47,893 nt of DNA from the NCBI GenBank assembly GCA_022792335.1, contig JAAWAV010000059.1:1-47893 (forward strand), written 5' to 3'. Positions 1 through 47,893 of this stretch are shown in pieces. Below the pieces are notes generated by a model. It ran no database searches. It had not been told where the DNA came from and worked only from the letters and a program-made list of their open reading frames with translations. How positions within the stretch are numbered: position 1 is the stretch's first letter; each line of letters begins with the position of its first letter. Source of the DNA: Lachnospiraceae bacterium (GTDB lineage Bacteria > Bacillota > Clostridia > Lachnospirales > Lachnospiraceae). The translations under genes were made by a program, and so were the position numbers.

Positions 1-31
1 AAATCCTGAACGGCGTTTTGGTGATGATCAT
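1..31 (-). CDS. GHMP sugar kinase, N-terminal fragment (cut by window edge)
   Basis: Only the first ten codons are in the window. They read MIITKTPFRI from an ATG at 31-29, after a strong AGGAGGAG ribosome binding site about 6 bases upstream. This start is typical of the D-glycero-D-manno-heptose 7-phosphate kinase (HddA) branch of GHMP kinases. It parallels the complete kinase at 15473-16459, which begins MIIARAPFRVSFCGGGSD. The gene runs leftwards off the window in the same direction as the cluster at 1731-16459, so a second sugar-nucleotide cluster probably continues outside. The family call rests on ten residues and one parallel, so it is suggestive only. Confidence 0.55.
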   Translation of the reverse strand, partial: MIITKTPFRI

Positions 32-104
32 AGTCTCCTCCTAAAATCAGTGGTTATCTGATGGTATTACTAAAAATCTGCCTCCTCAAAATAGAGAAAC
101 TGGT

Positions 105-139
105 AAAGCATCCTCTATACAACAAATATTTGGCTACAC
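105..139. repeat. 35-bp direct repeat, left copy (possible recombination site)
   Basis: This copy is identical over 35 bases to 16554-16588, in the same orientation, with no similarity on either side. It begins AAAGCATCCTCTATAC and ends TTTGGCTACAC, and contains the 10-bp palindrome CAAATATTTG (123-132). It lies 73 bases upstream of the partial kinase start at 31. Sharp boundaries around an exact repeat suggest a site-specific recombination site rather than a gene duplication. The plus strand can be read as KHPLYNKYLAT in both copies, which may be chance. Confidence 0.85.
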
Positions 140-218
140 GTTAAATAGAAGAGGGCATAGGAGCACTGAATTGTTATAGGGAATATTCGTTGAATGAGAT
201 GAAAAAGGAAAAAGAAGA

Positions 219-247
219 TTGATAATGCTTTCAAAATCGGATAGAAT
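219..247 (+). promoter_or_regulatory. Promoter for the AlbA-type gene
   Basis: TTGATA at 219-224 and TAGAAT at 242-247 are separated by 17 bases and lie 35 bases before the ATG at 282. This is a good sigma-A-type match, seen in sequence only. Confidence 0.6.
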
Positions 248-281
248 AAAACTATCATGAAGTGCAAAGGTGAATGGGAAT

Positions 282-1661
282 ATGAGTCTGACAAACATTG
301 GTCCGGAGACAGAAACTATAGAGTATAAGAAAAGTACTGGAGAAATGAAAGAAGCAATGCTGTCAATTGCTGCAATTCTGAATAAGCATCAAAAAGGGCA
401 GTTGTTTTTTGGTGTAAAAAATGATGGTACTGTGATTGGTCAGATCATTACGGAAGAATCCCTTCGGAAGGTAAGTCAGGCGATAGGAAACCATATTGCG
501 CCGGCGATTTATCCTGAAATTAAAGTGGTAAGGTTTGGAGAGCGAGATTGTATACAGGTCAATTTTGAAGGAAATCGATGTCCATATCTTGCCTATCATG
601 TACCCAGAATCCGCGTAGCAGATGAGGACCTGGTGATGGATCAGGATACATATGACGAAATGATACGAAAACGAGATGATATGAGATATTCCTGGGAGCA
701 AAAAGTCTCGGAGTATACAATTGAAGAAGTGTCTCAGGATGCATTCCGGGAATATCTGCAAAAGGCAAAGGATGCCGGTCGAATTATTTTTGAAGAAACA
801 GATATAAGAACTGTTCTGAATAAACTGGAGCTAATGAAAGGTGAGTACCTTTTAAACGCAGGCGCTGCCTTGTTTTGCAGCAGTGGAATCAATGAACTTC
901 AGATGGCTAAATTTGCTTCTAACGAACGATTAACATTTACGGATATTCGTCGTTTTACGGGTTCCATTATTGAACTGGCAAAAAAAGCAGAGCAGTATAT
1001 CATTGACGCCATGGATTGGCGTGTGGAAATTGGCGCTGGGCTTTCCAGGAAGGAAATACCAGAGATACCGATGGACGCCATCAGAGAGGCTATCATTAAT
1101 TCTTTTGGTCATAAGTTATTTGGATCCGGACAGAGTAATGAAGTAGCTATTTTTAAAGACCGCATTGAGATTTATAACCCAGGCCCTTTTCCGGTAGGAC
1201 TGACTCCGGAAATGTTTATAGATGGAAAATCAAGGCCTGTGCGAAGAAACCCTTTGATTACCCGGACCTTATATTATTCTAAGGATATGGAGAGTTTTGC
1301 AACTGGATTAAAACGAATTAGCACAGCGTGTAAGGAAGCCGGATGCCAGGTGAAATTTGAACAGCAGCAATATGGTTTTGCAGTTATATTCTATAGAAAA
1401 AAAGATAACTTGGGTAATGATACCCAAGTTAATGCCCAAGTTAATGCCCAAGCAGAGATAGCGACACGAATTTTGCAATATTGTCAACATCCCCGAAGTA
1501 AGAAAGAAATCGCAGATTATTTAGGATATAAATCTGTTAAAAGTATTACAACCGTGATAAACGTTCTGCTGGAAACAGAAAAACTGGCAAGGACCGTTCC
1601 TGATAAGCCGCATAGCAGAAATCAGAAGTATCTTACAAAAGCAAATTTTCCATATTCATAA
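282..1661 (+). CDS. AlbA-type ATP-binding protein with C-terminal helix-turn-helix (RecG-like COG2865 family)
   Basis: The N-terminal third has the AlbA_2 (Schlafen-AlbA_2) signature: ETIEYKKS, then AILNKHQKGQLFFGVKNDGTVIG. A middle ATP-binding part follows (AIREAIINSFGHK, then IEIYNPGPFP and NPLITRTLYY). A short repeat-rich linker (TQVNAQVNAQ) leads to a winged-helix-like end containing SKKEIADYLGYKSVKSI. Members are putative transcription or nucleic-acid regulators, often in mobile or defence-rich regions; their biochemical role is poorly known. I chose ATG 282, after AAAGG at 266-270, over GTG 270. The gene is convergent with the choline-type transporter and lies inside the segment bounded by the 35-bp repeats. 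Its role in the cassette is unknown; it could be cargo or a regulator. Confidence 0.85.
   Translation: MSLTNIGPETETIEYKKSTGEMKEAMLSIAAILNKHQKGQLFFGVKNDGTVIGQIITEESLRKVSQAIGNHIAPAIYPEIKVVRFGERDCIQVNFEGNRCPYLAYHVPRIRVADEDLVMDQDTYDEMIRKRDDMRYSWEQKVSEYTIEEVSQDAFREYLQKAKDAGRIIFEETDIRTVLNKLELMKGEYLLNAGAALFCSSGINELQMAKFASNERLTFTDIRRFTGSIIELAKKAEQYIIDAMDWRVEIGAGLSRKEIPEIPMDAIREAIINSFGHKLFGSGQSNEVAIFKDRIEIYNPGPFPVGLTPEMFIDGKSRPVRRNPLITRTLYYSKDMESFATGLKRISTACKEAGCQVKFEQQQYGFAVIFYRKKDNLGNDTQVNAQVNAQAEIATRILQYCQHPRSKKEIADYLGYKSVKSITTVINVLLETEKLARTVPDKPHSRNQKYLTKANFPYS
1407..1452. repeat. Inverted repeat followed by a 12-bp tandem repeat inside the AlbA-type gene
   Basis: AACTTGGGTA (1407-1416) and TACCCAAGTT (1421-1430) form a perfect 10-bp inverted repeat with a 4-base loop. 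From 1423 the 12-mer CCCAAGTTAATG occurs twice in a row (1423-1446), followed by its first six bases (1447-1452). The 12-mer encodes the QVNA linker repeats. Loss or gain of a unit keeps the reading frame, so linker length could vary between strains. Confidence 0.85.
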
Positions 1662-1667
1662 CGCAAT

Positions 1668-1701
1668 AGCGATGGTATTAAAAAGCAATGATACCGTCGC
1701 T
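1668..1701. terminator. Hairpin between convergent genes
   Basis: AGCGATGGTAT (1668-1678) pairs with ATACCGTCGCT (1691-1701), 11 bp with one G-T pair and a 12-base loop. It sits between the stop of the AlbA-type gene and the end of the BCCT transporter gene. A clear T-run does not follow on either strand, so termination is likely but not canonical. Confidence 0.45.
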
Positions 1702-1730
1702 TGACAGGGGTTGCATTACTTTTTCTTGTT

Positions 1731-3242
1731 TCATTCTTCCATATATGCTTTCGCGTCTTTGATAAAACTGATGGCAATCATTACTATCACAAATCCGATA
1801 GGAAAGGCCGCTATGATACTAACTGATTGCAGATTGTTCATAGAACTTTCAGAAAATACCAGAGCGATTGGCAGTATAATAAGCAAGATGCACCAAAGCA
1901 ATTGAATGGTTTTTTTCGGGGTTTCACCTTTCTCCAATTTGTGATAGCTATAACAGGAGGCTGTCAGCGCAATGGAATCAAAAGAAGTCGCATAGAAAGC
2001 GATCATTGCTAGTAATAGCACCATTAGTATAACAGGAGCGAAAGGCATGGTCTGGAACATTGAAATAATCATTCCATAAAGATCGCCCGTTGTATGATAT
2101 TGGGTAATAAAATCAACGCTCCCGGACATCTGCAGCCCCATAGAATAATTACCTAAGATAATAAAACTCAATAGCGTACTGCCAACGCCGAATACATAAC
2201 CTCCAAGGATTACCTGCTTTACAGTTCTCCCTCTTGAAATATTTCCAATGAAAAAAGGAGCAGCTACGCACCATACCATCCAATATGCCCAATAATAGAT
2301 GGTCCAGTTTTGAGGAAAGGAAGTTGTTCTTAATGGATCGGTATAGGTAGATAACTCAAAAAAATTTTGAACCATTTTTCCCAAAGAAGAGATTCCAGTA
2401 TCAATAATATATTTTCCTTCTCCACCAAAAAACAAAACAACGGTTAATAATCCAAAAAACAGATAAATACATGCCTTTGCCAGGAAACGGATTCCTTTAA
2501 ATCCGTGAAGAAGAGAATAGGTATAAATAAAACATGTGACGATCAAAATTACAATTGTAATGATTGTTTTATTTATTTCCAGATGAAACAGTTCCTTAAT
2601 CACATTAGCCATCAGTGGGGTGGCCAGGCTAAAGGTTGTTGCAGTTCCTGCCAATAATGCAAATACTGCAAGTAAATCAATGATACGACCTGCAATGCCG
2701 TCCGTATGTTTTCCAAGGACAGGCCTGCATGCTTCAGAATATTTTTGCCGATTTCTTTTTTTTACGTGAAGCATAAATCCAAATGCGACAGCCAGTACTA
2801 GATAAAATCCCCATGGAATGAAACTCCAGTGAAAGAGAGGGTATACTCCGGCCCATTCTTGGATGTTCCCTAATTCTTTCATCCGAGGATCTGCCGCGTA
2901 CAAAACCCATTCAGAAGGAGAGTAAAACAGAATATCGGCCGCAAGCCCACAGGTGAACATCATACACCCCCAGGAGAAAAAAGAATATTTGGGTTTTTCA
3001 CCCGGCTTTCCCAAAATGATATTCCCATATTTTGAAAATGCGAGAAATAAAGAAAGTAAAAAAATCCCCAGACCGATAACCAAATAATAACTGCCCACAG
3101 TATCGCCTAAAAAGAATCTGATTTTGCTTAATACCACATTGGACTGTTCTGGCATCCAGAAGAATAAGATGGAAAGAACTATTACAAAAGCCAAAGGAAC
3201 CAATGTGATCATCCAGTCAATTTTTCCTTTTCTCGGGTTCAT
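1731..3242 (-). CDS. BCCT-family transporter (choline/betaine/carnitine type)
   Basis: The protein has 503 residues and about twelve membrane helices. It carries the BCCT signature region WTIYYWAYWMVWCVAAPFFI followed by GNISRGRTVKQ around residues 310-340. Family members import quaternary ammonium compounds, coupled to Na+ or H+. The ATG overlaps the stop of the upstream LicC-like gene as ATGA, implying translational coupling. Next to a choline kinase and a cytidylyltransferase, the likely substrate is choline, fed into CDP-choline. Lic loci usually use a LicB permease for this step, so a BCCT protein would be a functional replacement. Last gene of the cluster; substrate inferred from context. 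Confidence 0.88.
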   Translation of the reverse strand: MNPRKGKIDWMITLVPLAFVIVLSILFFWMPEQSNVVLSKIRFFLGDTVGSYYLVIGLGIFLLSLFLAFSKYGNIILGKPGEKPKYSFFSWGCMMFTCGLAADILFYSPSEWVLYAADPRMKELGNIQEWAGVYPLFHWSFIPWGFYLVLAVAFGFMLHVKKRNRQKYSEACRPVLGKHTDGIAGRIIDLLAVFALLAGTATTFSLATPLMANVIKELFHLEINKTIITIVILIVTCFIYTYSLLHGFKGIRFLAKACIYLFFGLLTVVLFFGGEGKYIIDTGISSLGKMVQNFFELSTYTDPLRTTSFPQNWTIYYWAYWMVWCVAAPFFIGNISRGRTVKQVILGGYVFGVGSTLLSFIILGNYSMGLQMSGSVDFITQYHTTGDLYGMIISMFQTMPFAPVILMVLLLAMIAFYATSFDSIALTASCYSYHKLEKGETPKKTIQLLWCILLIILPIALVFSESSMNNLQSVSIIAAFPIGFVIVMIAISFIKDAKAYMEE

Positions 3243-3964
3243 TTTGCAATACCTCCCATATATTTCTGATAGCTGCTGTCCAATGCAATCAGTTCACTTA
3301 AACTATCGACCTCAATAATATCACTGGCATTCATTGGCCGGATTCCCAGATCGTAATCTTCAAAGTGGCAGAACATGACAACATCATCCCAATAAATCTG
3401 CCTGTTTTTCTTTTGATTAAATTCAATTTCCAAATGTCGTTTTAACTTCCGACCATCCTCAGCAGTCCATCGTGAAATGCTAAAGAGCTGCCATCCCTTT
3501 TTTCCACCTATGCGGGAACAAGAGACAACTCTATTATTTTCCACTTGTATCAGCCATTCCTTTGTTTCCTCGTCTGTCCAGACTGCATTATATCCGGACT
3601 TTTCAAATTCGGGGGAAAGAATCAAATCATTATAAATAATTTGATCGCCGTCAAGAATTATTGCTTCTTCAATATGTTCCCTTGCCACATAAAGAGAAGA
3701 AATATTATTACAAACATTGTATAGGGGATTTTCAATAATTTTTAATCCCTCATATTCTTTCTCCAAAATATCAAATTGTTCTTTTAGATAACCAGCAACT
3801 ACATAAATCTCGGTAATTCCGTTTTTGTGGAGACCCTGAATAATGGTATCAATCATTCGAACCCCATTGACCCGTATCAAAGGTTTTGGGGTAGTGAATG
3901 TGACTGGTTGTACGCGATTTCCTGTTCCGGCTGCAATAATAATTGCCTGTTTAACTGTATACAT
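3239..3964 (-). CDS. LicC-like nucleotidyltransferase (CTP:phosphocholine cytidylyltransferase)
   Basis: This 241-residue nucleotidyltransferase opens with the pyrophosphorylase loop IIIAAGTGNRVQPVTFTTPK, followed by PLIRVNGVRMID and the metal-binding region EEAIILDGDQII. The TFTTPKPL variant and the short length fit LicC, which makes CDP-choline from CTP and phosphocholine. I chose ATG 3964, preceded by GGAG with an 8-base gap, over a TTG at 3979. It lies 26 bases after the choline-kinase fusion and overlaps the transporter gene by 4 bases. Phosphoethanolamine or 2-aminoethylphosphonate are alternative substrates, since related enzymes use them. The locus therefore has two such nucleotidyltransferase domains. 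Confidence 0.8.
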   Translation of the reverse strand: MYTVKQAIIIAAGTGNRVQPVTFTTPKPLIRVNGVRMIDTIIQGLHKNGITEIYVVAGYLKEQFDILEKEYEGLKIIENPLYNVCNNISSLYVAREHIEEAIILDGDQIIYNDLILSPEFEKSGYNAVWTDEETKEWLIQVENNRVVSCSRIGGKKGWQLFSISRWTAEDGRKLKRHLEIEFNQKKNRQIYWDDVVMFCHFEDYDLGIRPMNASDIIEVDSLSELIALDSSYQKYMGGIAK

Positions 3965-3990
3965 GCTCTTTCTCCACAATTGTTGTTATT

Positions 3991-5763
3991 TCATCTGAAA
4001 TCTTTATGGAAAGATTCCATTGCAATTTTGTAATAGTCTTTTGCATATCTGTATTGCCGAAGCGAATATTCGCCAAATTCAATTCCTAGATTCCTTTTGT
4101 ATTCGCACCAGTTACTCCAAAGCAGACCGCCTGCAGCGATGTAGCAGTAGATTTTGACACGGGTTTCACTCCCACAATTATTTTCAAAGTAAATATCAAT
4201 CAAATGATCAATCTGCTCTTTATCATAAAGAGAATAGATACAAAACATTGCAAGATCTACATGCGGATCCTGCATTCCGGCATATTCCCAGTCAATTAAC
4301 CGAACGCTTTCAGTTCCATTTGAGTCTTTCACAAATAAAAAGTTGTCAGGTACGGCGTCGATATGAGTTAAGCATTTATCAGCAATATGCTGGTTTATAT
4401 AAGGCTGTAAAGACAAAACCTTCTTTTTTGTATGAAAATAATCTTTATATATGGATGCTTCTCCATTCCACAGAGTTTCATAAAATTCTATTTGTTTAAA
4501 AATATCAAATTCATGGTTGACGGATAACTGAAGTTGATGGAACTCTCTTAATTTTTTCATGCAAACTGTGAGATCTTTTTGATTATTAGGATCACATACT
4601 CTGGCATTTGGAAAAAATTCAGTGATTTTATAGCCATTCTCCGGGTTAATGTAAATAATATTATCGCAAAGATTTTTTTCTTTAATTGTTTTATAAACAG
4701 CCGCTTCTTCTTGTCGATTGATCAACTGATCGGTCCCTTCACCAGGGATGCGCATAATATATTTTTTGTTTTTACAAGTAAACAAAAAACATCGATTAGT
4801 CATTCCCTTTTTCAATACGGTTATATCCACAATTTCAGAAGCAGTAACTCTTAAGATCTGGGTAATGATACTGATTGCATCAGACTTTAAATGGTTCGAT
4901 TCTTCGTCCAATTCCCGGAGCTGCTCATATGTATTGATTTCCACAACGTCAGTGGTATGAACCACCTTTGCCGGAACAATCATTTTTCCTTTGTCGTAAA
5001 GGGCTTTTTCCCAAAATGAATCCTCATATTGCCTATCGGTATCCAGTCTTTTTAAGCTTTTTCTAACTAAATGACTCTTTTCTTCCGTGAGATAGGTGAT
5101 ACCAATCATCGCGTTTCCGCTCTGATTCCTGGAAACGGTTACCAGTTCCATCTTACGATTTACGCGAACAGTACTATCGTCGTCCACAAGATCAGAAACC
5201 ATATACCATGAACAAAATTCATATCGGTGAAAAGGGTTTCTGTTACACCAGACATCGCAAGGAATGATATAAGTGTTAGACAGATATTCCGTTACCAAAC
5301 TCATAGAGTGGAGATTATTTCTGGAGGCATAGAACGGATTAAAAATCAACTCGACATGAAACTCGTCAATGAGATATTCAAACTGTTCTTTCATAAATCC
5401 GACGACTATATAAATTTCGGTGATTCCAACTTCATGAAGCTGCTTTATGATACGCTCAATCAATGGTTCCCCATGAATCTCCATAAAAGCTTTCGGACGT
5501 TCAAGATTGATTGGAACCATACGCATTCCAAACCCTGCCGCTAAAATAATGGCATTTTTAGGAGAGTTGTTTTCAAGCTCCTGATAAGCTTTATCTGTAG
5601 GGCGAATCCGGGCATCCAGAAAACCTTCCATTATCAGATTTTTGATGGAGCGGTTTACTACTCCAAGAGAACAGCCGCATATTTCTGAAAGGATCCGCTG
5701 ATTGATAAATGGCTCCAGTAGAAGTGCATGCAATATTTCTGATTCTTGCCTTTTCAAAATCAA
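3991..5763 (-). CDS. Three-domain fusion: winged HTH, nucleotidyltransferase, choline kinase (LicA-like)
   Basis: Residues 1-60 look like a winged helix-turn-helix (FINQRILSEICGCSLGVVNR). About residues 68-290 form a nucleotidyltransferase (AIILAAGFGMRMVPINLERP, then KAFMEIHGEPLIERI). From about 300 to the end is a choline/ethanolamine-kinase fold with the catalytic loop HIDAVPDN and metal site LIDWEYAG. It should phosphorylate choline and activate the product as CDP-choline. The HTH suggests self-regulation of the locus. The start is TTG 5763, after AAAGGTGGA; a second TTG at 5757 is possible. A 146-base gap upstream could hold its own promoter. Which nucleotidyltransferase, this or the neighbour, serves which substrate is unknown. 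Confidence 0.85.
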   Translation of the reverse strand: MILKRQESEILHALLLEPFINQRILSEICGCSLGVVNRSIKNLIMEGFLDARIRPTDKAYQELENNSPKNAIILAAGFGMRMVPINLERPKAFMEIHGEPLIERIIKQLHEVGITEIYIVVGFMKEQFEYLIDEFHVELIFNPFYASRNNLHSMSLVTEYLSNTYIIPCDVWCNRNPFHRYEFCSWYMVSDLVDDDSTVRVNRKMELVTVSRNQSGNAMIGITYLTEEKSHLVRKSLKRLDTDRQYEDSFWEKALYDKGKMIVPAKVVHTTDVVEINTYEQLRELDEESNHLKSDAISIITQILRVTASEIVDITVLKKGMTNRCFLFTCKNKKYIMRIPGEGTDQLINRQEEAAVYKTIKEKNLCDNIIYINPENGYKITEFFPNARVCDPNNQKDLTVCMKKLREFHQLQLSVNHEFDIFKQIEFYETLWNGEASIYKDYFHTKKKVLSLQPYINQHIADKCLTHIDAVPDNFLFVKDSNGTESVRLIDWEYAGMQDPHVDLAMFCIYSLYDKEQIDHLIDIYFENNCGSETRVKIYCYIAAGGLLWSNWCEYKRNLGIEFGEYSLRQYRYAKDYYKIAMESFHKDFR

Positions 5764-5909
5764 TACTCCACCTTTCTCATGAACTTCTTTAAAAATACTT
5801 TTGTAGATTTTTCATTTCGATAATCAGTTATATTTCTGAGTGAAAGGGAAGGAGCACTTTCCCATTAACTGTCGTTTGATTCGGAGCAACAATTGCAATG
5901 TCATTTTTT

Positions 5910-6896
5910 TCAAGTAAAATAAAAGTAATCACCTGCCAGAGACTGGAGTATCTTCATCTCTTCGTCATAGCCAGGATACCGTTCCCAAAGTTTGGTGTTT
6001 CTGATTGAATTTTTAGGATTAAAATATTTAAACTTATTTATATGATCTTTCTCATCTAATTCCAAGAAATCTCGGATAGTCCTTGTCGTTTCTTCATATT
6101 TGTATAACATATCCTCAAATTGAATTTTCAGGACATTATCAGTCAAAATTTCTTTCGCCTGACCAATTCTCATATCAGAAAACTGCTTTGCAAATAATTG
6201 GACTTCAACAGGTAAGACGTGATCGTCAATATGCTGTTCTTCTATATAGACATCCCTTGGATCTCGATCAACCAAAATAACTTTTAGGTCCTCTGCATAA
6301 TTCATATATCTTTTAATGTTTGTCGTAGATACAAATTGATCCAGTATGATCAGGGATTGACGATCATGAAAAACACTTTTACATAGATTCTCCACGAATA
6401 ATCTGGTATTTCTATAAAACTCCTCCTTTGAGAGATGACTGTGATAGGAAACAGCTCCAGGAAAATAATTATAATCCGGTTTCTTTTTTAATTTCTCCGG
6501 CATGATTCTGTTGATAGCCCTTCGCATATAATAATAAGCTTTCATATAAACGGGGAAAATACTGATATCACAGTGCCAGTAACCATTAAAAGTAAAATCT
6601 TTTAAACTGTCAGCGTATTTTTGGGCATATATCGCCCAGTTTTTTCCAAATAATAGACTATAATGATGATGATATCGTTTGGCAAATTGTTCAAATCGTT
6701 TGATGGCAAAACCGCTGTTGAGTCGGTGCCAATTATCTATCAGCTGAAATTCCAAATCAGAAATTCCGTCAGGATCCTGTAGAAACCGGCATTCAACTTC
6801 CTGTTGTGGAAAAGAAACGTTTTTAAATTCTTTAATATAATCAACGACTGCACTTGAACCACTGGAGTGGTAACTGACACAAGTTACTTTTTTCAT
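5910..6896 (-). CDS. Sulfotransferase-family protein
   Basis: The N-terminus TCVSYHSSGSSAVVDYIKEF resembles the 5'-phosphosulfate-binding loop of PAPS-dependent sulfotransferases. Near residue 230 the stretch VILVDRDPRDVYIE matches their 3'-phosphate-binding motif. The 328-residue length is normal. No membrane segment or signal peptide is apparent, so it probably acts in the cytoplasm on a lipid-linked or precursor sugar. The ATG follows GGAGG by 9 bases, directly after the flippase gene. No PAPS-synthesis genes are in the window, so activated sulfate would have to come from elsewhere. The family is clear by motif; the acceptor is unknown. Confidence 0.75.
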   Translation of the reverse strand: MKKVTCVSYHSSGSSAVVDYIKEFKNVSFPQQEVECRFLQDPDGISDLEFQLIDNWHRLNSGFAIKRFEQFAKRYHHHYSLLFGKNWAIYAQKYADSLKDFTFNGYWHCDISIFPVYMKAYYYMRRAINRIMPEKLKKKPDYNYFPGAVSYHSHLSKEEFYRNTRLFVENLCKSVFHDRQSLIILDQFVSTTNIKRYMNYAEDLKVILVDRDPRDVYIEEQHIDDHVLPVEVQLFAKQFSDMRIGQAKEILTDNVLKIQFEDMLYKYEETTRTIRDFLELDEKDHINKFKYFNPKNSIRNTKLWERYPGYDEEMKILQSLAGDYFYFT

Positions 6897-8333
6897 TTAA
6901 CTTTTCCTCCGCTTAAAAATCATACTAAGTATGTCGCGATGAAAGAGGTAACACCATATCGCAGATAGGCTTAAATATATAGAAGCGCCTAATGCAATTT
7001 TGACGGACAGTGATATAAAATTATTTTCGATATCAATCAAATATATAGGAATAAACATCAGTATCCCAATTACTATAAAACTACATAAAACTTTAAGCAT
7101 TTCTGATAGTTCAATTTTTTTATGCAGACAAATCAACTCGGAAAATAATATCGTAAATTCGGAAACAGTAGTAGCAAAAGAAGCGCCAAAAGCACCATAT
7201 GAAGGAATAAGGAATGTATTTAAAATAATATTTATTAATATCCCCATAATTAAGCATCTGGCAAATATTCCATCTTTGCCAAAGGGCAAAAGATATTGGT
7301 TTTTCATGACATTCGCCAAGCTTATAAATACCATGGAAGGAACTAATATATACAGCAAATAAACGACAGAATCATATCCTTTTCCAAAGAATATGGGGAC
7401 AAATTCTTTTGCTACACCAGAGATGCCAAAAGATAAGGCACATACGGCAAAAGAGATAAATATAAAAGTGTCCTTATGGAGTTTTTTCAATTCATTCTCT
7501 TTTTTGTTCGTCACTTTATTCGTAATAGCCGGTAAAATGACGACGCCTAAAGCTGTTACCATACTGTTTGGAACTTGTATTATTTTTTCAGCGCTATCAT
7601 AATATCCAAGTTCTGTTTTTGTAGACATACCGCCAAGCATAATTTTGTCGAAATAGTTTAAGATACTAGCGGAAATCACAGGTAAAAAGAGGATCACATT
7701 TGGTTTCATATGCTGGAGGACCCTTCTCTTGGCTGGTAAAATGAATTTTACAGTTTTAATCAGCGCCGGCAATATGAAAATTTGTGAAATTACAGTGGCG
7801 CCAGATATGATGAATGTATACAACCAGATATCCTGTATCGATTTTACAAATACAATTATCAATAAAACGCTGCTTAACTTAATGATAATATTTCTGATTG
7901 AAATCAATTTAAAGTTTTCAATTCCAAAGAACAACCATGAAAAGTCGATAAAAACAGAGAGAATTTGGAAGCCCTGTAAGATTGATAAAAGTTTTGATTC
8001 AGAAAAAAACACGATATAGAGGACGTATAATAATGAGGTAATGGATGTTGTGAGTATTTGCATAACAAAAATCTCACTAAAGACCTGATTCAATTTATTT
8101 TTATCGTCCCGTACCTGTGCAATCGTTCTGCTCCCATAATCCGATATACCAAGCATTGCAAAGGAATAAAAATATTGCGCGATCGAATAAGTATAACTAT
8201 ATTCGCCGACGCCTGTGGGGCCAAACACTCTGGCAATATATGGGGCTGTGATTAATGGAGTAAATACAGTGACTATTTTATATAGCAAATTAAAAATATA
8301 ATTTTTTCTGATGCTTCTATTTTGACTTGCCAT
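6897..8333 (-). CDS. Wzx-type polysaccharide flippase (MATE/MOP superfamily)
   Basis: This 478-residue polytopic protein starts with a basic region, then NLLYKIVTVFTPLITAPYIA and RVFGPTGVGEYSYTYS, the N-terminal hallmark of Wzx-like repeat-unit exporters. It has about 12-14 hydrophobic segments. It should move undecaprenyl-linked repeat units across the membrane. The ATG follows AGGTTAGGATAAG, two bases after the upstream transferase gene stop. It is a distant counterpart of the flippase at 23211-24668, so each cluster carries its own exporter. Confidence 0.92.
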   Translation of the reverse strand: MASQNRSIRKNYIFNLLYKIVTVFTPLITAPYIARVFGPTGVGEYSYTYSIAQYFYSFAMLGISDYGSRTIAQVRDDKNKLNQVFSEIFVMQILTTSITSLLYVLYIVFFSESKLLSILQGFQILSVFIDFSWLFFGIENFKLISIRNIIIKLSSVLLIIVFVKSIQDIWLYTFIISGATVISQIFILPALIKTVKFILPAKRRVLQHMKPNVILFLPVISASILNYFDKIMLGGMSTKTELGYYDSAEKIIQVPNSMVTALGVVILPAITNKVTNKKENELKKLHKDTFIFISFAVCALSFGISGVAKEFVPIFFGKGYDSVVYLLYILVPSMVFISLANVMKNQYLLPFGKDGIFARCLIMGILINIILNTFLIPSYGAFGASFATTVSEFTILFSELICLHKKIELSEMLKVLCSFIVIGILMFIPIYLIDIENNFISLSVKIALGASIYLSLSAIWCYLFHRDILSMIFKRRKS

Positions 8334-8334
8334 C

Positions 8335-9507
8335 TTATCCTAACCTCTGTATTTCAGTGAAAATTCTGTCACAGTTGTGGTTATCGCGTCTCTTAAAGAT
8401 ACGATTAACACGTTCCATATAGATTTGACTCATTCCATTTGTAAATAAATCCGGAATCGCAGCTACCACAGCATTTTTATTCTCTATTACGGGGCCAAAA
8501 CCGTCATGTTCATAAGAGAACCATCCTTCTTCATAATGACTGCTTCTATAGTCTTTTTTATCAAATTGGAAAAATATCACTGGCTTTTTCTGATATGCAA
8601 AATCAAAAAACACACTGGAAAAATCTGTGATTAAAAGCTTACTTTCTATTAAAAGCTTTTGAACGTCATTCTGGTTCATTCCGGAAATCTGTACATGGGG
8701 TTTATCACATTCAAACAGATGTAAAAACCTATGCATTTCAATATGAGGATAAAATACGAGTCGTATATTATTTTTTTCAAGATAATCATTTAAATCCGGA
8801 TCATTTATTAATTGATTATAATTTTTGTAGTAATCACTATTTAAGAAATCCTTTTCCGTAGCTTTGGCAAACTTCACTCTCCATGTCGGCATAACCAATA
8901 TCTGCTTTTTTACAGGCTTTTCCAAAAAGCAGAATAAATTGTCATATCTGGCTAACCCAGTATACTTAAGAATATTATCTCCATAATCCGTTTCGGCTAA
9001 TAATGCATCGTATTCCTCCTGAGCACCACATATAAACAAATCTAAGGGGCGAGTTTTTTTACTCATATTCGCCTTATCTTTTATAATTCCATGTTGTAAA
9101 AATATTTTCTTTCCGTTTACTCGAATAAGCCCCCTTCTGTCAAGTTGGCCAAATAGTTCAAAGTCCGGCGAATATCCCTGATAATGGGTGCTTACCAAAT
9201 ACTTTGCCTGAATGTATAACATATAATGTTGAAAGGATCGATATCGAACGATATCGTTGCCGTTTATTTTTTTTCGATCCGGCGAGTTATTGCTGATAAC
9301 ATATTTTAACCTGATTTCCGGATGACTAGATTTTAGATAATTATAAAAAAATAGTCCATTATCTCTTGCATCGATGCCCCGTTCCGATAACAGCCACAAT
9401 TCTTTATTATCATTTTTAAAAAATCTCGTCAGTATATAAATAAAATAAAATTTTGCTGTAAACTTTACCTGACAGAAACGTCTTTTCATCGTAGGCCATA
9501 ACTTCAT
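8335..9507 (-). CDS. CDP-glycerol:polyglycerophosphate-type transferase (TagF/Glyphos family)
   Basis: The 390-residue protein shows ELWLLSERGIDARDNGLFFY near the N-terminus, KIFLQHGIIKDKA in the middle and LITDFSSVFFDFAYQKKPVI near the C-terminus, the conserved order of CDP-glycerol glycerophosphotransferases. These transfer an alcohol phosphate from a CDP-activated donor to a cell-envelope glycan. I chose ATG 9507, 8 bases after AAGGTGG, over GTG 9519. In this cluster it is the only obvious CDP-alcohol-dependent transferase. No LicD-like gene is present, so it may attach phosphocholine; glycerol phosphate is the default family substrate. The donor is unresolved. Confidence 0.85.
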   Translation of the reverse strand: MKLWPTMKRRFCQVKFTAKFYFIYILTRFFKNDNKELWLLSERGIDARDNGLFFYNYLKSSHPEIRLKYVISNNSPDRKKINGNDIVRYRSFQHYMLYIQAKYLVSTHYQGYSPDFELFGQLDRRGLIRVNGKKIFLQHGIIKDKANMSKKTRPLDLFICGAQEEYDALLAETDYGDNILKYTGLARYDNLFCFLEKPVKKQILVMPTWRVKFAKATEKDFLNSDYYKNYNQLINDPDLNDYLEKNNIRLVFYPHIEMHRFLHLFECDKPHVQISGMNQNDVQKLLIESKLLITDFSSVFFDFAYQKKPVIFFQFDKKDYRSSHYEEGWFSYEHDGFGPVIENKNAVVAAIPDLFTNGMSQIYMERVNRIFKRRDNHNCDRIFTEIQRLG

Positions 9508-9512
9508 CAAAT

Positions 9513-10718
9513 CTACCACCTTAAAACCTTGTTTCCCTGGAACCGTCCAATATGTTCTACCAGCAATTCTAAAATAATAAAACTGTAGATGTAATGTTGA
9601 TATATAATGGTTCCGTTAATAAACGCAACAAAGACATAATACAAAATTACACACCACATAGTTAATTTATAGGTATGTTTCTTTAAACAATCGAAGTTCT
9701 TTATGAGTACATACATATGGGCAGTAAAACCGATAATCCCTGTGCTAATCAAAACTTCTATGAAATCATTGTGCGCCCATATTTCACGCCCATATTTCAG
9801 ACTGTTTATATGGTAGGAAAACCCAAATCCATTACCGAATAGAACGCCTGATAAGGAGGAGTGAAAATAGGAATCTAAATCAATCAGCCAAAAAACGGTA
9901 CGCCCATTTGTGAATAAATTAATTCCCGACCAGCGAGAATAAGAGTTGGGGTTTATAAATTTATCCATTAACCCAGAATGTATGAATCCATAAATGCCCA
10001 CTAAAATAATGAAAGGAACAAGAATGAGCTTGGAACTGATTTTTTTTATATATAATTTATAAGTCAAAAAATAGACGATTAGTACTGGCACAAGATAGGT
10101 TCTTGCTCCACATTGAAGTATGGCTAGTGCAAACGGCAAATTTACAAAAAGTTTTAACCAGTCATTTTTAATATCTCCGATTACCCAAAGCGCCAGACAC
10201 ATACTCATACAGCACCCACAAGCCAGAACATGATTGGAATATGCAAAGCCTACATAATATTTTCCTCCCCAGTTTGTGTTATAACAGGAGCTGAGAAAAA
10301 AACCTGTAATAATTATTAGAGCGTTTATCAGAACAATGATTTTTATGAAGCCTTTTCTGGCATAAAACACTTCGCGTAATTTATTTCTACATAAAGGATT
10401 TGTCATTTCGCATAAAATAAAAATTGTACTGTACCAATAAATTGCATTATCTAAACCATCAGAAAAAAAATCGGTTTCACGAAAAAGTCCGCTGATAAAC
10501 AATACGGTTGAAATCAAAAGTATAGCCAGATCTTTTTTCCGACAATGCTTGATGTACAATACCCCTGTCAAACACAATATCAAAAGCCCAAGTATTCTAT
10601 TAATAGGAATATAAGCATTCAGAATATTATATAGAAGAGTTGTAGTTGAAAACAAAATAAATATTTCGGTTAATATACTGTACACATTACAAAACTTTGC
10701 CTGATAGATTGATTTCAT
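9513..10718 (-). CDS. Wzy/O-antigen-ligase-like polysaccharide polymerase
   Basis: The protein is about 401 residues of mostly hydrophobic sequence with ten or more predicted membrane spans. A large loop near the C-terminal half contains GREIWAHNDFIEVLISTGII, the Wzy_C/O-antigen-ligase hallmark. It probably polymerises repeat units at the outer face of the membrane. ATG 10718 overlaps the previous stop as TGATG; an in-frame TTG three bases earlier is less likely. The next gene begins six bases before this stop or shortly after it, so the genes are co-translated. Confidence 0.85.
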   Translation of the reverse strand: MKSIYQAKFCNVYSILTEIFILFSTTTLLYNILNAYIPINRILGLLILCLTGVLYIKHCRKKDLAILLISTVLFISGLFRETDFFSDGLDNAIYWYSTIFILCEMTNPLCRNKLREVFYARKGFIKIIVLINALIIITGFFLSSCYNTNWGGKYYVGFAYSNHVLACGCCMSMCLALWVIGDIKNDWLKLFVNLPFALAILQCGARTYLVPVLIVYFLTYKLYIKKISSKLILVPFIILVGIYGFIHSGLMDKFINPNSYSRWSGINLFTNGRTVFWLIDLDSYFHSSLSGVLFGNGFGFSYHINSLKYGREIWAHNDFIEVLISTGIIGFTAHMYVLIKNFDCLKKHTYKLTMWCVILYYVFVAFINGTIIYQHYIYSFIILELLVEHIGRFQGNKVLRW

Positions 10719-11794
10719 CAAAATTTATTTCCTTCTTCCGAAATATTTTTATAAATTTTACGAACGCAGTCTAAATGTTCCGATAAACTGAATTTTGACG
10801 CTATCGTTTTAAACGCATTCTCACTTAATTTTCTTCGTAGTTTTTTATCTTTACTTAAACAATAGATAGAGCTTTTTAACGCTTCAATATCACCTGCTCG
10901 AATTAATATTCCATTTTTTTCACTTTGAATCACTTCAGGAATTGTTGCAATATTGGTTGCTATATTAGGAATCCCATAGGCCATGCTTTCTAAAATTGTC
11001 ATTGGAAGTCCTTCTCTGTAACTGGGCAAAACATGTACAAAGGTATTTTTAAAATACTTATCTCTTTCTTCCCTATTTACCCATCCAATATGAGCAATAC
11101 GATTATTTATACCCAAATCCTTAATTTTATCATAGATAGATGGTTCACCCTCACCACAAAGAATGAATTTAATATTTTCATCTAAGACAGCATCCAGTTC
11201 TCTGATAGCACGTAAAAAATCGAAAATCCCTTTTCTTTCAATCAGCCAACCAAAAAACATCACATATGTCGCGTTTACATTATAGGGATTGATTGCATAT
11301 GTGTTGACTGCATTATAAACCACTCTAATATTTGCGTTTGCGGCCTTATCTTTGATAAATTCACCTTGATTTTTTCCCAGAACGATATTTAGATCCACTT
11401 CATTAAAAATATGATTGATAAACTGTTTATTTTTTTCTGACTGTCTCAGATAAAACTCTGTATAGTCAATATGATGGTGCAGGATCACCTTTATTTTTCT
11501 TCGTTTTAAAAGCTTTGCAAGATATCCTTTTCGAAAAAAACTGCCATTTTCCGTCGTATGAATATGAGCCAGATCATAATGTCTAAATACCGTCAGAAAA
11601 AATATCCTTATATAAGCAATACAATAGAACCCCGCTTTCACTATATTGCTTTTATCAATGTGGGTCGGAATATATGTTATCTCAATATCATTCCAATCTT
11701 TGCAATTTAAATAATTTTTTATTACTGTAACCATTCCTCCGCCTACAGATAATTTTGACCCACACATGAGAACTTTTAATTTCTTATTTGTCAT
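10718..11794 (-). CDS. Glycosyltransferase family 4
   Basis: The 358-residue protein has the GT-B layout of GT4 enzymes: an N-terminal glycine-rich loop (SKLSVGGGMVTVIKNYL), an acceptor-site HHHIDYTEF, and the C-terminal donor motif SYREGLPMTILESMAYG followed by IPNIATNIATIPEVI. It transfers a sugar from a nucleotide donor to the lipid-linked repeat unit at the cytoplasmic face. It overlaps the upstream GT gene by 11 bases. Donor and linkage cannot be read from sequence; GDP-heptose is a plausible donor given the upstream genes. Confidence 0.9.
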   Translation of the reverse strand: MTNKKLKVLMCGSKLSVGGGMVTVIKNYLNCKDWNDIEITYIPTHIDKSNIVKAGFYCIAYIRIFFLTVFRHYDLAHIHTTENGSFFRKGYLAKLLKRRKIKVILHHHIDYTEFYLRQSEKNKQFINHIFNEVDLNIVLGKNQGEFIKDKAANANIRVVYNAVNTYAINPYNVNATYVMFFGWLIERKGIFDFLRAIRELDAVLDENIKFILCGEGEPSIYDKIKDLGINNRIAHIGWVNREERDKYFKNTFVHVLPSYREGLPMTILESMAYGIPNIATNIATIPEVIQSEKNGILIRAGDIEALKSSIYCLSKDKKLRRKLSENAFKTIASKFSLSEHLDCVRKIYKNISEEGNKF

Positions 11795-12554
11795 TTCGTC
11801 TTACCTTATATTTCTTTGCCAATCCAAAGATTCTCATATCATCTACAAAGTACCTTTTAAACATCCTCTTTGGTTCCTGTAGAAATCTAAAGAACCATTC
11901 CAGTCCTGTTTTTTGCATCCATAAGGGAGCTCTTTTTACTCTGCCAGCAATAAAATCAACGCATCCGCCCATGGTGATAGAGATGGGAACGTCATATTTA
12001 TCTTTGTTTTGATAGATGAATTTTTCTTGCTTGGGACAGCCTAAAAAAACAATTAATATATCGGCGTTGCTATTTCTGATTCTTTCATTCGCCATTTCCA
12101 ACTGTTCCAGCTCTTTTTCAAATCCAAATGGTGGAGAGTAGGAATCTACAATCTTCAGCTTGGGAAGTCGATTTTTGATATTTACGGTTGCTTCCTGTAG
12201 AACATCCTCTTTTCCGCCAAAAAGAAATATTCCATAATTTTTTTCGATTGCAAGATCAAATACATCCCAAACGAAATCAGTCATACAGACTCGCTCTTTT
12301 ATCGGAGTTCCAAGATATTTTGACAGTTTAACAATCATCTGTCCATCCGCCAAAATCAAATTGGCATTATCGCAGATTTGCTTTAATTCAGGATCATCCT
12401 GCATTTTTACAACAATATCAGAATTGGGGGTAACTACATAGTGACTTCCATTCTCTTGAATAAATCGATCAACACACGCTTTCGCTTCCGCGGATGTAAG
12501 ATTGTCGATATATGTATTTAAAAATGGAATCCTCTGTGTATTAACCACAATCAT
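11784..12554 (-). CDS. WecG/TagA/CpsF-family glycosyltransferase (GT26)
   Basis: The 256-residue sequence contains HYVVTPNSDIVVKM, ANLILADGQMIVKLSKYLG and FLGCPKQEKFI, then GGCVDFIAGRVKRAPLWMQK, the family's ordered motifs. These enzymes add the second sugar onto an undecaprenyl-linked first sugar in teichoic-acid or capsule assembly. The start is ATG 12554, after AAGGAGAAT. No gene for the first, membrane sugar-phosphate transferase is present in the window, so priming must be done from elsewhere, for example by a TagO/WecA-type enzyme. Confidence 0.92.
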   Translation of the reverse strand: MIVVNTQRIPFLNTYIDNLTSAEAKACVDRFIQENGSHYVVTPNSDIVVKMQDDPELKQICDNANLILADGQMIVKLSKYLGTPIKERVCMTDFVWDVFDLAIEKNYGIFLFGGKEDVLQEATVNIKNRLPKLKIVDSYSPPFGFEKELEQLEMANERIRNSNADILIVFLGCPKQEKFIYQNKDKYDVPISITMGGCVDFIAGRVKRAPLWMQKTGLEWFFRFLQEPKRMFKRYFVDDMRIFGLAKKYKVRRNDK

Positions 12555-12562
12555 ATTCTCCT

Positions 12563-13150
12563 TTATTGACTCAAATGATTTTTACCATAAAGATGCTGAT
12601 AAAGCACGCTTACCATTAAATGATCAAATACCATATGGATATCTTCTGTAACCTGCATGCTATTTACTGGAACATGCAGAGAAACATCGCTTAACTCCCT
12701 GAGTTTTCCTCCATTATAACCAGTAAGCCCAATGACTTTATTTCCACAATTCTTTGCATATTCGACTGCATTAATGATATTTTTAGAGTTGCCACTACCG
12801 GAAATTGCGATTACGATATCCCCTGGCTCAATGACTCCCTGAAGCTGAAACCGGAATATCTCTTCAAATCCAATGTCGTTGGCAATCGCCATAATTGTTG
12901 GAACATTATCGTTAAGACACTGAAACCGGAATTTATCTTCCACATATTCTGAGACGCTTTTTCCGAAATCATTCTGAAAATGTGACGCCGTAGCAGAGCT
13001 GCCGCCATTTCCAAACACATAGATTTTATTATGATTTTTCTGAGCTTCTAATAGTAGATTTAAGGTTTCATTGATTGCCTCCACATTCAGTTTCTGTAAT
13101 ATTTCGATCTCATACGCAATATAATCACGAATACTATTCTGAAATTCCAT
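12563..13150 (-). CDS. gmhA: Phosphoheptose isomerase (GmhA), SIS domain
   Basis: The SIS-domain signature KIYVFGNGGSSATASHFQND, then AISGSGNSKNIINAV and VNSMQVTEDIHMVFDHL, identify GmhA. It converts sedoheptulose 7-phosphate to D-glycero-D-manno-heptose 7-phosphate, the first step of the GDP-heptose route. ATG 13150 has an AGGAG 10 bases upstream and gives 195 residues, the usual length. An in-frame ATG at 13183 would add 11 residues but has no clear ribosome binding site. It sits three to four codons after hddC. Confidence 0.9.
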   Translation of the reverse strand: MEFQNSIRDYIAYEIEILQKLNVEAINETLNLLLEAQKNHNKIYVFGNGGSSATASHFQNDFGKSVSEYVEDKFRFQCLNDNVPTIMAIANDIGFEEIFRFQLQGVIEPGDIVIAISGSGNSKNIINAVEYAKNCGNKVIGLTGYNGGKLRELSDVSLHVPVNSMQVTEDIHMVFDHLMVSVLYQHLYGKNHLSQ

Positions 13151-13186
13151 CTTAGATTTCTCCTGTTCTGGTTCATTTGCCATATA

Positions 13187-14488
13187 TCAATTTGCGCCAA
13201 TTAGCTTAATGTGTTCAATTGCATCTAAGAAAGTAGTTACTTTATATTCAGGAGCAACCCTGTATTTTTTATTTTTTTCCGCTTCATCTGTTAAAACCAA
13301 TATTGTTCTCATCCCGGCATCAATACCGGTTAGAAGATTGGTTGTCGCATCACTGATATACCATGATTGTGAAAAATCAATATTATACTTTTCTGCCGCC
13401 CGTAATAGCATATGAATCTTGGAACTTTTACTTTCTTCATGAGCTTTTACTTTTATAATCTTTTCTTCGCAACTTTTATAAGGAGAGCGGAAGTAGAATA
13501 ATATATCGTCTAAATAAGCGCCCTGTTTTCCGAGTTCCATTTCTATCCTCATAGAAGCTTCTTCCAGTTCCTGGAAGGTGAAGCTTACTTTCGCAGTGTC
13601 TGGCTGATTCATTACAGCTATGGCAAGATAGAGAGACTGATTGATTTCCTTCATCGCTTGAATCATTTCGTCTAATAATTTAAAATCTTCCATTTTCCTG
13701 AGAAATTCAGCATATTGATTGAGGGGGCCCCAAAAATCTAAAAATATTGCTTTTTGCTTATGCCTAAGACACCTACCTGCAACAATTCCATTTCTAATAT
13801 CAGTTAAAACGGCTTTCAGTCTATCTGGTGTTCCCATATCTTTTACATATTCTGTAGAGCGATAAGCATAAACGTTCTGTTCGTTTATTTGTCCAGCTAT
13901 CAGTTCCTTTTCCAGATCCGTTTTTTCTGCTGTCTTTATCTTGTCCAGTAACCTGGGGCTCACACAATAAATACCGGCATTTACAAAATTATGATAGTAG
14001 AAATCTCGTTCAAGGTTTTTTAAGGCTATTTTCGTTACTTTGTTCTCTTCGTCTGCGATAACCACATCACTGTCATATGGATGTGCGTTCGGATGGCAAT
14101 AAAGGGTAATTAGACCGCCAGAATTTTTATGAAATTTCATAAAACGATTAAAATCGATATCCAGGATTAAATCTCCGAATAAAAGAACAAAATCCTCTGT
14201 TACGTTTCCCTTCAAATAATAAAGGGCTCCCGCAGTCCCCAGCGGTCTGTCCTCTATAAGATAGGCGATTTTTACTCCAAATTTTTGGCCGTCTCCAAAA
14301 TATTTTTGAATGATGTTACCTAGATATCCCACGATTAAAATTACTTCAGTTATTCCGCTTTTTTTAAGTGTCTCTATCTGATATTCAAGAATCGGCTTTC
14401 CGTCTATTGGAAACATAGGTTTGGGGATATCTTTTGAAATTGACTGCAATCGAGTTCCTTTTCCGCCCGCCATAATTACGGCTTTCAT
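13187..14488 (-). CDS. hddC: Heptose-1-phosphate guanylyltransferase (HddC-like) fused to a degenerate HAD domain
   Basis: Residues 1-235 form a sugar nucleotidyltransferase (MAGGKGTRLQSISKDIPKPM, LLFGDLILDIDF, DMGTPDRLK), expected to make GDP-D-glycero-alpha-D-manno-heptose. Residues 245-433 align with the GmhB/HAD-IIIA phosphatase layout, but the active site is broken. The DxD motif reads LDFWGPLN (Asp251, Trp253), the GDxxxD motif reads SDATTN (Asn384), and the cysteine-rich zinc region is replaced. The HAD part is probably structural or regulatory. ATG 14488 overlaps the upstream stop as ATGA, ruling out a longer reading from 14563. Bifunctional GmhB-HddC fusions are known; this one seems to have lost the phosphatase. 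Confidence 0.85.
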   Translation of the reverse strand: MKAVIMAGGKGTRLQSISKDIPKPMFPIDGKPILEYQIETLKKSGITEVILIVGYLGNIIQKYFGDGQKFGVKIAYLIEDRPLGTAGALYYLKGNVTEDFVLLFGDLILDIDFNRFMKFHKNSGGLITLYCHPNAHPYDSDVVIADEENKVTKIALKNLERDFYYHNFVNAGIYCVSPRLLDKIKTAEKTDLEKELIAGQINEQNVYAYRSTEYVKDMGTPDRLKAVLTDIRNGIVAGRCLRHKQKAIFLDFWGPLNQYAEFLRKMEDFKLLDEMIQAMKEINQSLYLAIAVMNQPDTAKVSFTFQELEEASMRIEMELGKQGAYLDDILFYFRSPYKSCEEKIIKVKAHEESKSSKIHMLLRAAEKYNIDFSQSWYISDATTNLLTGIDAGMRTILVLTDEAEKNKKYRVAPEYKVTTFLDAIEHIKLIGAN

Positions 14489-15456
14489 AGATAAATCCCC
14501 GCCTTTATTATGTCTTCTACCGTCTGCCTGACAGCTTCGTCTGAAGTATATTGGGGTTTCCACCCAGTTGATAAGATTTTCGAAATATCATAGGAAAATT
14601 TAGGTACATCGCCTTTCCAGCCTCTGTCTTCACCTGTATATTGAAAGGTTACATTTGTAAGTTTCATCACATCGACAACGATTTCAGCGATACGTGTGAC
14701 AGATGTTCCTTTACTTTCTACACTGATATTAAATATTTCCTCGCCCTGTTTAAAATTACTGGTAAGTTTTATAATCGCTTCAATGAGGTCAAGAACATAA
14801 ATATATGGTTTACACTGTGTTCCATCGCCTAAAATTTCTAATTCATGGGGTGTTTTTCTCAATTTGTTTATAAAATCAAATACCGCCCCGTGTGTTAGTC
14901 GTGGTCCGATAACATTCGGAAATCTGAAAATAACCACATTCATATCACACATAGAAGTATAAGAAGAAATAAATGCTTCTGAGGCAAGTTTAGCCCCTCC
15001 ATAATAAGAAATGGGTTTAATATCTCCAGTTGTTTCTTTCAATTTTACGTCCGGTATCTCTCCATAAACAGCAGACGTTGATGCAAAAAACAAATTCTTT
15101 ACCTTTGCTTTTCGCATTCCTTCTAAGATAGTACGGGTCGTTAAAAATGTATCATTAAAATCTATTGACGGTTCTTTTCCCCCTTTTTGGATATCTGAGT
15201 TAGCCGCCATATGGTATACGGCATCAATTGAATTTTCCGCAAAAAGTCTATCTACTTCTCTCTGTTTGGCAAGTTCTATTTGATAAAATTTGACCGTTCC
15301 AGTTTCAGATGGATTTTTATCTGAAAAAAGATGCCTGATATTCTGATCGCCAAAAATCAATTTGTCTGCAACAATAATATGATGTCCGTCAGCTATTAGA
15401 CGGTCGCATAAATGACTGCCAATAAACCCTGCTCCACCAGCGACTAAAACATTCAT
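14485..15456 (-). CDS. NAD(P)-dependent sugar-nucleotide epimerase/dehydratase (extended SDR)
   Basis: The N-terminus has the Rossmann glycine motif VAGGAGFIGSHLCDRL. The active site shows FASTSAVYG (Ser/Thr) and YYGGAK (Tyr and Lys of YxxxK), followed by NVIGPR and GDGTQCKPYIYVLDL. At 323 residues it is a normal extended SDR. It lies between the heptose kinase and guanylyltransferase genes, so it may remodel GDP-heptose; the substrate is not determined by sequence and a UDP-hexose is possible. ATG 15456 follows AAGGAAAGG. It is translationally coupled to hddC. Confidence 0.88.
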   Translation of the reverse strand: MNVLVAGGAGFIGSHLCDRLIADGHHIIVADKLIFGDQNIRHLFSDKNPSETGTVKFYQIELAKQREVDRLFAENSIDAVYHMAANSDIQKGGKEPSIDFNDTFLTTRTILEGMRKAKVKNLFFASTSAVYGEIPDVKLKETTGDIKPISYYGGAKLASEAFISSYTSMCDMNVVIFRFPNVIGPRLTHGAVFDFINKLRKTPHELEILGDGTQCKPYIYVLDLIEAIIKLTSNFKQGEEIFNISVESKGTSVTRIAEIVVDVMKLTNVTFQYTGEDRGWKGDVPKFSYDISKILSTGWKPQYTSDEAVRQTVEDIIKAGIYL

Positions 15457-15472
15457 GATGTTTTTCCTTTCC

Positions 15473-16459
15473 TTAAATAAAATCTCTATCTGTCATTACA
15501 ATGGTCGCACCGGAATTATCCATTTCAAAATCCATCTCACGTAAATCGTTCAAAGCTGCTCGGACACTCTTTTGTCTGTCTTTCGGAACATAGAAAAGCA
15601 TAAATCCGGCCCCACCAGCGCCCAACAGTTTTCCTCCTGTAGCTCCGGCATTGGTTGCACGAACATAAACATCATCAATAAAAGAAGTGGAAATACCAGA
15701 TGCCAGCGATTTTTTTAACATCCAGTTTTCATGAAGCAGATCCCCCATTGCATCAACGTTATTTTTCTGCAACTCTTTTTTTAATGTTTTTGCAATTTTG
15801 CACATTTGTTTTTGGATCATTGCTTTATCAAAACATGTAATATTTTGTGACTGTTCTTGTAAAATTATGGATGCTGTATGGGTGCCTCCCAAATAAAACA
15901 TAAGAAGATTACTTTCTAGTTTTTGGTAGCTTTCGGGCATCATGATAATTGGTTCGACATTCACAAAACCGTCTGGCATAAACTCGTAGAACTTCAATCC
16001 ACCAAATGCTGCCGCAAATTGATCCTGCTTACCGATTGGTTCTCCCAGTTTTTCAATTTCAACCGTACAAGCGTCTTTGGCAAGTTTATATTTGGATACG
16101 TATCGTCCGATATATGTGTAAAGAAGGTGAAGAAGGGCCACGGTAAAAGTACTGGAGGAACCCAGGCCTGTCCCCGCTGGTATATCGGCCATACTGGCAA
16201 TTTCTACCCCTTTTAAATTAAAATCACTAAGACATTGTTTAAAAATACGATGTTCAATTTCAGAGAAGTCCTGTACTACCTCTATTTTTGAGTATTTAAG
16301 AACAATCTGTTCTTTCTCAAAATAATTATGGATATTAAGATACATATATTTTCGAATGGTAGTGCTCAATACACATCCGCCGTACTTTTTATAAAAGCTT
16401 GGCAAATCACTGCCACCGCCGCAAAAGCTAACTCGAAAAGGCGCTCTTGCAATAATCAT
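15473..16459 (-). CDS. hddA: D-glycero-alpha-D-manno-heptose-7-phosphate 1-kinase (HddA), GHMP kinase
   Basis: The start MIIARAPFRVSFCGGGSD and the ATP-binding PAGTGLGSSSTFTVALLH, plus the C-terminal GGKLLGAGGAGFMLFYVP, are typical of HddA-type GHMP kinases (328 residues). It phosphorylates heptose 7-phosphate at C1. With gmhA and hddC it gives three of the four steps to GDP-heptose; the phosphatase step is in doubt (see the fused HAD domain). The ATG follows GGAAGAGGG. It is the first gene of the minus-strand cluster, 95 bases beyond the right 35-bp repeat. Confidence 0.9.
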   Translation of the reverse strand: MIIARAPFRVSFCGGGSDLPSFYKKYGGCVLSTTIRKYMYLNIHNYFEKEQIVLKYSKIEVVQDFSEIEHRIFKQCLSDFNLKGVEIASMADIPAGTGLGSSSTFTVALLHLLYTYIGRYVSKYKLAKDACTVEIEKLGEPIGKQDQFAAAFGGLKFYEFMPDGFVNVEPIIMMPESYQKLESNLLMFYLGGTHTASIILQEQSQNITCFDKAMIQKQMCKIAKTLKKELQKNNVDAMGDLLHENWMLKKSLASGISTSFIDDVYVRATNAGATGGKLLGAGGAGFMLFYVPKDRQKSVRAALNDLREMDFEMDNSGATIVMTDRDFI

Positions 16460-16507
16460 TCGCTATTTCCCTCTTCCTTATAATTTTAATATGAAATTTT
16501 AAAATGG

Positions 16508-16535
16508 ATGTTAGAAAAGATATATATAAACTCAA
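16508..16535 (-). promoter_or_regulatory. Candidate promoter of the minus-strand polysaccharide cluster
   Basis: On the minus strand, TTGAGT (16535-16530) and TAACAT (16513-16508) are 16 bases apart. This places initiation about 40 bases before the hddA ATG. It lies on the cassette side of the 35-bp repeat, so an excised or swapped cassette would keep it. Neither hexamer is perfect and the region is AT-rich. Confidence 0.4.
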
Positions 16536-16553
16536 ACGGATGAATGCGTATGA

Positions 16554-16588
16554 AAAGCATCCTCTATACAACAAATATTTGGCTACAC
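16554..16588. repeat. 35-bp direct repeat, right copy (possible recombination site)
   Basis: It is identical to 105-139 and in the same orientation, with no flanking similarity. The central palindrome CAAATATTTG lies at 16572-16581. It is one base from the T-tract of the recombinase terminator and about 60 bases from the recombinase stop codon. Between the two copies lie 16.4 kb holding the AlbA-type gene and the whole minus-strand cluster. Confidence 0.85.
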
Positions 16589-16589
16589 T

Positions 16590-16635
16590 AAAAATCTCCC
16601 ACCGGTGTGAGGAAGTTCATCACATTCGGTGGGAG
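16590..16635 (-). terminator. Rho-independent terminator of the recombinase operon
   Basis: CTCCCACCG with GTGTGA (16596-16610) pairs with TCACAT, a bulged T, then CGGTGGGAG (16620-16635). On the minus strand the hairpin is followed by ATTTTTA. It lies 11 bases past the recombinase stop and would separate the recombinase transcript from the polysaccharide cluster. Confidence 0.8.
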
Positions 16636-16646
16636 AGTAAGAGCAG

Positions 16647-18689
16647 TTATTTTGCTGTATCCTTAGAGCTATGTAGTAGTGTTTTTTTGTACTGGACACT
16701 TTTTCCGTTTACCTGCCAGGCGTCGGTAAGTAAAGTTACTTTGCCATCGTCTGTACAGGTCCTGAAACCGTAAAAATCGGAAAAGGTCCGGTGGTTACCT
16801 ACACTTTCCAGCTCTATACCAAAAGTGGTTTGGTAGAGAATCAAATCGCCTTTGACAACTCCGCTTTTTATAAAGGAGTGGTAAAGATGTTTGTCAAAGG
16901 ATAGAAAATCAGGGGCTTCCTGTAAAGTTTCTGGAGAGGGTGTAAGATTGCCGTTTGTTGTCAGAGAGACGATATGATTTAATCCGTGGATCTGGAGTGG
17001 CATTCCGGCTTTATTTTGAGTGGGCAGTTCCTGAAGAAAATGAAGGAAAAGGGAAAATGTTTTTTTCATGTGGCCAGAGAAAAGGATTTCTTCATTTAAT
17101 TGTGTATATTCAGCCTTCTTTTGCTTTAGATGTTGTTTCAGATCTCTGATAAGGGCATCATAGACAGATACTTGAGATTTTGAAGGAGCGTCATCCAGAT
17201 GAAGAACATGTTCTCTGTGAGAAAGCGTTTTGTGATATTCATTTTCCAACTCACTGATTTCAAGATTTAATTGTTTCAGCCGTTCTATTGTAAAACTTCC
17301 TGTCTGTTCATAATGAGAAACAGTCTGAAATGCTTTTTCAAATTTCTGGTAGAATTTACATGATTTTCCATAAACACTATATTCCTGCTTTAACTGATAG
17401 AGCATTTCCATAAAACTTTGTTTCAAGGCACATTCATAGAGACATTTTGAAGGACAGTTTTTATCCAGGCCAGCTTTTTCCTCAAGAGAAAGTCGACCAC
17501 GCCGTTTGCCTTTTGTTTTTTTGTACTTTCCTTTACACCGCCAGACATTGTAAGAAAAGGTATAGGTTTCCCTGTACTGGTCAGCGGCAGTCCAACGTTC
17601 GTCCGTATAATTTTTGGCATAGGAAGTATAAGCAGTACGAAAGTAATTGGTTCCACAGTTTCCGCAGACAAGGTTCTTAAATAAAGAAGGAACGGTCGAA
17701 GTTTTGGAACCATTTTTGGCGTTCGAGGATTTTTGCAACATGAACTGTACTTTATCCCAGAGAAAGCGATCGATGATTGCCGGATGGTGGTTGGTTACGT
17801 AAAATTTTTTGGCATGGCCCGTATTTTTTACTGATTTATGGGTAAGGAAGCTTTCGGTGATGTATTTTTGCATTTCGCAGTCTCCGACATATTTTTCATT
17901 TCGGAGAATAAGAAAGATAGCACTTGCATACCACTTCTTTCCATTTACCGTAGTTACTCCCATATTGTTTAATTCCCGTGCAATTGCATTTCCACTGATC
18001 CCCTGTGAAAACTGCTTAAAAATGTGTCGGACGATAGCAGCCTGCGGTTCGTTTATGATCCATTCGCCATGGGGATCTGGGCCTTTGGTGTAGCCCATCA
18101 TACGGTTAGGATCAACCATGGCTTTTCCTTTTTCAAAATTTTTCTGGATTGCCCAGCGAATATTTTCTGAGATAGAGCGGCTTTCTTCCTGTGCCAAAGC
18201 AGAAAGAATCGTCAACATAAGTTCTCCTTTGCTGTCAAGGGAATCTAGATTCTCACGTTCAAAAAAGATACCCACGGGAGGAGTAAGAGATTTTAATGTT
18301 CGTATGGCAGTTAGAGCGTCGATGGTGTTACGCGCCAGTCTGGAAATAGATTTTGTAATGATATAATCAAACTTTCCCTTTTTGGCATCTGCCATCATCT
18401 GCTTAAACTGAGGCCTGTATTTGGTATTCGTGCCGGATTTCGCTTCATCTGCATAAATGCCAGCCATGCACCAACCTGGCCTGGAGTGAATGTAATCGGC
18501 GTAAAAACGTTTTTGGGTATCATAGGATTGTTGTTGACTTTCTTCATCTGTAGATACGCGGCAGTAAGCCGCTACACGCAATATGCCCTGTGCCGGAGTA
18601 GGAGAGGCTGAGGAGGCATTTTGCGTAACTGGAGGAATAATTTCTACCGTTCGTTTTTCTGTGGAATCAGATACTGTTTTTAAGTTCAT
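16647..18689 (-). CDS. Large serine recombinase (second gene of the pair)
   Basis: The 680-residue protein has a resolvase-type catalytic domain with RVAAYCRVSTDEE (catalytic Ser46) and KSISRLARNT. A recombinase domain with a zinc ribbon follows (NLVCGNCGTNY and later cysteines), then a coiled-coil-like stretch and a basic C-terminus. Large serine recombinases integrate, excise or invert DNA between short att sites through a phosphoserine link. It starts 20 bases after the sister gene stop, so both are co-expressed. It shares only limited similarity with that sister, so the pair may act on different sites or as heteromers, as in paired Ccr recombinases. Confidence 0.93.
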   Translation of the reverse strand: MNLKTVSDSTEKRTVEIIPPVTQNASSASPTPAQGILRVAAYCRVSTDEESQQQSYDTQKRFYADYIHSRPGWCMAGIYADEAKSGTNTKYRPQFKQMMADAKKGKFDYIITKSISRLARNTIDALTAIRTLKSLTPPVGIFFERENLDSLDSKGELMLTILSALAQEESRSISENIRWAIQKNFEKGKAMVDPNRMMGYTKGPDPHGEWIINEPQAAIVRHIFKQFSQGISGNAIARELNNMGVTTVNGKKWYASAIFLILRNEKYVGDCEMQKYITESFLTHKSVKNTGHAKKFYVTNHHPAIIDRFLWDKVQFMLQKSSNAKNGSKTSTVPSLFKNLVCGNCGTNYFRTAYTSYAKNYTDERWTAADQYRETYTFSYNVWRCKGKYKKTKGKRRGRLSLEEKAGLDKNCPSKCLYECALKQSFMEMLYQLKQEYSVYGKSCKFYQKFEKAFQTVSHYEQTGSFTIERLKQLNLEISELENEYHKTLSHREHVLHLDDAPSKSQVSVYDALIRDLKQHLKQKKAEYTQLNEEILFSGHMKKTFSLFLHFLQELPTQNKAGMPLQIHGLNHIVSLTTNGNLTPSPETLQEAPDFLSFDKHLYHSFIKSGVVKGDLILYQTTFGIELESVGNHRTFSDFYGFRTCTDDGKVTLLTDAWQVNGKSVQYKKTLLHSSKDTAK

Positions 18690-18709
18690 TACATATACCT
18701 CTTGTGAAT

Positions 18710-20494
18710 TTATGAACGTCTGTTCTTTGCTAAATAAGTGGCTGTCATACGATAATCTTCTATATTACTATACATTTCTACAAGGGTTTTGCTGTTGTCA
18801 AACCAATGGACTTTATAATGAAGCGGATCATAGACCGTGATAGATAGTACAAATGCTTTGACATACTCCGTGGTTAGCCCATTGAGAAACTGACTTACCC
18901 CCTTTTTTCCAGGAGGGAGAGTGGCCATCCAGAGAAGCGCTTTTTTTCTCCATTCATAGTCTTTTTCTAAAATTTTCCAGTATTGTTCCAAGCAAAGGAG
19001 ACTTTCGCTCAGTTCCTTTTCCCGTTGCTCCATTGCATCCAGTGTTTTCGATGGTAGAGGGGAGTGGTCTGATTGACGACGAAGATAATGATGATCGGAA
19101 AGAGCAGCCAGAAGCTGATGTTTTTTTAACGTATAGGCTTGCTCGAAGTCATCTTTCTCCTGAACATATCTCAGGCGTTTCTGCATTTCTCCAAGAAAAG
19201 ATAAAGCGGTCTGGTTAAAAAATCTATTTTCAAAAAAACCGTTTAAAACGTCAGAAGTTTCAATTTTGTCATAAATGGGGGTTTTTATGAGAGAATATCG
19301 CTCGGCAATGGCTTTTCGCAGCATGCGCATCAATTGTTCTTCGTAAATGCGTTCGGAATGGCAGATACGAAGTCCATTGTTTAATCCGCTTGTCGGACAG
19401 TACCAGATGGGATTGCTGTTGCGATTTCTGGTGAAATAATATCTTCCACAGTGAGCACAGATGAGACGCTGAGAAAAGGGGTATTTTTTATGAGTATCGG
19501 GGTTGTTTTGGCGGTAGTTCTTATTTTTGATTATAAGAAGTTGCACTTCCTGAAAGAGGCGGCGATCGATGATTGCCGGATGATGGTTTCTGACCAGATA
19601 CTGTGCTCGCTCTCCTTTATTCCGCTTAACAGTATGATTGATGTGATCGGTTGTATATGTTTTTTGAAGCAAAGCGTCGCCAGAGTAGCGCTCCAGACGG
19701 AGCATTTGTCCAATCATTGGACCGGTCCACCCCAGACAAAGTCCTTTTTTCAGCTTACCTATCTTTGGGAGAGAGGAGGTATGGCGGGCAGGAGCAGGAA
19801 TATGGCGGAAATTCAAATTTCTAGCAATTTGTATGTATGAGATTCCAGCAGCGGCCGCCGTAAAAATATACTGGATCACTGCCGCTTCTTCCGGAGCGGT
19901 TTCCAATTTACGATATCGATAACCTGTTTGGGAAACAGCGATTCCTTCCTTTCCCGGGACAAAACGATATCCGTAGATAGCAAAGTTTGGAGAATCTCCG
20001 GACCGGTATCGTTTCTGGATGCTCCAGACAAGGTTATCGGAGATGGAGCGGCTTTGTTCCTGGGAAATTGCACTGAGTGTCGTTACAATGAAATCGTTAA
20101 AGAAACTGGCTGTATCCAGATGTTCCTTTTCAAATAAAATGCTTACGTGATGTTCTCTTAGAATATGGAAGGCTTCCATAAAATCTTTTGTATTTCGGGC
20201 AAAACGAGAAATCGATTTTGTAATGATACGGTTGATTTTCCCTTCTTTGCAGTGACGAAGCAGTCGCTGGAAACCAAAGCGTTTATAGGTGCTGGTACCA
20301 CTGAGCCCATAATCAGAATAGACACCTGCCGATATCCATGTCGGATTTTGAGAAAGTAGGGTGGTAAAATATTCTTCCTGTAATTCATAAGAATCTTCTT
20401 GTTCCCTGGAGTCTGTAGATACACGGATATAAGCAGCCACACGTGGAGGAGTGCTTATTGTATCTGCACAAAAAGTTTGTCGTACTGTTTCCAT
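18710..20494 (-). CDS. Large serine recombinase (first gene of the pair)
   Basis: The catalytic domain shows RVAAYIRVSTDSREQ (Ser26) and KSISRFARNT. A zinc-ribbon motif RLICAHCGRYYF with a second Cys pair lies near residue 370, followed by a helical region. I chose ATG 20494 (594 residues), preceded by AGGAG with a normal gap; the longer reading from 20623 would have an AT-rich, unrelated N-terminus. The domain layout is complete, with no frameshift, so it is probably active. It could mobilise its own element or rearrange the flanking polysaccharide clusters; sequence alone does not choose. Confidence 0.93.
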   Translation of the reverse strand: METVRQTFCADTISTPPRVAAYIRVSTDSREQEDSYELQEEYFTTLLSQNPTWISAGVYSDYGLSGTSTYKRFGFQRLLRHCKEGKINRIITKSISRFARNTKDFMEAFHILREHHVSILFEKEHLDTASFFNDFIVTTLSAISQEQSRSISDNLVWSIQKRYRSGDSPNFAIYGYRFVPGKEGIAVSQTGYRYRKLETAPEEAAVIQYIFTAAAAGISYIQIARNLNFRHIPAPARHTSSLPKIGKLKKGLCLGWTGPMIGQMLRLERYSGDALLQKTYTTDHINHTVKRNKGERAQYLVRNHHPAIIDRRLFQEVQLLIIKNKNYRQNNPDTHKKYPFSQRLICAHCGRYYFTRNRNSNPIWYCPTSGLNNGLRICHSERIYEEQLMRMLRKAIAERYSLIKTPIYDKIETSDVLNGFFENRFFNQTALSFLGEMQKRLRYVQEKDDFEQAYTLKKHQLLAALSDHHYLRRQSDHSPLPSKTLDAMEQREKELSESLLCLEQYWKILEKDYEWRKKALLWMATLPPGKKGVSQFLNGLTTEYVKAFVLSITVYDPLHYKVHWFDNSKTLVEMYSNIEDYRMTATYLAKNRRS

Positions 20495-20533
20495 AAAAGC
20501 TTTCTCCTTTCGTAAATAAAGTGAATGAATATA

Positions 20534-20554
20534 TGGTAGGATAATATCATACCA
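20534..20554. promoter_or_regulatory. 21-bp palindrome over the recombinase promoter
   Basis: TGGTAGGATAATATCATACCA is symmetric at every position except one pair and the central base. Its minus strand contains an extended -10 (TGGTATGAT), 40-60 bases before the recombinase ATG at 20494. It looks like an operator for a dimeric repressor or for recombinase autoregulation; a recombination site is also possible. No known regulator gene is adjacent. Confidence 0.45.
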
Positions 20555-20577
20555 GAAAATAAGAGATGGAAAAATGA

Positions 20578-20606
20578 TTGACTTTATTTCCACGATATAG
20601 GATAAT
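20578..20606 (+). promoter_or_regulatory. Promoter of the plus-strand polysaccharide operon
   Basis: TTGACT (20578-20583) and GATAAT (20601-20606) are separated by 17 bases and lie 54 bases before the Wzz-like gene start. This is a good match to a housekeeping promoter and is divergent from the recombinase promoter. Confidence 0.65.
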
Positions 20607-20659
20607 GATAAAAGATTTTGCAAAAACAGTAGAAATGATATCGGAAGAGGATAAAGAAA

Positions 20660-21955
20660 ATGAGAATCTTGTACATGAGAAATTTGCTGGTGGATATTTG
20701 GAAACGAAAAGTAGCAATAGGAATTGTCATCCTTGTCTGTATTGTCTTATCCTGTTTTACTGGATATCGAAAAGTAGAGAAACAAAAATCAGAGATTCGT
20801 TCTCCAGAGTATTTGGAGAAGTTGGCGGAATTTGAAGCGAATCTGGAAGAATTTGATAAATTAATTGCAGATATGGAAGATACGATTCCTACCGCGGAAG
20901 CTCAGGTGGAAAAACAGAAGGAATACTGTGAGAACTCTGTATATATGCAGCTGGATTCTCAGAATTTTTCCGTATATACTGCCCAGTATGCAGTTCAGAC
21001 AGAAGGAAATGTATCTCATATTTTAGGTACAATGACGGCTTATATCAATGACGGAGGGCTGAAAGAGGAGCTGGTTGAAGAGGGAGGAGCCATTCCGGAA
21101 GAGTATCTTCGGGAGATTATCAGCTGTTCGACCTCAGGCAATGTTTTGACAATTACGACAATGCATTATGATGCAACGGAATCCAAAGAACTTCTTCAGG
21201 CGATATGCAATCGGGTAGAAGATTACGCAGCGCAAATCGTTCCTGCACAGGGAGAATTTCAGTTTAAGCAGTTGGAAGTGTCCGCATATAAGAAGGCGGA
21301 TGCTTCAGTTATGAATGCTCAGAACTCAGCTCTTTCGGCATTGCGTTCACTGGAATCTAATCTTTCCGATTCCAGGCAGAAGTTGATTAATCAGAAAAAT
21401 GCAAAAACATCTTATATGGAAAATAATAAACCGCAAGCGCCCGAGGTAGATGGTCTTTTTAAAACGCTGATAAAGCGTACAATCTATGGCTTTATTCTGG
21501 GAGCGGTCTTGTCTGTGGCAGTGTTGGTGTTGAAAGGGATCCTGGCCGGTTGTCTGAAGAGTAGAGGAGAACTTCTGGCGGCTGGATTTTCCGTGTTTGG
21601 AGAGTTTGACAGCAAAAAGGGATATCATCCGTCTCTGGAGCGCAGCGTTATGGATGTGGAGCTTCTGGCAAAACAGACGGGAAGCGGCCATGTATTTTTG
21701 AATTGTCTGTATGATGGAGAGGCCTGTAAAAAGGCGGCGGAAGAGTATACAGCGGAAATACGGAGGCATGATCTGGAGGCGGAGACTGGCTATGCAGTGA
21801 GAGAGAACGCGGGAGAAATGAAGAAGATGATGGATGCCGGTAGTTGTATTTTTGTCGTACAGATTGGTAAGACAACCTATACCCAGTTAGAAGAACAGCG
21901 GGAATTGTGCCAGCAGTTTGGTATTTCTGTGTGGGGTTGCATCTTAGTTGGCTGA
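20660..21955 (+). CDS. Wzz-type polysaccharide co-polymerase / chain-length regulator
   Basis: A membrane segment near residues 18-35 (VAIGIVILVCIVLSCFTGY) and another near 270-295 flank a 230-residue extracellular part rich in coiled coil. A PQAPEVDG motif just before the second helix is the Pro-rich motif of this family. The C-terminal cytoplasmic part is longer than usual but has no Walker motif, so it is not a tyrosine kinase. It should set chain length together with the next gene's polymerase. First gene of the plus-strand operon, with GAGGA before the ATG. Confidence 0.75.
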   Translation: MRILYMRNLLVDIWKRKVAIGIVILVCIVLSCFTGYRKVEKQKSEIRSPEYLEKLAEFEANLEEFDKLIADMEDTIPTAEAQVEKQKEYCENSVYMQLDSQNFSVYTAQYAVQTEGNVSHILGTMTAYINDGGLKEELVEEGGAIPEEYLREIISCSTSGNVLTITTMHYDATESKELLQAICNRVEDYAAQIVPAQGEFQFKQLEVSAYKKADASVMNAQNSALSALRSLESNLSDSRQKLINQKNAKTSYMENNKPQAPEVDGLFKTLIKRTIYGFILGAVLSVAVLVLKGILAGCLKSRGELLAAGFSVFGEFDSKKGYHPSLERSVMDVELLAKQTGSGHVFLNCLYDGEACKKAAEEYTAEIRRHDLEAETGYAVRENAGEMKKMMDAGSCIFVVQIGKTTYTQLEEQRELCQQFGISVWGCILVG

Positions 21956-21959
21956 GAAG

Positions 21960-23189
21960 ATGAGAGTGGGAAAAAAGTATATTTCTGAGGGAAAAAAGTG
22001 GATACAGTACTGGACGACGCCGGAAGCAGGAGAACGCTTGTTTTTGCTTATCTGGATTGTCTTTTTGACAAGGGAAACACTGATGACTACCATGTTTTCA
22101 ATGTCAGGTACTTTTTATAATGCGGTGACTCTGATAACAGTGGGAGGAATTGCAGTAAAAGTTTTCTGTTACGACTCTTACCGGATGTCTGAACTGGCAA
22201 TGGTTATGGCTTTGGGAGGAGTAGCAGTGATGGTCGCGGTGCGATCCGGATACCAAGAACCCCTTTTTTGGGCGATTCTGGTGGTGGGAGCAAAAGGAGT
22301 TTCTTTCCGGAAAATTATAAAAACGTATGTTGTTGTTTCCGGGACCATCGTTGGGATTGCTTTTGTTGCTTCTCTTCTGGACGTGATTGTTAATTTACAG
22401 TATGAAGTAGTTAAAGAAGGAGTGGGTGAATATGTCCGTAATTCTTTTGGAATTATTTATCCTACAGACTTTGCCGCTCACATATTTTTTCTGATGGTGA
22501 TATTTTTTTACTTAATGGGAGGAAGAGCAAAGCTTTGGCACTATATATTTTGCGTGGGAATTGCGGCGGCGGTTTATCTATTGTGCCGGACACGCCTGGA
22601 TACGGGGTGTATGATGATTGCAATTATACTGTACGGGGCGGTTCATTATAGAGGCAAACATTGCCAAAGGATAAAAAAAATTTATCATCCAGACGGATGG
22701 ATAAAGAGATATGGTGTTTGGAGCATGCCGGTGGCGGCGTTTTCTATCACTCTAGCGACGATACTATATAATCCTGGCAGTACCTTTTGGATAAATCTGG
22801 ATAAAATTATGACCAACCGACTAAATCTGGGACAGTCTGGTCTGAACAATTATGGAATAAAATTATTTGGACAGCCGGTTCCCATGATTGGAAATGGTGG
22901 AAGCACGGTTCTTCCAGGAACTTATTTTTTTATTGATAGTTCTTATCTATTTGTATTGTTACGCTATGGCCTTTTGTTTTTGGTTCTGGTACTTGCGACT
23001 TATTTCTTATGTTGTAAAAAATACAGAGATGACAGACACTTTCTGATTATGATTGCACTGGTTTCCCTAAATTGTATGATTGCCCATCATTTAATCGAAC
23101 TGGCCTATTGTCCCTTTGCGTTGGCCTTGTTTGCAAGGCGGGACAATATAAGTGAAAGCAGAAATAGTGAGCAAAAATATATTGGTTAA
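21960..23189 (+). CDS. Polytopic membrane protein, likely Wzy-like polymerase
   Basis: About ten hydrophobic segments, a periplasmic loop near residues 280-340 and the stretch IYPTDFAAHIFFLM fit the divergent Wzy/EpsG-like polymerases seen between Wzz and Wzx genes. The family is highly variable, so the call rests mainly on topology and position. ATG 21960 follows the previous stop by 4 bases; TTG 21948 would overlap it and lacks a good ribosome binding site. Confidence 0.65.
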   Translation: MRVGKKYISEGKKWIQYWTTPEAGERLFLLIWIVFLTRETLMTTMFSMSGTFYNAVTLITVGGIAVKVFCYDSYRMSELAMVMALGGVAVMVAVRSGYQEPLFWAILVVGAKGVSFRKIIKTYVVVSGTIVGIAFVASLLDVIVNLQYEVVKEGVGEYVRNSFGIIYPTDFAAHIFFLMVIFFYLMGGRAKLWHYIFCVGIAAAVYLLCRTRLDTGCMMIAIILYGAVHYRGKHCQRIKKIYHPDGWIKRYGVWSMPVAAFSITLATILYNPGSTFWINLDKIMTNRLNLGQSGLNNYGIKLFGQPVPMIGNGGSTVLPGTYFFIDSSYLFVLLRYGLLFLVLVLATYFLCCKKYRDDRHFLIMIALVSLNCMIAHHLIELAYCPFALALFARRDNISESRNSEQKYIG

Positions 23190-23210
23190 AAGCAGAAGCG
23201 GGGGTTGGAT

Positions 23211-24668
23211 ATGGCGAAAAAGAAAACGGTTAAGTTTAATTTTTTAATGAATGTCATATTGACAGGCTCCTCCTTTCTGTTTCCAATAATTACCTTTCCC
23301 TATATTTCCAGAGTGCTACTTCCAGAAGGCGTAGGAAGGGTGAATTTTGCCACGGCGATAGCCTCCTATTTTACAATGTTTGCCATGCTGGGAGTTCCGA
23401 CTTATGGGGTGAGGGCTTGTGCAAAAGTACGGGATGACAGGCAGGAGTTAAGTCGAACGGTACAGGAGATACTGATTATCAATTTGATAGTCGGAATGGT
23501 GGCCTATGTTGTCTATTTTATAGCCATATGGAAGATACCGAGACTTCGCTCAGACTCTGTACTTTTTTATCTTATGAGTACGACGATTTTTTTTAATGTC
23601 GTAGGGGTTGACTGGATGTATAAAGGATTGGAGGAATATTCCTACATTACAGTACGCTCCCTTTTATTTAAGTTTCTTGCGTTGATTTTAATGTTCTGGT
23701 TTGTGAAAGAACAGAAAGATTATGTGATTTATGGCGCCATCAGCATTCTGGCAAGCGTAGGCTCTAATTTTCTGAACTTGCTGAATTTACGGAAGTATAT
23801 CACGCTGCGTCCTGTAGGAAATTACTGTATTGTTAGACACTTAAAGCCGATTATGGTCTTTTTTTTCATGTCCGTGGCTACGACAGTTTATACAAATCTG
23901 GATACGGTAATGCTGGGATTTATGAAAACAGACGTGGATGTGGGATATTACAGCGCGGCTGTGAAAGTAAAAAATATATTGATCAGTATGGTCACGGCAC
24001 TTGGGACGGTTTTGCTGCCGCGAGTGTCGTATTATATTGAACACAATATGGAAGAAGAATTTATCCGAATCAGCCGGAAGGCCTTGAATTTTGTTGTTAT
24101 AACAGCCTTGCCATTGACAGTTTATTTTATTTTCTTTGCAGAAGAATCTGTTTTGCTGCTGTCGGGAGATTCCTTTACAGGGGCGATTTTGCCCATGCAG
24201 TTGATTATGCCGACAATTTTATTTGTTGGAATCACTAATATGTTAGGGATGCAGATTCTGGTGCCCCTTGATAAGGAAAATTTGGTGTTTTACTCTGTTT
24301 TAGCGGGAGCAATCGTAGATTTGATTGTCAATATACTCTGCATTCCTTCCATGGCTTCTGCAGGCGCAGCACTTGGAACTTTGATTGCAGAACTTGTGGT
24401 GTTGCTGATACAGCTTTTTATGCTTCGGGATCGGATCAGGCAGTTTATAGAGTCTTTGCAGCTCGGAAAAATTATAATGGCAGTGTTTGTTGGTAGCTTG
24501 GCATGTATCTGGGTAAAACATCTACAGCTTTCCAGTTTTTTTGCATTGTTAGTGTCGGCATTGCTTTTTTTTGGAAGCTATGGCTTGCTTCTGTTCCTTC
24601 TAAAGGAGAACTTTTTATATGAAACAGTTATGCAACTTTGGAAAACAAAAATTAAAAGGGGAGGATAA
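23211..24668 (+). CDS. Wzx-type polysaccharide flippase
   Basis: The 485-residue MOP-superfamily protein has NVILTGSSFLFPIITFPYIS and RVLLPEGVGRVNFATA at the N-terminus, typical of Wzx, with about 14 membrane segments. It exports lipid-linked repeat units for this operon. ATG 23211 has GGGGG 6 bases upstream; TTG 23205 is less likely. Confidence 0.92.
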   Translation: MAKKKTVKFNFLMNVILTGSSFLFPIITFPYISRVLLPEGVGRVNFATAIASYFTMFAMLGVPTYGVRACAKVRDDRQELSRTVQEILIINLIVGMVAYVVYFIAIWKIPRLRSDSVLFYLMSTTIFFNVVGVDWMYKGLEEYSYITVRSLLFKFLALILMFWFVKEQKDYVIYGAISILASVGSNFLNLLNLRKYITLRPVGNYCIVRHLKPIMVFFFMSVATTVYTNLDTVMLGFMKTDVDVGYYSAAVKVKNILISMVTALGTVLLPRVSYYIEHNMEEEFIRISRKALNFVVITALPLTVYFIFFAEESVLLLSGDSFTGAILPMQLIMPTILFVGITNMLGMQILVPLDKENLVFYSVLAGAIVDLIVNILCIPSMASAGAALGTLIAELVVLLIQLFMLRDRIRQFIESLQLGKIIMAVFVGSLACIWVKHLQLSSFFALLVSALLFFGSYGLLLFLLKENFLYETVMQLWKTKIKRGG

Positions 24669-24669
24669 G

Positions 24670-25713
24670 GTGAAGGAAAGTAAAAAAAGCCCCTTATTTA
24701 GTATCATTGTTCCCATATATAAAGTGGAATCCTATCTCGTACAGTGCATAGAGAGTATTCTGCAACAGACATTTCAGGACTTTGAATTGCTTCTTATTGA
24801 CGATGGATCTCCAGATAGATGTCCTGAAATCTGTGACAGTTATCAGAAAGCAGATATACGGGTAAATGTGATTCATAAAAAAAATGAGGGACTTGTGAGA
24901 GCAAGAGAAACCGGTTTACTTGCAGCAGGGGGACGGTATGTCGGATTTGTAGACGGGGATGACTGGGTGGAGCCGGATTGGCTGATGAAGGTTGCGAAGA
25001 TTATCCATAGGGATTGTCCGGATATGATATCTTATAATGTATACCTGGATTTTGTGAATAAGACAAAAAAGCAGCCGGCTATGCTGACGCCAGGCTTTTA
25101 TGACAAAGCTTTGCTGGAAAGGAATATATATCCGGTCATGTTATATACTCCTCAATATAAATTTTATAATTTTGGCGTATATCCTTCTATATGGAGTAAA
25201 GTAATAAAACGGGAGATCATTCTTGAAAATCGTTGTAAAAATGCAAAGATTACAATGGGGGAGGATGCCTGTTGTGTTTATGCGAGTCTGTTAGATACGA
25301 ATTCTCTGTACGTGATGGAAGATTATCTTTATCATTACAGACAGAATCCGGATTCTATGACAAATGCTTATGATGAGCATCGCTTCTTAAAATATAAATA
25401 TTTGCTGCAATACCTTGAAGAAAATTTAAGAGACAAAGGTTACGGCTTGAAAGAACAACTGCGGTATCATCGGGCATTTCGGACAAAACACGCAATTTTA
25501 AATGAGTCAAAGGCGGAAGGGAGCTTGTGCGCCCGTGCCATACAACTGAAAAATAAAATGGTTCAATATGGGATGGAACAGGCATTTGACGATTTAAAAA
25601 TTGAGCGGATGGGGATTGCTACGAGTCTGTTTGTATATTTGGTCAGAAAAAGACGCTATCGGGCTTTGATTTGGATGTGCGACGTTTTTAACTGGATGCA
25701 GAAACGGAAATAA
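24670..25713 (+). CDS. Glycosyltransferase family 2
   Basis: The GT-A fold signature FSIIVPIYKVESYLVQCIES, LLIDDGSPDRCPEIC and FVDGDDWVEPDW (DxD) is clear. GTG 24670, with AGGGGAGGA just upstream and overlapping the previous stop region, gives 347 residues; a reading from 24619 would add residues overlapping the flippase gene. It adds one sugar to the repeat unit. The donor is unknown. Confidence 0.9.
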   Translation: MKESKKSPLFSIIVPIYKVESYLVQCIESILQQTFQDFELLLIDDGSPDRCPEICDSYQKADIRVNVIHKKNEGLVRARETGLLAAGGRYVGFVDGDDWVEPDWLMKVAKIIHRDCPDMISYNVYLDFVNKTKKQPAMLTPGFYDKALLERNIYPVMLYTPQYKFYNFGVYPSIWSKVIKREIILENRCKNAKITMGEDACCVYASLLDTNSLYVMEDYLYHYRQNPDSMTNAYDEHRFLKYKYLLQYLEENLRDKGYGLKEQLRYHRAFRTKHAILNESKAEGSLCARAIQLKNKMVQYGMEQAFDDLKIERMGIATSLFVYLVRKRRYRALIWMCDVFNWMQKRK

Positions 25714-25727
25714 TCCGGAGGGGTAAA

Positions 25728-26678
25728 ATGGCGTTAATTACAATTATAATTCCGGCGTATAATGGGGAACGGACGATAGGGAAGTGTCTGGATAGCATCA
25801 TCAGGCAGAGTTATAAAAAGATTGAAATCATGGTTATCAATGATGGTTCTTCGGATCATACGCAGGAAATCTGCGAAAGTTATGCCAAAAGAGACTCTAG
25901 GATTCGGGTATTGTCTCAGAAAAATCAAGGGGTTTCTGCAGCCCGGAATACAGGGATCAGACATGCGACGGGGGAATATCTGGCATTTGTAGATGCGGAT
26001 GATTATATTGCTCCTGATATGATTCAGGTTCTATATCAAATGTATGCCCAAAATCAGGAACTTGGCCTTGCGATCTGCGGCTATGACGAGATAACAAATG
26101 AGGGGTGCAGGAATGTAGAAATCCGGAGTGGGAAACAGATGTCCGGAATAGAATTTTTACGGAATTTGTTTCGTATGGATTCGATAAAAGGGTTCCTCTG
26201 TAATAAATTGTTTCGGGCGGAAATTGTTAAAACGTATGAAATCTGGTTGGAAGAAACAATTTATGTGTGTGAGGATTTGCTGTTTTGTTGTCAGTATGGA
26301 ATGCACATTCAGACGGCAGAATATTCGGAGCAAACTTTATATCATTATGTTCTTATGGATTCTAGTGCCACAAGAAGTGGTTTTTCACAAAAACGTTTTA
26401 CTGCTCTTTTGGCATTTAGAAAGATGCAGGAAATGACCAGACGGTTGAGTGACGAAAGTTTAAATGAAAATTTGGACGCTCACTATATTATTATTTGTAT
26501 TCAACTGGCAAAAAGGATATTAAAGCAATATCGTAGCTTTCGAGGGCCGGAGATGGAGCAGATTCTGGTAGTAATGAAAACTATGGATTGGAGTTTCCTT
26601 CGCTCCGATTGGAACTGGAAATATAAATTATTTTATATTCCCTTAAAAATTATCAGTTGCATAAAAAAATCGATTTAA
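25728..26678 (+). CDS. Glycosyltransferase family 2
   Basis: TIIIPAYNGERTIGKCLDSI, VINDGSSDHTQEIC and FVDADDYIAPDM mark a GT2 enzyme of 316 residues with an intact DxD. The ATG follows GGAGGGG by 6 bases. It is one of three consecutive soluble GT2 genes, so the repeat unit likely has at least four sugars counting the priming one. Specificity cannot be read. Confidence 0.9.
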   Translation: MALITIIIPAYNGERTIGKCLDSIIRQSYKKIEIMVINDGSSDHTQEICESYAKRDSRIRVLSQKNQGVSAARNTGIRHATGEYLAFVDADDYIAPDMIQVLYQMYAQNQELGLAICGYDEITNEGCRNVEIRSGKQMSGIEFLRNLFRMDSIKGFLCNKLFRAEIVKTYEIWLEETIYVCEDLLFCCQYGMHIQTAEYSEQTLYHYVLMDSSATRSGFSQKRFTALLAFRKMQEMTRRLSDESLNENLDAHYIIICIQLAKRILKQYRSFRGPEMEQILVVMKTMDWSFLRSDWNWKYKLFYIPLKIISCIKKSI

Positions 26679-26696
26679 ATATATGGGAGAAAATTA

Positions 26697-27695
26697 ATGA
26701 AATTATTGACAATTGTAATTCCCGCCTATAATGTAGAGAAATATTTGAATGATGCGATATCACCATATTTAAAATTGAATTTTGTAAAATATTTGGAGGT
26801 TTTAATTGTTAATGATGGTTCTAAAGATAGGACTTTACAATTAGCGAAGGAGTATGAAAAAAAATATCCGGATTTTATAAAAGTGATTGATAAACAGAAC
26901 GGAGGGCACGGTTCTGCGATCAATGCTGGTATTGAACGGGCCACAGGAAAATATTTTAAAGTAGTGGACGGAGATGACTGGGTTGATGCAAACGTATTAG
27001 ATAAACTATTGGGTTCCTTGGAAACAACAGAATCTGATATGATTGCTACTGGCTTTGTGATTATCTATGAAGATATCAAACAGAAAGAAGAAGTTCATAT
27101 TTGTAATGTAGAGTATGGAAAAGAATATCAATTTTCAGATATTTGTGGAAGAATTGATTATATTCGTATGCATTCAACCATATTCCGGACAAAGATTTTA
27201 CAGGATAATCATATCAGATTAGATGAACATTGTTTTTACGTAGATGTAGAACATGATTTATTTCCCTTAAAATGGATAAAAACAGTTGTATTTTTTGATG
27301 ATTTATTATATCAATATCGAATTGGACGTCCTGGCCAGAGTGTTAATATAAAATCAATGATTAAAAACAGAGAAAATCATGACAGAGTCATTAAAAGAAT
27401 TATAGATTTGATCAGAGATGATACCCTTCCAAAATCAGTGAAAGATTATATGGAAAAGAAATTAGAGAATATGATAAATATTCAGTATTCTATCTTATTT
27501 GCAATGAAGGCAGGGAAAAAAGAACGACAGGAATTAATGGAATATGATGAATGGTTGAAAAAAAATAACAGGGAGCTATATAATTCTATTACTCAAAAGA
27601 AAATTTTACTTATGCGTAAAATGAAATTTTGGAATTACTATTTTGTAAAATTATTATATAAGCTATCCGGAAAAAGGATAGATTATATCAAATAG
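26697..27695 (+). CDS. Glycosyltransferase family 2, AT-rich
   Basis: TIVIPAYNVEKYLNDAI, LIVNDGSKDRTLQLA and KVVDGDDWVDANV identify a GT2 enzyme; the GGHGSAINAGIERATGKY stretch is typical of the acceptor side. The gene is visibly richer in A and T than the genes on either side and uses AT-ending codons heavily, which suggests a separate origin. The C-terminal KKNNRELYNSITQKKILLMR tail is characteristic of Firmicute capsule GT2 enzymes. Start ATG after GGGAG. Confidence 0.9.
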   Translation: MKLLTIVIPAYNVEKYLNDAISPYLKLNFVKYLEVLIVNDGSKDRTLQLAKEYEKKYPDFIKVIDKQNGGHGSAINAGIERATGKYFKVVDGDDWVDANVLDKLLGSLETTESDMIATGFVIIYEDIKQKEEVHICNVEYGKEYQFSDICGRIDYIRMHSTIFRTKILQDNHIRLDEHCFYVDVEHDLFPLKWIKTVVFFDDLLYQYRIGRPGQSVNIKSMIKNRENHDRVIKRIIDLIRDDTLPKSVKDYMEKKLENMINIQYSILFAMKAGKKERQELMEYDEWLKKNNRELYNSITQKKILLMRKMKFWNYYFVKLLYKLSGKRIDYIK

Positions 27696-27718
27696 CCTGT
27701 AAAAGGAGTATAGAAAAT

Positions 27719-28678
27719 ATGTCCTTATTATCGATTGTCCTGCCAGCTTATAACGAGGAAGAAAATATTGAGAAGGTCTGCGAGGTGCTGGGACGGCTTT
27801 TTTCACAAAATGGCATGGAGTATGAGCTCGTGTTCGTCAATGACGGCTCCAAGGATCGGACTTGGGAGAAGATTCGGAAAGCCGGGGAGCAGTATCCCCA
27901 GGTAACGGGAATACAATTTTCACGGAATTTTGGAAAAGAGTCGGCTATTTTTGCAGGACTTGGACAGGCCCGTGGGGATGCGGTGGCTGTCATGGACTGT
28001 GATTTGCAGCATCCGCCGGAAACATTGATTGAGATGTACCGTCTCTGGGAGAACGGCTATGAGGTAGTTGAGGCGGTGAAATCCTCCAGGGGAAAAGAAG
28101 GATTTTTGCACAAGCACAGTGCAGGAATTTTTTATCGTATGATGTCCAGGGCGACAGGGATTGATATGCAGAACGCTTCCGATTTTAAATTGTTGGATAG
28201 GAAGGTGGTAGATGCCCTGCGGGATATGCCGGAGCGAAATATGTTTTTCAGAGCCCTTTCTTCCTGGGTGGGATATAAGACCGTTACGGTCCGATTTGAA
28301 GTACAGGAGCGAAATGCTGGGGAGTCCAAATGGTCTACAGCCAGTTTGATCCGGTATGCTCTTACGAACATTGTGTCTTTTACCTCCATGCCCATGCAGC
28401 TTGTGACAATCAGCGGCTTTGTCGTGCTGATGCTAGCTCTTATTTTGGGAATACAGACCTTAGTAAAATATTTATCCGGGAGTGCAGTGGAGGGTTTTAC
28501 CACTGTGATTCTTTTGTTGCTTCTGATTGGAAGCGCAATTATGATCAGTCTTGGTATTATCGGGTATTATCTGGCGAAAATATATGATGAAGTAAAACAC
28601 AGACCCAAATATCTGATTTCGGAGATAATCCGTGGAAGGGAAACAGAGGAACTGTCTGGACAGAGCAGGAACTATTGA
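27719..28678 (+). CDS. GtrB/DPM1-type polyprenyl-phosphate glycosyltransferase
   Basis: A GT2 catalytic domain (SIVLPAYNEEENIEKVC, FVNDGSKDRTWEKI, VMDCDLQHPPE) is followed by two membrane helices near residues 230-255 and 265-290, the layout of GtrB/YfdH enzymes. These load a single sugar onto undecaprenyl phosphate. The next gene encodes a YfhO-like membrane transferase, so the two probably form a side-branch or teichoic-acid glycosylation pair. The ATG follows AAAGGAG. Confidence 0.9.
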   Translation: MSLLSIVLPAYNEEENIEKVCEVLGRLFSQNGMEYELVFVNDGSKDRTWEKIRKAGEQYPQVTGIQFSRNFGKESAIFAGLGQARGDAVAVMDCDLQHPPETLIEMYRLWENGYEVVEAVKSSRGKEGFLHKHSAGIFYRMMSRATGIDMQNASDFKLLDRKVVDALRDMPERNMFFRALSSWVGYKTVTVRFEVQERNAGESKWSTASLIRYALTNIVSFTSMPMQLVTISGFVVLMLALILGIQTLVKYLSGSAVEGFTTVILLLLLIGSAIMISLGIIGYYLAKIYDEVKHRPKYLISEIIRGRETEELSGQSRNY

Positions 28679-28697
28679 TTCGGGGGAAGAGTGTAAG

Positions 28698-31265
28698 ATG
28701 AAACTTTTGCTTACCAATACAGACAAAAAAAGAAGCTGGATATTTGGAGTTTCCGGTGTCATAGCAGCTACTCTAATCTTGGCTCTGGCCTTTGGAATAC
28801 AGAAAATTTATCCATTTGGAGATCGTACACTGGTTTATCATGATATGCAGTATCAGTATACGGATTTCTTTTTATGGTTCCGAAATGTTTTGCATGGAGA
28901 GGATTCCATCGTTTATTCCTTTGCAAAGGGATTAGGAGGAAATGTGGTAGCTTTGGTTGCATATTACCTGGCATCTCCATTCAATCTGCTGGCATATTTT
29001 GCAACCGCGGAAAATATGGCAGAATTTTTAACTGTATTAATTGGAATGAAGTTGATTTTATGTCATGTTACAGCCTATATTTATCTGACAAAGAGGTTCC
29101 AAACTCCGCCTTTCTATACAATGATTCTGGCGATTGGCTATGCCTTTATGGGCTATAATGTTTTACAGTGCAGCAATGTTATGTGGTTGGATGGCGTGAT
29201 CATACTTCCGATTCTTGCATGGGGAATTTATGGCTGTGTCTGGAAAGGAACCAAAGGAATTTATTTTCTTGCGCTATTTTATGGAGTTTTTTCCAATTGG
29301 TATATAGGATATATTCTCTGCCTGTTTGCCGTTCTTTACTTCCTGTTTGAATTGATTTTGAAAAATGGTCGGAACTTTTTCTGGAAAGGGCTGGATATAT
29401 TTCGACAAACAGGGCGCTTTGCGGCGACGTCTGTGCTGGCGGTGATGTCTACCGGCATGTTGTTTTTGCCTCAGGCGCTTCAGATGGCGAAGGAAGGGGA
29501 GAAATTTGACTGGTCGATTTTCCGGGGAGAATTTAGCTTCCCCTTTCTTTCCGGGGCCAGAGATTTATTTTTAAACGGGGACAAGCTTACGTGGTCGGAG
29601 TCCAACCCGCCGATTTTTGTGGGAAGTTTTATGATTCTGTGGGTGGTATTGTTTCTTTTTTCAAAGAAAACAGAGTCGTGGAAACGATATCTGGCAGTTG
29701 GTTTTTTGGCGGGAGGAATGGTAGTTTTTAACTTTAAGCCTTTCAATTACTTTTTTTCTGTGTTGAAGGTTCCTTCTTCCCATACCTACCGATATGCATT
29801 TCTTTATTCCTTTTTCCTACTGGTGGTAGCGGCTCTGTGCATTCAGGAACAGGGCGAAAAACCTGGAAAGCGAGAGATGGGAAAAGCTGTCGGAATCCTC
29901 GTATTTTTGGCACTTTTTTATGACTATATTCAGCCTTATACGAGCAGAAGAGGTCTGTATATGTGCTGCTTTTTCATAGTGGCGATTGGATTTTGTCTGA
30001 CGGGGATGGATGAAAAAAAGACCAGAAAACGGTTGGCTTTTGGAGCAGTGATTCTGGCCTGTACGGTGGCAGAGTTTGTCGGGAAACTGACGATGGAGTT
30101 TATGGACCACACGCAGAGCGCCTCCATGTATACGGATTATAATTCCAGTGTGCAAAAAGTGGTGAATGCCATTAAAACTTTCGATCCGGGCTGTTACCGT
30201 ATGGACAAAACTTTCACCAGATTTTCCGACAGAAGCGCCTGTAATTCGGAATCTATGGCTTTTGGTTATAGTGCAGTTTCTCATTACAGTTCGACAAATA
30301 ATGTGAAGCTTGCAGAAATTTTAAAAGCGATGGGCTACAGCAGCGATACGACGATTATTCCGTTTACATCTATGCTGCCGATGGATTCTCTTCTGGGGAT
30401 CAAATATGTGCTGTCCAAATATCCGATTGCAGGATATGAGCTGGTGGAAAAAGACGTTGCAGAGGGGATTGATTTATACAGAAATCCATATGCGCTTTCT
30501 GCCGGTTATCCCTCTATGCTTTCAAAGCTGCCGGAGGGCCAAACAGGAGTCTTTGAATACCAGGAACAGTTTTTATCAGGAGTTTTGGGAGAGTCGGCAG
30601 GTTTCTATACGAAGGTAGATGTGGCAGAGGAAAGTACAGATTCCCTTAGCCAGACAGAATGGAAAATTCATGCAACAGAGGATGGGCCTTTATACGTTTA
30701 TTTTACCAATGGGCAGCCAGGAATGCAGATTTATGTAAATGGAGAATATCTGTGTCAGAATAATTGGTACGACAATACAGTGAGATGTCTAGGAGAGTTT
30801 CAGAAAGGAGAAACCGTTATCGTTCAGGTAAGAAAGGGCAGTGGCCCATATATGAAAGATTATGGATTTTGCGGAGTAAGTCTGAATATGGAACAATTTG
30901 CCCGGACGATGGAGCACATACAGAGGAATCCATGCATTGTTCAGAAAATGGAGGGGACGACCCTTTTGGCAGAATATGAGGGAGAGGAACCTACAGAACT
31001 TATGTTCACAGTTCCCTATGAGACAGGCTGGAGAGTAAAGGTAAACGGAAAGGACGCCTCTTATGTAGAGAAAGGCGGTTTCATCGGAGTAGAAGTGCCG
31101 GCGGGAAAAAATCAAATTGAGATGGATTATGAATTGCCAGGAGGGGGCGCAGGGTTAGCTTTGACAATGATAGGGATTTTTGTCTTTGGGCTGTGGGAAT
31201 TTTTAGGCAAGCGCGCTACAGGCCGGCCTTCAAAGAAAAGAATCCGGTCAAAAGTTAGTTCATAA
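28698..31265 (+). CDS. YfhO-family membrane glycosyltransferase-like protein
   Basis: The 855-residue protein has about 13 membrane segments followed by a large extracellular C-terminal domain. It contains FGDRTLVYHDMQYQYTDFF and LGGNVVALVAYYLASPFNLL near the start, which are conserved in YfhO proteins. YfhO is linked to lipoteichoic-acid glycosylation in other Firmicutes, using a polyprenyl-phosphate sugar donor such as the GtrB product upstream. ATG 28698, after GGGGGAAGAG, is preferred to 28632, which would overlap the previous gene by 47 bases. Last gene of the operon. Confidence 0.85.
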   Translation: MKLLLTNTDKKRSWIFGVSGVIAATLILALAFGIQKIYPFGDRTLVYHDMQYQYTDFFLWFRNVLHGEDSIVYSFAKGLGGNVVALVAYYLASPFNLLAYFATAENMAEFLTVLIGMKLILCHVTAYIYLTKRFQTPPFYTMILAIGYAFMGYNVLQCSNVMWLDGVIILPILAWGIYGCVWKGTKGIYFLALFYGVFSNWYIGYILCLFAVLYFLFELILKNGRNFFWKGLDIFRQTGRFAATSVLAVMSTGMLFLPQALQMAKEGEKFDWSIFRGEFSFPFLSGARDLFLNGDKLTWSESNPPIFVGSFMILWVVLFLFSKKTESWKRYLAVGFLAGGMVVFNFKPFNYFFSVLKVPSSHTYRYAFLYSFFLLVVAALCIQEQGEKPGKREMGKAVGILVFLALFYDYIQPYTSRRGLYMCCFFIVAIGFCLTGMDEKKTRKRLAFGAVILACTVAEFVGKLTMEFMDHTQSASMYTDYNSSVQKVVNAIKTFDPGCYRMDKTFTRFSDRSACNSESMAFGYSAVSHYSSTNNVKLAEILKAMGYSSDTTIIPFTSMLPMDSLLGIKYVLSKYPIAGYELVEKDVAEGIDLYRNPYALSAGYPSMLSKLPEGQTGVFEYQEQFLSGVLGESAGFYTKVDVAEESTDSLSQTEWKIHATEDGPLYVYFTNGQPGMQIYVNGEYLCQNNWYDNTVRCLGEFQKGETVIVQVRKGSGPYMKDYGFCGVSLNMEQFARTMEHIQRNPCIVQKMEGTTLLAEYEGEEPTELMFTVPYETGWRVKVNGKDASYVEKGGFIGVEVPAGKNQIEMDYELPGGGAGLALTMIGIFVFGLWEFLGKRATGRPSKKRIRSKVSS

Positions 31266-31332
31266 CGGCGGCCACGGAATCTGAGTGGAGTCGGTGACAG
31301 AGGAATCTGATTCAGTAGGAGAACAGAAAAAC

Positions 31333-31385
31333 AGGCTTCACCACAGGGAGATCCGGAAGGAAACTCTATGGCGAAGCCTATTTTA
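31333..31385. terminator. Bidirectional terminator
   Basis: AGGCTTC (31333-31339) pairs with GAAGCCT (31373-31379), extended inwards by CCA/TGG after a mismatch. A T-rich run follows on the plus strand and an A-rich run precedes it, so it can end both the polysaccharide operon and the convergent Spo0A_C-like gene. Confidence 0.65.
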
Positions 31386-31397
31386 TATCATAAAAAT

Positions 31398-31754
31398 TCA
31401 GACATTATCGCATGCCTGGTTCAGTTCCTCTGCAAAATATTCTGCAAAGATTTTGATCAGTTCTCTGGGATAAGGAGGCTTGTTTTCCCAACAAGGATTT
31501 CCGGTCATTTGGGATAATAGTGTACCACCACCGTTTCGTATCATAACATCCCGAATGGTCCGGAGATTTTTCTCAACAGACGCCGGATCGGTGCAGCAGG
31601 TTTGGGCGATAGGAGTATAGATTTCCCTATGGATGTTCATCAGTCGTTCAGGTTTTTCGGCGGCCATGGTTATAGCCAAAATGAAATACCGGTATCCGCG
31701 GTAATGACGGGAAATACCCACGGAGCGGAGTGTGGATTTCAAAGCTTTGTTCAT
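31398..31754 (-). CDS. Stand-alone Spo0A C-terminal-like DNA-binding protein (copy A)
   Basis: The 118 residues align with the DNA-binding domain of Spo0A: STLRSVGISRHYRGYRYFIL, IYTPIAQTCCTDPASVEKNL and RTIRDVMIRNG correspond to its GYxYL, IAxxxxTTxxxVER and recognition-helix region. There is no receiver domain, so phosphorelay control is absent. It could compete with or imitate Spo0A at its boxes, or regulate locally. It has a close paralogue at 31871-32233 with a matching promoter. ATG after GGGAGGAA. The alignment is by eye, but several motifs agree in order. Confidence 0.75.
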   Translation of the reverse strand: MNKALKSTLRSVGISRHYRGYRYFILAITMAAEKPERLMNIHREIYTPIAQTCCTDPASVEKNLRTIRDVMIRNGGGTLLSQMTGNPCWENKPPYPRELIKIFAEYFAEELNQACDNV

Positions 31755-31810
31755 AGACGATTCCTCCCTTATACATGTATTTTTTCATTTTTATCGTTCG
31801 TACTTCTTAA

Positions 31811-31839
31811 AATATAGAACAAAATAGAAGGAAAGTCCA
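31811..31839 (-). promoter_or_regulatory. Promoter of Spo0A_C-like copy A, with upstream shared motif
   Basis: On the minus strand TGGACT (31839-31834) and TATATT (31816-31811) are 17 bases apart. Ten bases further upstream is TTTTGGTCTATTTTT (31864-31850), which differs by one base from the motif at the same place before copy B. Confidence 0.65.
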
Positions 31840-31870
31840 TGGAGAAGAGAAAAATAGACCAAAAGAGCCC

Positions 31871-32233
31871 TTAAAAAGACGATTGATTCTGATCAGCCCC
31901 GATCAGTTCTTCTGAAAAGTATTCGGCAAAAGCTTCGATGATTTCCCTGGGATAAGGAGGCCTTCCCGGCCAGGAACTACCGGTCATTTTGGATAACAGT
32001 GTGAGAGCGCCATTTCGTATCATGACATCCCGGATGGTCCGAAGATTTTTTTCAACAGTTGCGGAACTGGCGTGACAGGCTTCGGCAATGGGAATGTATA
32101 TTTCTCTACGGATATTTTGCAGACGCCAAGGTTTTTCAGCAGCCATGGTTACAGCCAGGATGAAATACCGGTATCCGCAGTAATGAGGGGAAACGCCGAC
32201 GGACTGGAGTGTGGATTGCATGGTTGGTTTCAT
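31871..32233 (-). CDS. Stand-alone Spo0A C-terminal-like DNA-binding protein (copy B)
   Basis: The 120 residues are about two-thirds identical to copy A, with the shared core VEKNLRTIRDVMIRNG and GYRYFILAVTMAAEKP, and PPYPREIIEAFAEYFSEEL near the end. It is a full-length, undamaged tandem duplicate, with differences concentrated in the N-terminus and the SSWPGR loop, so both copies appear to be under selection. ATG after AGGAGG. Function inferred from the Spo0A_C resemblance. Confidence 0.75.
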   Translation of the reverse strand: MKPTMQSTLQSVGVSPHYCGYRYFILAVTMAAEKPWRLQNIRREIYIPIAEACHASSATVEKNLRTIRDVMIRNGALTLLSKMTGSSWPGRPPYPREIIEAFAEYFSEELIGADQNQSSF

Positions 32234-32285
32234 ACGTAGTTCCTCCTTTTCACATGTGTGGATTTATCTTTTGGATCTTTCTTAA

Positions 32286-32314
32286 AATATAGAATAAAAT
32301 GAAAGAAAAGTCCA
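32286..32314 (-). promoter_or_regulatory. Promoter of Spo0A_C-like copy B, with upstream shared motif
   Basis: TGGACT (32314-32309) and TATATT (32291-32286) again have a 17-base spacer on the minus strand. TTTTGGTCGATTTTT (32339-32325) sits 10 bases upstream, as in copy A, while the bases between differ. The core TCGAC resembles part of a Spo0A box (TTCGACA). Confidence 0.65.
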
Positions 32315-32453
32315 TAGAGGGGCTAAAAATCGACCAAAAAAGTCATTTATATCCATTATTCGAGGTAAATAATGACAATGCGTCTATAAGAATCGTGTTT
32401 TTGTAGAGAATTTTATGATAAAATCGAAAAAAACAGGTTGGGAGAATGCGATT

Positions 32454-33128
32454 ATGGCATATAAAATTTTAATTGCAGACGATGAGGAAGATATTCGGGC
32501 ATTACTCATGGATTTTTTTTATATGCAGGGATATCGGACAGAGACCGCGAAAGATGGAAAAGAGGTTTTGGAACGGATATCTGGGCAACCGGATCTGATT
32601 CTCCTGGATATTAATATGCCGGGAATGGACGGGCTGGAGGTGTGCCGGAGGATCCGGGAATATGTGGATTGCCCGATCTTGTTTTTGACAGCCAGGGTGG
32701 AGGAGCAGGATCGGATTAACGGGTTGATGATCGGAGGCGACGATTATATTATCAAGCCCTTTTCTCTGGAGGAACTGGGAGCGCGGGTGACGGCTCATCT
32801 GCGGCGGGAGGCCAGAGCCGGGAAAAAGGAAGCCCTCCGGTTTTTGGATGAGCTGGTCATTCATTATTCCAGACGATGTGTTTACTGCAGTGGCGAGAAT
32901 GTAGGTCTTACAAAGACAGAGTTTGATATTGTAGAGCTGCTCTCCATGAATCGGGGCCAGGTGTTTTCCAAGGAACGGATCTATGAGAAACTCTGGGGCT
33001 ATGACAGCGACGGCGATGAAGCGATTGTGACGGAACATATCCGGAGGATTCGTCTGAAGCTTAAAAAGTATTCGGAGAATACGTATATCGAGACAGTCTG
33101 GGGGGTGGGCTACCAGTGGGTTGGCTGA
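32454..33128 (+). CDS. OmpR-family response regulator
   Basis: An N-terminal receiver domain (ILIADDEEDIRALL, phospho-acceptor in LILLDINMPGMDG, then IIKPFSLEELGARV) is joined to a winged-helix output domain (LTKTEFDIVELLSMNRGQVF, HIRRIRLKLKK). ATG 32454, 9 bases after GGGAG, is preferred to ATG 32415. It overlaps the histidine kinase gene by 13 bases and precedes an ABC exporter, an arrangement seen in antimicrobial-peptide or envelope-stress responses. Confidence 0.9.
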   Translation: MAYKILIADDEEDIRALLMDFFYMQGYRTETAKDGKEVLERISGQPDLILLDINMPGMDGLEVCRRIREYVDCPILFLTARVEEQDRINGLMIGGDDYIIKPFSLEELGARVTAHLRREARAGKKEALRFLDELVIHYSRRCVYCSGENVGLTKTEFDIVELLSMNRGQVFSKERIYEKLWGYDSDGDEAIVTEHIRRIRLKLKKYSENTYIETVWGVGYQWVG

Positions 33129-34465
33129 AACGAAAATGGCGGGTACTCCGGGAAAGTCTGTTTCATCTTTCCTTAAAAAAAGCTTTGGCTCTTTATATAG
33201 TCTTAGGGACGGCGATTACATTGTTTGTCATCGGGATTTCCGGATCTCTTTCCCAGGATATTTTAAATAATCTTCACTGGAAATATCAGTCTCTTGCGGA
33301 GCAGAATGCTAAGGAAGAACGATCTCTAAGGCCAGGGATTTCTGGGATAGGAGATGGAGAGCCTATGTATCCTGAGCCGGAGAATGGAACAACGGATGAT
33401 GAATCAGAATATTATGGGGATGCAGAATTTTTCTACGGACAGGAATATTATCTGATACCTTATGAGGGATATGTTAATATTGATGCTGAAATGGACAGCA
33501 TGGACCGGGCAATTCGGAATCTAATGGATTTTTTGCAAACCTGGGGGCCCTTTTTATATATTGCAGCCGGAGTATCTGGAATCTGCATTTCGTTTTATCG
33601 GAATAAGTTAAAAGTCCCGCTTCAAATCCTGGCGGACGGTGCGGAAAAAATTGCCGCCAACGATCTGGAGTTTACTTGCGAATATCAGGCCAGGGATGAG
33701 ATGGGAAGGCTCTGTGCCGGATTTGAGAAAATGAGGGGGAGCCTCAGGGAAAATCATCAGAAGATGTGGGATATGATGGAGGAGCAGAGACGGCTCAACC
33801 ATGCGTTTGCCCACGATCTTCGAACCCCTCTCACAGTGCTACATGGATATATTGATTTTCTGGAGAAATATTATCCGGAAGGGAAGATAAGCAGGGAGAA
33901 GCTTATGGAGACGCTTGTCATGATGGACCGACAGGTTTTAAGACTTAGGCGCTTTGGGGATACTATGAAGAGTGTGAGTTCTCTGGAGGATAGAAAAGCA
34001 GTGAAAAAGCTGGTCACGGGGGCAGAGATTTTTGGAGCGGTAAAATCCATGTCGGAGGCCCTTGACGGAACCGGGGATATCCGGATCTGGACGGAGCAGC
34101 GCATTTTGCCAGAGCAGAAGTTCCATTTGGATGAAGAGCTTTTTCTGGAAGTGGCGGAGAATCTTCTTTCAAACGGTATGCGTTATGCGAAGGAATGGTT
34201 GCAGGTAATCCTTGTAGAAGCAGGGGGCTTTCTGGAACTTTATGTGAAAGATGACGGGCCGGGATTTTCAGATGAGGGCCTTCGTATGGCAACGAAACCT
34301 TACTACAGGGACAAAGGGGAAACGGATAAGGAGCACTTTGGGATCGGGCTTTATATCTGCCGGATGCTATGTGAGAAGCACGGAGGTGGCTTAAGCGTCC
34401 ATAACAGCGTGGACGGCGGAGCGATTGTTTCAGCGGCTTTTGAGACAAAGGTGCCAGAGAAATAA
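33116..34465 (+). CDS. Sensor histidine kinase
   Basis: Two membrane helices (about residues 18-42 and 140-162) flank an extracellular sensor of about 100 residues rich in acidic and tyrosine residues. A HAMP domain, the phospho-acceptor motif FAHDLRTPLTVLHGY and ATP-binding boxes (NLLSNGMRYA, DDGPGF, FGIGLYICRML) follow. The GTG start overlaps the response regulator end, giving coupled synthesis. The signal is unknown; the adjacent exporter suggests an envelope-active compound. Confidence 0.92.
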   Translation: MGWLKRKWRVLRESLFHLSLKKALALYIVLGTAITLFVIGISGSLSQDILNNLHWKYQSLAEQNAKEERSLRPGISGIGDGEPMYPEPENGTTDDESEYYGDAEFFYGQEYYLIPYEGYVNIDAEMDSMDRAIRNLMDFLQTWGPFLYIAAGVSGICISFYRNKLKVPLQILADGAEKIAANDLEFTCEYQARDEMGRLCAGFEKMRGSLRENHQKMWDMMEEQRRLNHAFAHDLRTPLTVLHGYIDFLEKYYPEGKISREKLMETLVMMDRQVLRLRRFGDTMKSVSSLEDRKAVKKLVTGAEIFGAVKSMSEALDGTGDIRIWTEQRILPEQKFHLDEELFLEVAENLLSNGMRYAKEWLQVILVEAGGFLELYVKDDGPGFSDEGLRMATKPYYRDKGETDKEHFGIGLYICRMLCEKHGGGLSVHNSVDGGAIVSAAFETKVPEK

Positions 34466-34522
34466 ATTCGTGGTAGAAGTTCGGAGCTTCTAGAGAAAAA
34501 GTAGAGATTTTACTTTTATAAT

Positions 34523-34557
34523 AACCCTGACGGTAAAAAATGGCCGCCGGGGTTTTT
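34523..34557 (+). terminator. Terminator after the two-component system
   Basis: AACCC (34523-34527) pairs with GGGTT (34550-34554) and CGG with CCG inside, followed by TTTTTC. It would end or attenuate transcription before the ABC genes. Confidence 0.6.
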
Positions 34558-34616
34558 CATATAGGGGAATTTGTCTCATGAAAATTTCCAAACGCGGTCG
34601 GGAAGGAATAGTGAAT

Positions 34617-35489
34617 ATGGAAATTAGAATTGAACATCTGGACAAATTTTATGGGAAAAAGCAGGCCCTAAAAGATCTAAACCTGACAATTCGGGAAGGA
34701 ATGTACGGTCTTTTGGGAACCAACGGGGCAGGAAAAACGACGATGATGAAAGTGCTTACTACACTGACGAAGAAAAGTGGAGGAACGGTAAGCGTCTGTG
34801 GGATACCAGTGGAGCAGGCAGGCAAAGTACGCGCTATGGTGGGCTATCTTCCTCAGGATTTCTCCATGTATGGGGGAATGAGCGCCTACGAGGCCATGGA
34901 TTATCTGGGAGTACTGTCGGGACTTACGAGAGCGGAGCGAAAAACGCGAATCCGACCGCTGCTAGAACGGGTTAATCTTCAGGAAAACGGAAAGATGAAA
35001 GTGCGGGCCATGTCCGGGGGGATGCGTAGAAGGCTTGGAATCGCCCAGGCGCTTCTTCATGATCCAAAGGTGCTGATTGTAGATGAACCTACGGCAGGGC
35101 TAGATCCAGAGGAGAGGGTACGGTTTCGCAATCTTCTCTGTGAAGTGGCCCAGAATCGGATTGTCATTTTGTCTACCCATATCGTGGGGGATGTGGAAGC
35201 GACCTGTGAGCAGATCGGAGTGCTGGATCAGGGAGAACTAATCTTTGACGGCACGGTGGAGGAGCTTCTTTCGCTGGCCGAAGGGCAGGTATACCGGGCG
35301 GAGATCTCCAAACTGGAACTGCAGAAAGTTCAGGAGAGCTATTCAGTGACCTCTATTCTGACTACAGGCGGTACGGCCCAGATCCGGTTTATTTCTGAAA
35401 CGCCTCCGGCATTTGCGGCCGAGGTCTGTAAGGCGGGGGTGGAAGATGCCTACCTGTATTTGATGCATGCAGAGAGGAGAGAATTTTGA
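34617..35489 (+). CDS. ABC exporter ATP-binding protein
   Basis: Walker A GTNGAGKTT, signature MSGGMRRRLGIAQ, Walker B VLIVDEPTAGLDPEE and an H-loop STHI are intact. The N-terminus (IRIEHLDKFYGKKQALKDLN) resembles BcrA-type subunits. ATG 34617, after AAGGAA, is preferred; ATG 34578 would add 13 residues. It overlaps the permease start, and with the two permeases below forms a heteromeric exporter, probably controlled by the upstream two-component system. Substrate not determinable. Confidence 0.92.
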   Translation: MEIRIEHLDKFYGKKQALKDLNLTIREGMYGLLGTNGAGKTTMMKVLTTLTKKSGGTVSVCGIPVEQAGKVRAMVGYLPQDFSMYGGMSAYEAMDYLGVLSGLTRAERKTRIRPLLERVNLQENGKMKVRAMSGGMRRRLGIAQALLHDPKVLIVDEPTAGLDPEERVRFRNLLCEVAQNRIVILSTHIVGDVEATCEQIGVLDQGELIFDGTVEELLSLAEGQVYRAEISKLELQKVQESYSVTSILTTGGTAQIRFISETPPAFAAEVCKAGVEDAYLYLMHAERREF

Positions 35490-36760
35490 TGTTTGGAACA
35501 CTGTTTTTCAAGGAATGTAAGCAGACAGTAAAAAGCCTGGCTTTTTGGGCCTATGTAGCCTGTCTGATTTTATTTTTTGTAAGCCAGCTCGGTGAAACGG
35601 ATTGGAGGATTATAAAACCGCAGCCGGGACATGAGGGAGAATACGGTCATACCTATTCCACAGACGAGGGGCTCATTATAACGAAAACTTTAAGACGGTT
35701 GACAGAAGACTATGCTCAAAACAGCTACACAACCTATCCGTTCGGGTTTTACAAACGAGTATTCCTGGGAGAGAAAAAGAAGGCGCAGATGGGAGAAATC
35801 CTGGCGGAACTTACGGGAAAGCCTGTAGAAGAACTGGAGCAACTGGGGTATGATTATATTAATGAAGAAAGTGACTTCTATAAAGAGGCGGCGAAGTCAG
35901 GAATTGAAATAGAAATGGCAGAGCCTCCGACTCCTGACTTCGAGGATACTTTGGCAGAAGGCGTTTCCTTTGAGCGGTTTCTGGAGCTGATGGAGGAGGT
36001 CGATGATTTGCTCGGAGGAGGTTCCATGTATGCGCCAGCCAGAGTAAAAAATGGGGTTCAGGTACCCCAGACCTATGAGGGGGCGCTGAAGGAATATCAG
36101 GATATCATTGAAAAGGACCGGTATTCCGGAGCTTTTGCGAGACTGTTTTGCGACTACATGGGACTGATGGTAGCGATTCTTCCGGTATTCCCGGCAGTAG
36201 CGAGGACCCTCAGGGATAAACGTTCCAAAGCGCTTCCGGCCCTTTATTCCAAACAGGCATCTTCGGCGTGTATCCTTCTTGCCAGATATCTGGCGCTCCT
36301 TACGGCGACGATGGTTCCGATTGTAGCCTTAGCTGGATTTGCCCAGATCCAATGTAGCGTGACAGCGGGAACCGCAGGTATTTCGGCAGATACCTTTGCT
36401 TTCTTCAAATATGTAGGAGGATGGATGTTTCCTACGGCGACTTTCACTTTGGCTATGGGACTTTTTGTCAGCGAACTGACCGGAAGCGTGGCTGCAATAC
36501 TGGTGCAGGGGATTCTTTGGTTTACCAGTGTATTTCAATCCATAGATACTCTGATTGGAAATTTCGGCCTGAAATTGATTCCAAGATTTAATTCCCTTGG
36601 AAATACAGAGCTTTTTGAACGGGAACTTTCAAGTCTTATTGGAAACCGTATCTTTTATGGCATCTTAAGTTTGATCCTCATAGCATCTGCCGTCTTTGTC
36701 TATGACTGGAAACGAAAAGGGGGAGGGATTCATTTTGGAAGCTTACGCAAAAATAAGTAA
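35489..36760 (+). CDS. ABC exporter permease 1
   Basis: One N-terminal helix (residues 15-32) is followed by a 200-residue extracytoplasmic domain and then about six helices from residue 225 on. This pattern is seen in ABC-2-type exporters with an extracellular sensory or substrate domain. ATG 35489 overlaps the ATPase stop as TGATG. No enzymatic motif seen in the loop. Confidence 0.75.
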   Translation: MFGTLFFKECKQTVKSLAFWAYVACLILFFVSQLGETDWRIIKPQPGHEGEYGHTYSTDEGLIITKTLRRLTEDYAQNSYTTYPFGFYKRVFLGEKKKAQMGEILAELTGKPVEELEQLGYDYINEESDFYKEAAKSGIEIEMAEPPTPDFEDTLAEGVSFERFLELMEEVDDLLGGGSMYAPARVKNGVQVPQTYEGALKEYQDIIEKDRYSGAFARLFCDYMGLMVAILPVFPAVARTLRDKRSKALPALYSKQASSACILLARYLALLTATMVPIVALAGFAQIQCSVTAGTAGISADTFAFFKYVGGWMFPTATFTLAMGLFVSELTGSVAAILVQGILWFTSVFQSIDTLIGNFGLKLIPRFNSLGNTELFERELSSLIGNRIFYGILSLILIASAVFVYDWKRKGGGIHFGSLRKNK

Positions 36761-37352
36761 AGTATATTTGAAACATCATCTTAAATTTTACATTCTGGCG
36801 GCCGTTCTTTTGTTTTGTCTGATGCCGTTTTTGATGAGTACAGAAAATTTAAGCCCCAGGGAATCAGCGAAAACACTGGAAATGTATGCGGCCCTTTTGG
36901 GGGTGGTACTGCTAGTCCCGATCTTTATGGCAGACCAGGATAAGGATATCAGGGATCTGCTGCGATCAAAACGGATATCTTTGAGCTTAGTCCACGGAAT
37001 CCGGGTGATAGAAAGTCTGCTAGTTCTGGCAGCGGCAGAAATGGCCTGTATCCTGTTTTTAAAAGGCGGCGGATGTCAGTTCCCGCTATGGAGTTACTTT
37101 TTCGGCGTGCTGGCCGGCGCCCTGTTCCTGGGCGGCCTCGGGATGGCGATCTACAGTCTGACAGACAATGTAGCCGTGGGATATATGATTCCTCTGGTCT
37201 ATTACGCGATCAATTTCAGCGGCGACAAATACGTCAAAAATTTTTATCTTTTCTCTATGACTCAGGGAAATTTCCTTCCGAAGTACTGGTTGGCCATGGT
37301 CGGCCTCTTATTTCTACTCTTTGGGGTTCTTTGGCGCCGCGTTCATCCCTGA
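36735..37352 (+). CDS. ABC exporter permease 2 (small)
   Basis: The 205-residue protein has about six membrane helices (for example FYILAAVLLFCLMPFLM and YFFGVLAGALFLGGLGMAIY). TTG 36735 is preferred because GGGGAGGG lies 7 bases before it; the longer reading from 36696 starts inside the previous gene without a ribosome binding site. The 26-base overlap with permease 1 implies coupled expression. Probably pairs with permease 1. Confidence 0.65.
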   Translation: MEAYAKISKVYLKHHLKFYILAAVLLFCLMPFLMSTENLSPRESAKTLEMYAALLGVVLLVPIFMADQDKDIRDLLRSKRISLSLVHGIRVIESLLVLAAAEMACILFLKGGGCQFPLWSYFFGVLAGALFLGGLGMAIYSLTDNVAVGYMIPLVYYAINFSGDKYVKNFYLFSMTQGNFLPKYWLAMVGLLFLLFGVLWRRVHP

Positions 37353-37548
37353 TTCTATAAAGAAGAAATAAGGAAGCGCGACAGTCCTTCTGAGCGCCTT
37401 GGTCGTAGTTAGCAGTCTGCTCTCCAAAGCGTTGCTTTCCGTCAGCGCGGGAGAGCTGCTGCCCTGGCCCGGTATCATTCCCTTTCTTACGATAATCCGA
37501 ACAAATTTGCCGATACTTTAGCGCGTTGAATTACAACACTTTAATGTA
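37353..37548. other. Intergenic stretch with no recognised gene
   Basis: This interval holds no RNA or gene I recognise. Frame 37372-37512 stays open for about 45 codons and would give a hydrophobic stretch (LSALVVVSSLLSKALL) with no start codon or ribosome binding site. It might be a decayed membrane-protein end or chance. It has no canonical terminator for the exporter genes. Confidence 0.35.
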
Positions 37549-37577
37549 TTGACTTTCCTGATTTTTTGTAGTATGCT
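37549..37577 (+). promoter_or_regulatory. Promoter of the ABC importer operon
   Basis: TTGACT (37549-37554) and TATGCT (37572-37577) are 17 bases apart, 43 bases before the lipoprotein start at 37621. No T-box or other leader motif is visible in between. Confidence 0.65.
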
Positions 37578-37620
37578 GTTAAGCGGCGTTAAAAAACAAA
37601 AAGAGAGGAAGTATTATATT

Positions 37621-38724
37621 ATGAAAAAGAAAGTAGTGGCGATGATGACGGCGGCTCTTCTGGCTGTGAATCTTCTTGCGGCCTGCGGGGGCGGGGACAA
37701 GAAGGAGACAGAGAAAGCGGCAGAGACGAAGGCGACGACGCAGGCTGAGGAGACAAAAGCAGAGGAGACAAAGGGTGGTGAGACGGCGGCTCCGGAGTCC
37801 AAAGGCGAAGCTTCGGCAAACGGAGAGACCGTAAAAATCGGCGTGGTTCAGCTTACGGAACATCCGGCCTTAGATGCGGCTTATGACGGATTTGTGGAGG
37901 CCTTAAAAGAAGCAGGATATGAAGAGGGAAAGAATCTGGAACTGGATTTTAACAATGCCCAGGGGGACGTTTCCAACTGTGAGACGATTGCAAACAAACT
38001 GGTCAATGACAAAAATAAACTGATCCTTGCAATTGCAACTCCCGCTGCTCAGGCCGTGGCAGGAAAGACGACGGAAATTCCGATTCTGGCGACAGCTATT
38101 ACAGATTTTGCGGCAGCAGGGCTGGTGGACAGCAACGATGCGCCGGGGACCAATGTATCCGGTTCTTCCGACATGAATCCGGTGGAGGAGCAGATTTCTT
38201 TACTGCAGGAACTTCTTCCCGATGCAAAAAAGGTCGGTATTATGTACTGCTCTTCTGAAGATAATTCCATCCTTCAGGCTAATCTTGCAAAGGAAGTCTG
38301 TGAAAAGAAGGGCCTGGAATATGAGGAGTTCACTGTATCAGATTCCAGCATGATTCAGTCGGTGGCAGAGTCTATGATTGGCAAGGTAGATGCTGTTTAT
38401 ATTCCCACCGACAATCTTCTGGCAGAGGCGATGGCGACTGTGACCATGATCACCAATGCAAATGGACTTCCCTGCATCGTAGGAGAAGAAAATATGGTGG
38501 CAAACGGCGGCTTGGCTACATATGGTCTTGATTACTTTGCACTGGGCAAGATGGCTGGAGCGATGGCTGTTGATATTCTGGAAAATGGAACAGATATCAG
38601 TACTATGCCTGTTCAGTATATAAACGCTAAAGACTGCAGCCTGGCAGTGAACTCAAAAGCAGCGCAGGAGCTGAACGTAAGCCTGGACGGTGTGATGGAC
38701 AGAGCAAAAGATCTGGCAGAATAA
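37621..38724 (+). CDS. Substrate-binding lipoprotein of an ABC importer (TrpX/ABC_sub_bind type)
   Basis: A signal peptide with a lipobox, LLAVNLLAACGGG, is followed by a Thr/Glu/Lys-rich linker and the binding domain starting KIGVVQLTEHPALDAAYDGF. The family is the PF04392-type binding protein, known from TrpX-like tryptophan or tyrosine systems. No ligand-specific residues can be judged. ATG 37621 follows AGAGAGGAAG; a longer reading begins at 37549, inside the promoter. First gene of a three-gene importer. Confidence 0.88.
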   Translation: MKKKVVAMMTAALLAVNLLAACGGGDKKETEKAAETKATTQAEETKAEETKGGETAAPESKGEASANGETVKIGVVQLTEHPALDAAYDGFVEALKEAGYEEGKNLELDFNNAQGDVSNCETIANKLVNDKNKLILAIATPAAQAVAGKTTEIPILATAITDFAAAGLVDSNDAPGTNVSGSSDMNPVEEQISLLQELLPDAKKVGIMYCSSEDNSILQANLAKEVCEKKGLEYEEFTVSDSSMIQSVAESMIGKVDAVYIPTDNLLAEAMATVTMITNANGLPCIVGEENMVANGGLATYGLDYFALGKMAGAMAVDILENGTDISTMPVQYINAKDCSLAVNSKAAQELNVSLDGVMDRAKDLAE

Positions 38725-38760
38725 CGGACAAAAAGGAACGTCGGGGAGGAGAGAAACCGT

Positions 38761-39690
38761 ATGGGGATTATATTGGCGATTCAAGGCGCTGTCAGCCAGG
38801 GGATCCTTTGGGGGATTATGGCACTTGGCATTTACCTGACTTATCGGATACTGGATGTGGCGGACCTGACCGTGGATGGAAGTTTTGCCCTTGGAGGTTG
38901 TACCTGCGCTGCACTGATTACGGTGGGGGTAAATCCCTGGCTGTCTCTTGTTGTGGCAGTTCTGGCCGGTATGCTGGCCGGTTTTATCACGGGGCTTTTG
39001 CATACGAGGTGTGAGATTCCAGCGATTCTGGCCGGAATCCTGACCCAGATCGGGCTGTATTCCATTAATTTGCGCATTATGGGACGTTCCAATACGCCGC
39101 TTTTAAAGAGTCCTACAATTTTCAAACAACTTGTGAGTCTGACAGGACTTGGGCAGAATTGGGTTTCCATGGTGGTAGGGCTCATTTTTGTGGCGGGACT
39201 GATTGCAGTTTTGTACTGGTTTTTCGGTACGGAGATCGGATCGGCCATCCGGGCAACAGGAAACAATGAAAATATGGCCCGCTCTCTGGGAATGAATACC
39301 AATCGGAATAAGGTTCTGGGACTTGCCATAAGCAATGGTCTGGTAGCGCTTTCCGGCGCGCTGGTGACACAGAGCCAGGGGTATGCTGACGTAAAGCAGG
39401 GTACAGGCGCTATTGTGATTGGCCTGGCCTCCATTATTATCGGCGAGGTGATTTTCGGAAAGAAAACCAGCTTTGGAACAAAACTGCTATCGGTGGTAAT
39501 TGGTTCTGTGATTTACCGGATTATCGTAGCAGTAGTGCTCCAGCTTGGTCTGAATACGGATGATTTAAAGCTTCTGACGGCAATTTTGGTGGCGGCGGCT
39601 CTGACAGTACCAGTCTTTCTGGAGAAGAGAAGGCGGGCCGCCAGTTATAACCCCATGACAGACGGCGATGCCGGGAAGGGAGGAAAGTGA
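38761..39690 (+). CDS. ABC importer permease (BPD_transp_2-like)
   Basis: About eight to nine hydrophobic segments and the stretches LTYRILDVADLTVDGSFALG and GSAIRATGNNENMARSLGMN fit the LivH/TrpY permease family. RBS GGGGAGGAGAG is upstream. It ends 3 bases before the ATPase gene. Likely pairs with itself as a dimer, as in other TrpXYZ-type systems with a single permease. Confidence 0.9.
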   Translation: MGIILAIQGAVSQGILWGIMALGIYLTYRILDVADLTVDGSFALGGCTCAALITVGVNPWLSLVVAVLAGMLAGFITGLLHTRCEIPAILAGILTQIGLYSINLRIMGRSNTPLLKSPTIFKQLVSLTGLGQNWVSMVVGLIFVAGLIAVLYWFFGTEIGSAIRATGNNENMARSLGMNTNRNKVLGLAISNGLVALSGALVTQSQGYADVKQGTGAIVIGLASIIIGEVIFGKKTSFGTKLLSVVIGSVIYRIIVAVVLQLGLNTDDLKLLTAILVAAALTVPVFLEKRRRAASYNPMTDGDAGKGGK

Positions 39691-39693
39691 CAC

Positions 39694-40491
39694 ATGTTGA
39701 AGATCAGTCATGTAAGCAAAACCTTTAATCCCGGAACCGTTACGGAAAAACAGGCCCTTAGGGATCTGAATCTGCATCTGGAGCCGGAGGATTTTGTTAC
39801 CATCATCGGCGGGAACGGGGCCGGGAAATCCACGATGCTGAATATGATTGCAGGCGTGTACCCTATCGACTGTGGAACCATTTATCTGGATGGCGTAAAT
39901 ATATCCCGTCAGCCGGAATATAAGCGGGCATCTCTTTTAGGGCGGGTATTTCAGGATCCCATGATGGGAACTGCGGCAGGGATGCAGATTGAGGAAAATA
40001 TGGCTCTGGCTCATAGAAGAGGACGCAGGCGGGGCCTTAAGTGGGGCGTCACAAAGCAGGAGAAGGAGATTTTCCATGAGGAATTAAAGCGTCTCGGTCT
40101 TGGGCTGGAGGAGCGGATGACTGCCAAGGTGGGACTTCTCTCCGGCGGCCAGAGACAGGCGCTGACCCTTCTGATGGCGACCCTTCAGAAGCCGAAACTT
40201 TTGCTCCTTGACGAGCATACGGCGGCTTTGGACCCCAGAACGGCGAAAAAGGTTTTAAGTCTGACAGAAGAGATGGTTGCGGAGGCACGACTGACAGCTC
40301 TTATGGTAACGCATAATATGAAAGACGCCTTACGTCTCGGAAACCGTCTAATCATGATGCATGAGGGACAGATTATTTACGATGTGCGGGGCGAAGAAAA
40401 GAAGAAACTCAGAGTAGAAGATTTACTCAAGAAGTTTGAGGATGCCAGCGGCGGCGAGTTCGCCAACGACCGTATGATGCTGTCCGATTAG
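39694..40491 (+). CDS. ABC importer ATP-binding protein (TrpZ-like)
   Basis: Walker A IIGGNGAGKSTMLNM, signature LLSGGQRQALTLLMA, and a Walker B region LLLLDEHTAALDPRTA with an H-loop MVTHNM are intact. The DEHTAALDP form (His where most have Pro) is typical of this importer family. ATG preceded by GGAGG. With the two genes above it should import a small ligand, perhaps an aromatic amino acid. Confidence 0.92.
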   Translation: MLKISHVSKTFNPGTVTEKQALRDLNLHLEPEDFVTIIGGNGAGKSTMLNMIAGVYPIDCGTIYLDGVNISRQPEYKRASLLGRVFQDPMMGTAAGMQIEENMALAHRRGRRRGLKWGVTKQEKEIFHEELKRLGLGLEERMTAKVGLLSGGQRQALTLLMATLQKPKLLLLDEHTAALDPRTAKKVLSLTEEMVAEARLTALMVTHNMKDALRLGNRLIMMHEGQIIYDVRGEEKKKLRVEDLLKKFEDASGGEFANDRMMLSD

Positions 40492-40523
40492 AGAAATTAT
40501 GATGTAAAAACAGAGTTTGTAGA

Positions 40524-40556
40524 GGAGACAGGTTGTATATCTGTCTCCTTATTTGT
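40524..40556. terminator. Bidirectional terminator
   Basis: GGAGACAG (40524-40531) pairs perfectly with CTGTCTCC (40541-40548), followed by TTATTTG on the plus strand. It lies between the importer operon and the convergent RACo-like gene and can serve both. Confidence 0.65.
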
Positions 40557-40561
40557 GACAT

Positions 40562-42169
40562 TTATCCTTTTAATGTTCCACGGCGAATGAGCTTTGCTTT
40601 TACTGTGGGCCAGGCTTCGAGATCAGTATGAGGAAAGAATTTGGCGGCCTGCATCCGGGGGACAAAATCTTCTACCGTAGCGAACTGAAGATAATGCATG
40701 TTCGGAAGAATTTGACGAAACTGTTCCAGAAGAGTCCGATCAGCAAGAAGGGCGCAGGCTCCTTTCAGGGAGCCGTTTCCCATACAAATAAATCGTTCTC
40801 TTGGCAGATCCGGATAGAGGCCGATAGTAATGGCAGATTCCAGATTCAGATATTTGCCAAAGGAACCGGCCATATAAATATGGCTGATCTCATCAGCAGA
40901 AATTCCTGTCTCGGAAAGAAGGCAGTCTACCATGGTAGCTGCGGCAGCTTTGGTATCCATGAAGTTTAAAATATCGCTTTGAGAAAAATACCGTTCTTCT
41001 CCGTCTATCGTCTCGTTATCCTGTCCGTAAACCAGGACCAGCTCCCCATCTTTTTCTATAATTCTGTCCGATTGCCCTTCTTGCAAAATGCCCCTTAAAT
41101 CCATCCAGCCGTTTAATAAAAGCTCGGCCAGCAGATCCACAATCCCGGAACCACAGATACCTTTTACCGAAGTATGCTCAATGGTTGTGAAGGTGAAACG
41201 CCCATCCTCTATGGAGACAGTGTCCACGGCTCCTGCTTCCGCCCGCATGCCATATTTGCTGATACCGCCCTCCAGAGCCGGACCGGCAGCCCCGGCTCCG
41301 GCCACGAGAAATTCTGAGTTGCCCACCGCCATTTCTCCGTTGGTACCGATATCGATGTAGAGGGAAATCTCTTTGTTTTTTACAATACCGGCCGCCAGAA
41401 GGCCGCTGACAATGTCGCCGCCCAGATAATTGGCGGCAGAGGGGATGCAATGGACCAGTCCGTCGAAGGGGAGGGAAAGCTCAGGGCCATGAATGAAACC
41501 GCCGCTATGAAAGACAGGAGCGAAAGGGGCCATAAACACAGGAAAAGCATCAATCCCCAGAAGAAAATGAACCATGGTGGTATTTCCTCCCACGACCAGA
41601 ACGGGACATTTGGATACGTCGACGCCGGTCTTTTCCCGGAGACGGTCCATCAGTTCTACAAAGGTGTCTGTTGTGGCCGTCTGAAGCTCTTTTTTTTGTA
41701 AGTCGCCACTCTGGGTATAAAAAATTCTGGTGAGAATATCCGTTCCAAAGGAAATCTGTCGGTTAAAGCAACCCTCTTCCGCCAGAAGTTCTCCTGTATT
41801 CAGATTCATCAGACTCATGACCACAGTCGTACTTCCAAGATCTGCGGCCAAACCATAATGAAAATCAGTGGTATTTCCAGCTTCGATAGAGGAAATCTGC
41901 CAGTTGTTTCCCGTAAAGACGACAGATGCCGTGACACGCCAATTTTCTTTTCGAAAGGCTGGATAATCCCGTTTCAGGACATAATAGGGAAGGGACACTT
42001 CCGGAAATTCCGGGCGCAGGGCCGATAACAGCCGCTCTGCATCAGCAGTGGTATCGTTTTCGGAAGGGACGCCAAGTTCCAGATAGACTTTTTGGCTTAA
42101 AGGGCGACCTGCATGGAAAGCGGAAGAACAGACGGCGGCTGTTTCAATGGCAGATGAAGAAAATGTCAT
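40562..42169 (-). CDS. RACo-like ASKHA-domain protein (corrinoid activator family) lacking iron-sulfur domains
   Basis: From about residue 104 the ASKHA ATPase fold is present: GLAADLGSTTVVMSLMNL, VVGGNTTMVHFLLGID, LYIDIGTNGEMAVG and VKGICGSGIVDLLAELL. Family members (RACo, RamA) use ATP to reactivate Co(II)-corrinoid proteins, drawing electrons through an Fe-S domain. Here the N-terminus begins near the linker and no cysteine cluster is seen at either end, so electron entry would need a partner. No methyltransferase or corrinoid gene is nearby. ATG after AGGAGG; 535 residues versus over 600 for typical RACo. Confidence 0.8.
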   Translation of the reverse strand: MTFSSSAIETAAVCSSAFHAGRPLSQKVYLELGVPSENDTTADAERLLSALRPEFPEVSLPYYVLKRDYPAFRKENWRVTASVVFTGNNWQISSIEAGNTTDFHYGLAADLGSTTVVMSLMNLNTGELLAEEGCFNRQISFGTDILTRIFYTQSGDLQKKELQTATTDTFVELMDRLREKTGVDVSKCPVLVVGGNTTMVHFLLGIDAFPVFMAPFAPVFHSGGFIHGPELSLPFDGLVHCIPSAANYLGGDIVSGLLAAGIVKNKEISLYIDIGTNGEMAVGNSEFLVAGAGAAGPALEGGISKYGMRAEAGAVDTVSIEDGRFTFTTIEHTSVKGICGSGIVDLLAELLLNGWMDLRGILQEGQSDRIIEKDGELVLVYGQDNETIDGEERYFSQSDILNFMDTKAAAATMVDCLLSETGISADEISHIYMAGSFGKYLNLESAITIGLYPDLPRERFICMGNGSLKGACALLADRTLLEQFRQILPNMHYLQFATVEDFVPRMQAAKFFPHTDLEAWPTVKAKLIRRGTLKG

Positions 42170-42208
42170 GGGAATACCTCCTGAACGGACAGAATGTTAA
42201 ACAGCTAC

Positions 42209-42237
42209 AGTGTACCATATTTACAACTTGTTTACAA
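42209..42237 (-). promoter_or_regulatory. Promoter of the RACo-like gene
   Basis: On the minus strand TTGTAA (42237-42232) and TACACT (42214-42209) are 17 bases apart. The -35 overlaps the TTTACA box pair, so binding there may affect both divergent promoters. Confidence 0.5.
42220..42236. promoter_or_regulatory. Direct-repeat operator TTTACA-N5-TTTACA (site 1)
   Basis: TTTACA at 42220-42225 and 42231-42236 are 11 bases apart, one helical turn, as expected for an OmpR-family dimer. The pair overlaps the -35 of the response regulator promoter and of the divergent gene. An equivalent pair is at 44331-44347. Confidence 0.6.
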
Positions 42238-42256
42238 AGGGAAATACTCATAAGAT
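42228..42256 (+). promoter_or_regulatory. Promoter of the second two-component system
   Basis: TTGTTT (42228-42233) and TAAGAT (42251-42256) are 17 bases apart, about 50 bases before the response-regulator ATG at 42306. Confidence 0.5.
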
Positions 42257-42305
42257 AGAAATCTATGTTAAAATAAGACAGACCATGTATGCAGGGGGAA
42301 AAAGA

Positions 42306-42971
42306 ATGGAAAACCGTATTTTAATCATAGAGGATAATCAGGCTATTGCAGAACTTCTGGAGATGAATCTTTCTGTAGCCGGCTACAGGACAAAGGTCTG
42401 CCCGGATGGCGAGATAGTTTTACATCTTTTGGCTGAAGATAAAACATTTGACTTGGCCCTTGTGGACATTATGCTGCCTGGGAAAGACGGCTTTGCACTC
42501 CTTCCAGTACTGAAAGAACGGGGGATTCCAGTGGTTTTTCTGACAGCAAAAGACGACGTGATGTCCAAGGTACGGGGCTTAAAAGGCGGCGCAGAAGATT
42601 ATATTGTAAAGCCATTTGACGTGTTAGAACTTCTGGTACGGGTAGAGAAAGTGCTGGATCGGACGGGACGCCTGCAAAGAACTTTGACGGTTCGGGGTGT
42701 GGAGATCTTCTTGGAGAGCAGAACAGTGAAAAGGGAGGGGAAGGAAATTCATTTGAAGCCGCTGGAATATGATCTGTTTGTACTCCTTGCCAGAAATAAG
42801 AATGTGACATTTTCTAGGGAACGGCTTTTAAAAGAAGTCTGGGGGGATCTGTATATCGGGGAGACGAGGACCGTAGACGTCCACATCGGCCAGCTCAGAA
42901 AGAAGCTGGGAGTGCCAGGACTGATTCAGACTATACCGAAAATCGGTTACCGGTTGGAGGTACGGGGATGA
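42306..42971 (+). CDS. OmpR-family response regulator (second system)
   Basis: Receiver domain ILIIEDNQAIAELLEMNL, phospho-acceptor in LALVDIMLPGKDGFALL and VFLTAKDD, then winged helix LKPLEYDLFVLLARNKNVTF and VDVHIGQLRKKLG. ATG 42306 after GGGGG is preferred; the reading from 42210 starts before the promoter. It overlaps the kinase start as ATGA. It probably binds the TTTACA pairs at its own promoter and before the lipoprotein gene. Confidence 0.9.
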   Translation: MENRILIIEDNQAIAELLEMNLSVAGYRTKVCPDGEIVLHLLAEDKTFDLALVDIMLPGKDGFALLPVLKERGIPVVFLTAKDDVMSKVRGLKGGAEDYIVKPFDVLELLVRVEKVLDRTGRLQRTLTVRGVEIFLESRTVKREGKEIHLKPLEYDLFVLLARNKNVTFSRERLLKEVWGDLYIGETRTVDVHIGQLRKKLGVPGLIQTIPKIGYRLEVRG

Positions 42972-44356
42972 AATTGTATCAGAAGATCATGGCTCTTATT
43001 TTTGTAATATTGACGGGATGTGGGGTTCTTTGCGGCTGGCTTTTGGGAAACGAATATGAAAAACGGCAGTTTGCCCGCGCGGCAGACGCCAGAATACAAA
43101 GTTATGAATCTGCCCGATATACCATGGAATGGATCTGGCAGACAGAATCGGCCACAAAAGGATCCAGTGAGATTTCCCGTCTACTTGTAGAACAGTTGTT
43201 TGAGCAGAGCCTTTTTGACGGCTGCATTTGGATAAAAGATGGAACCGTGCTCTGCGATTCTTCCCTTTATGAGATTTCCTGGGATGCAGGGTGGAGGGAA
43301 GAAGGAAGATTTGAAGAGACAGACTATGTGCTGGAGCGGGAAAACGGCGAATACTGGATCGTTATCGGATCTGCGCTTCCATGGCTTGGAGGAGAGAACT
43401 ATCTGTTTTGTGTACAGGATCTGACGGAAGTTCATGAGGAGACACAGGAATTTATTCGGCAATTTTCTTTGTTATGGATGTTATTTGTGACGGTGGCTTC
43501 CGTTTTGGGCGCGGTGGCGGCAAAGCTGGTACTTGGGCCGCTAGAAAGTTTGACCAGAGTGGCCGGGGAGATTAGCCGGGGAAATTATGACGTACGAGCC
43601 AAGGTAAAACGGCGGGATGAGACGGGAAAATTGGCGGAAGCCTTTAACCTTATGGCCGGGCAGGTGGAAAGCCGTATCAGAGAGCTTACGCTTGCCGGGG
43701 AAGAAAAGGAACGGCTCCTTGGAAGTCTGGCTCATGAAATGAGGACGCCTATGACTTCGATTCTGGGATATTCGGAGACGCTGCTTCATGTAAAATTGGG
43801 AGAACGGGAGAGTGCGCGTGCCCTTCAAAATATCCATGAACAGGCTAGCTATCTGCAGCGTTTATCTGCAAAACTGATGGAACTGATGGCTCTTCACCAA
43901 AACGAAGCGATTTCTATGAAAGTGCAACAGGCCGGGGAGCTTTTGGAGAAAGCACTTTTGATGGCAGAGAAACGGAGGCCGAACGGGAAATTCCGGCTAG
44001 ATAGGAGAGAGGATTTTTCTGTACATGGAGACAGAGATCTTCTGATAAGCCTTTTTGTCAATCTCTTAGATAATGGGGCGAAGGCTTCTGCCTCCGGACA
44101 GGAAATTCAGGTAAGGCTCCAGGAAGGTCAGGTTATTGTCCAGGATTTTGGAAAGGGTATGACTAAGGAGGAACTGGAAAAAATCCGGGAACCTTTTTAC
44201 CAAGTAGAAAACTCTGGACAGGAGGGACTCGGTCTTGGCCTTGCCATCTGCGAACAAATCGCCCGCCTCCATCATGCAGAGATTCAGTTTGAGAGTCGGG
44301 AAGGGGAAGGAACGACAGCGACCGTTTCCTTTTACAAAACGTTTACAGGGCGATGA
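42968..44356 (+). CDS. Sensor histidine kinase (second system)
   Basis: An N-terminal helix (residues 8-26) and a second helix near 155-180 enclose an extracellular sensor. HAMP, phospho-acceptor SLAHEMRTPMTSILGY, and ATP-binding boxes (NLLDNGAKASASG, GLGLAICEQIARLH) follow. The order and spacing are standard. Its 3' end contains the TTTACA pair at 44331-44347. The signal is unknown. Confidence 0.92.
   Translation: MKLYQKIMALIFVILTGCGVLCGWLLGNEYEKRQFARAADARIQSYESARYTMEWIWQTESATKGSSEISRLLVEQLFEQSLFDGCIWIKDGTVLCDSSLYEISWDAGWREEGRFEETDYVLERENGEYWIVIGSALPWLGGENYLFCVQDLTEVHEETQEFIRQFSLLWMLFVTVASVLGAVAAKLVLGPLESLTRVAGEISRGNYDVRAKVKRRDETGKLAEAFNLMAGQVESRIRELTLAGEEKERLLGSLAHEMRTPMTSILGYSETLLHVKLGERESARALQNIHEQASYLQRLSAKLMELMALHQNEAISMKVQQAGELLEKALLMAEKRRPNGKFRLDRREDFSVHGDRDLLISLFVNLLDNGAKASASGQEIQVRLQEGQVIVQDFGKGMTKEELEKIREPFYQVENSGQEGLGLGLAICEQIARLHHAEIQFESREGEGTTATVSFYKTFTGR
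44331..44347. promoter_or_regulatory. Direct-repeat operator TTTACA-N5-TTTACA (site 2)
   Basis: TTTACA at 44331-44336 and 44342-44347, 11 bases apart, inside the last codons of the kinase gene. A -10-like TAATAT or TATAGT lies at 44379-44388 with no good -35, which fits an activator-dependent promoter for the lipoprotein gene at 44431. Confidence 0.6.
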
Positions 44357-44430
44357 AGATTTTCCACAGACTTTCTTTTAATATAGTAGTGTAAGAATTT
44401 ATCAAGCAGGAAAGAAAGGAGCTTGGATTT

Positions 44431-45699
44431 ATGGGAAAGAGAAGGATCGCCTTATGGATGACTGGGATTTTATTTAGTCTGATGCTTGGAATCGGCTGTG
44501 GAAAGGCTAAGGCCAATCACATTGCTGCAAAAAAAACAGAGATGCAACCTCACAAAATAGAGAAGCGAAACGAGGAAAAAGAACATTCAGAGACTACGGC
44601 GCCAAAGGGGACAGAGGAAACAGAAAAACAGAAAATTTTGAGAAAAGAGCTGGGAGTACCGGAGAGGTTTTCGACCGGAGCAGTTTTTGACGCGGTGGTG
44701 ACGGTGCCGGATGCGGACTTTTTTGAGATTGTCTCAGCGGAACAGAGAAAATTTGGGGATAAGGATATCCGAACTTTGGTGGAACCAATTCTCGGGGACG
44801 GGGGGCTGTATCGTTTTGAACCAGAAAATTATGAACATCTGGTCAGGACGAAAACCCATACAGCCTTTCGCCTGGAGAATCAGTATTACCGTGGGGAAGA
44901 GGAACGGAAGAGCTTGGAAGAGGTCATGGAAGTTACGGAGAAATGCCTGCGAGAAATAGAGAAGGAAGTTCGAAAGGAAGAAATTTCTCTCATGCCAGAT
45001 TCTCAGGATCTTATGAACATGGGCGATCGTCTGGAAGGATTTACAGACTGGGAACAGAGGACGGTACAAGTGGTTTTAAGAGAAAGCTCTCTGTCTGTCC
45101 GTTCATGGCCCAGACTTGTTCGGAACGAGTGTACCATTTCTGGAGAGGCAGCGAAAAAGCTGGCCGAGCAGTATATGAATCAGATGGGAATCTCAGAAGG
45201 ATTCGTCCTTGATTATATGGGGCAGCAGGAATTTGACTATGAAAATATTCAGAAAGCCGGGCATGTTGTTTGCTATGTAAGGGAATTGCAGGGAGTACCA
45301 GTCGGATATCATTCTGAGTCCGGCGGAATACGTTTTGTGATAGACGATAATGGAGTCGAGGAACTTTCTTACAGGGATTATGTGGTGAAAAATGATGGAG
45401 AACCAGTTACGCTTCTTCCGTTTTCAGAGATTGAAAAGATATACGAGGAAATCTACCTCTCGCTCCAACGTGAGCCCAATGAACGGAAAGCCGTTGTCGT
45501 GGATGAAATTCGTCTGGTTTACCATTGGGTACCGGATGTTGAGGGAAGCATGACGGGACGGTTGATTCCTGCCTGGGATGCCTTTGGAACCTATCAGTTT
45601 ACAGACGAAGAAGGCAATCAGAAAAGTTCCAATCAGGCGGACAGAGAGTGTCTCTTATCGGTCAATGCAGTTGATGGTACAATTCTCAGCAGCTTTTAG
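44431..45699 (+). CDS. Probable lipoprotein, function unknown (DUF6034-like by appearance)
   Basis: A signal peptide ends in LFSLMLGIGCGK, a plausible if imperfect lipobox, followed by a Lys/Glu/Thr-rich linker and a soluble domain of about 350 residues. Later stretches (RNECTISGEAAKKLAEQYMN, GIRFVIDDNGVEELSYRDY) recall PepSY/DUF6034 proteins that accompany two-component systems in Lachnospiraceae, but I am not sure. It follows the kinase with an operator in between, so it is probably a target of that system, and may modulate the sensor. GGAG upstream of the ATG. Confidence 0.7.
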   Translation: MGKRRIALWMTGILFSLMLGIGCGKAKANHIAAKKTEMQPHKIEKRNEEKEHSETTAPKGTEETEKQKILRKELGVPERFSTGAVFDAVVTVPDADFFEIVSAEQRKFGDKDIRTLVEPILGDGGLYRFEPENYEHLVRTKTHTAFRLENQYYRGEEERKSLEEVMEVTEKCLREIEKEVRKEEISLMPDSQDLMNMGDRLEGFTDWEQRTVQVVLRESSLSVRSWPRLVRNECTISGEAAKKLAEQYMNQMGISEGFVLDYMGQQEFDYENIQKAGHVVCYVRELQGVPVGYHSESGGIRFVIDDNGVEELSYRDYVVKNDGEPVTLLPFSEIEKIYEEIYLSLQREPNERKAVVVDEIRLVYHWVPDVEGSMTGRLIPAWDAFGTYQFTDEEGNQKSSNQADRECLLSVNAVDGTILSSF

Positions 45700-45739
45700 A
45701 CATAAATGGAATCAAAAACAGAATTTTCTTAATTTTTTA

Positions 45740-45768
45740 TTGAGTTTATAAAAATTTTATGATAGGAT
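45740..45768 (+). promoter_or_regulatory. Promoter of the purine permease
   Basis: TTGAGT (45740-45745) and TAGGAT (45763-45768) are 17 bases apart, leaving a leader of about 90 bases before the ATG at 45864. Confidence 0.6.
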
Positions 45769-45775
45769 AATCGTG

Positions 45776-45820
45776 GTGTTCATAAACACAGCCGGAGCAG
45801 AGCGATTTTTCTGTTCCGGC
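45776..45820 (+). promoter_or_regulatory. Structured 5' leader of the permease gene
   Basis: Two hairpins occur in tandem: GTGTT/AACAC (45776-45789) and GCCGGAGCAGA/TCTGTTCCGGC (45791-45801 with 45810-45820, one G-T pair). The purine riboswitch consensus is not visible and no T-run follows the second hairpin. It may be a translational or mRNA-stability element. Confidence 0.4.
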
Positions 45821-45863
45821 CTGTTGCGTGTAAGAAACATGCAGGAAGAAACGGAGGAAAAAA

Positions 45864-47183
45864 ATGGAAAAGTTTTTCAAACTGAAAGAACATGGCACCA
45901 CTGTGAAAACGGAAGTGCTGGCTGGGGTTACCACGTTCTTTGCCATGGCCTACATTATTTTTGTCAATCCGACTTACCTATCTCAGGCGGGGATGGATTT
46001 CACGGCGGTCATGGTTGCCACCTGTCTCTCGGCGGCCATCGGTACGCTTTTGACGGCGCTGATTGCTAATGTGCCTTTTGCACAGGCGCCCGGTATGGGA
46101 CTGAATGCATTCTTTACCTATACGCTTTGCTTCAGTATGGGTTACACCTGGCAGCAGGGCCTGACAGTCGTTCTGATTTCTGGAATCCTGTTCCTGGTCA
46201 TTACAGTTTCCCCCCTGCGTAGCAAGATCATTGCGGCGATTCCGGTCTGCCTGAAGGACGCAATTTCTGTGGGTATTGGTTTGTTTATCGCATTTATCGG
46301 CCTGTTAAATTCCGGTATTGTACAGTGCTTTGGACCGACTGATGGCAGCTATACAGATATGGGAGCCATTACCGGAGGCCCCGCACTTCTTGCTCTGATT
46401 GGCCTTCTGATCACCGGAGTCCTGATTGCTCATAAGATTAAGGCAGCTATTTTTATCGGGATCATTCTCACCACCATCATCGGTATTCCTATGGGAATTA
46501 CTACCATGCCGGAGAGTATGACGATGAGCAATATTGGGAATATCAGCCTGACGGCATTCCAGTTGGATTTTGGCGGTGTGATGTCTATGGGACTTTTGCC
46601 CCTGATTACCGCAGTGATCAGTTTCTTTATTGTAGACTGCTTTGATACGGTGGGAACTCTTCTTGGAACTGCAGGAAATGCAGGGATGCTTGATAAAGAT
46701 GGAAATCTTCCTGGAGGAGATCGTGCGTTGATTGCCGATGCTGTGGCTACCTGTGTGGGCGCTTGTCTGGGTACTTCAACTGTTACCACATTTGTAGAAT
46801 CTTCTACCGGTATCCAGGAGGGAGGACGGACAGGGCTAGCTTCTATTGTAACGGGTCTTTTGTTCCTGGTATGTGTGCTTTTAGCTCCCATTGCCGGAAT
46901 CGTGCCCAGTGCGGCGACGGCTCCTGCTTTGATTATTGTGGGTGTTTATATGATGATGGGCGCGGCGAAGATCAACTGGGGTGATTTTGAGACAGCTCTT
47001 CCCTGCTTCCTAACTATCGCTATGATGCCTTTTGCCTACAGCATTTCTGATGGTATCGGTTTCGGATTTATCTCTTATGCTGTGATTAAGGTTTGCCGTG
47101 GCAAAGCCAAGGAGGTACCGGTTCTGGTATACATTCTGTCTGTGATCTTTATTGCTATGTATATTTTGGATGCTCAGATTTGA
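45864..47183 (+). CDS. NCS2-family purine permease (AzgA type; adenine/guanine/hypoxanthine)
   Basis: About 12-14 membrane segments with signatures TFFAMAYIIFVNPTYLSQAG, APGMGLNAFFTY and IVDCFDTVGTLLGTAGNAG. The AzgA branch imports purine bases with protons. The 439-residue length is normal. ATG after CGGAGG. Base specificity within purines cannot be fixed here. A short protein gene follows 74 bases later. Confidence 0.92.
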   Translation: MEKFFKLKEHGTTVKTEVLAGVTTFFAMAYIIFVNPTYLSQAGMDFTAVMVATCLSAAIGTLLTALIANVPFAQAPGMGLNAFFTYTLCFSMGYTWQQGLTVVLISGILFLVITVSPLRSKIIAAIPVCLKDAISVGIGLFIAFIGLLNSGIVQCFGPTDGSYTDMGAITGGPALLALIGLLITGVLIAHKIKAAIFIGIILTTIIGIPMGITTMPESMTMSNIGNISLTAFQLDFGGVMSMGLLPLITAVISFFIVDCFDTVGTLLGTAGNAGMLDKDGNLPGGDRALIADAVATCVGACLGTSTVTTFVESSTGIQEGGRTGLASIVTGLLFLVCVLLAPIAGIVPSAATAPALIIVGVYMMMGAAKINWGDFETALPCFLTIAMMPFAYSISDGIGFGFISYAVIKVCRGKAKEVPVLVYILSVIFIAMYILDAQI

Positions 47184-47257
47184 CCTACAGATACGGAAGA
47201 GATATTTGCCTGAATCTGAATGTAAGAGAAGTATAGATAAGCGGGAGATATGAGAGG

Positions 47258-47461
47258 ATGGAGGAGAATCGTCTGGAAGCTTTTGAACGAATGCTTATGG
47301 CAGTACAGAAGGAATATGCGGATATTCTGGCCAGGATGGAGCGGTTAAAGGCAGAAAAGAAAGTGAAAACCGTAACTTATCAACAACTTCTGGCTCGGAA
47401 GATGACCTATCAGAATATGCTTTCTCTCTATCAGATTTACGGATTGACAGAAGAAAACTAA
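47258..47461 (+). CDS. Small coiled-coil-like protein of unknown function
   Basis: A 67-residue highly charged helical protein (FERMLMAVQKEYADILARME, then LKAEKKVKTVTYQQLLARKM). GGGAG lies 10 bases before the ATG and a strong terminator follows, which supports a real gene. I do not recognise the family. Confidence 0.65.
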   Translation: MEENRLEAFERMLMAVQKEYADILARMERLKAEKKVKTVTYQQLLARKMTYQNMLSLYQIYGLTEEN

Positions 47462-47475
47462 AAGTACGACAAGAG

Positions 47476-47518
47476 AGCGTCGGACAGCTAAATTTCTGTA
47501 GCTGCCCGGCGCTTTTTC
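47476..47518 (+). terminator. Strong rho-independent terminator
   Basis: AGCGTCGG and CAGCTA pair with TAGCTG and CCGGCGCT around a small internal mismatch, followed by TTTTT (47514-47518). It closes the permease-plus-small-gene unit. Confidence 0.85.
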
Positions 47519-47557
47519 TGTTGCCATTTAAAACCTGGAAAAAAAGTAAAAAAACCA

Positions 47558-47585
47558 TTGACACTGCATTAGAAAGATGTATAAT
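47558..47585 (+). promoter_or_regulatory. Consensus promoter
   Basis: TTGACA (47558-47563) and TATAAT (47580-47585), both perfect, 16-base spacer. It drives transcription rightwards into the structured region and beyond the window. Confidence 0.8.
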
Positions 47586-47600
47586 AGAAGCTGTTTTACT

Positions 47601-47622
47601 GTTTAGGTATACTAAACTTTTT
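47601..47622 (+). promoter_or_regulatory. Palindromic site GTTTAG-N5-CTAAAC followed by T-run
   Basis: GTTTAG (47601-47606) and CTAAAC (47612-47617) flank GTATA, with TTTTT right after. It is about 10 bases downstream of the predicted start of transcription. The shape recalls a DtxR/MntR-type metal-repressor operator (TTTAGG-like half site); it could also be an early terminator. Confidence 0.45.
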
Positions 47623-47643
47623 GTTTATCCATTCCGAACTGCA

Positions 47644-47703
47644 CCCCGAAAGACACTTCTCCGGAGGAAAGCTTGCTTTCCGGAGGAGAAGTGTCTTTCG
47701 GGG
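47644..47703. repeat. Long perfect-stem hairpin
   Basis: A 19-bp perfect stem, CCCCGAAAGACACTTCTCC (47644-47662) with its complement at 47685-47703, encloses a second short stem GGAAAGC/GCTTTCC. No T-run follows. It is extended by the structured repeats to its right. Confidence 0.85.
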
Positions 47704-47707
47704 TATA

Positions 47708-47893
47708 GGGCGGGACGCCCGTCAGCCACAGAGGGAAGTCGCGAAGCGACGAAGGCCTGCAAAGCAGGGCGTCTGTGGCGTGCAGTACGGAATAAAAGAA
47801 AAAGAAGAACCGGCCGTTTATAAGTGGGGACGCCCGTCAGCCACAGAAGATGAGTCGCGAAGCGACAAAGCGTAGAGAAACAGGGACGTCTGC
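47708..47893. repeat. Two copies of a structured repeat (second cut by window edge)
   Basis: A 21-base block starting GGGACGCCCGTCAGCC (47712 and 47827, 115 bases apart) is followed in each copy by AGTCGCGAAGCGAC (47737 and 47853), a GTCGC/GCGAC hairpin with a GAA loop. In copy 1 GCCACAGA (47725-47732) pairs with TCTGTGGC (47772-47779), enclosing that hairpin and CCTGC/GCAGG (47756-47760 with 47764-47768). GACGCCC (47714-47720) could instead pair with GGGCGTC (47767-47773). This may be an intergenic repeat family or an RNA element. Confidence 0.7.

Follow-up and report, generated by a model that had tools for sequence, protein, structure and literature searches.

The cassette chromosomes of Enterococcus and Staphylococcus (ECC and SCC, with CcrA/CcrB) are described as combining a tandem pair of large serine recombinases (LSRs), boundaries made of direct repeats (in ECC some 50 bp long) and highly variable cargo (PMC6222049). 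The ssrA islands of Dehalococcoides, with the CcrB-like DsiB and DsiA, are described as tandem islands of variable cargo, separated by direct repeats of 20 bp with a conserved 15-bp motif alongside, and with serine recombinase genes at a boundary (PMC3146451). The SP-beta prophage of Bacillus subtilis was reported to excise from the polysaccharide gene spsM (PMC4191935).

The window analysed here is one whole contig of 47,893 nucleotides, from a fragmented assembly of 2.67 Mb that is 87.7% complete. It contains an exact 35-bp direct repeat, with the left copy (L) at 105–139 and the right copy (R) at 16554–16588, both on the plus strand. The copies are identical at 35/35 positions, as a sequence-only reading of this DNA had claimed for two sequences in the same orientation, and they bracket a 16.4-kb block composed of an AlbA/HATPase gene and a heptose/phosphocholine-type glycan cluster. 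A tandem LSR pair, LSR-A and LSR-B, lies to the right of R. We consider it a serious possibility, and the best explanation, that the repeats are the att-like ends of a glycan island of about 16.4 kb that is itself non-autonomous, and that the LSR pair, just beyond the right-hand repeat, is the likeliest inserting enzyme and could in principle excise it. The block looks removable or exchangeable, which is an interesting but unproven reading.

The locus is like ECC and SCC in the tandem LSR pair and the direct-repeat boundaries. However, the LSRs here (16647–20623) are outside 105–16588, whereas in cassette chromosomes the pair lies between the att sites. In SCC/ECC the att sites lie at the 3′ end of rlmH and have a TATCATAA core; the repeat here is 35 bp and does not contain the TATCATAA motif on either strand, and no rlmH-type methyltransferase was found among the 40 window proteins scanned. 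The nearest named NCBIfam models of the pair were CcrB/CcrC and XisF, far below cut-off: LSR-A scored 140 bits against the CcrB model (cut-off 900), and LSR-B scored 67 bits. With both proteins below the curated Ccr cut-off the similarity is remote, and the pair appears to be only remotely related to the cassette-chromosome recombinases. A capsule-carrying SCC exists (SCCcap1).

The Dehalococcoides islands are alike in their direct repeats and in the serine recombinase genes that adjoin a boundary, but their target is ssrA, and the window contains no tmRNA; it holds two boundaries and one whole island. YokA structures were found among the LSR-A matches, YokA being the SP-beta recombinase SprA. 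In the SP-beta system a split gene is restored during sporulation, whereas no interrupted gene was identified here.

Capsule promoters of Bacteroides are invertible (Mpi-type), and site-specific recombination is reported there to act on glycan expression (PMC4747536). The copies there are inverted and here direct, so deletion and not inversion is to be expected; L and R do not form the inverted repeats of inverton phase variation. Compared with an integron-like array, the window has two sites and one whole cassette, and the site was found in 0 of 144 other genomes. Identical direct repeats at both ends and unrelated flanks are the features shared with direct-repeat islands.

The 35-bp repeat and the kinase genes beside it

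With up to 3 mismatches allowed, the 35-bp repeat had two matches in the whole 2.67-Mb assembly, L and R, and its 20-bp core (≤3 mismatches) again matched these alone; the reversed sequence, used as control, gave 0 matches in the assembly at ≤3 mismatches, and the repeat appeared in none of 100 shuffles of the window. A dispersed repeat, which the sequence-only reading had named as evidence against a cassette, is therefore ruled out. No third copy was found in the window, where the runner-up ungapped match was 21/35, and an ungapped scan right of the LSRs, with the island/backbone border at 31.2–32.45 kb included, found none either. The local alignment score between the two flanks was equalled or exceeded in 40% of shuffles on the left side and in 97% on the right side. 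As judged by these alignments, the flanks of the two copies are unrelated, in agreement with the earlier claim that none are shared.

The palindrome CAAATATTTG lies within the repeat, and a palindrome of at least 10 bp appears in 2.2% of site shuffles. It had been proposed as crossover centre. No extended dyad was found across the whole 35-bp site, whose dyad score is matched in 57% of shuffles. A search of related genomes for the same site with different cargo had also been suggested. The 35-bp sequence occurred in one of 145 genomes, the window's own, and no genome carrying alternative cargo at the repeat was found; the exact 32-bp pattern of the repeat had 0 matches in viral contigs.

Both copies are upstream of a left-pointing heptose-kinase-like gene start, as previously noticed, with 73 bp from the start to L and 94 bp from the start to R. 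The gene at L, hddA0 (1..31, minus strand), is a second GHMP/heptose-7-P-kinase-like gene of which the contig retains the first ten codons; only 31 bases are visible because the contig begins there. Its translation, MIITKTPFRI, resembles the N-termini of homologues, and MIITKTPFR is the N-terminus of 5 of the 10 homologues among the matches listed. An AGGAGG-type ribosome site precedes this sensible kinase frame, which starts at base 31. The gene at R, hddA1 (15473..16459, minus strand), is heptose-7-P-kinase-like and the first cluster gene (Pfam GHMP kinase; NCBIfam HddA 153 bits, cut-off 600). No second hddA1-like gene was found in the assembly, and bases 1–104 had only 14–19-base matches elsewhere in it, with no neighbour contig.

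The starts of hddA0 and hddA1 are identical at 19/31 bases while the repeat is identical at 35/35; full conservation of the 35 bp thus needs constraint or recent recombination. As an alternative that we regard as possible but not probable, the 35 bp could act in cis on two paralogous heptose operons, as an operator, part of a promoter or a leader signal conserved upstream of both, with the LSRs neighbours by chance. The common orientation of L and R and their short distances before the kinase starts fit such an element, and a regulator specific to two operons would require no further genomic copies. However, 35 contiguous invariant bases next to gene starts of such limited identity are unusual for an operator, and a consensus scan, of a kind that misses many promoters, detected no minus-strand promoter of the sigma-70 type near L or R. 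The RNA of the site has no stable fold, and a riboswitch or leader RNA was ruled out, as no Rfam family matched at gathering score in the window. Nor does the sequence occur in any of the 144 other relatives, 16 of which do carry a heptose-kinase homologue (E <= 1e-40).

Genes and composition of the bracketed block

Pfam annotation of the 16.4-kb block bore out the claim that the repeats enclose an AlbA-type gene and a polysaccharide cluster. The first gene (270..1661, plus strand) encodes an SLFN_AlbA_2 and HATPase_c_4 protein, AlbA-type regulator/helicase-like (Pfam; PHROG 12156 ‘DNA helicase’); the genes that follow are on the minus strand. The far end of the block comprises phosphocholine-type genes and a BCCT transporter (Pfam): the choline/betaine-type BCCT transporter (1731..3242, Pfam 1.1e-122), a nucleotidyltransferase (3239..3979, Pfam NTP_transferase) that may be named LicC-like from its context, and a fusion of wHTH, nucleotidyltransferase and choline kinase (3991..5763, Pfam) that is possibly LicA/LicC-like. 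They are followed by a weak sulfotransferase-like protein (5910..6896, Pfam Sulfotransfer_3, below cut-off), a Wzx-type polysaccharide flippase (6897..8333, Pfam Polysacc_synt), a CDP-glycerol glycerophosphotransferase of TagB/F type (8335..9519, Pfam PF04464), and a 402-aa cluster protein (9513..10721) that had no Pfam or NCBIfam match but 31% to a glycan-cluster protein of G007. The remaining genes encode a group 1 glycosyltransferase (10718..11794, Pfam), a WecG/TagA glycosyltransferase (11784..12554, Pfam 7.3e-57), a GmhA sedoheptulose-7-P isomerase-like protein (12563..13183, Pfam SIS; NCBIfam gmhA below cut-off), an HddC-GmhB-like fusion (13187..14563, Pfam; NCBIfam below cut-off) and an NAD-dependent epimerase/dehydratase (14485..15456, Pfam), before hddA1.

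The GC content of the block is 33–39%, against 48% in the backbone. Of 10 genus relatives, 7 share synteny with the backbone right of the glycan region. In the 4 genus relatives that have over 5 kb of sequence to the left of it, no matching glycan genes were found at the corresponding position, a comparison that takes in the glycan region as a whole rather than a vacant L/R site.

Islands of tyrosine integrases typically end in identical direct repeats as long as these. The ends of the island may have been made by another recombinase, such as a tyrosine integrase now lost or located elsewhere, with the LSR pair unrelated; the position of the LSRs outside the block would also fit. We consider this unlikely, as no integrase was found among the 14 block proteins scanned (Pfam), no tRNA or tmRNA target is present within the window, and the LSR pair is 58 bp away.

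The recombinase pair and its relatives

The right copy adjoins the terminator of the LSR operon, as had been described: the hairpin at 16596..16635 (minus strand) lies between R and the LSR-A stop, which are 58 bp apart. LSR-A (16647..18689) and LSR-B (18710..20623, with a zinc ribbon), both on the minus strand, each contain a Resolvase catalytic domain followed by a Recombinase domain (Pfam), and both frames are open; the true start of LSR-B is probably an internal ATG. The letters RVS... and SxSR..RN, which we take to be the LSR catalytic motif, were intact in 15/15 aligned LSRs including this pair. On the plus strand follows a second, divergent glycan cluster (20660..31265; Pfam, NCBIfam weak for 20660–21955), which encodes a membrane protein, an uncharacterised protein, a flippase, four GT2 glycosyltransferases and YfhO. 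The membrane protein, without Pfam match, may be of chain-length type.

We drew the line of the LSR family at an LSR-A match of about E <= 1e-100, plus G128; three controls (G057, G230 and G337) reach E <= 1e-85, and G069 is in neither set. The order B then A was found in 8/8 other inspected genome loci where both genes are complete or almost complete, and in 4/4 inspected viral-contig loci (4 of 80 fetched). Lysin-type genes precede LSR-B in L151, L153 and G286 (Pfam) and in L152 and L156 (homology), which means that phage-like DNA, too, carries the pair. In the phage-like L151 and L152 the homology runs on past LSR-A, and the att site of the family is thus not simply after LSR-A.

A bracketing direct repeat (at least 17 bp, starting within 700 bp of the LSR ends, partner more than 1 kb away) was absent from 12 of the 13 other family loci, some of which have very short flanks; the 13th, G128, showed 17-bp matches that are part of its own dispersed repeat unit. 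Approximate 30-bp repeats near the LSR ends, as raw counts with no chance baseline, reached at best 21–23/30 in 9 other loci, 29/30 in G128 (its own tandem unit) and 30/30 in the window.

The nearest LSR relative, G004, has the same pair order and, at the corresponding position, a hairpin together with a dyad bounded by AAAGCAT; this dyad can equally be read as an RNA hairpin ahead of a T run. Nucleotide-sugar genes are located 4 kb beyond its LSR-B, and its contig ends 32 bp past the spot equivalent to the repeat. The site-like sequence was rejected as a repeat, being single copy in G004.

With 13 window proteins as references, glycan neighbours were detected at 4 of the 13 other family loci and 0/20 control LSR loci (5/13 and 0/20 when family-locus proteins were included), a modest enrichment in which two of the 4 loci are from one genus, several flanks are short, the control contexts are unannotated and there is no chromosomal background. 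In G067, G222 and G258 the few scanned LSR neighbours (12 proteins in all) are housekeeping or metabolic. These neighbours, and the family's occurrence beside lysin genes in phage-like contigs, would suit a pair stranded from a phage-like element, with the repeats the fossil of a past event and nothing moving now; we find this quite improbable, since both LSR frames are open with intact catalytic motifs and the repeats remain exact.

Possible excision of the block and possible cluster exchange

In the boundary-repeat explanation that we prefer, the LSR pair would have placed the island between L and R. Excision by L x R could in principle release the island of about 16.4 kb as a circle, after which the neighbouring heptose-kinase cluster (hddA0) would stand beside the LSRs. 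We infer each of three steps: recognition of the repeat by the LSRs, excision or exchange, and change of the surface glycan. The sites joined by LSR integrases normally differ from each other, which makes the identity of L and R over 35 bp unusual for LSRs. A misjoin of the first ~139 bases, by which L would not be beside the AlbA gene in the cell, is very improbable: L lies 104 bp from the end of its contig, the assembly is fragmented (87.7% complete) and bases 1–104 have no other real match in it, but a 35-bp overlap is shorter than the usual final assembly k-mers, and the kinase frame that opens at base 31 makes sense and has its AGGAGG-type ribosome site.

The cassette interpretation of the sequence-only reading gained from the unique and exact repeat, its place beside an intact LSR pair of a phage-linked family, the low GC and the lack of matching glycan genes in 4 relatives; on the other side, no relative has the site, and no conspecific genome was found. 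Since no relative has it and the G004 contig ends just past the equivalent spot, cassette switching is a step that we infer; more modestly, the repeats can be read as bounding an excisable island. A dedicated Lachnospiraceae glycan-cassette exchange locus, in which a domesticated phage-derived LSR pair inserts, deletes and swaps whole clusters in tandem via the 35-bp site before the first cluster gene and so varies the cluster beside the LSRs between strains or cells, seems to us distinctly unlikely. Among the matches listed in full-text searches, no paper was evidently about Lachnospiraceae glycan cassettes driven by LSRs.

Recombination between the repeats, if it occurs, would let a gut Firmicute lose or swap an entire surface-polysaccharide cluster, perhaps phosphocholine-decorated, in one step, and this could alter phage sensitivity and immune recognition; the known capsule switches of gut Bacteroides work by promoter flipping instead. 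In that case the LSR-A/B pair, with its own boundary repeat, would also be a starting point for developing a genome-insertion tool.

Two genes of the block had further matches. Faecal ‘Bacteriophage sp.’ records showed 70% DNA identity to the BCCT transporter gene in different gene contexts, and comparison of these records against the window proteins gave no LSR match. The AlbA-type protein (270..1661) matched PADLOC models of pAgo type weakly, at about 25 bits, and its plasmid-borne relatives were found in two Mycoplasmopsis records.

The 35-bp repeat and the block between its copies

The 35-bp repeat was found in two exact copies of the same orientation (105-139 and 16554-16588), 16,449 bp apart. 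The flanks outside it showed no homology beyond that of shuffled sequences, confirming the sequence-only reading on this point. A check for a dispersed repeat revealed no further copy in the strain's own assembly (2.67 Mb in 61 contigs, 87.7% complete, the window being one whole contig of 47,893 bp) at up to 3 mismatches, with either the full 35 bp or a 20-bp core, and none of 144 other relatives contained the sequence (1 of 145, the window's own). The palindrome proposed as a crossover centre is present (10 bp; 2.2% of shuffles), but the site has no extended dyad (57% of shuffles score at least as high), and this was counted against its use by the recombinases.

At the left edge a leftward GHMP/heptose-kinase-like gene is cut by the contig end, leaving its first ten codons. 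To the right of the left copy lie an AlbA/HATPase gene pointing right and a minus-strand cluster of thirteen glycan genes. The first gene of this cluster is heptose-kinase-like (start 16459), and the last ones are of phosphocholine type, together with a BCCT transporter. The right copy is followed, in the order previously described, by the hairpin terminator of the recombinase operon and two large serine recombinase genes, LSR-A (16647-18689, minus strand) and LSR-B (18710-20623, minus strand). Beyond these a divergent, plus-strand second glycan cluster extends to 31265, and backbone genes occupy the window from 32415 onward. The bracketed block has a GC content of 33-39%, compared with 41% for the recombinases and second cluster and 48% for the backbone.

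The phosphocholine-type genes (1731-5763) at the end of the glycan cluster comprise a choline kinase/nucleotidyltransferase/wHTH fusion, a second nucleotidyltransferase and the BCCT transporter; no LicD-type transferase was found by Pfam among the bracketed-block proteins. A resembling gene triplet was seen in the faecal scaffold L149. Between the second cluster and the backbone, two tandem short proteins (31398-31754 and 31871-32233; 75% DNA identity over 300 nt) consist solely of the Spo0A C-terminal DNA-binding domain.

The recombinase pair and its relatives

LSR-A and LSR-B were called at 680 and 637 aa, and an internal ATG is the likelier true start of LSR-B. Among NCBIfam models, LSR-A came closest to CcrB (140 bits, cut-off 900), with CcrC and XisF next in line; LSR-B came closest to XisF. 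By these profiles both proteins are remote kin and not members. As a class, large serine recombinases are common here (LSR-A matches at E <= 0.001 in 113 of 145 genomes), and matches at E <= 1e-85 occurred in 17 of 397 sampled Lachnospiraceae genomes, own included. The family set of 13 other loci was taken from 12 of the 16 other such genomes plus G128. The nearest relative, in G004 of the same genus, shared 67% identity over the alignment and about 51% near the C-terminus.

LSR-B precedes LSR-A at all eight loci with both genes whole or nearly so (G004, G050, G169, G222, G258, G286, G289, G292) and in all four viral contigs inspected (L151, L152, L153 and L156, the last with a split LSR-A frame). 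LSR-A occurs without LSR-B in G067, G424 and G431; it is truncated in G128 and lies at a contig end in G339. The gene preceding LSR-B is of lysin type by Pfam in L151, L153 and G286, with its homologue in L152 and L156; a lysin, LSR-B, LSR-A module is conserved in the phage-like contigs L151, L152, L153, L156 and L064/L065 (G286). A third large serine recombinase is located further along in L151 and G286.

Possible use of the repeat by the recombinases

We tentatively favour, at somewhat below even chances, that the repeats bound an island moved by the adjacent pair. The right copy sits 58 bp past LSR-A. In G004 a hairpin comes after the pair, then, at 85 bp from the LSR-A stop, a dyad that opens with AAAGCAT as the repeat does; nucleotide-sugar genes lie at least 4 kb past LSR-B. 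All these were counted in favour. Counted against, the G004 dyad folds as an RNA hairpin ahead of a T run and occurs once in that genome, whose contig ends 32 bp beyond. Both copies do lie upstream of a left-pointing heptose-kinase-like start, as proposed (73 bp on the left, 94 bp on the right), and a regulatory element common to two heptose operons is a possible, though doubtful, explanation; the repeat is exact whereas the two kinase starts share only 19 of 31 bases, which was counted for a recombinase site.

Also counted against this use, direct repeats of at least 17 bp, starting within 700 bp of the recombinase ends with a partner more than 1 kb away, were absent from 12 of the 13 other family loci (longest 16 bp), four loci having less than 1 kb of flank on one side or more (G004, G050, G289, G339). 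At the thirteenth, G128, 17-bp matches fell inside its dispersed unit. What G128 has immediately ahead of LSR-B is a tandem array (L045:10777-11270) in which a 75-bp unit, containing a dyad of the GATGATAC...GTATCATC type, occurs seven times; G289 likewise carries 55-bp dyad repeats just before LSR-B at a contig end (L066:3996-4141). Because L151/L152 homology continues beyond LSR-A, the family att site is not generally right after this gene. Movement of the block by another enzyme is unlikely in our estimate. That repeats and pair are a relic is less probable still, and the catalytic motifs of both proteins are intact in alignment. An artefact of the contig end, where the left kinase is cut, is very improbable.

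The two closest described systems to the favoured island are cassette chromosomes (PMC6222049) and the Dehalococcoides ssrA islands (PMC3146451), which are tandem, with common direct repeats and adjoining CcrB-like recombinases. In the present case the recombinases are outside the block, the repeat differs and the cargo is glycan genes; neither the rlmH target of the former nor the ssrA target of the latter was seen here. Switching between glycan cassettes is put forward as a hypothesis.

Glycan neighbours and synteny

When the window's 13 glycan proteins served as references, matches no more than 8 kb away turned up at 4 of the 13 other loci in the family set (G004, G067, G169, G431) and at 0 of 20 control recombinase loci, three of the controls being themselves E <= 1e-85 matches; this is only suggestive. 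A similar cluster in G007 of the same genus (heptose kinase, HddC-GmhB, GmhA, WecG, GT4 and a 402-aa protein) lies downstream of, and co-directional with, a protein 21% identical to 20660-21955. In the window, by contrast, the kinase-led cluster begins directly at the repeat, and the 20660-21955 protein is across the recombinases and reversed. In a single genome, L099 (G099:C14:16000-35999) contains two heptose-kinase clusters that run in opposite directions with some 4.4 kb between them.

Of 10 relatives in the genus, 7 carry an orthologue of the histidine kinase at the backbone start, with neighbour gene order kept. No matching glycan genes were found at the syntenic place in G001, G004, G006 and G007, the four with more than 5 kb of left side. 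In the other three of the seven (G005, C78; G009, C26; G010, C54), the contig ends at most about 1.1 kb from the orthologue of 32415-34465, on the window's glycan-region side of the response-regulator/kinase pair. The site beside this pair may be a variable hot spot. Near the right contig end (47634-47885), short direct repeats adjoin a 39-bp inverted repeat whose arms are separated by a 2-bp gap.
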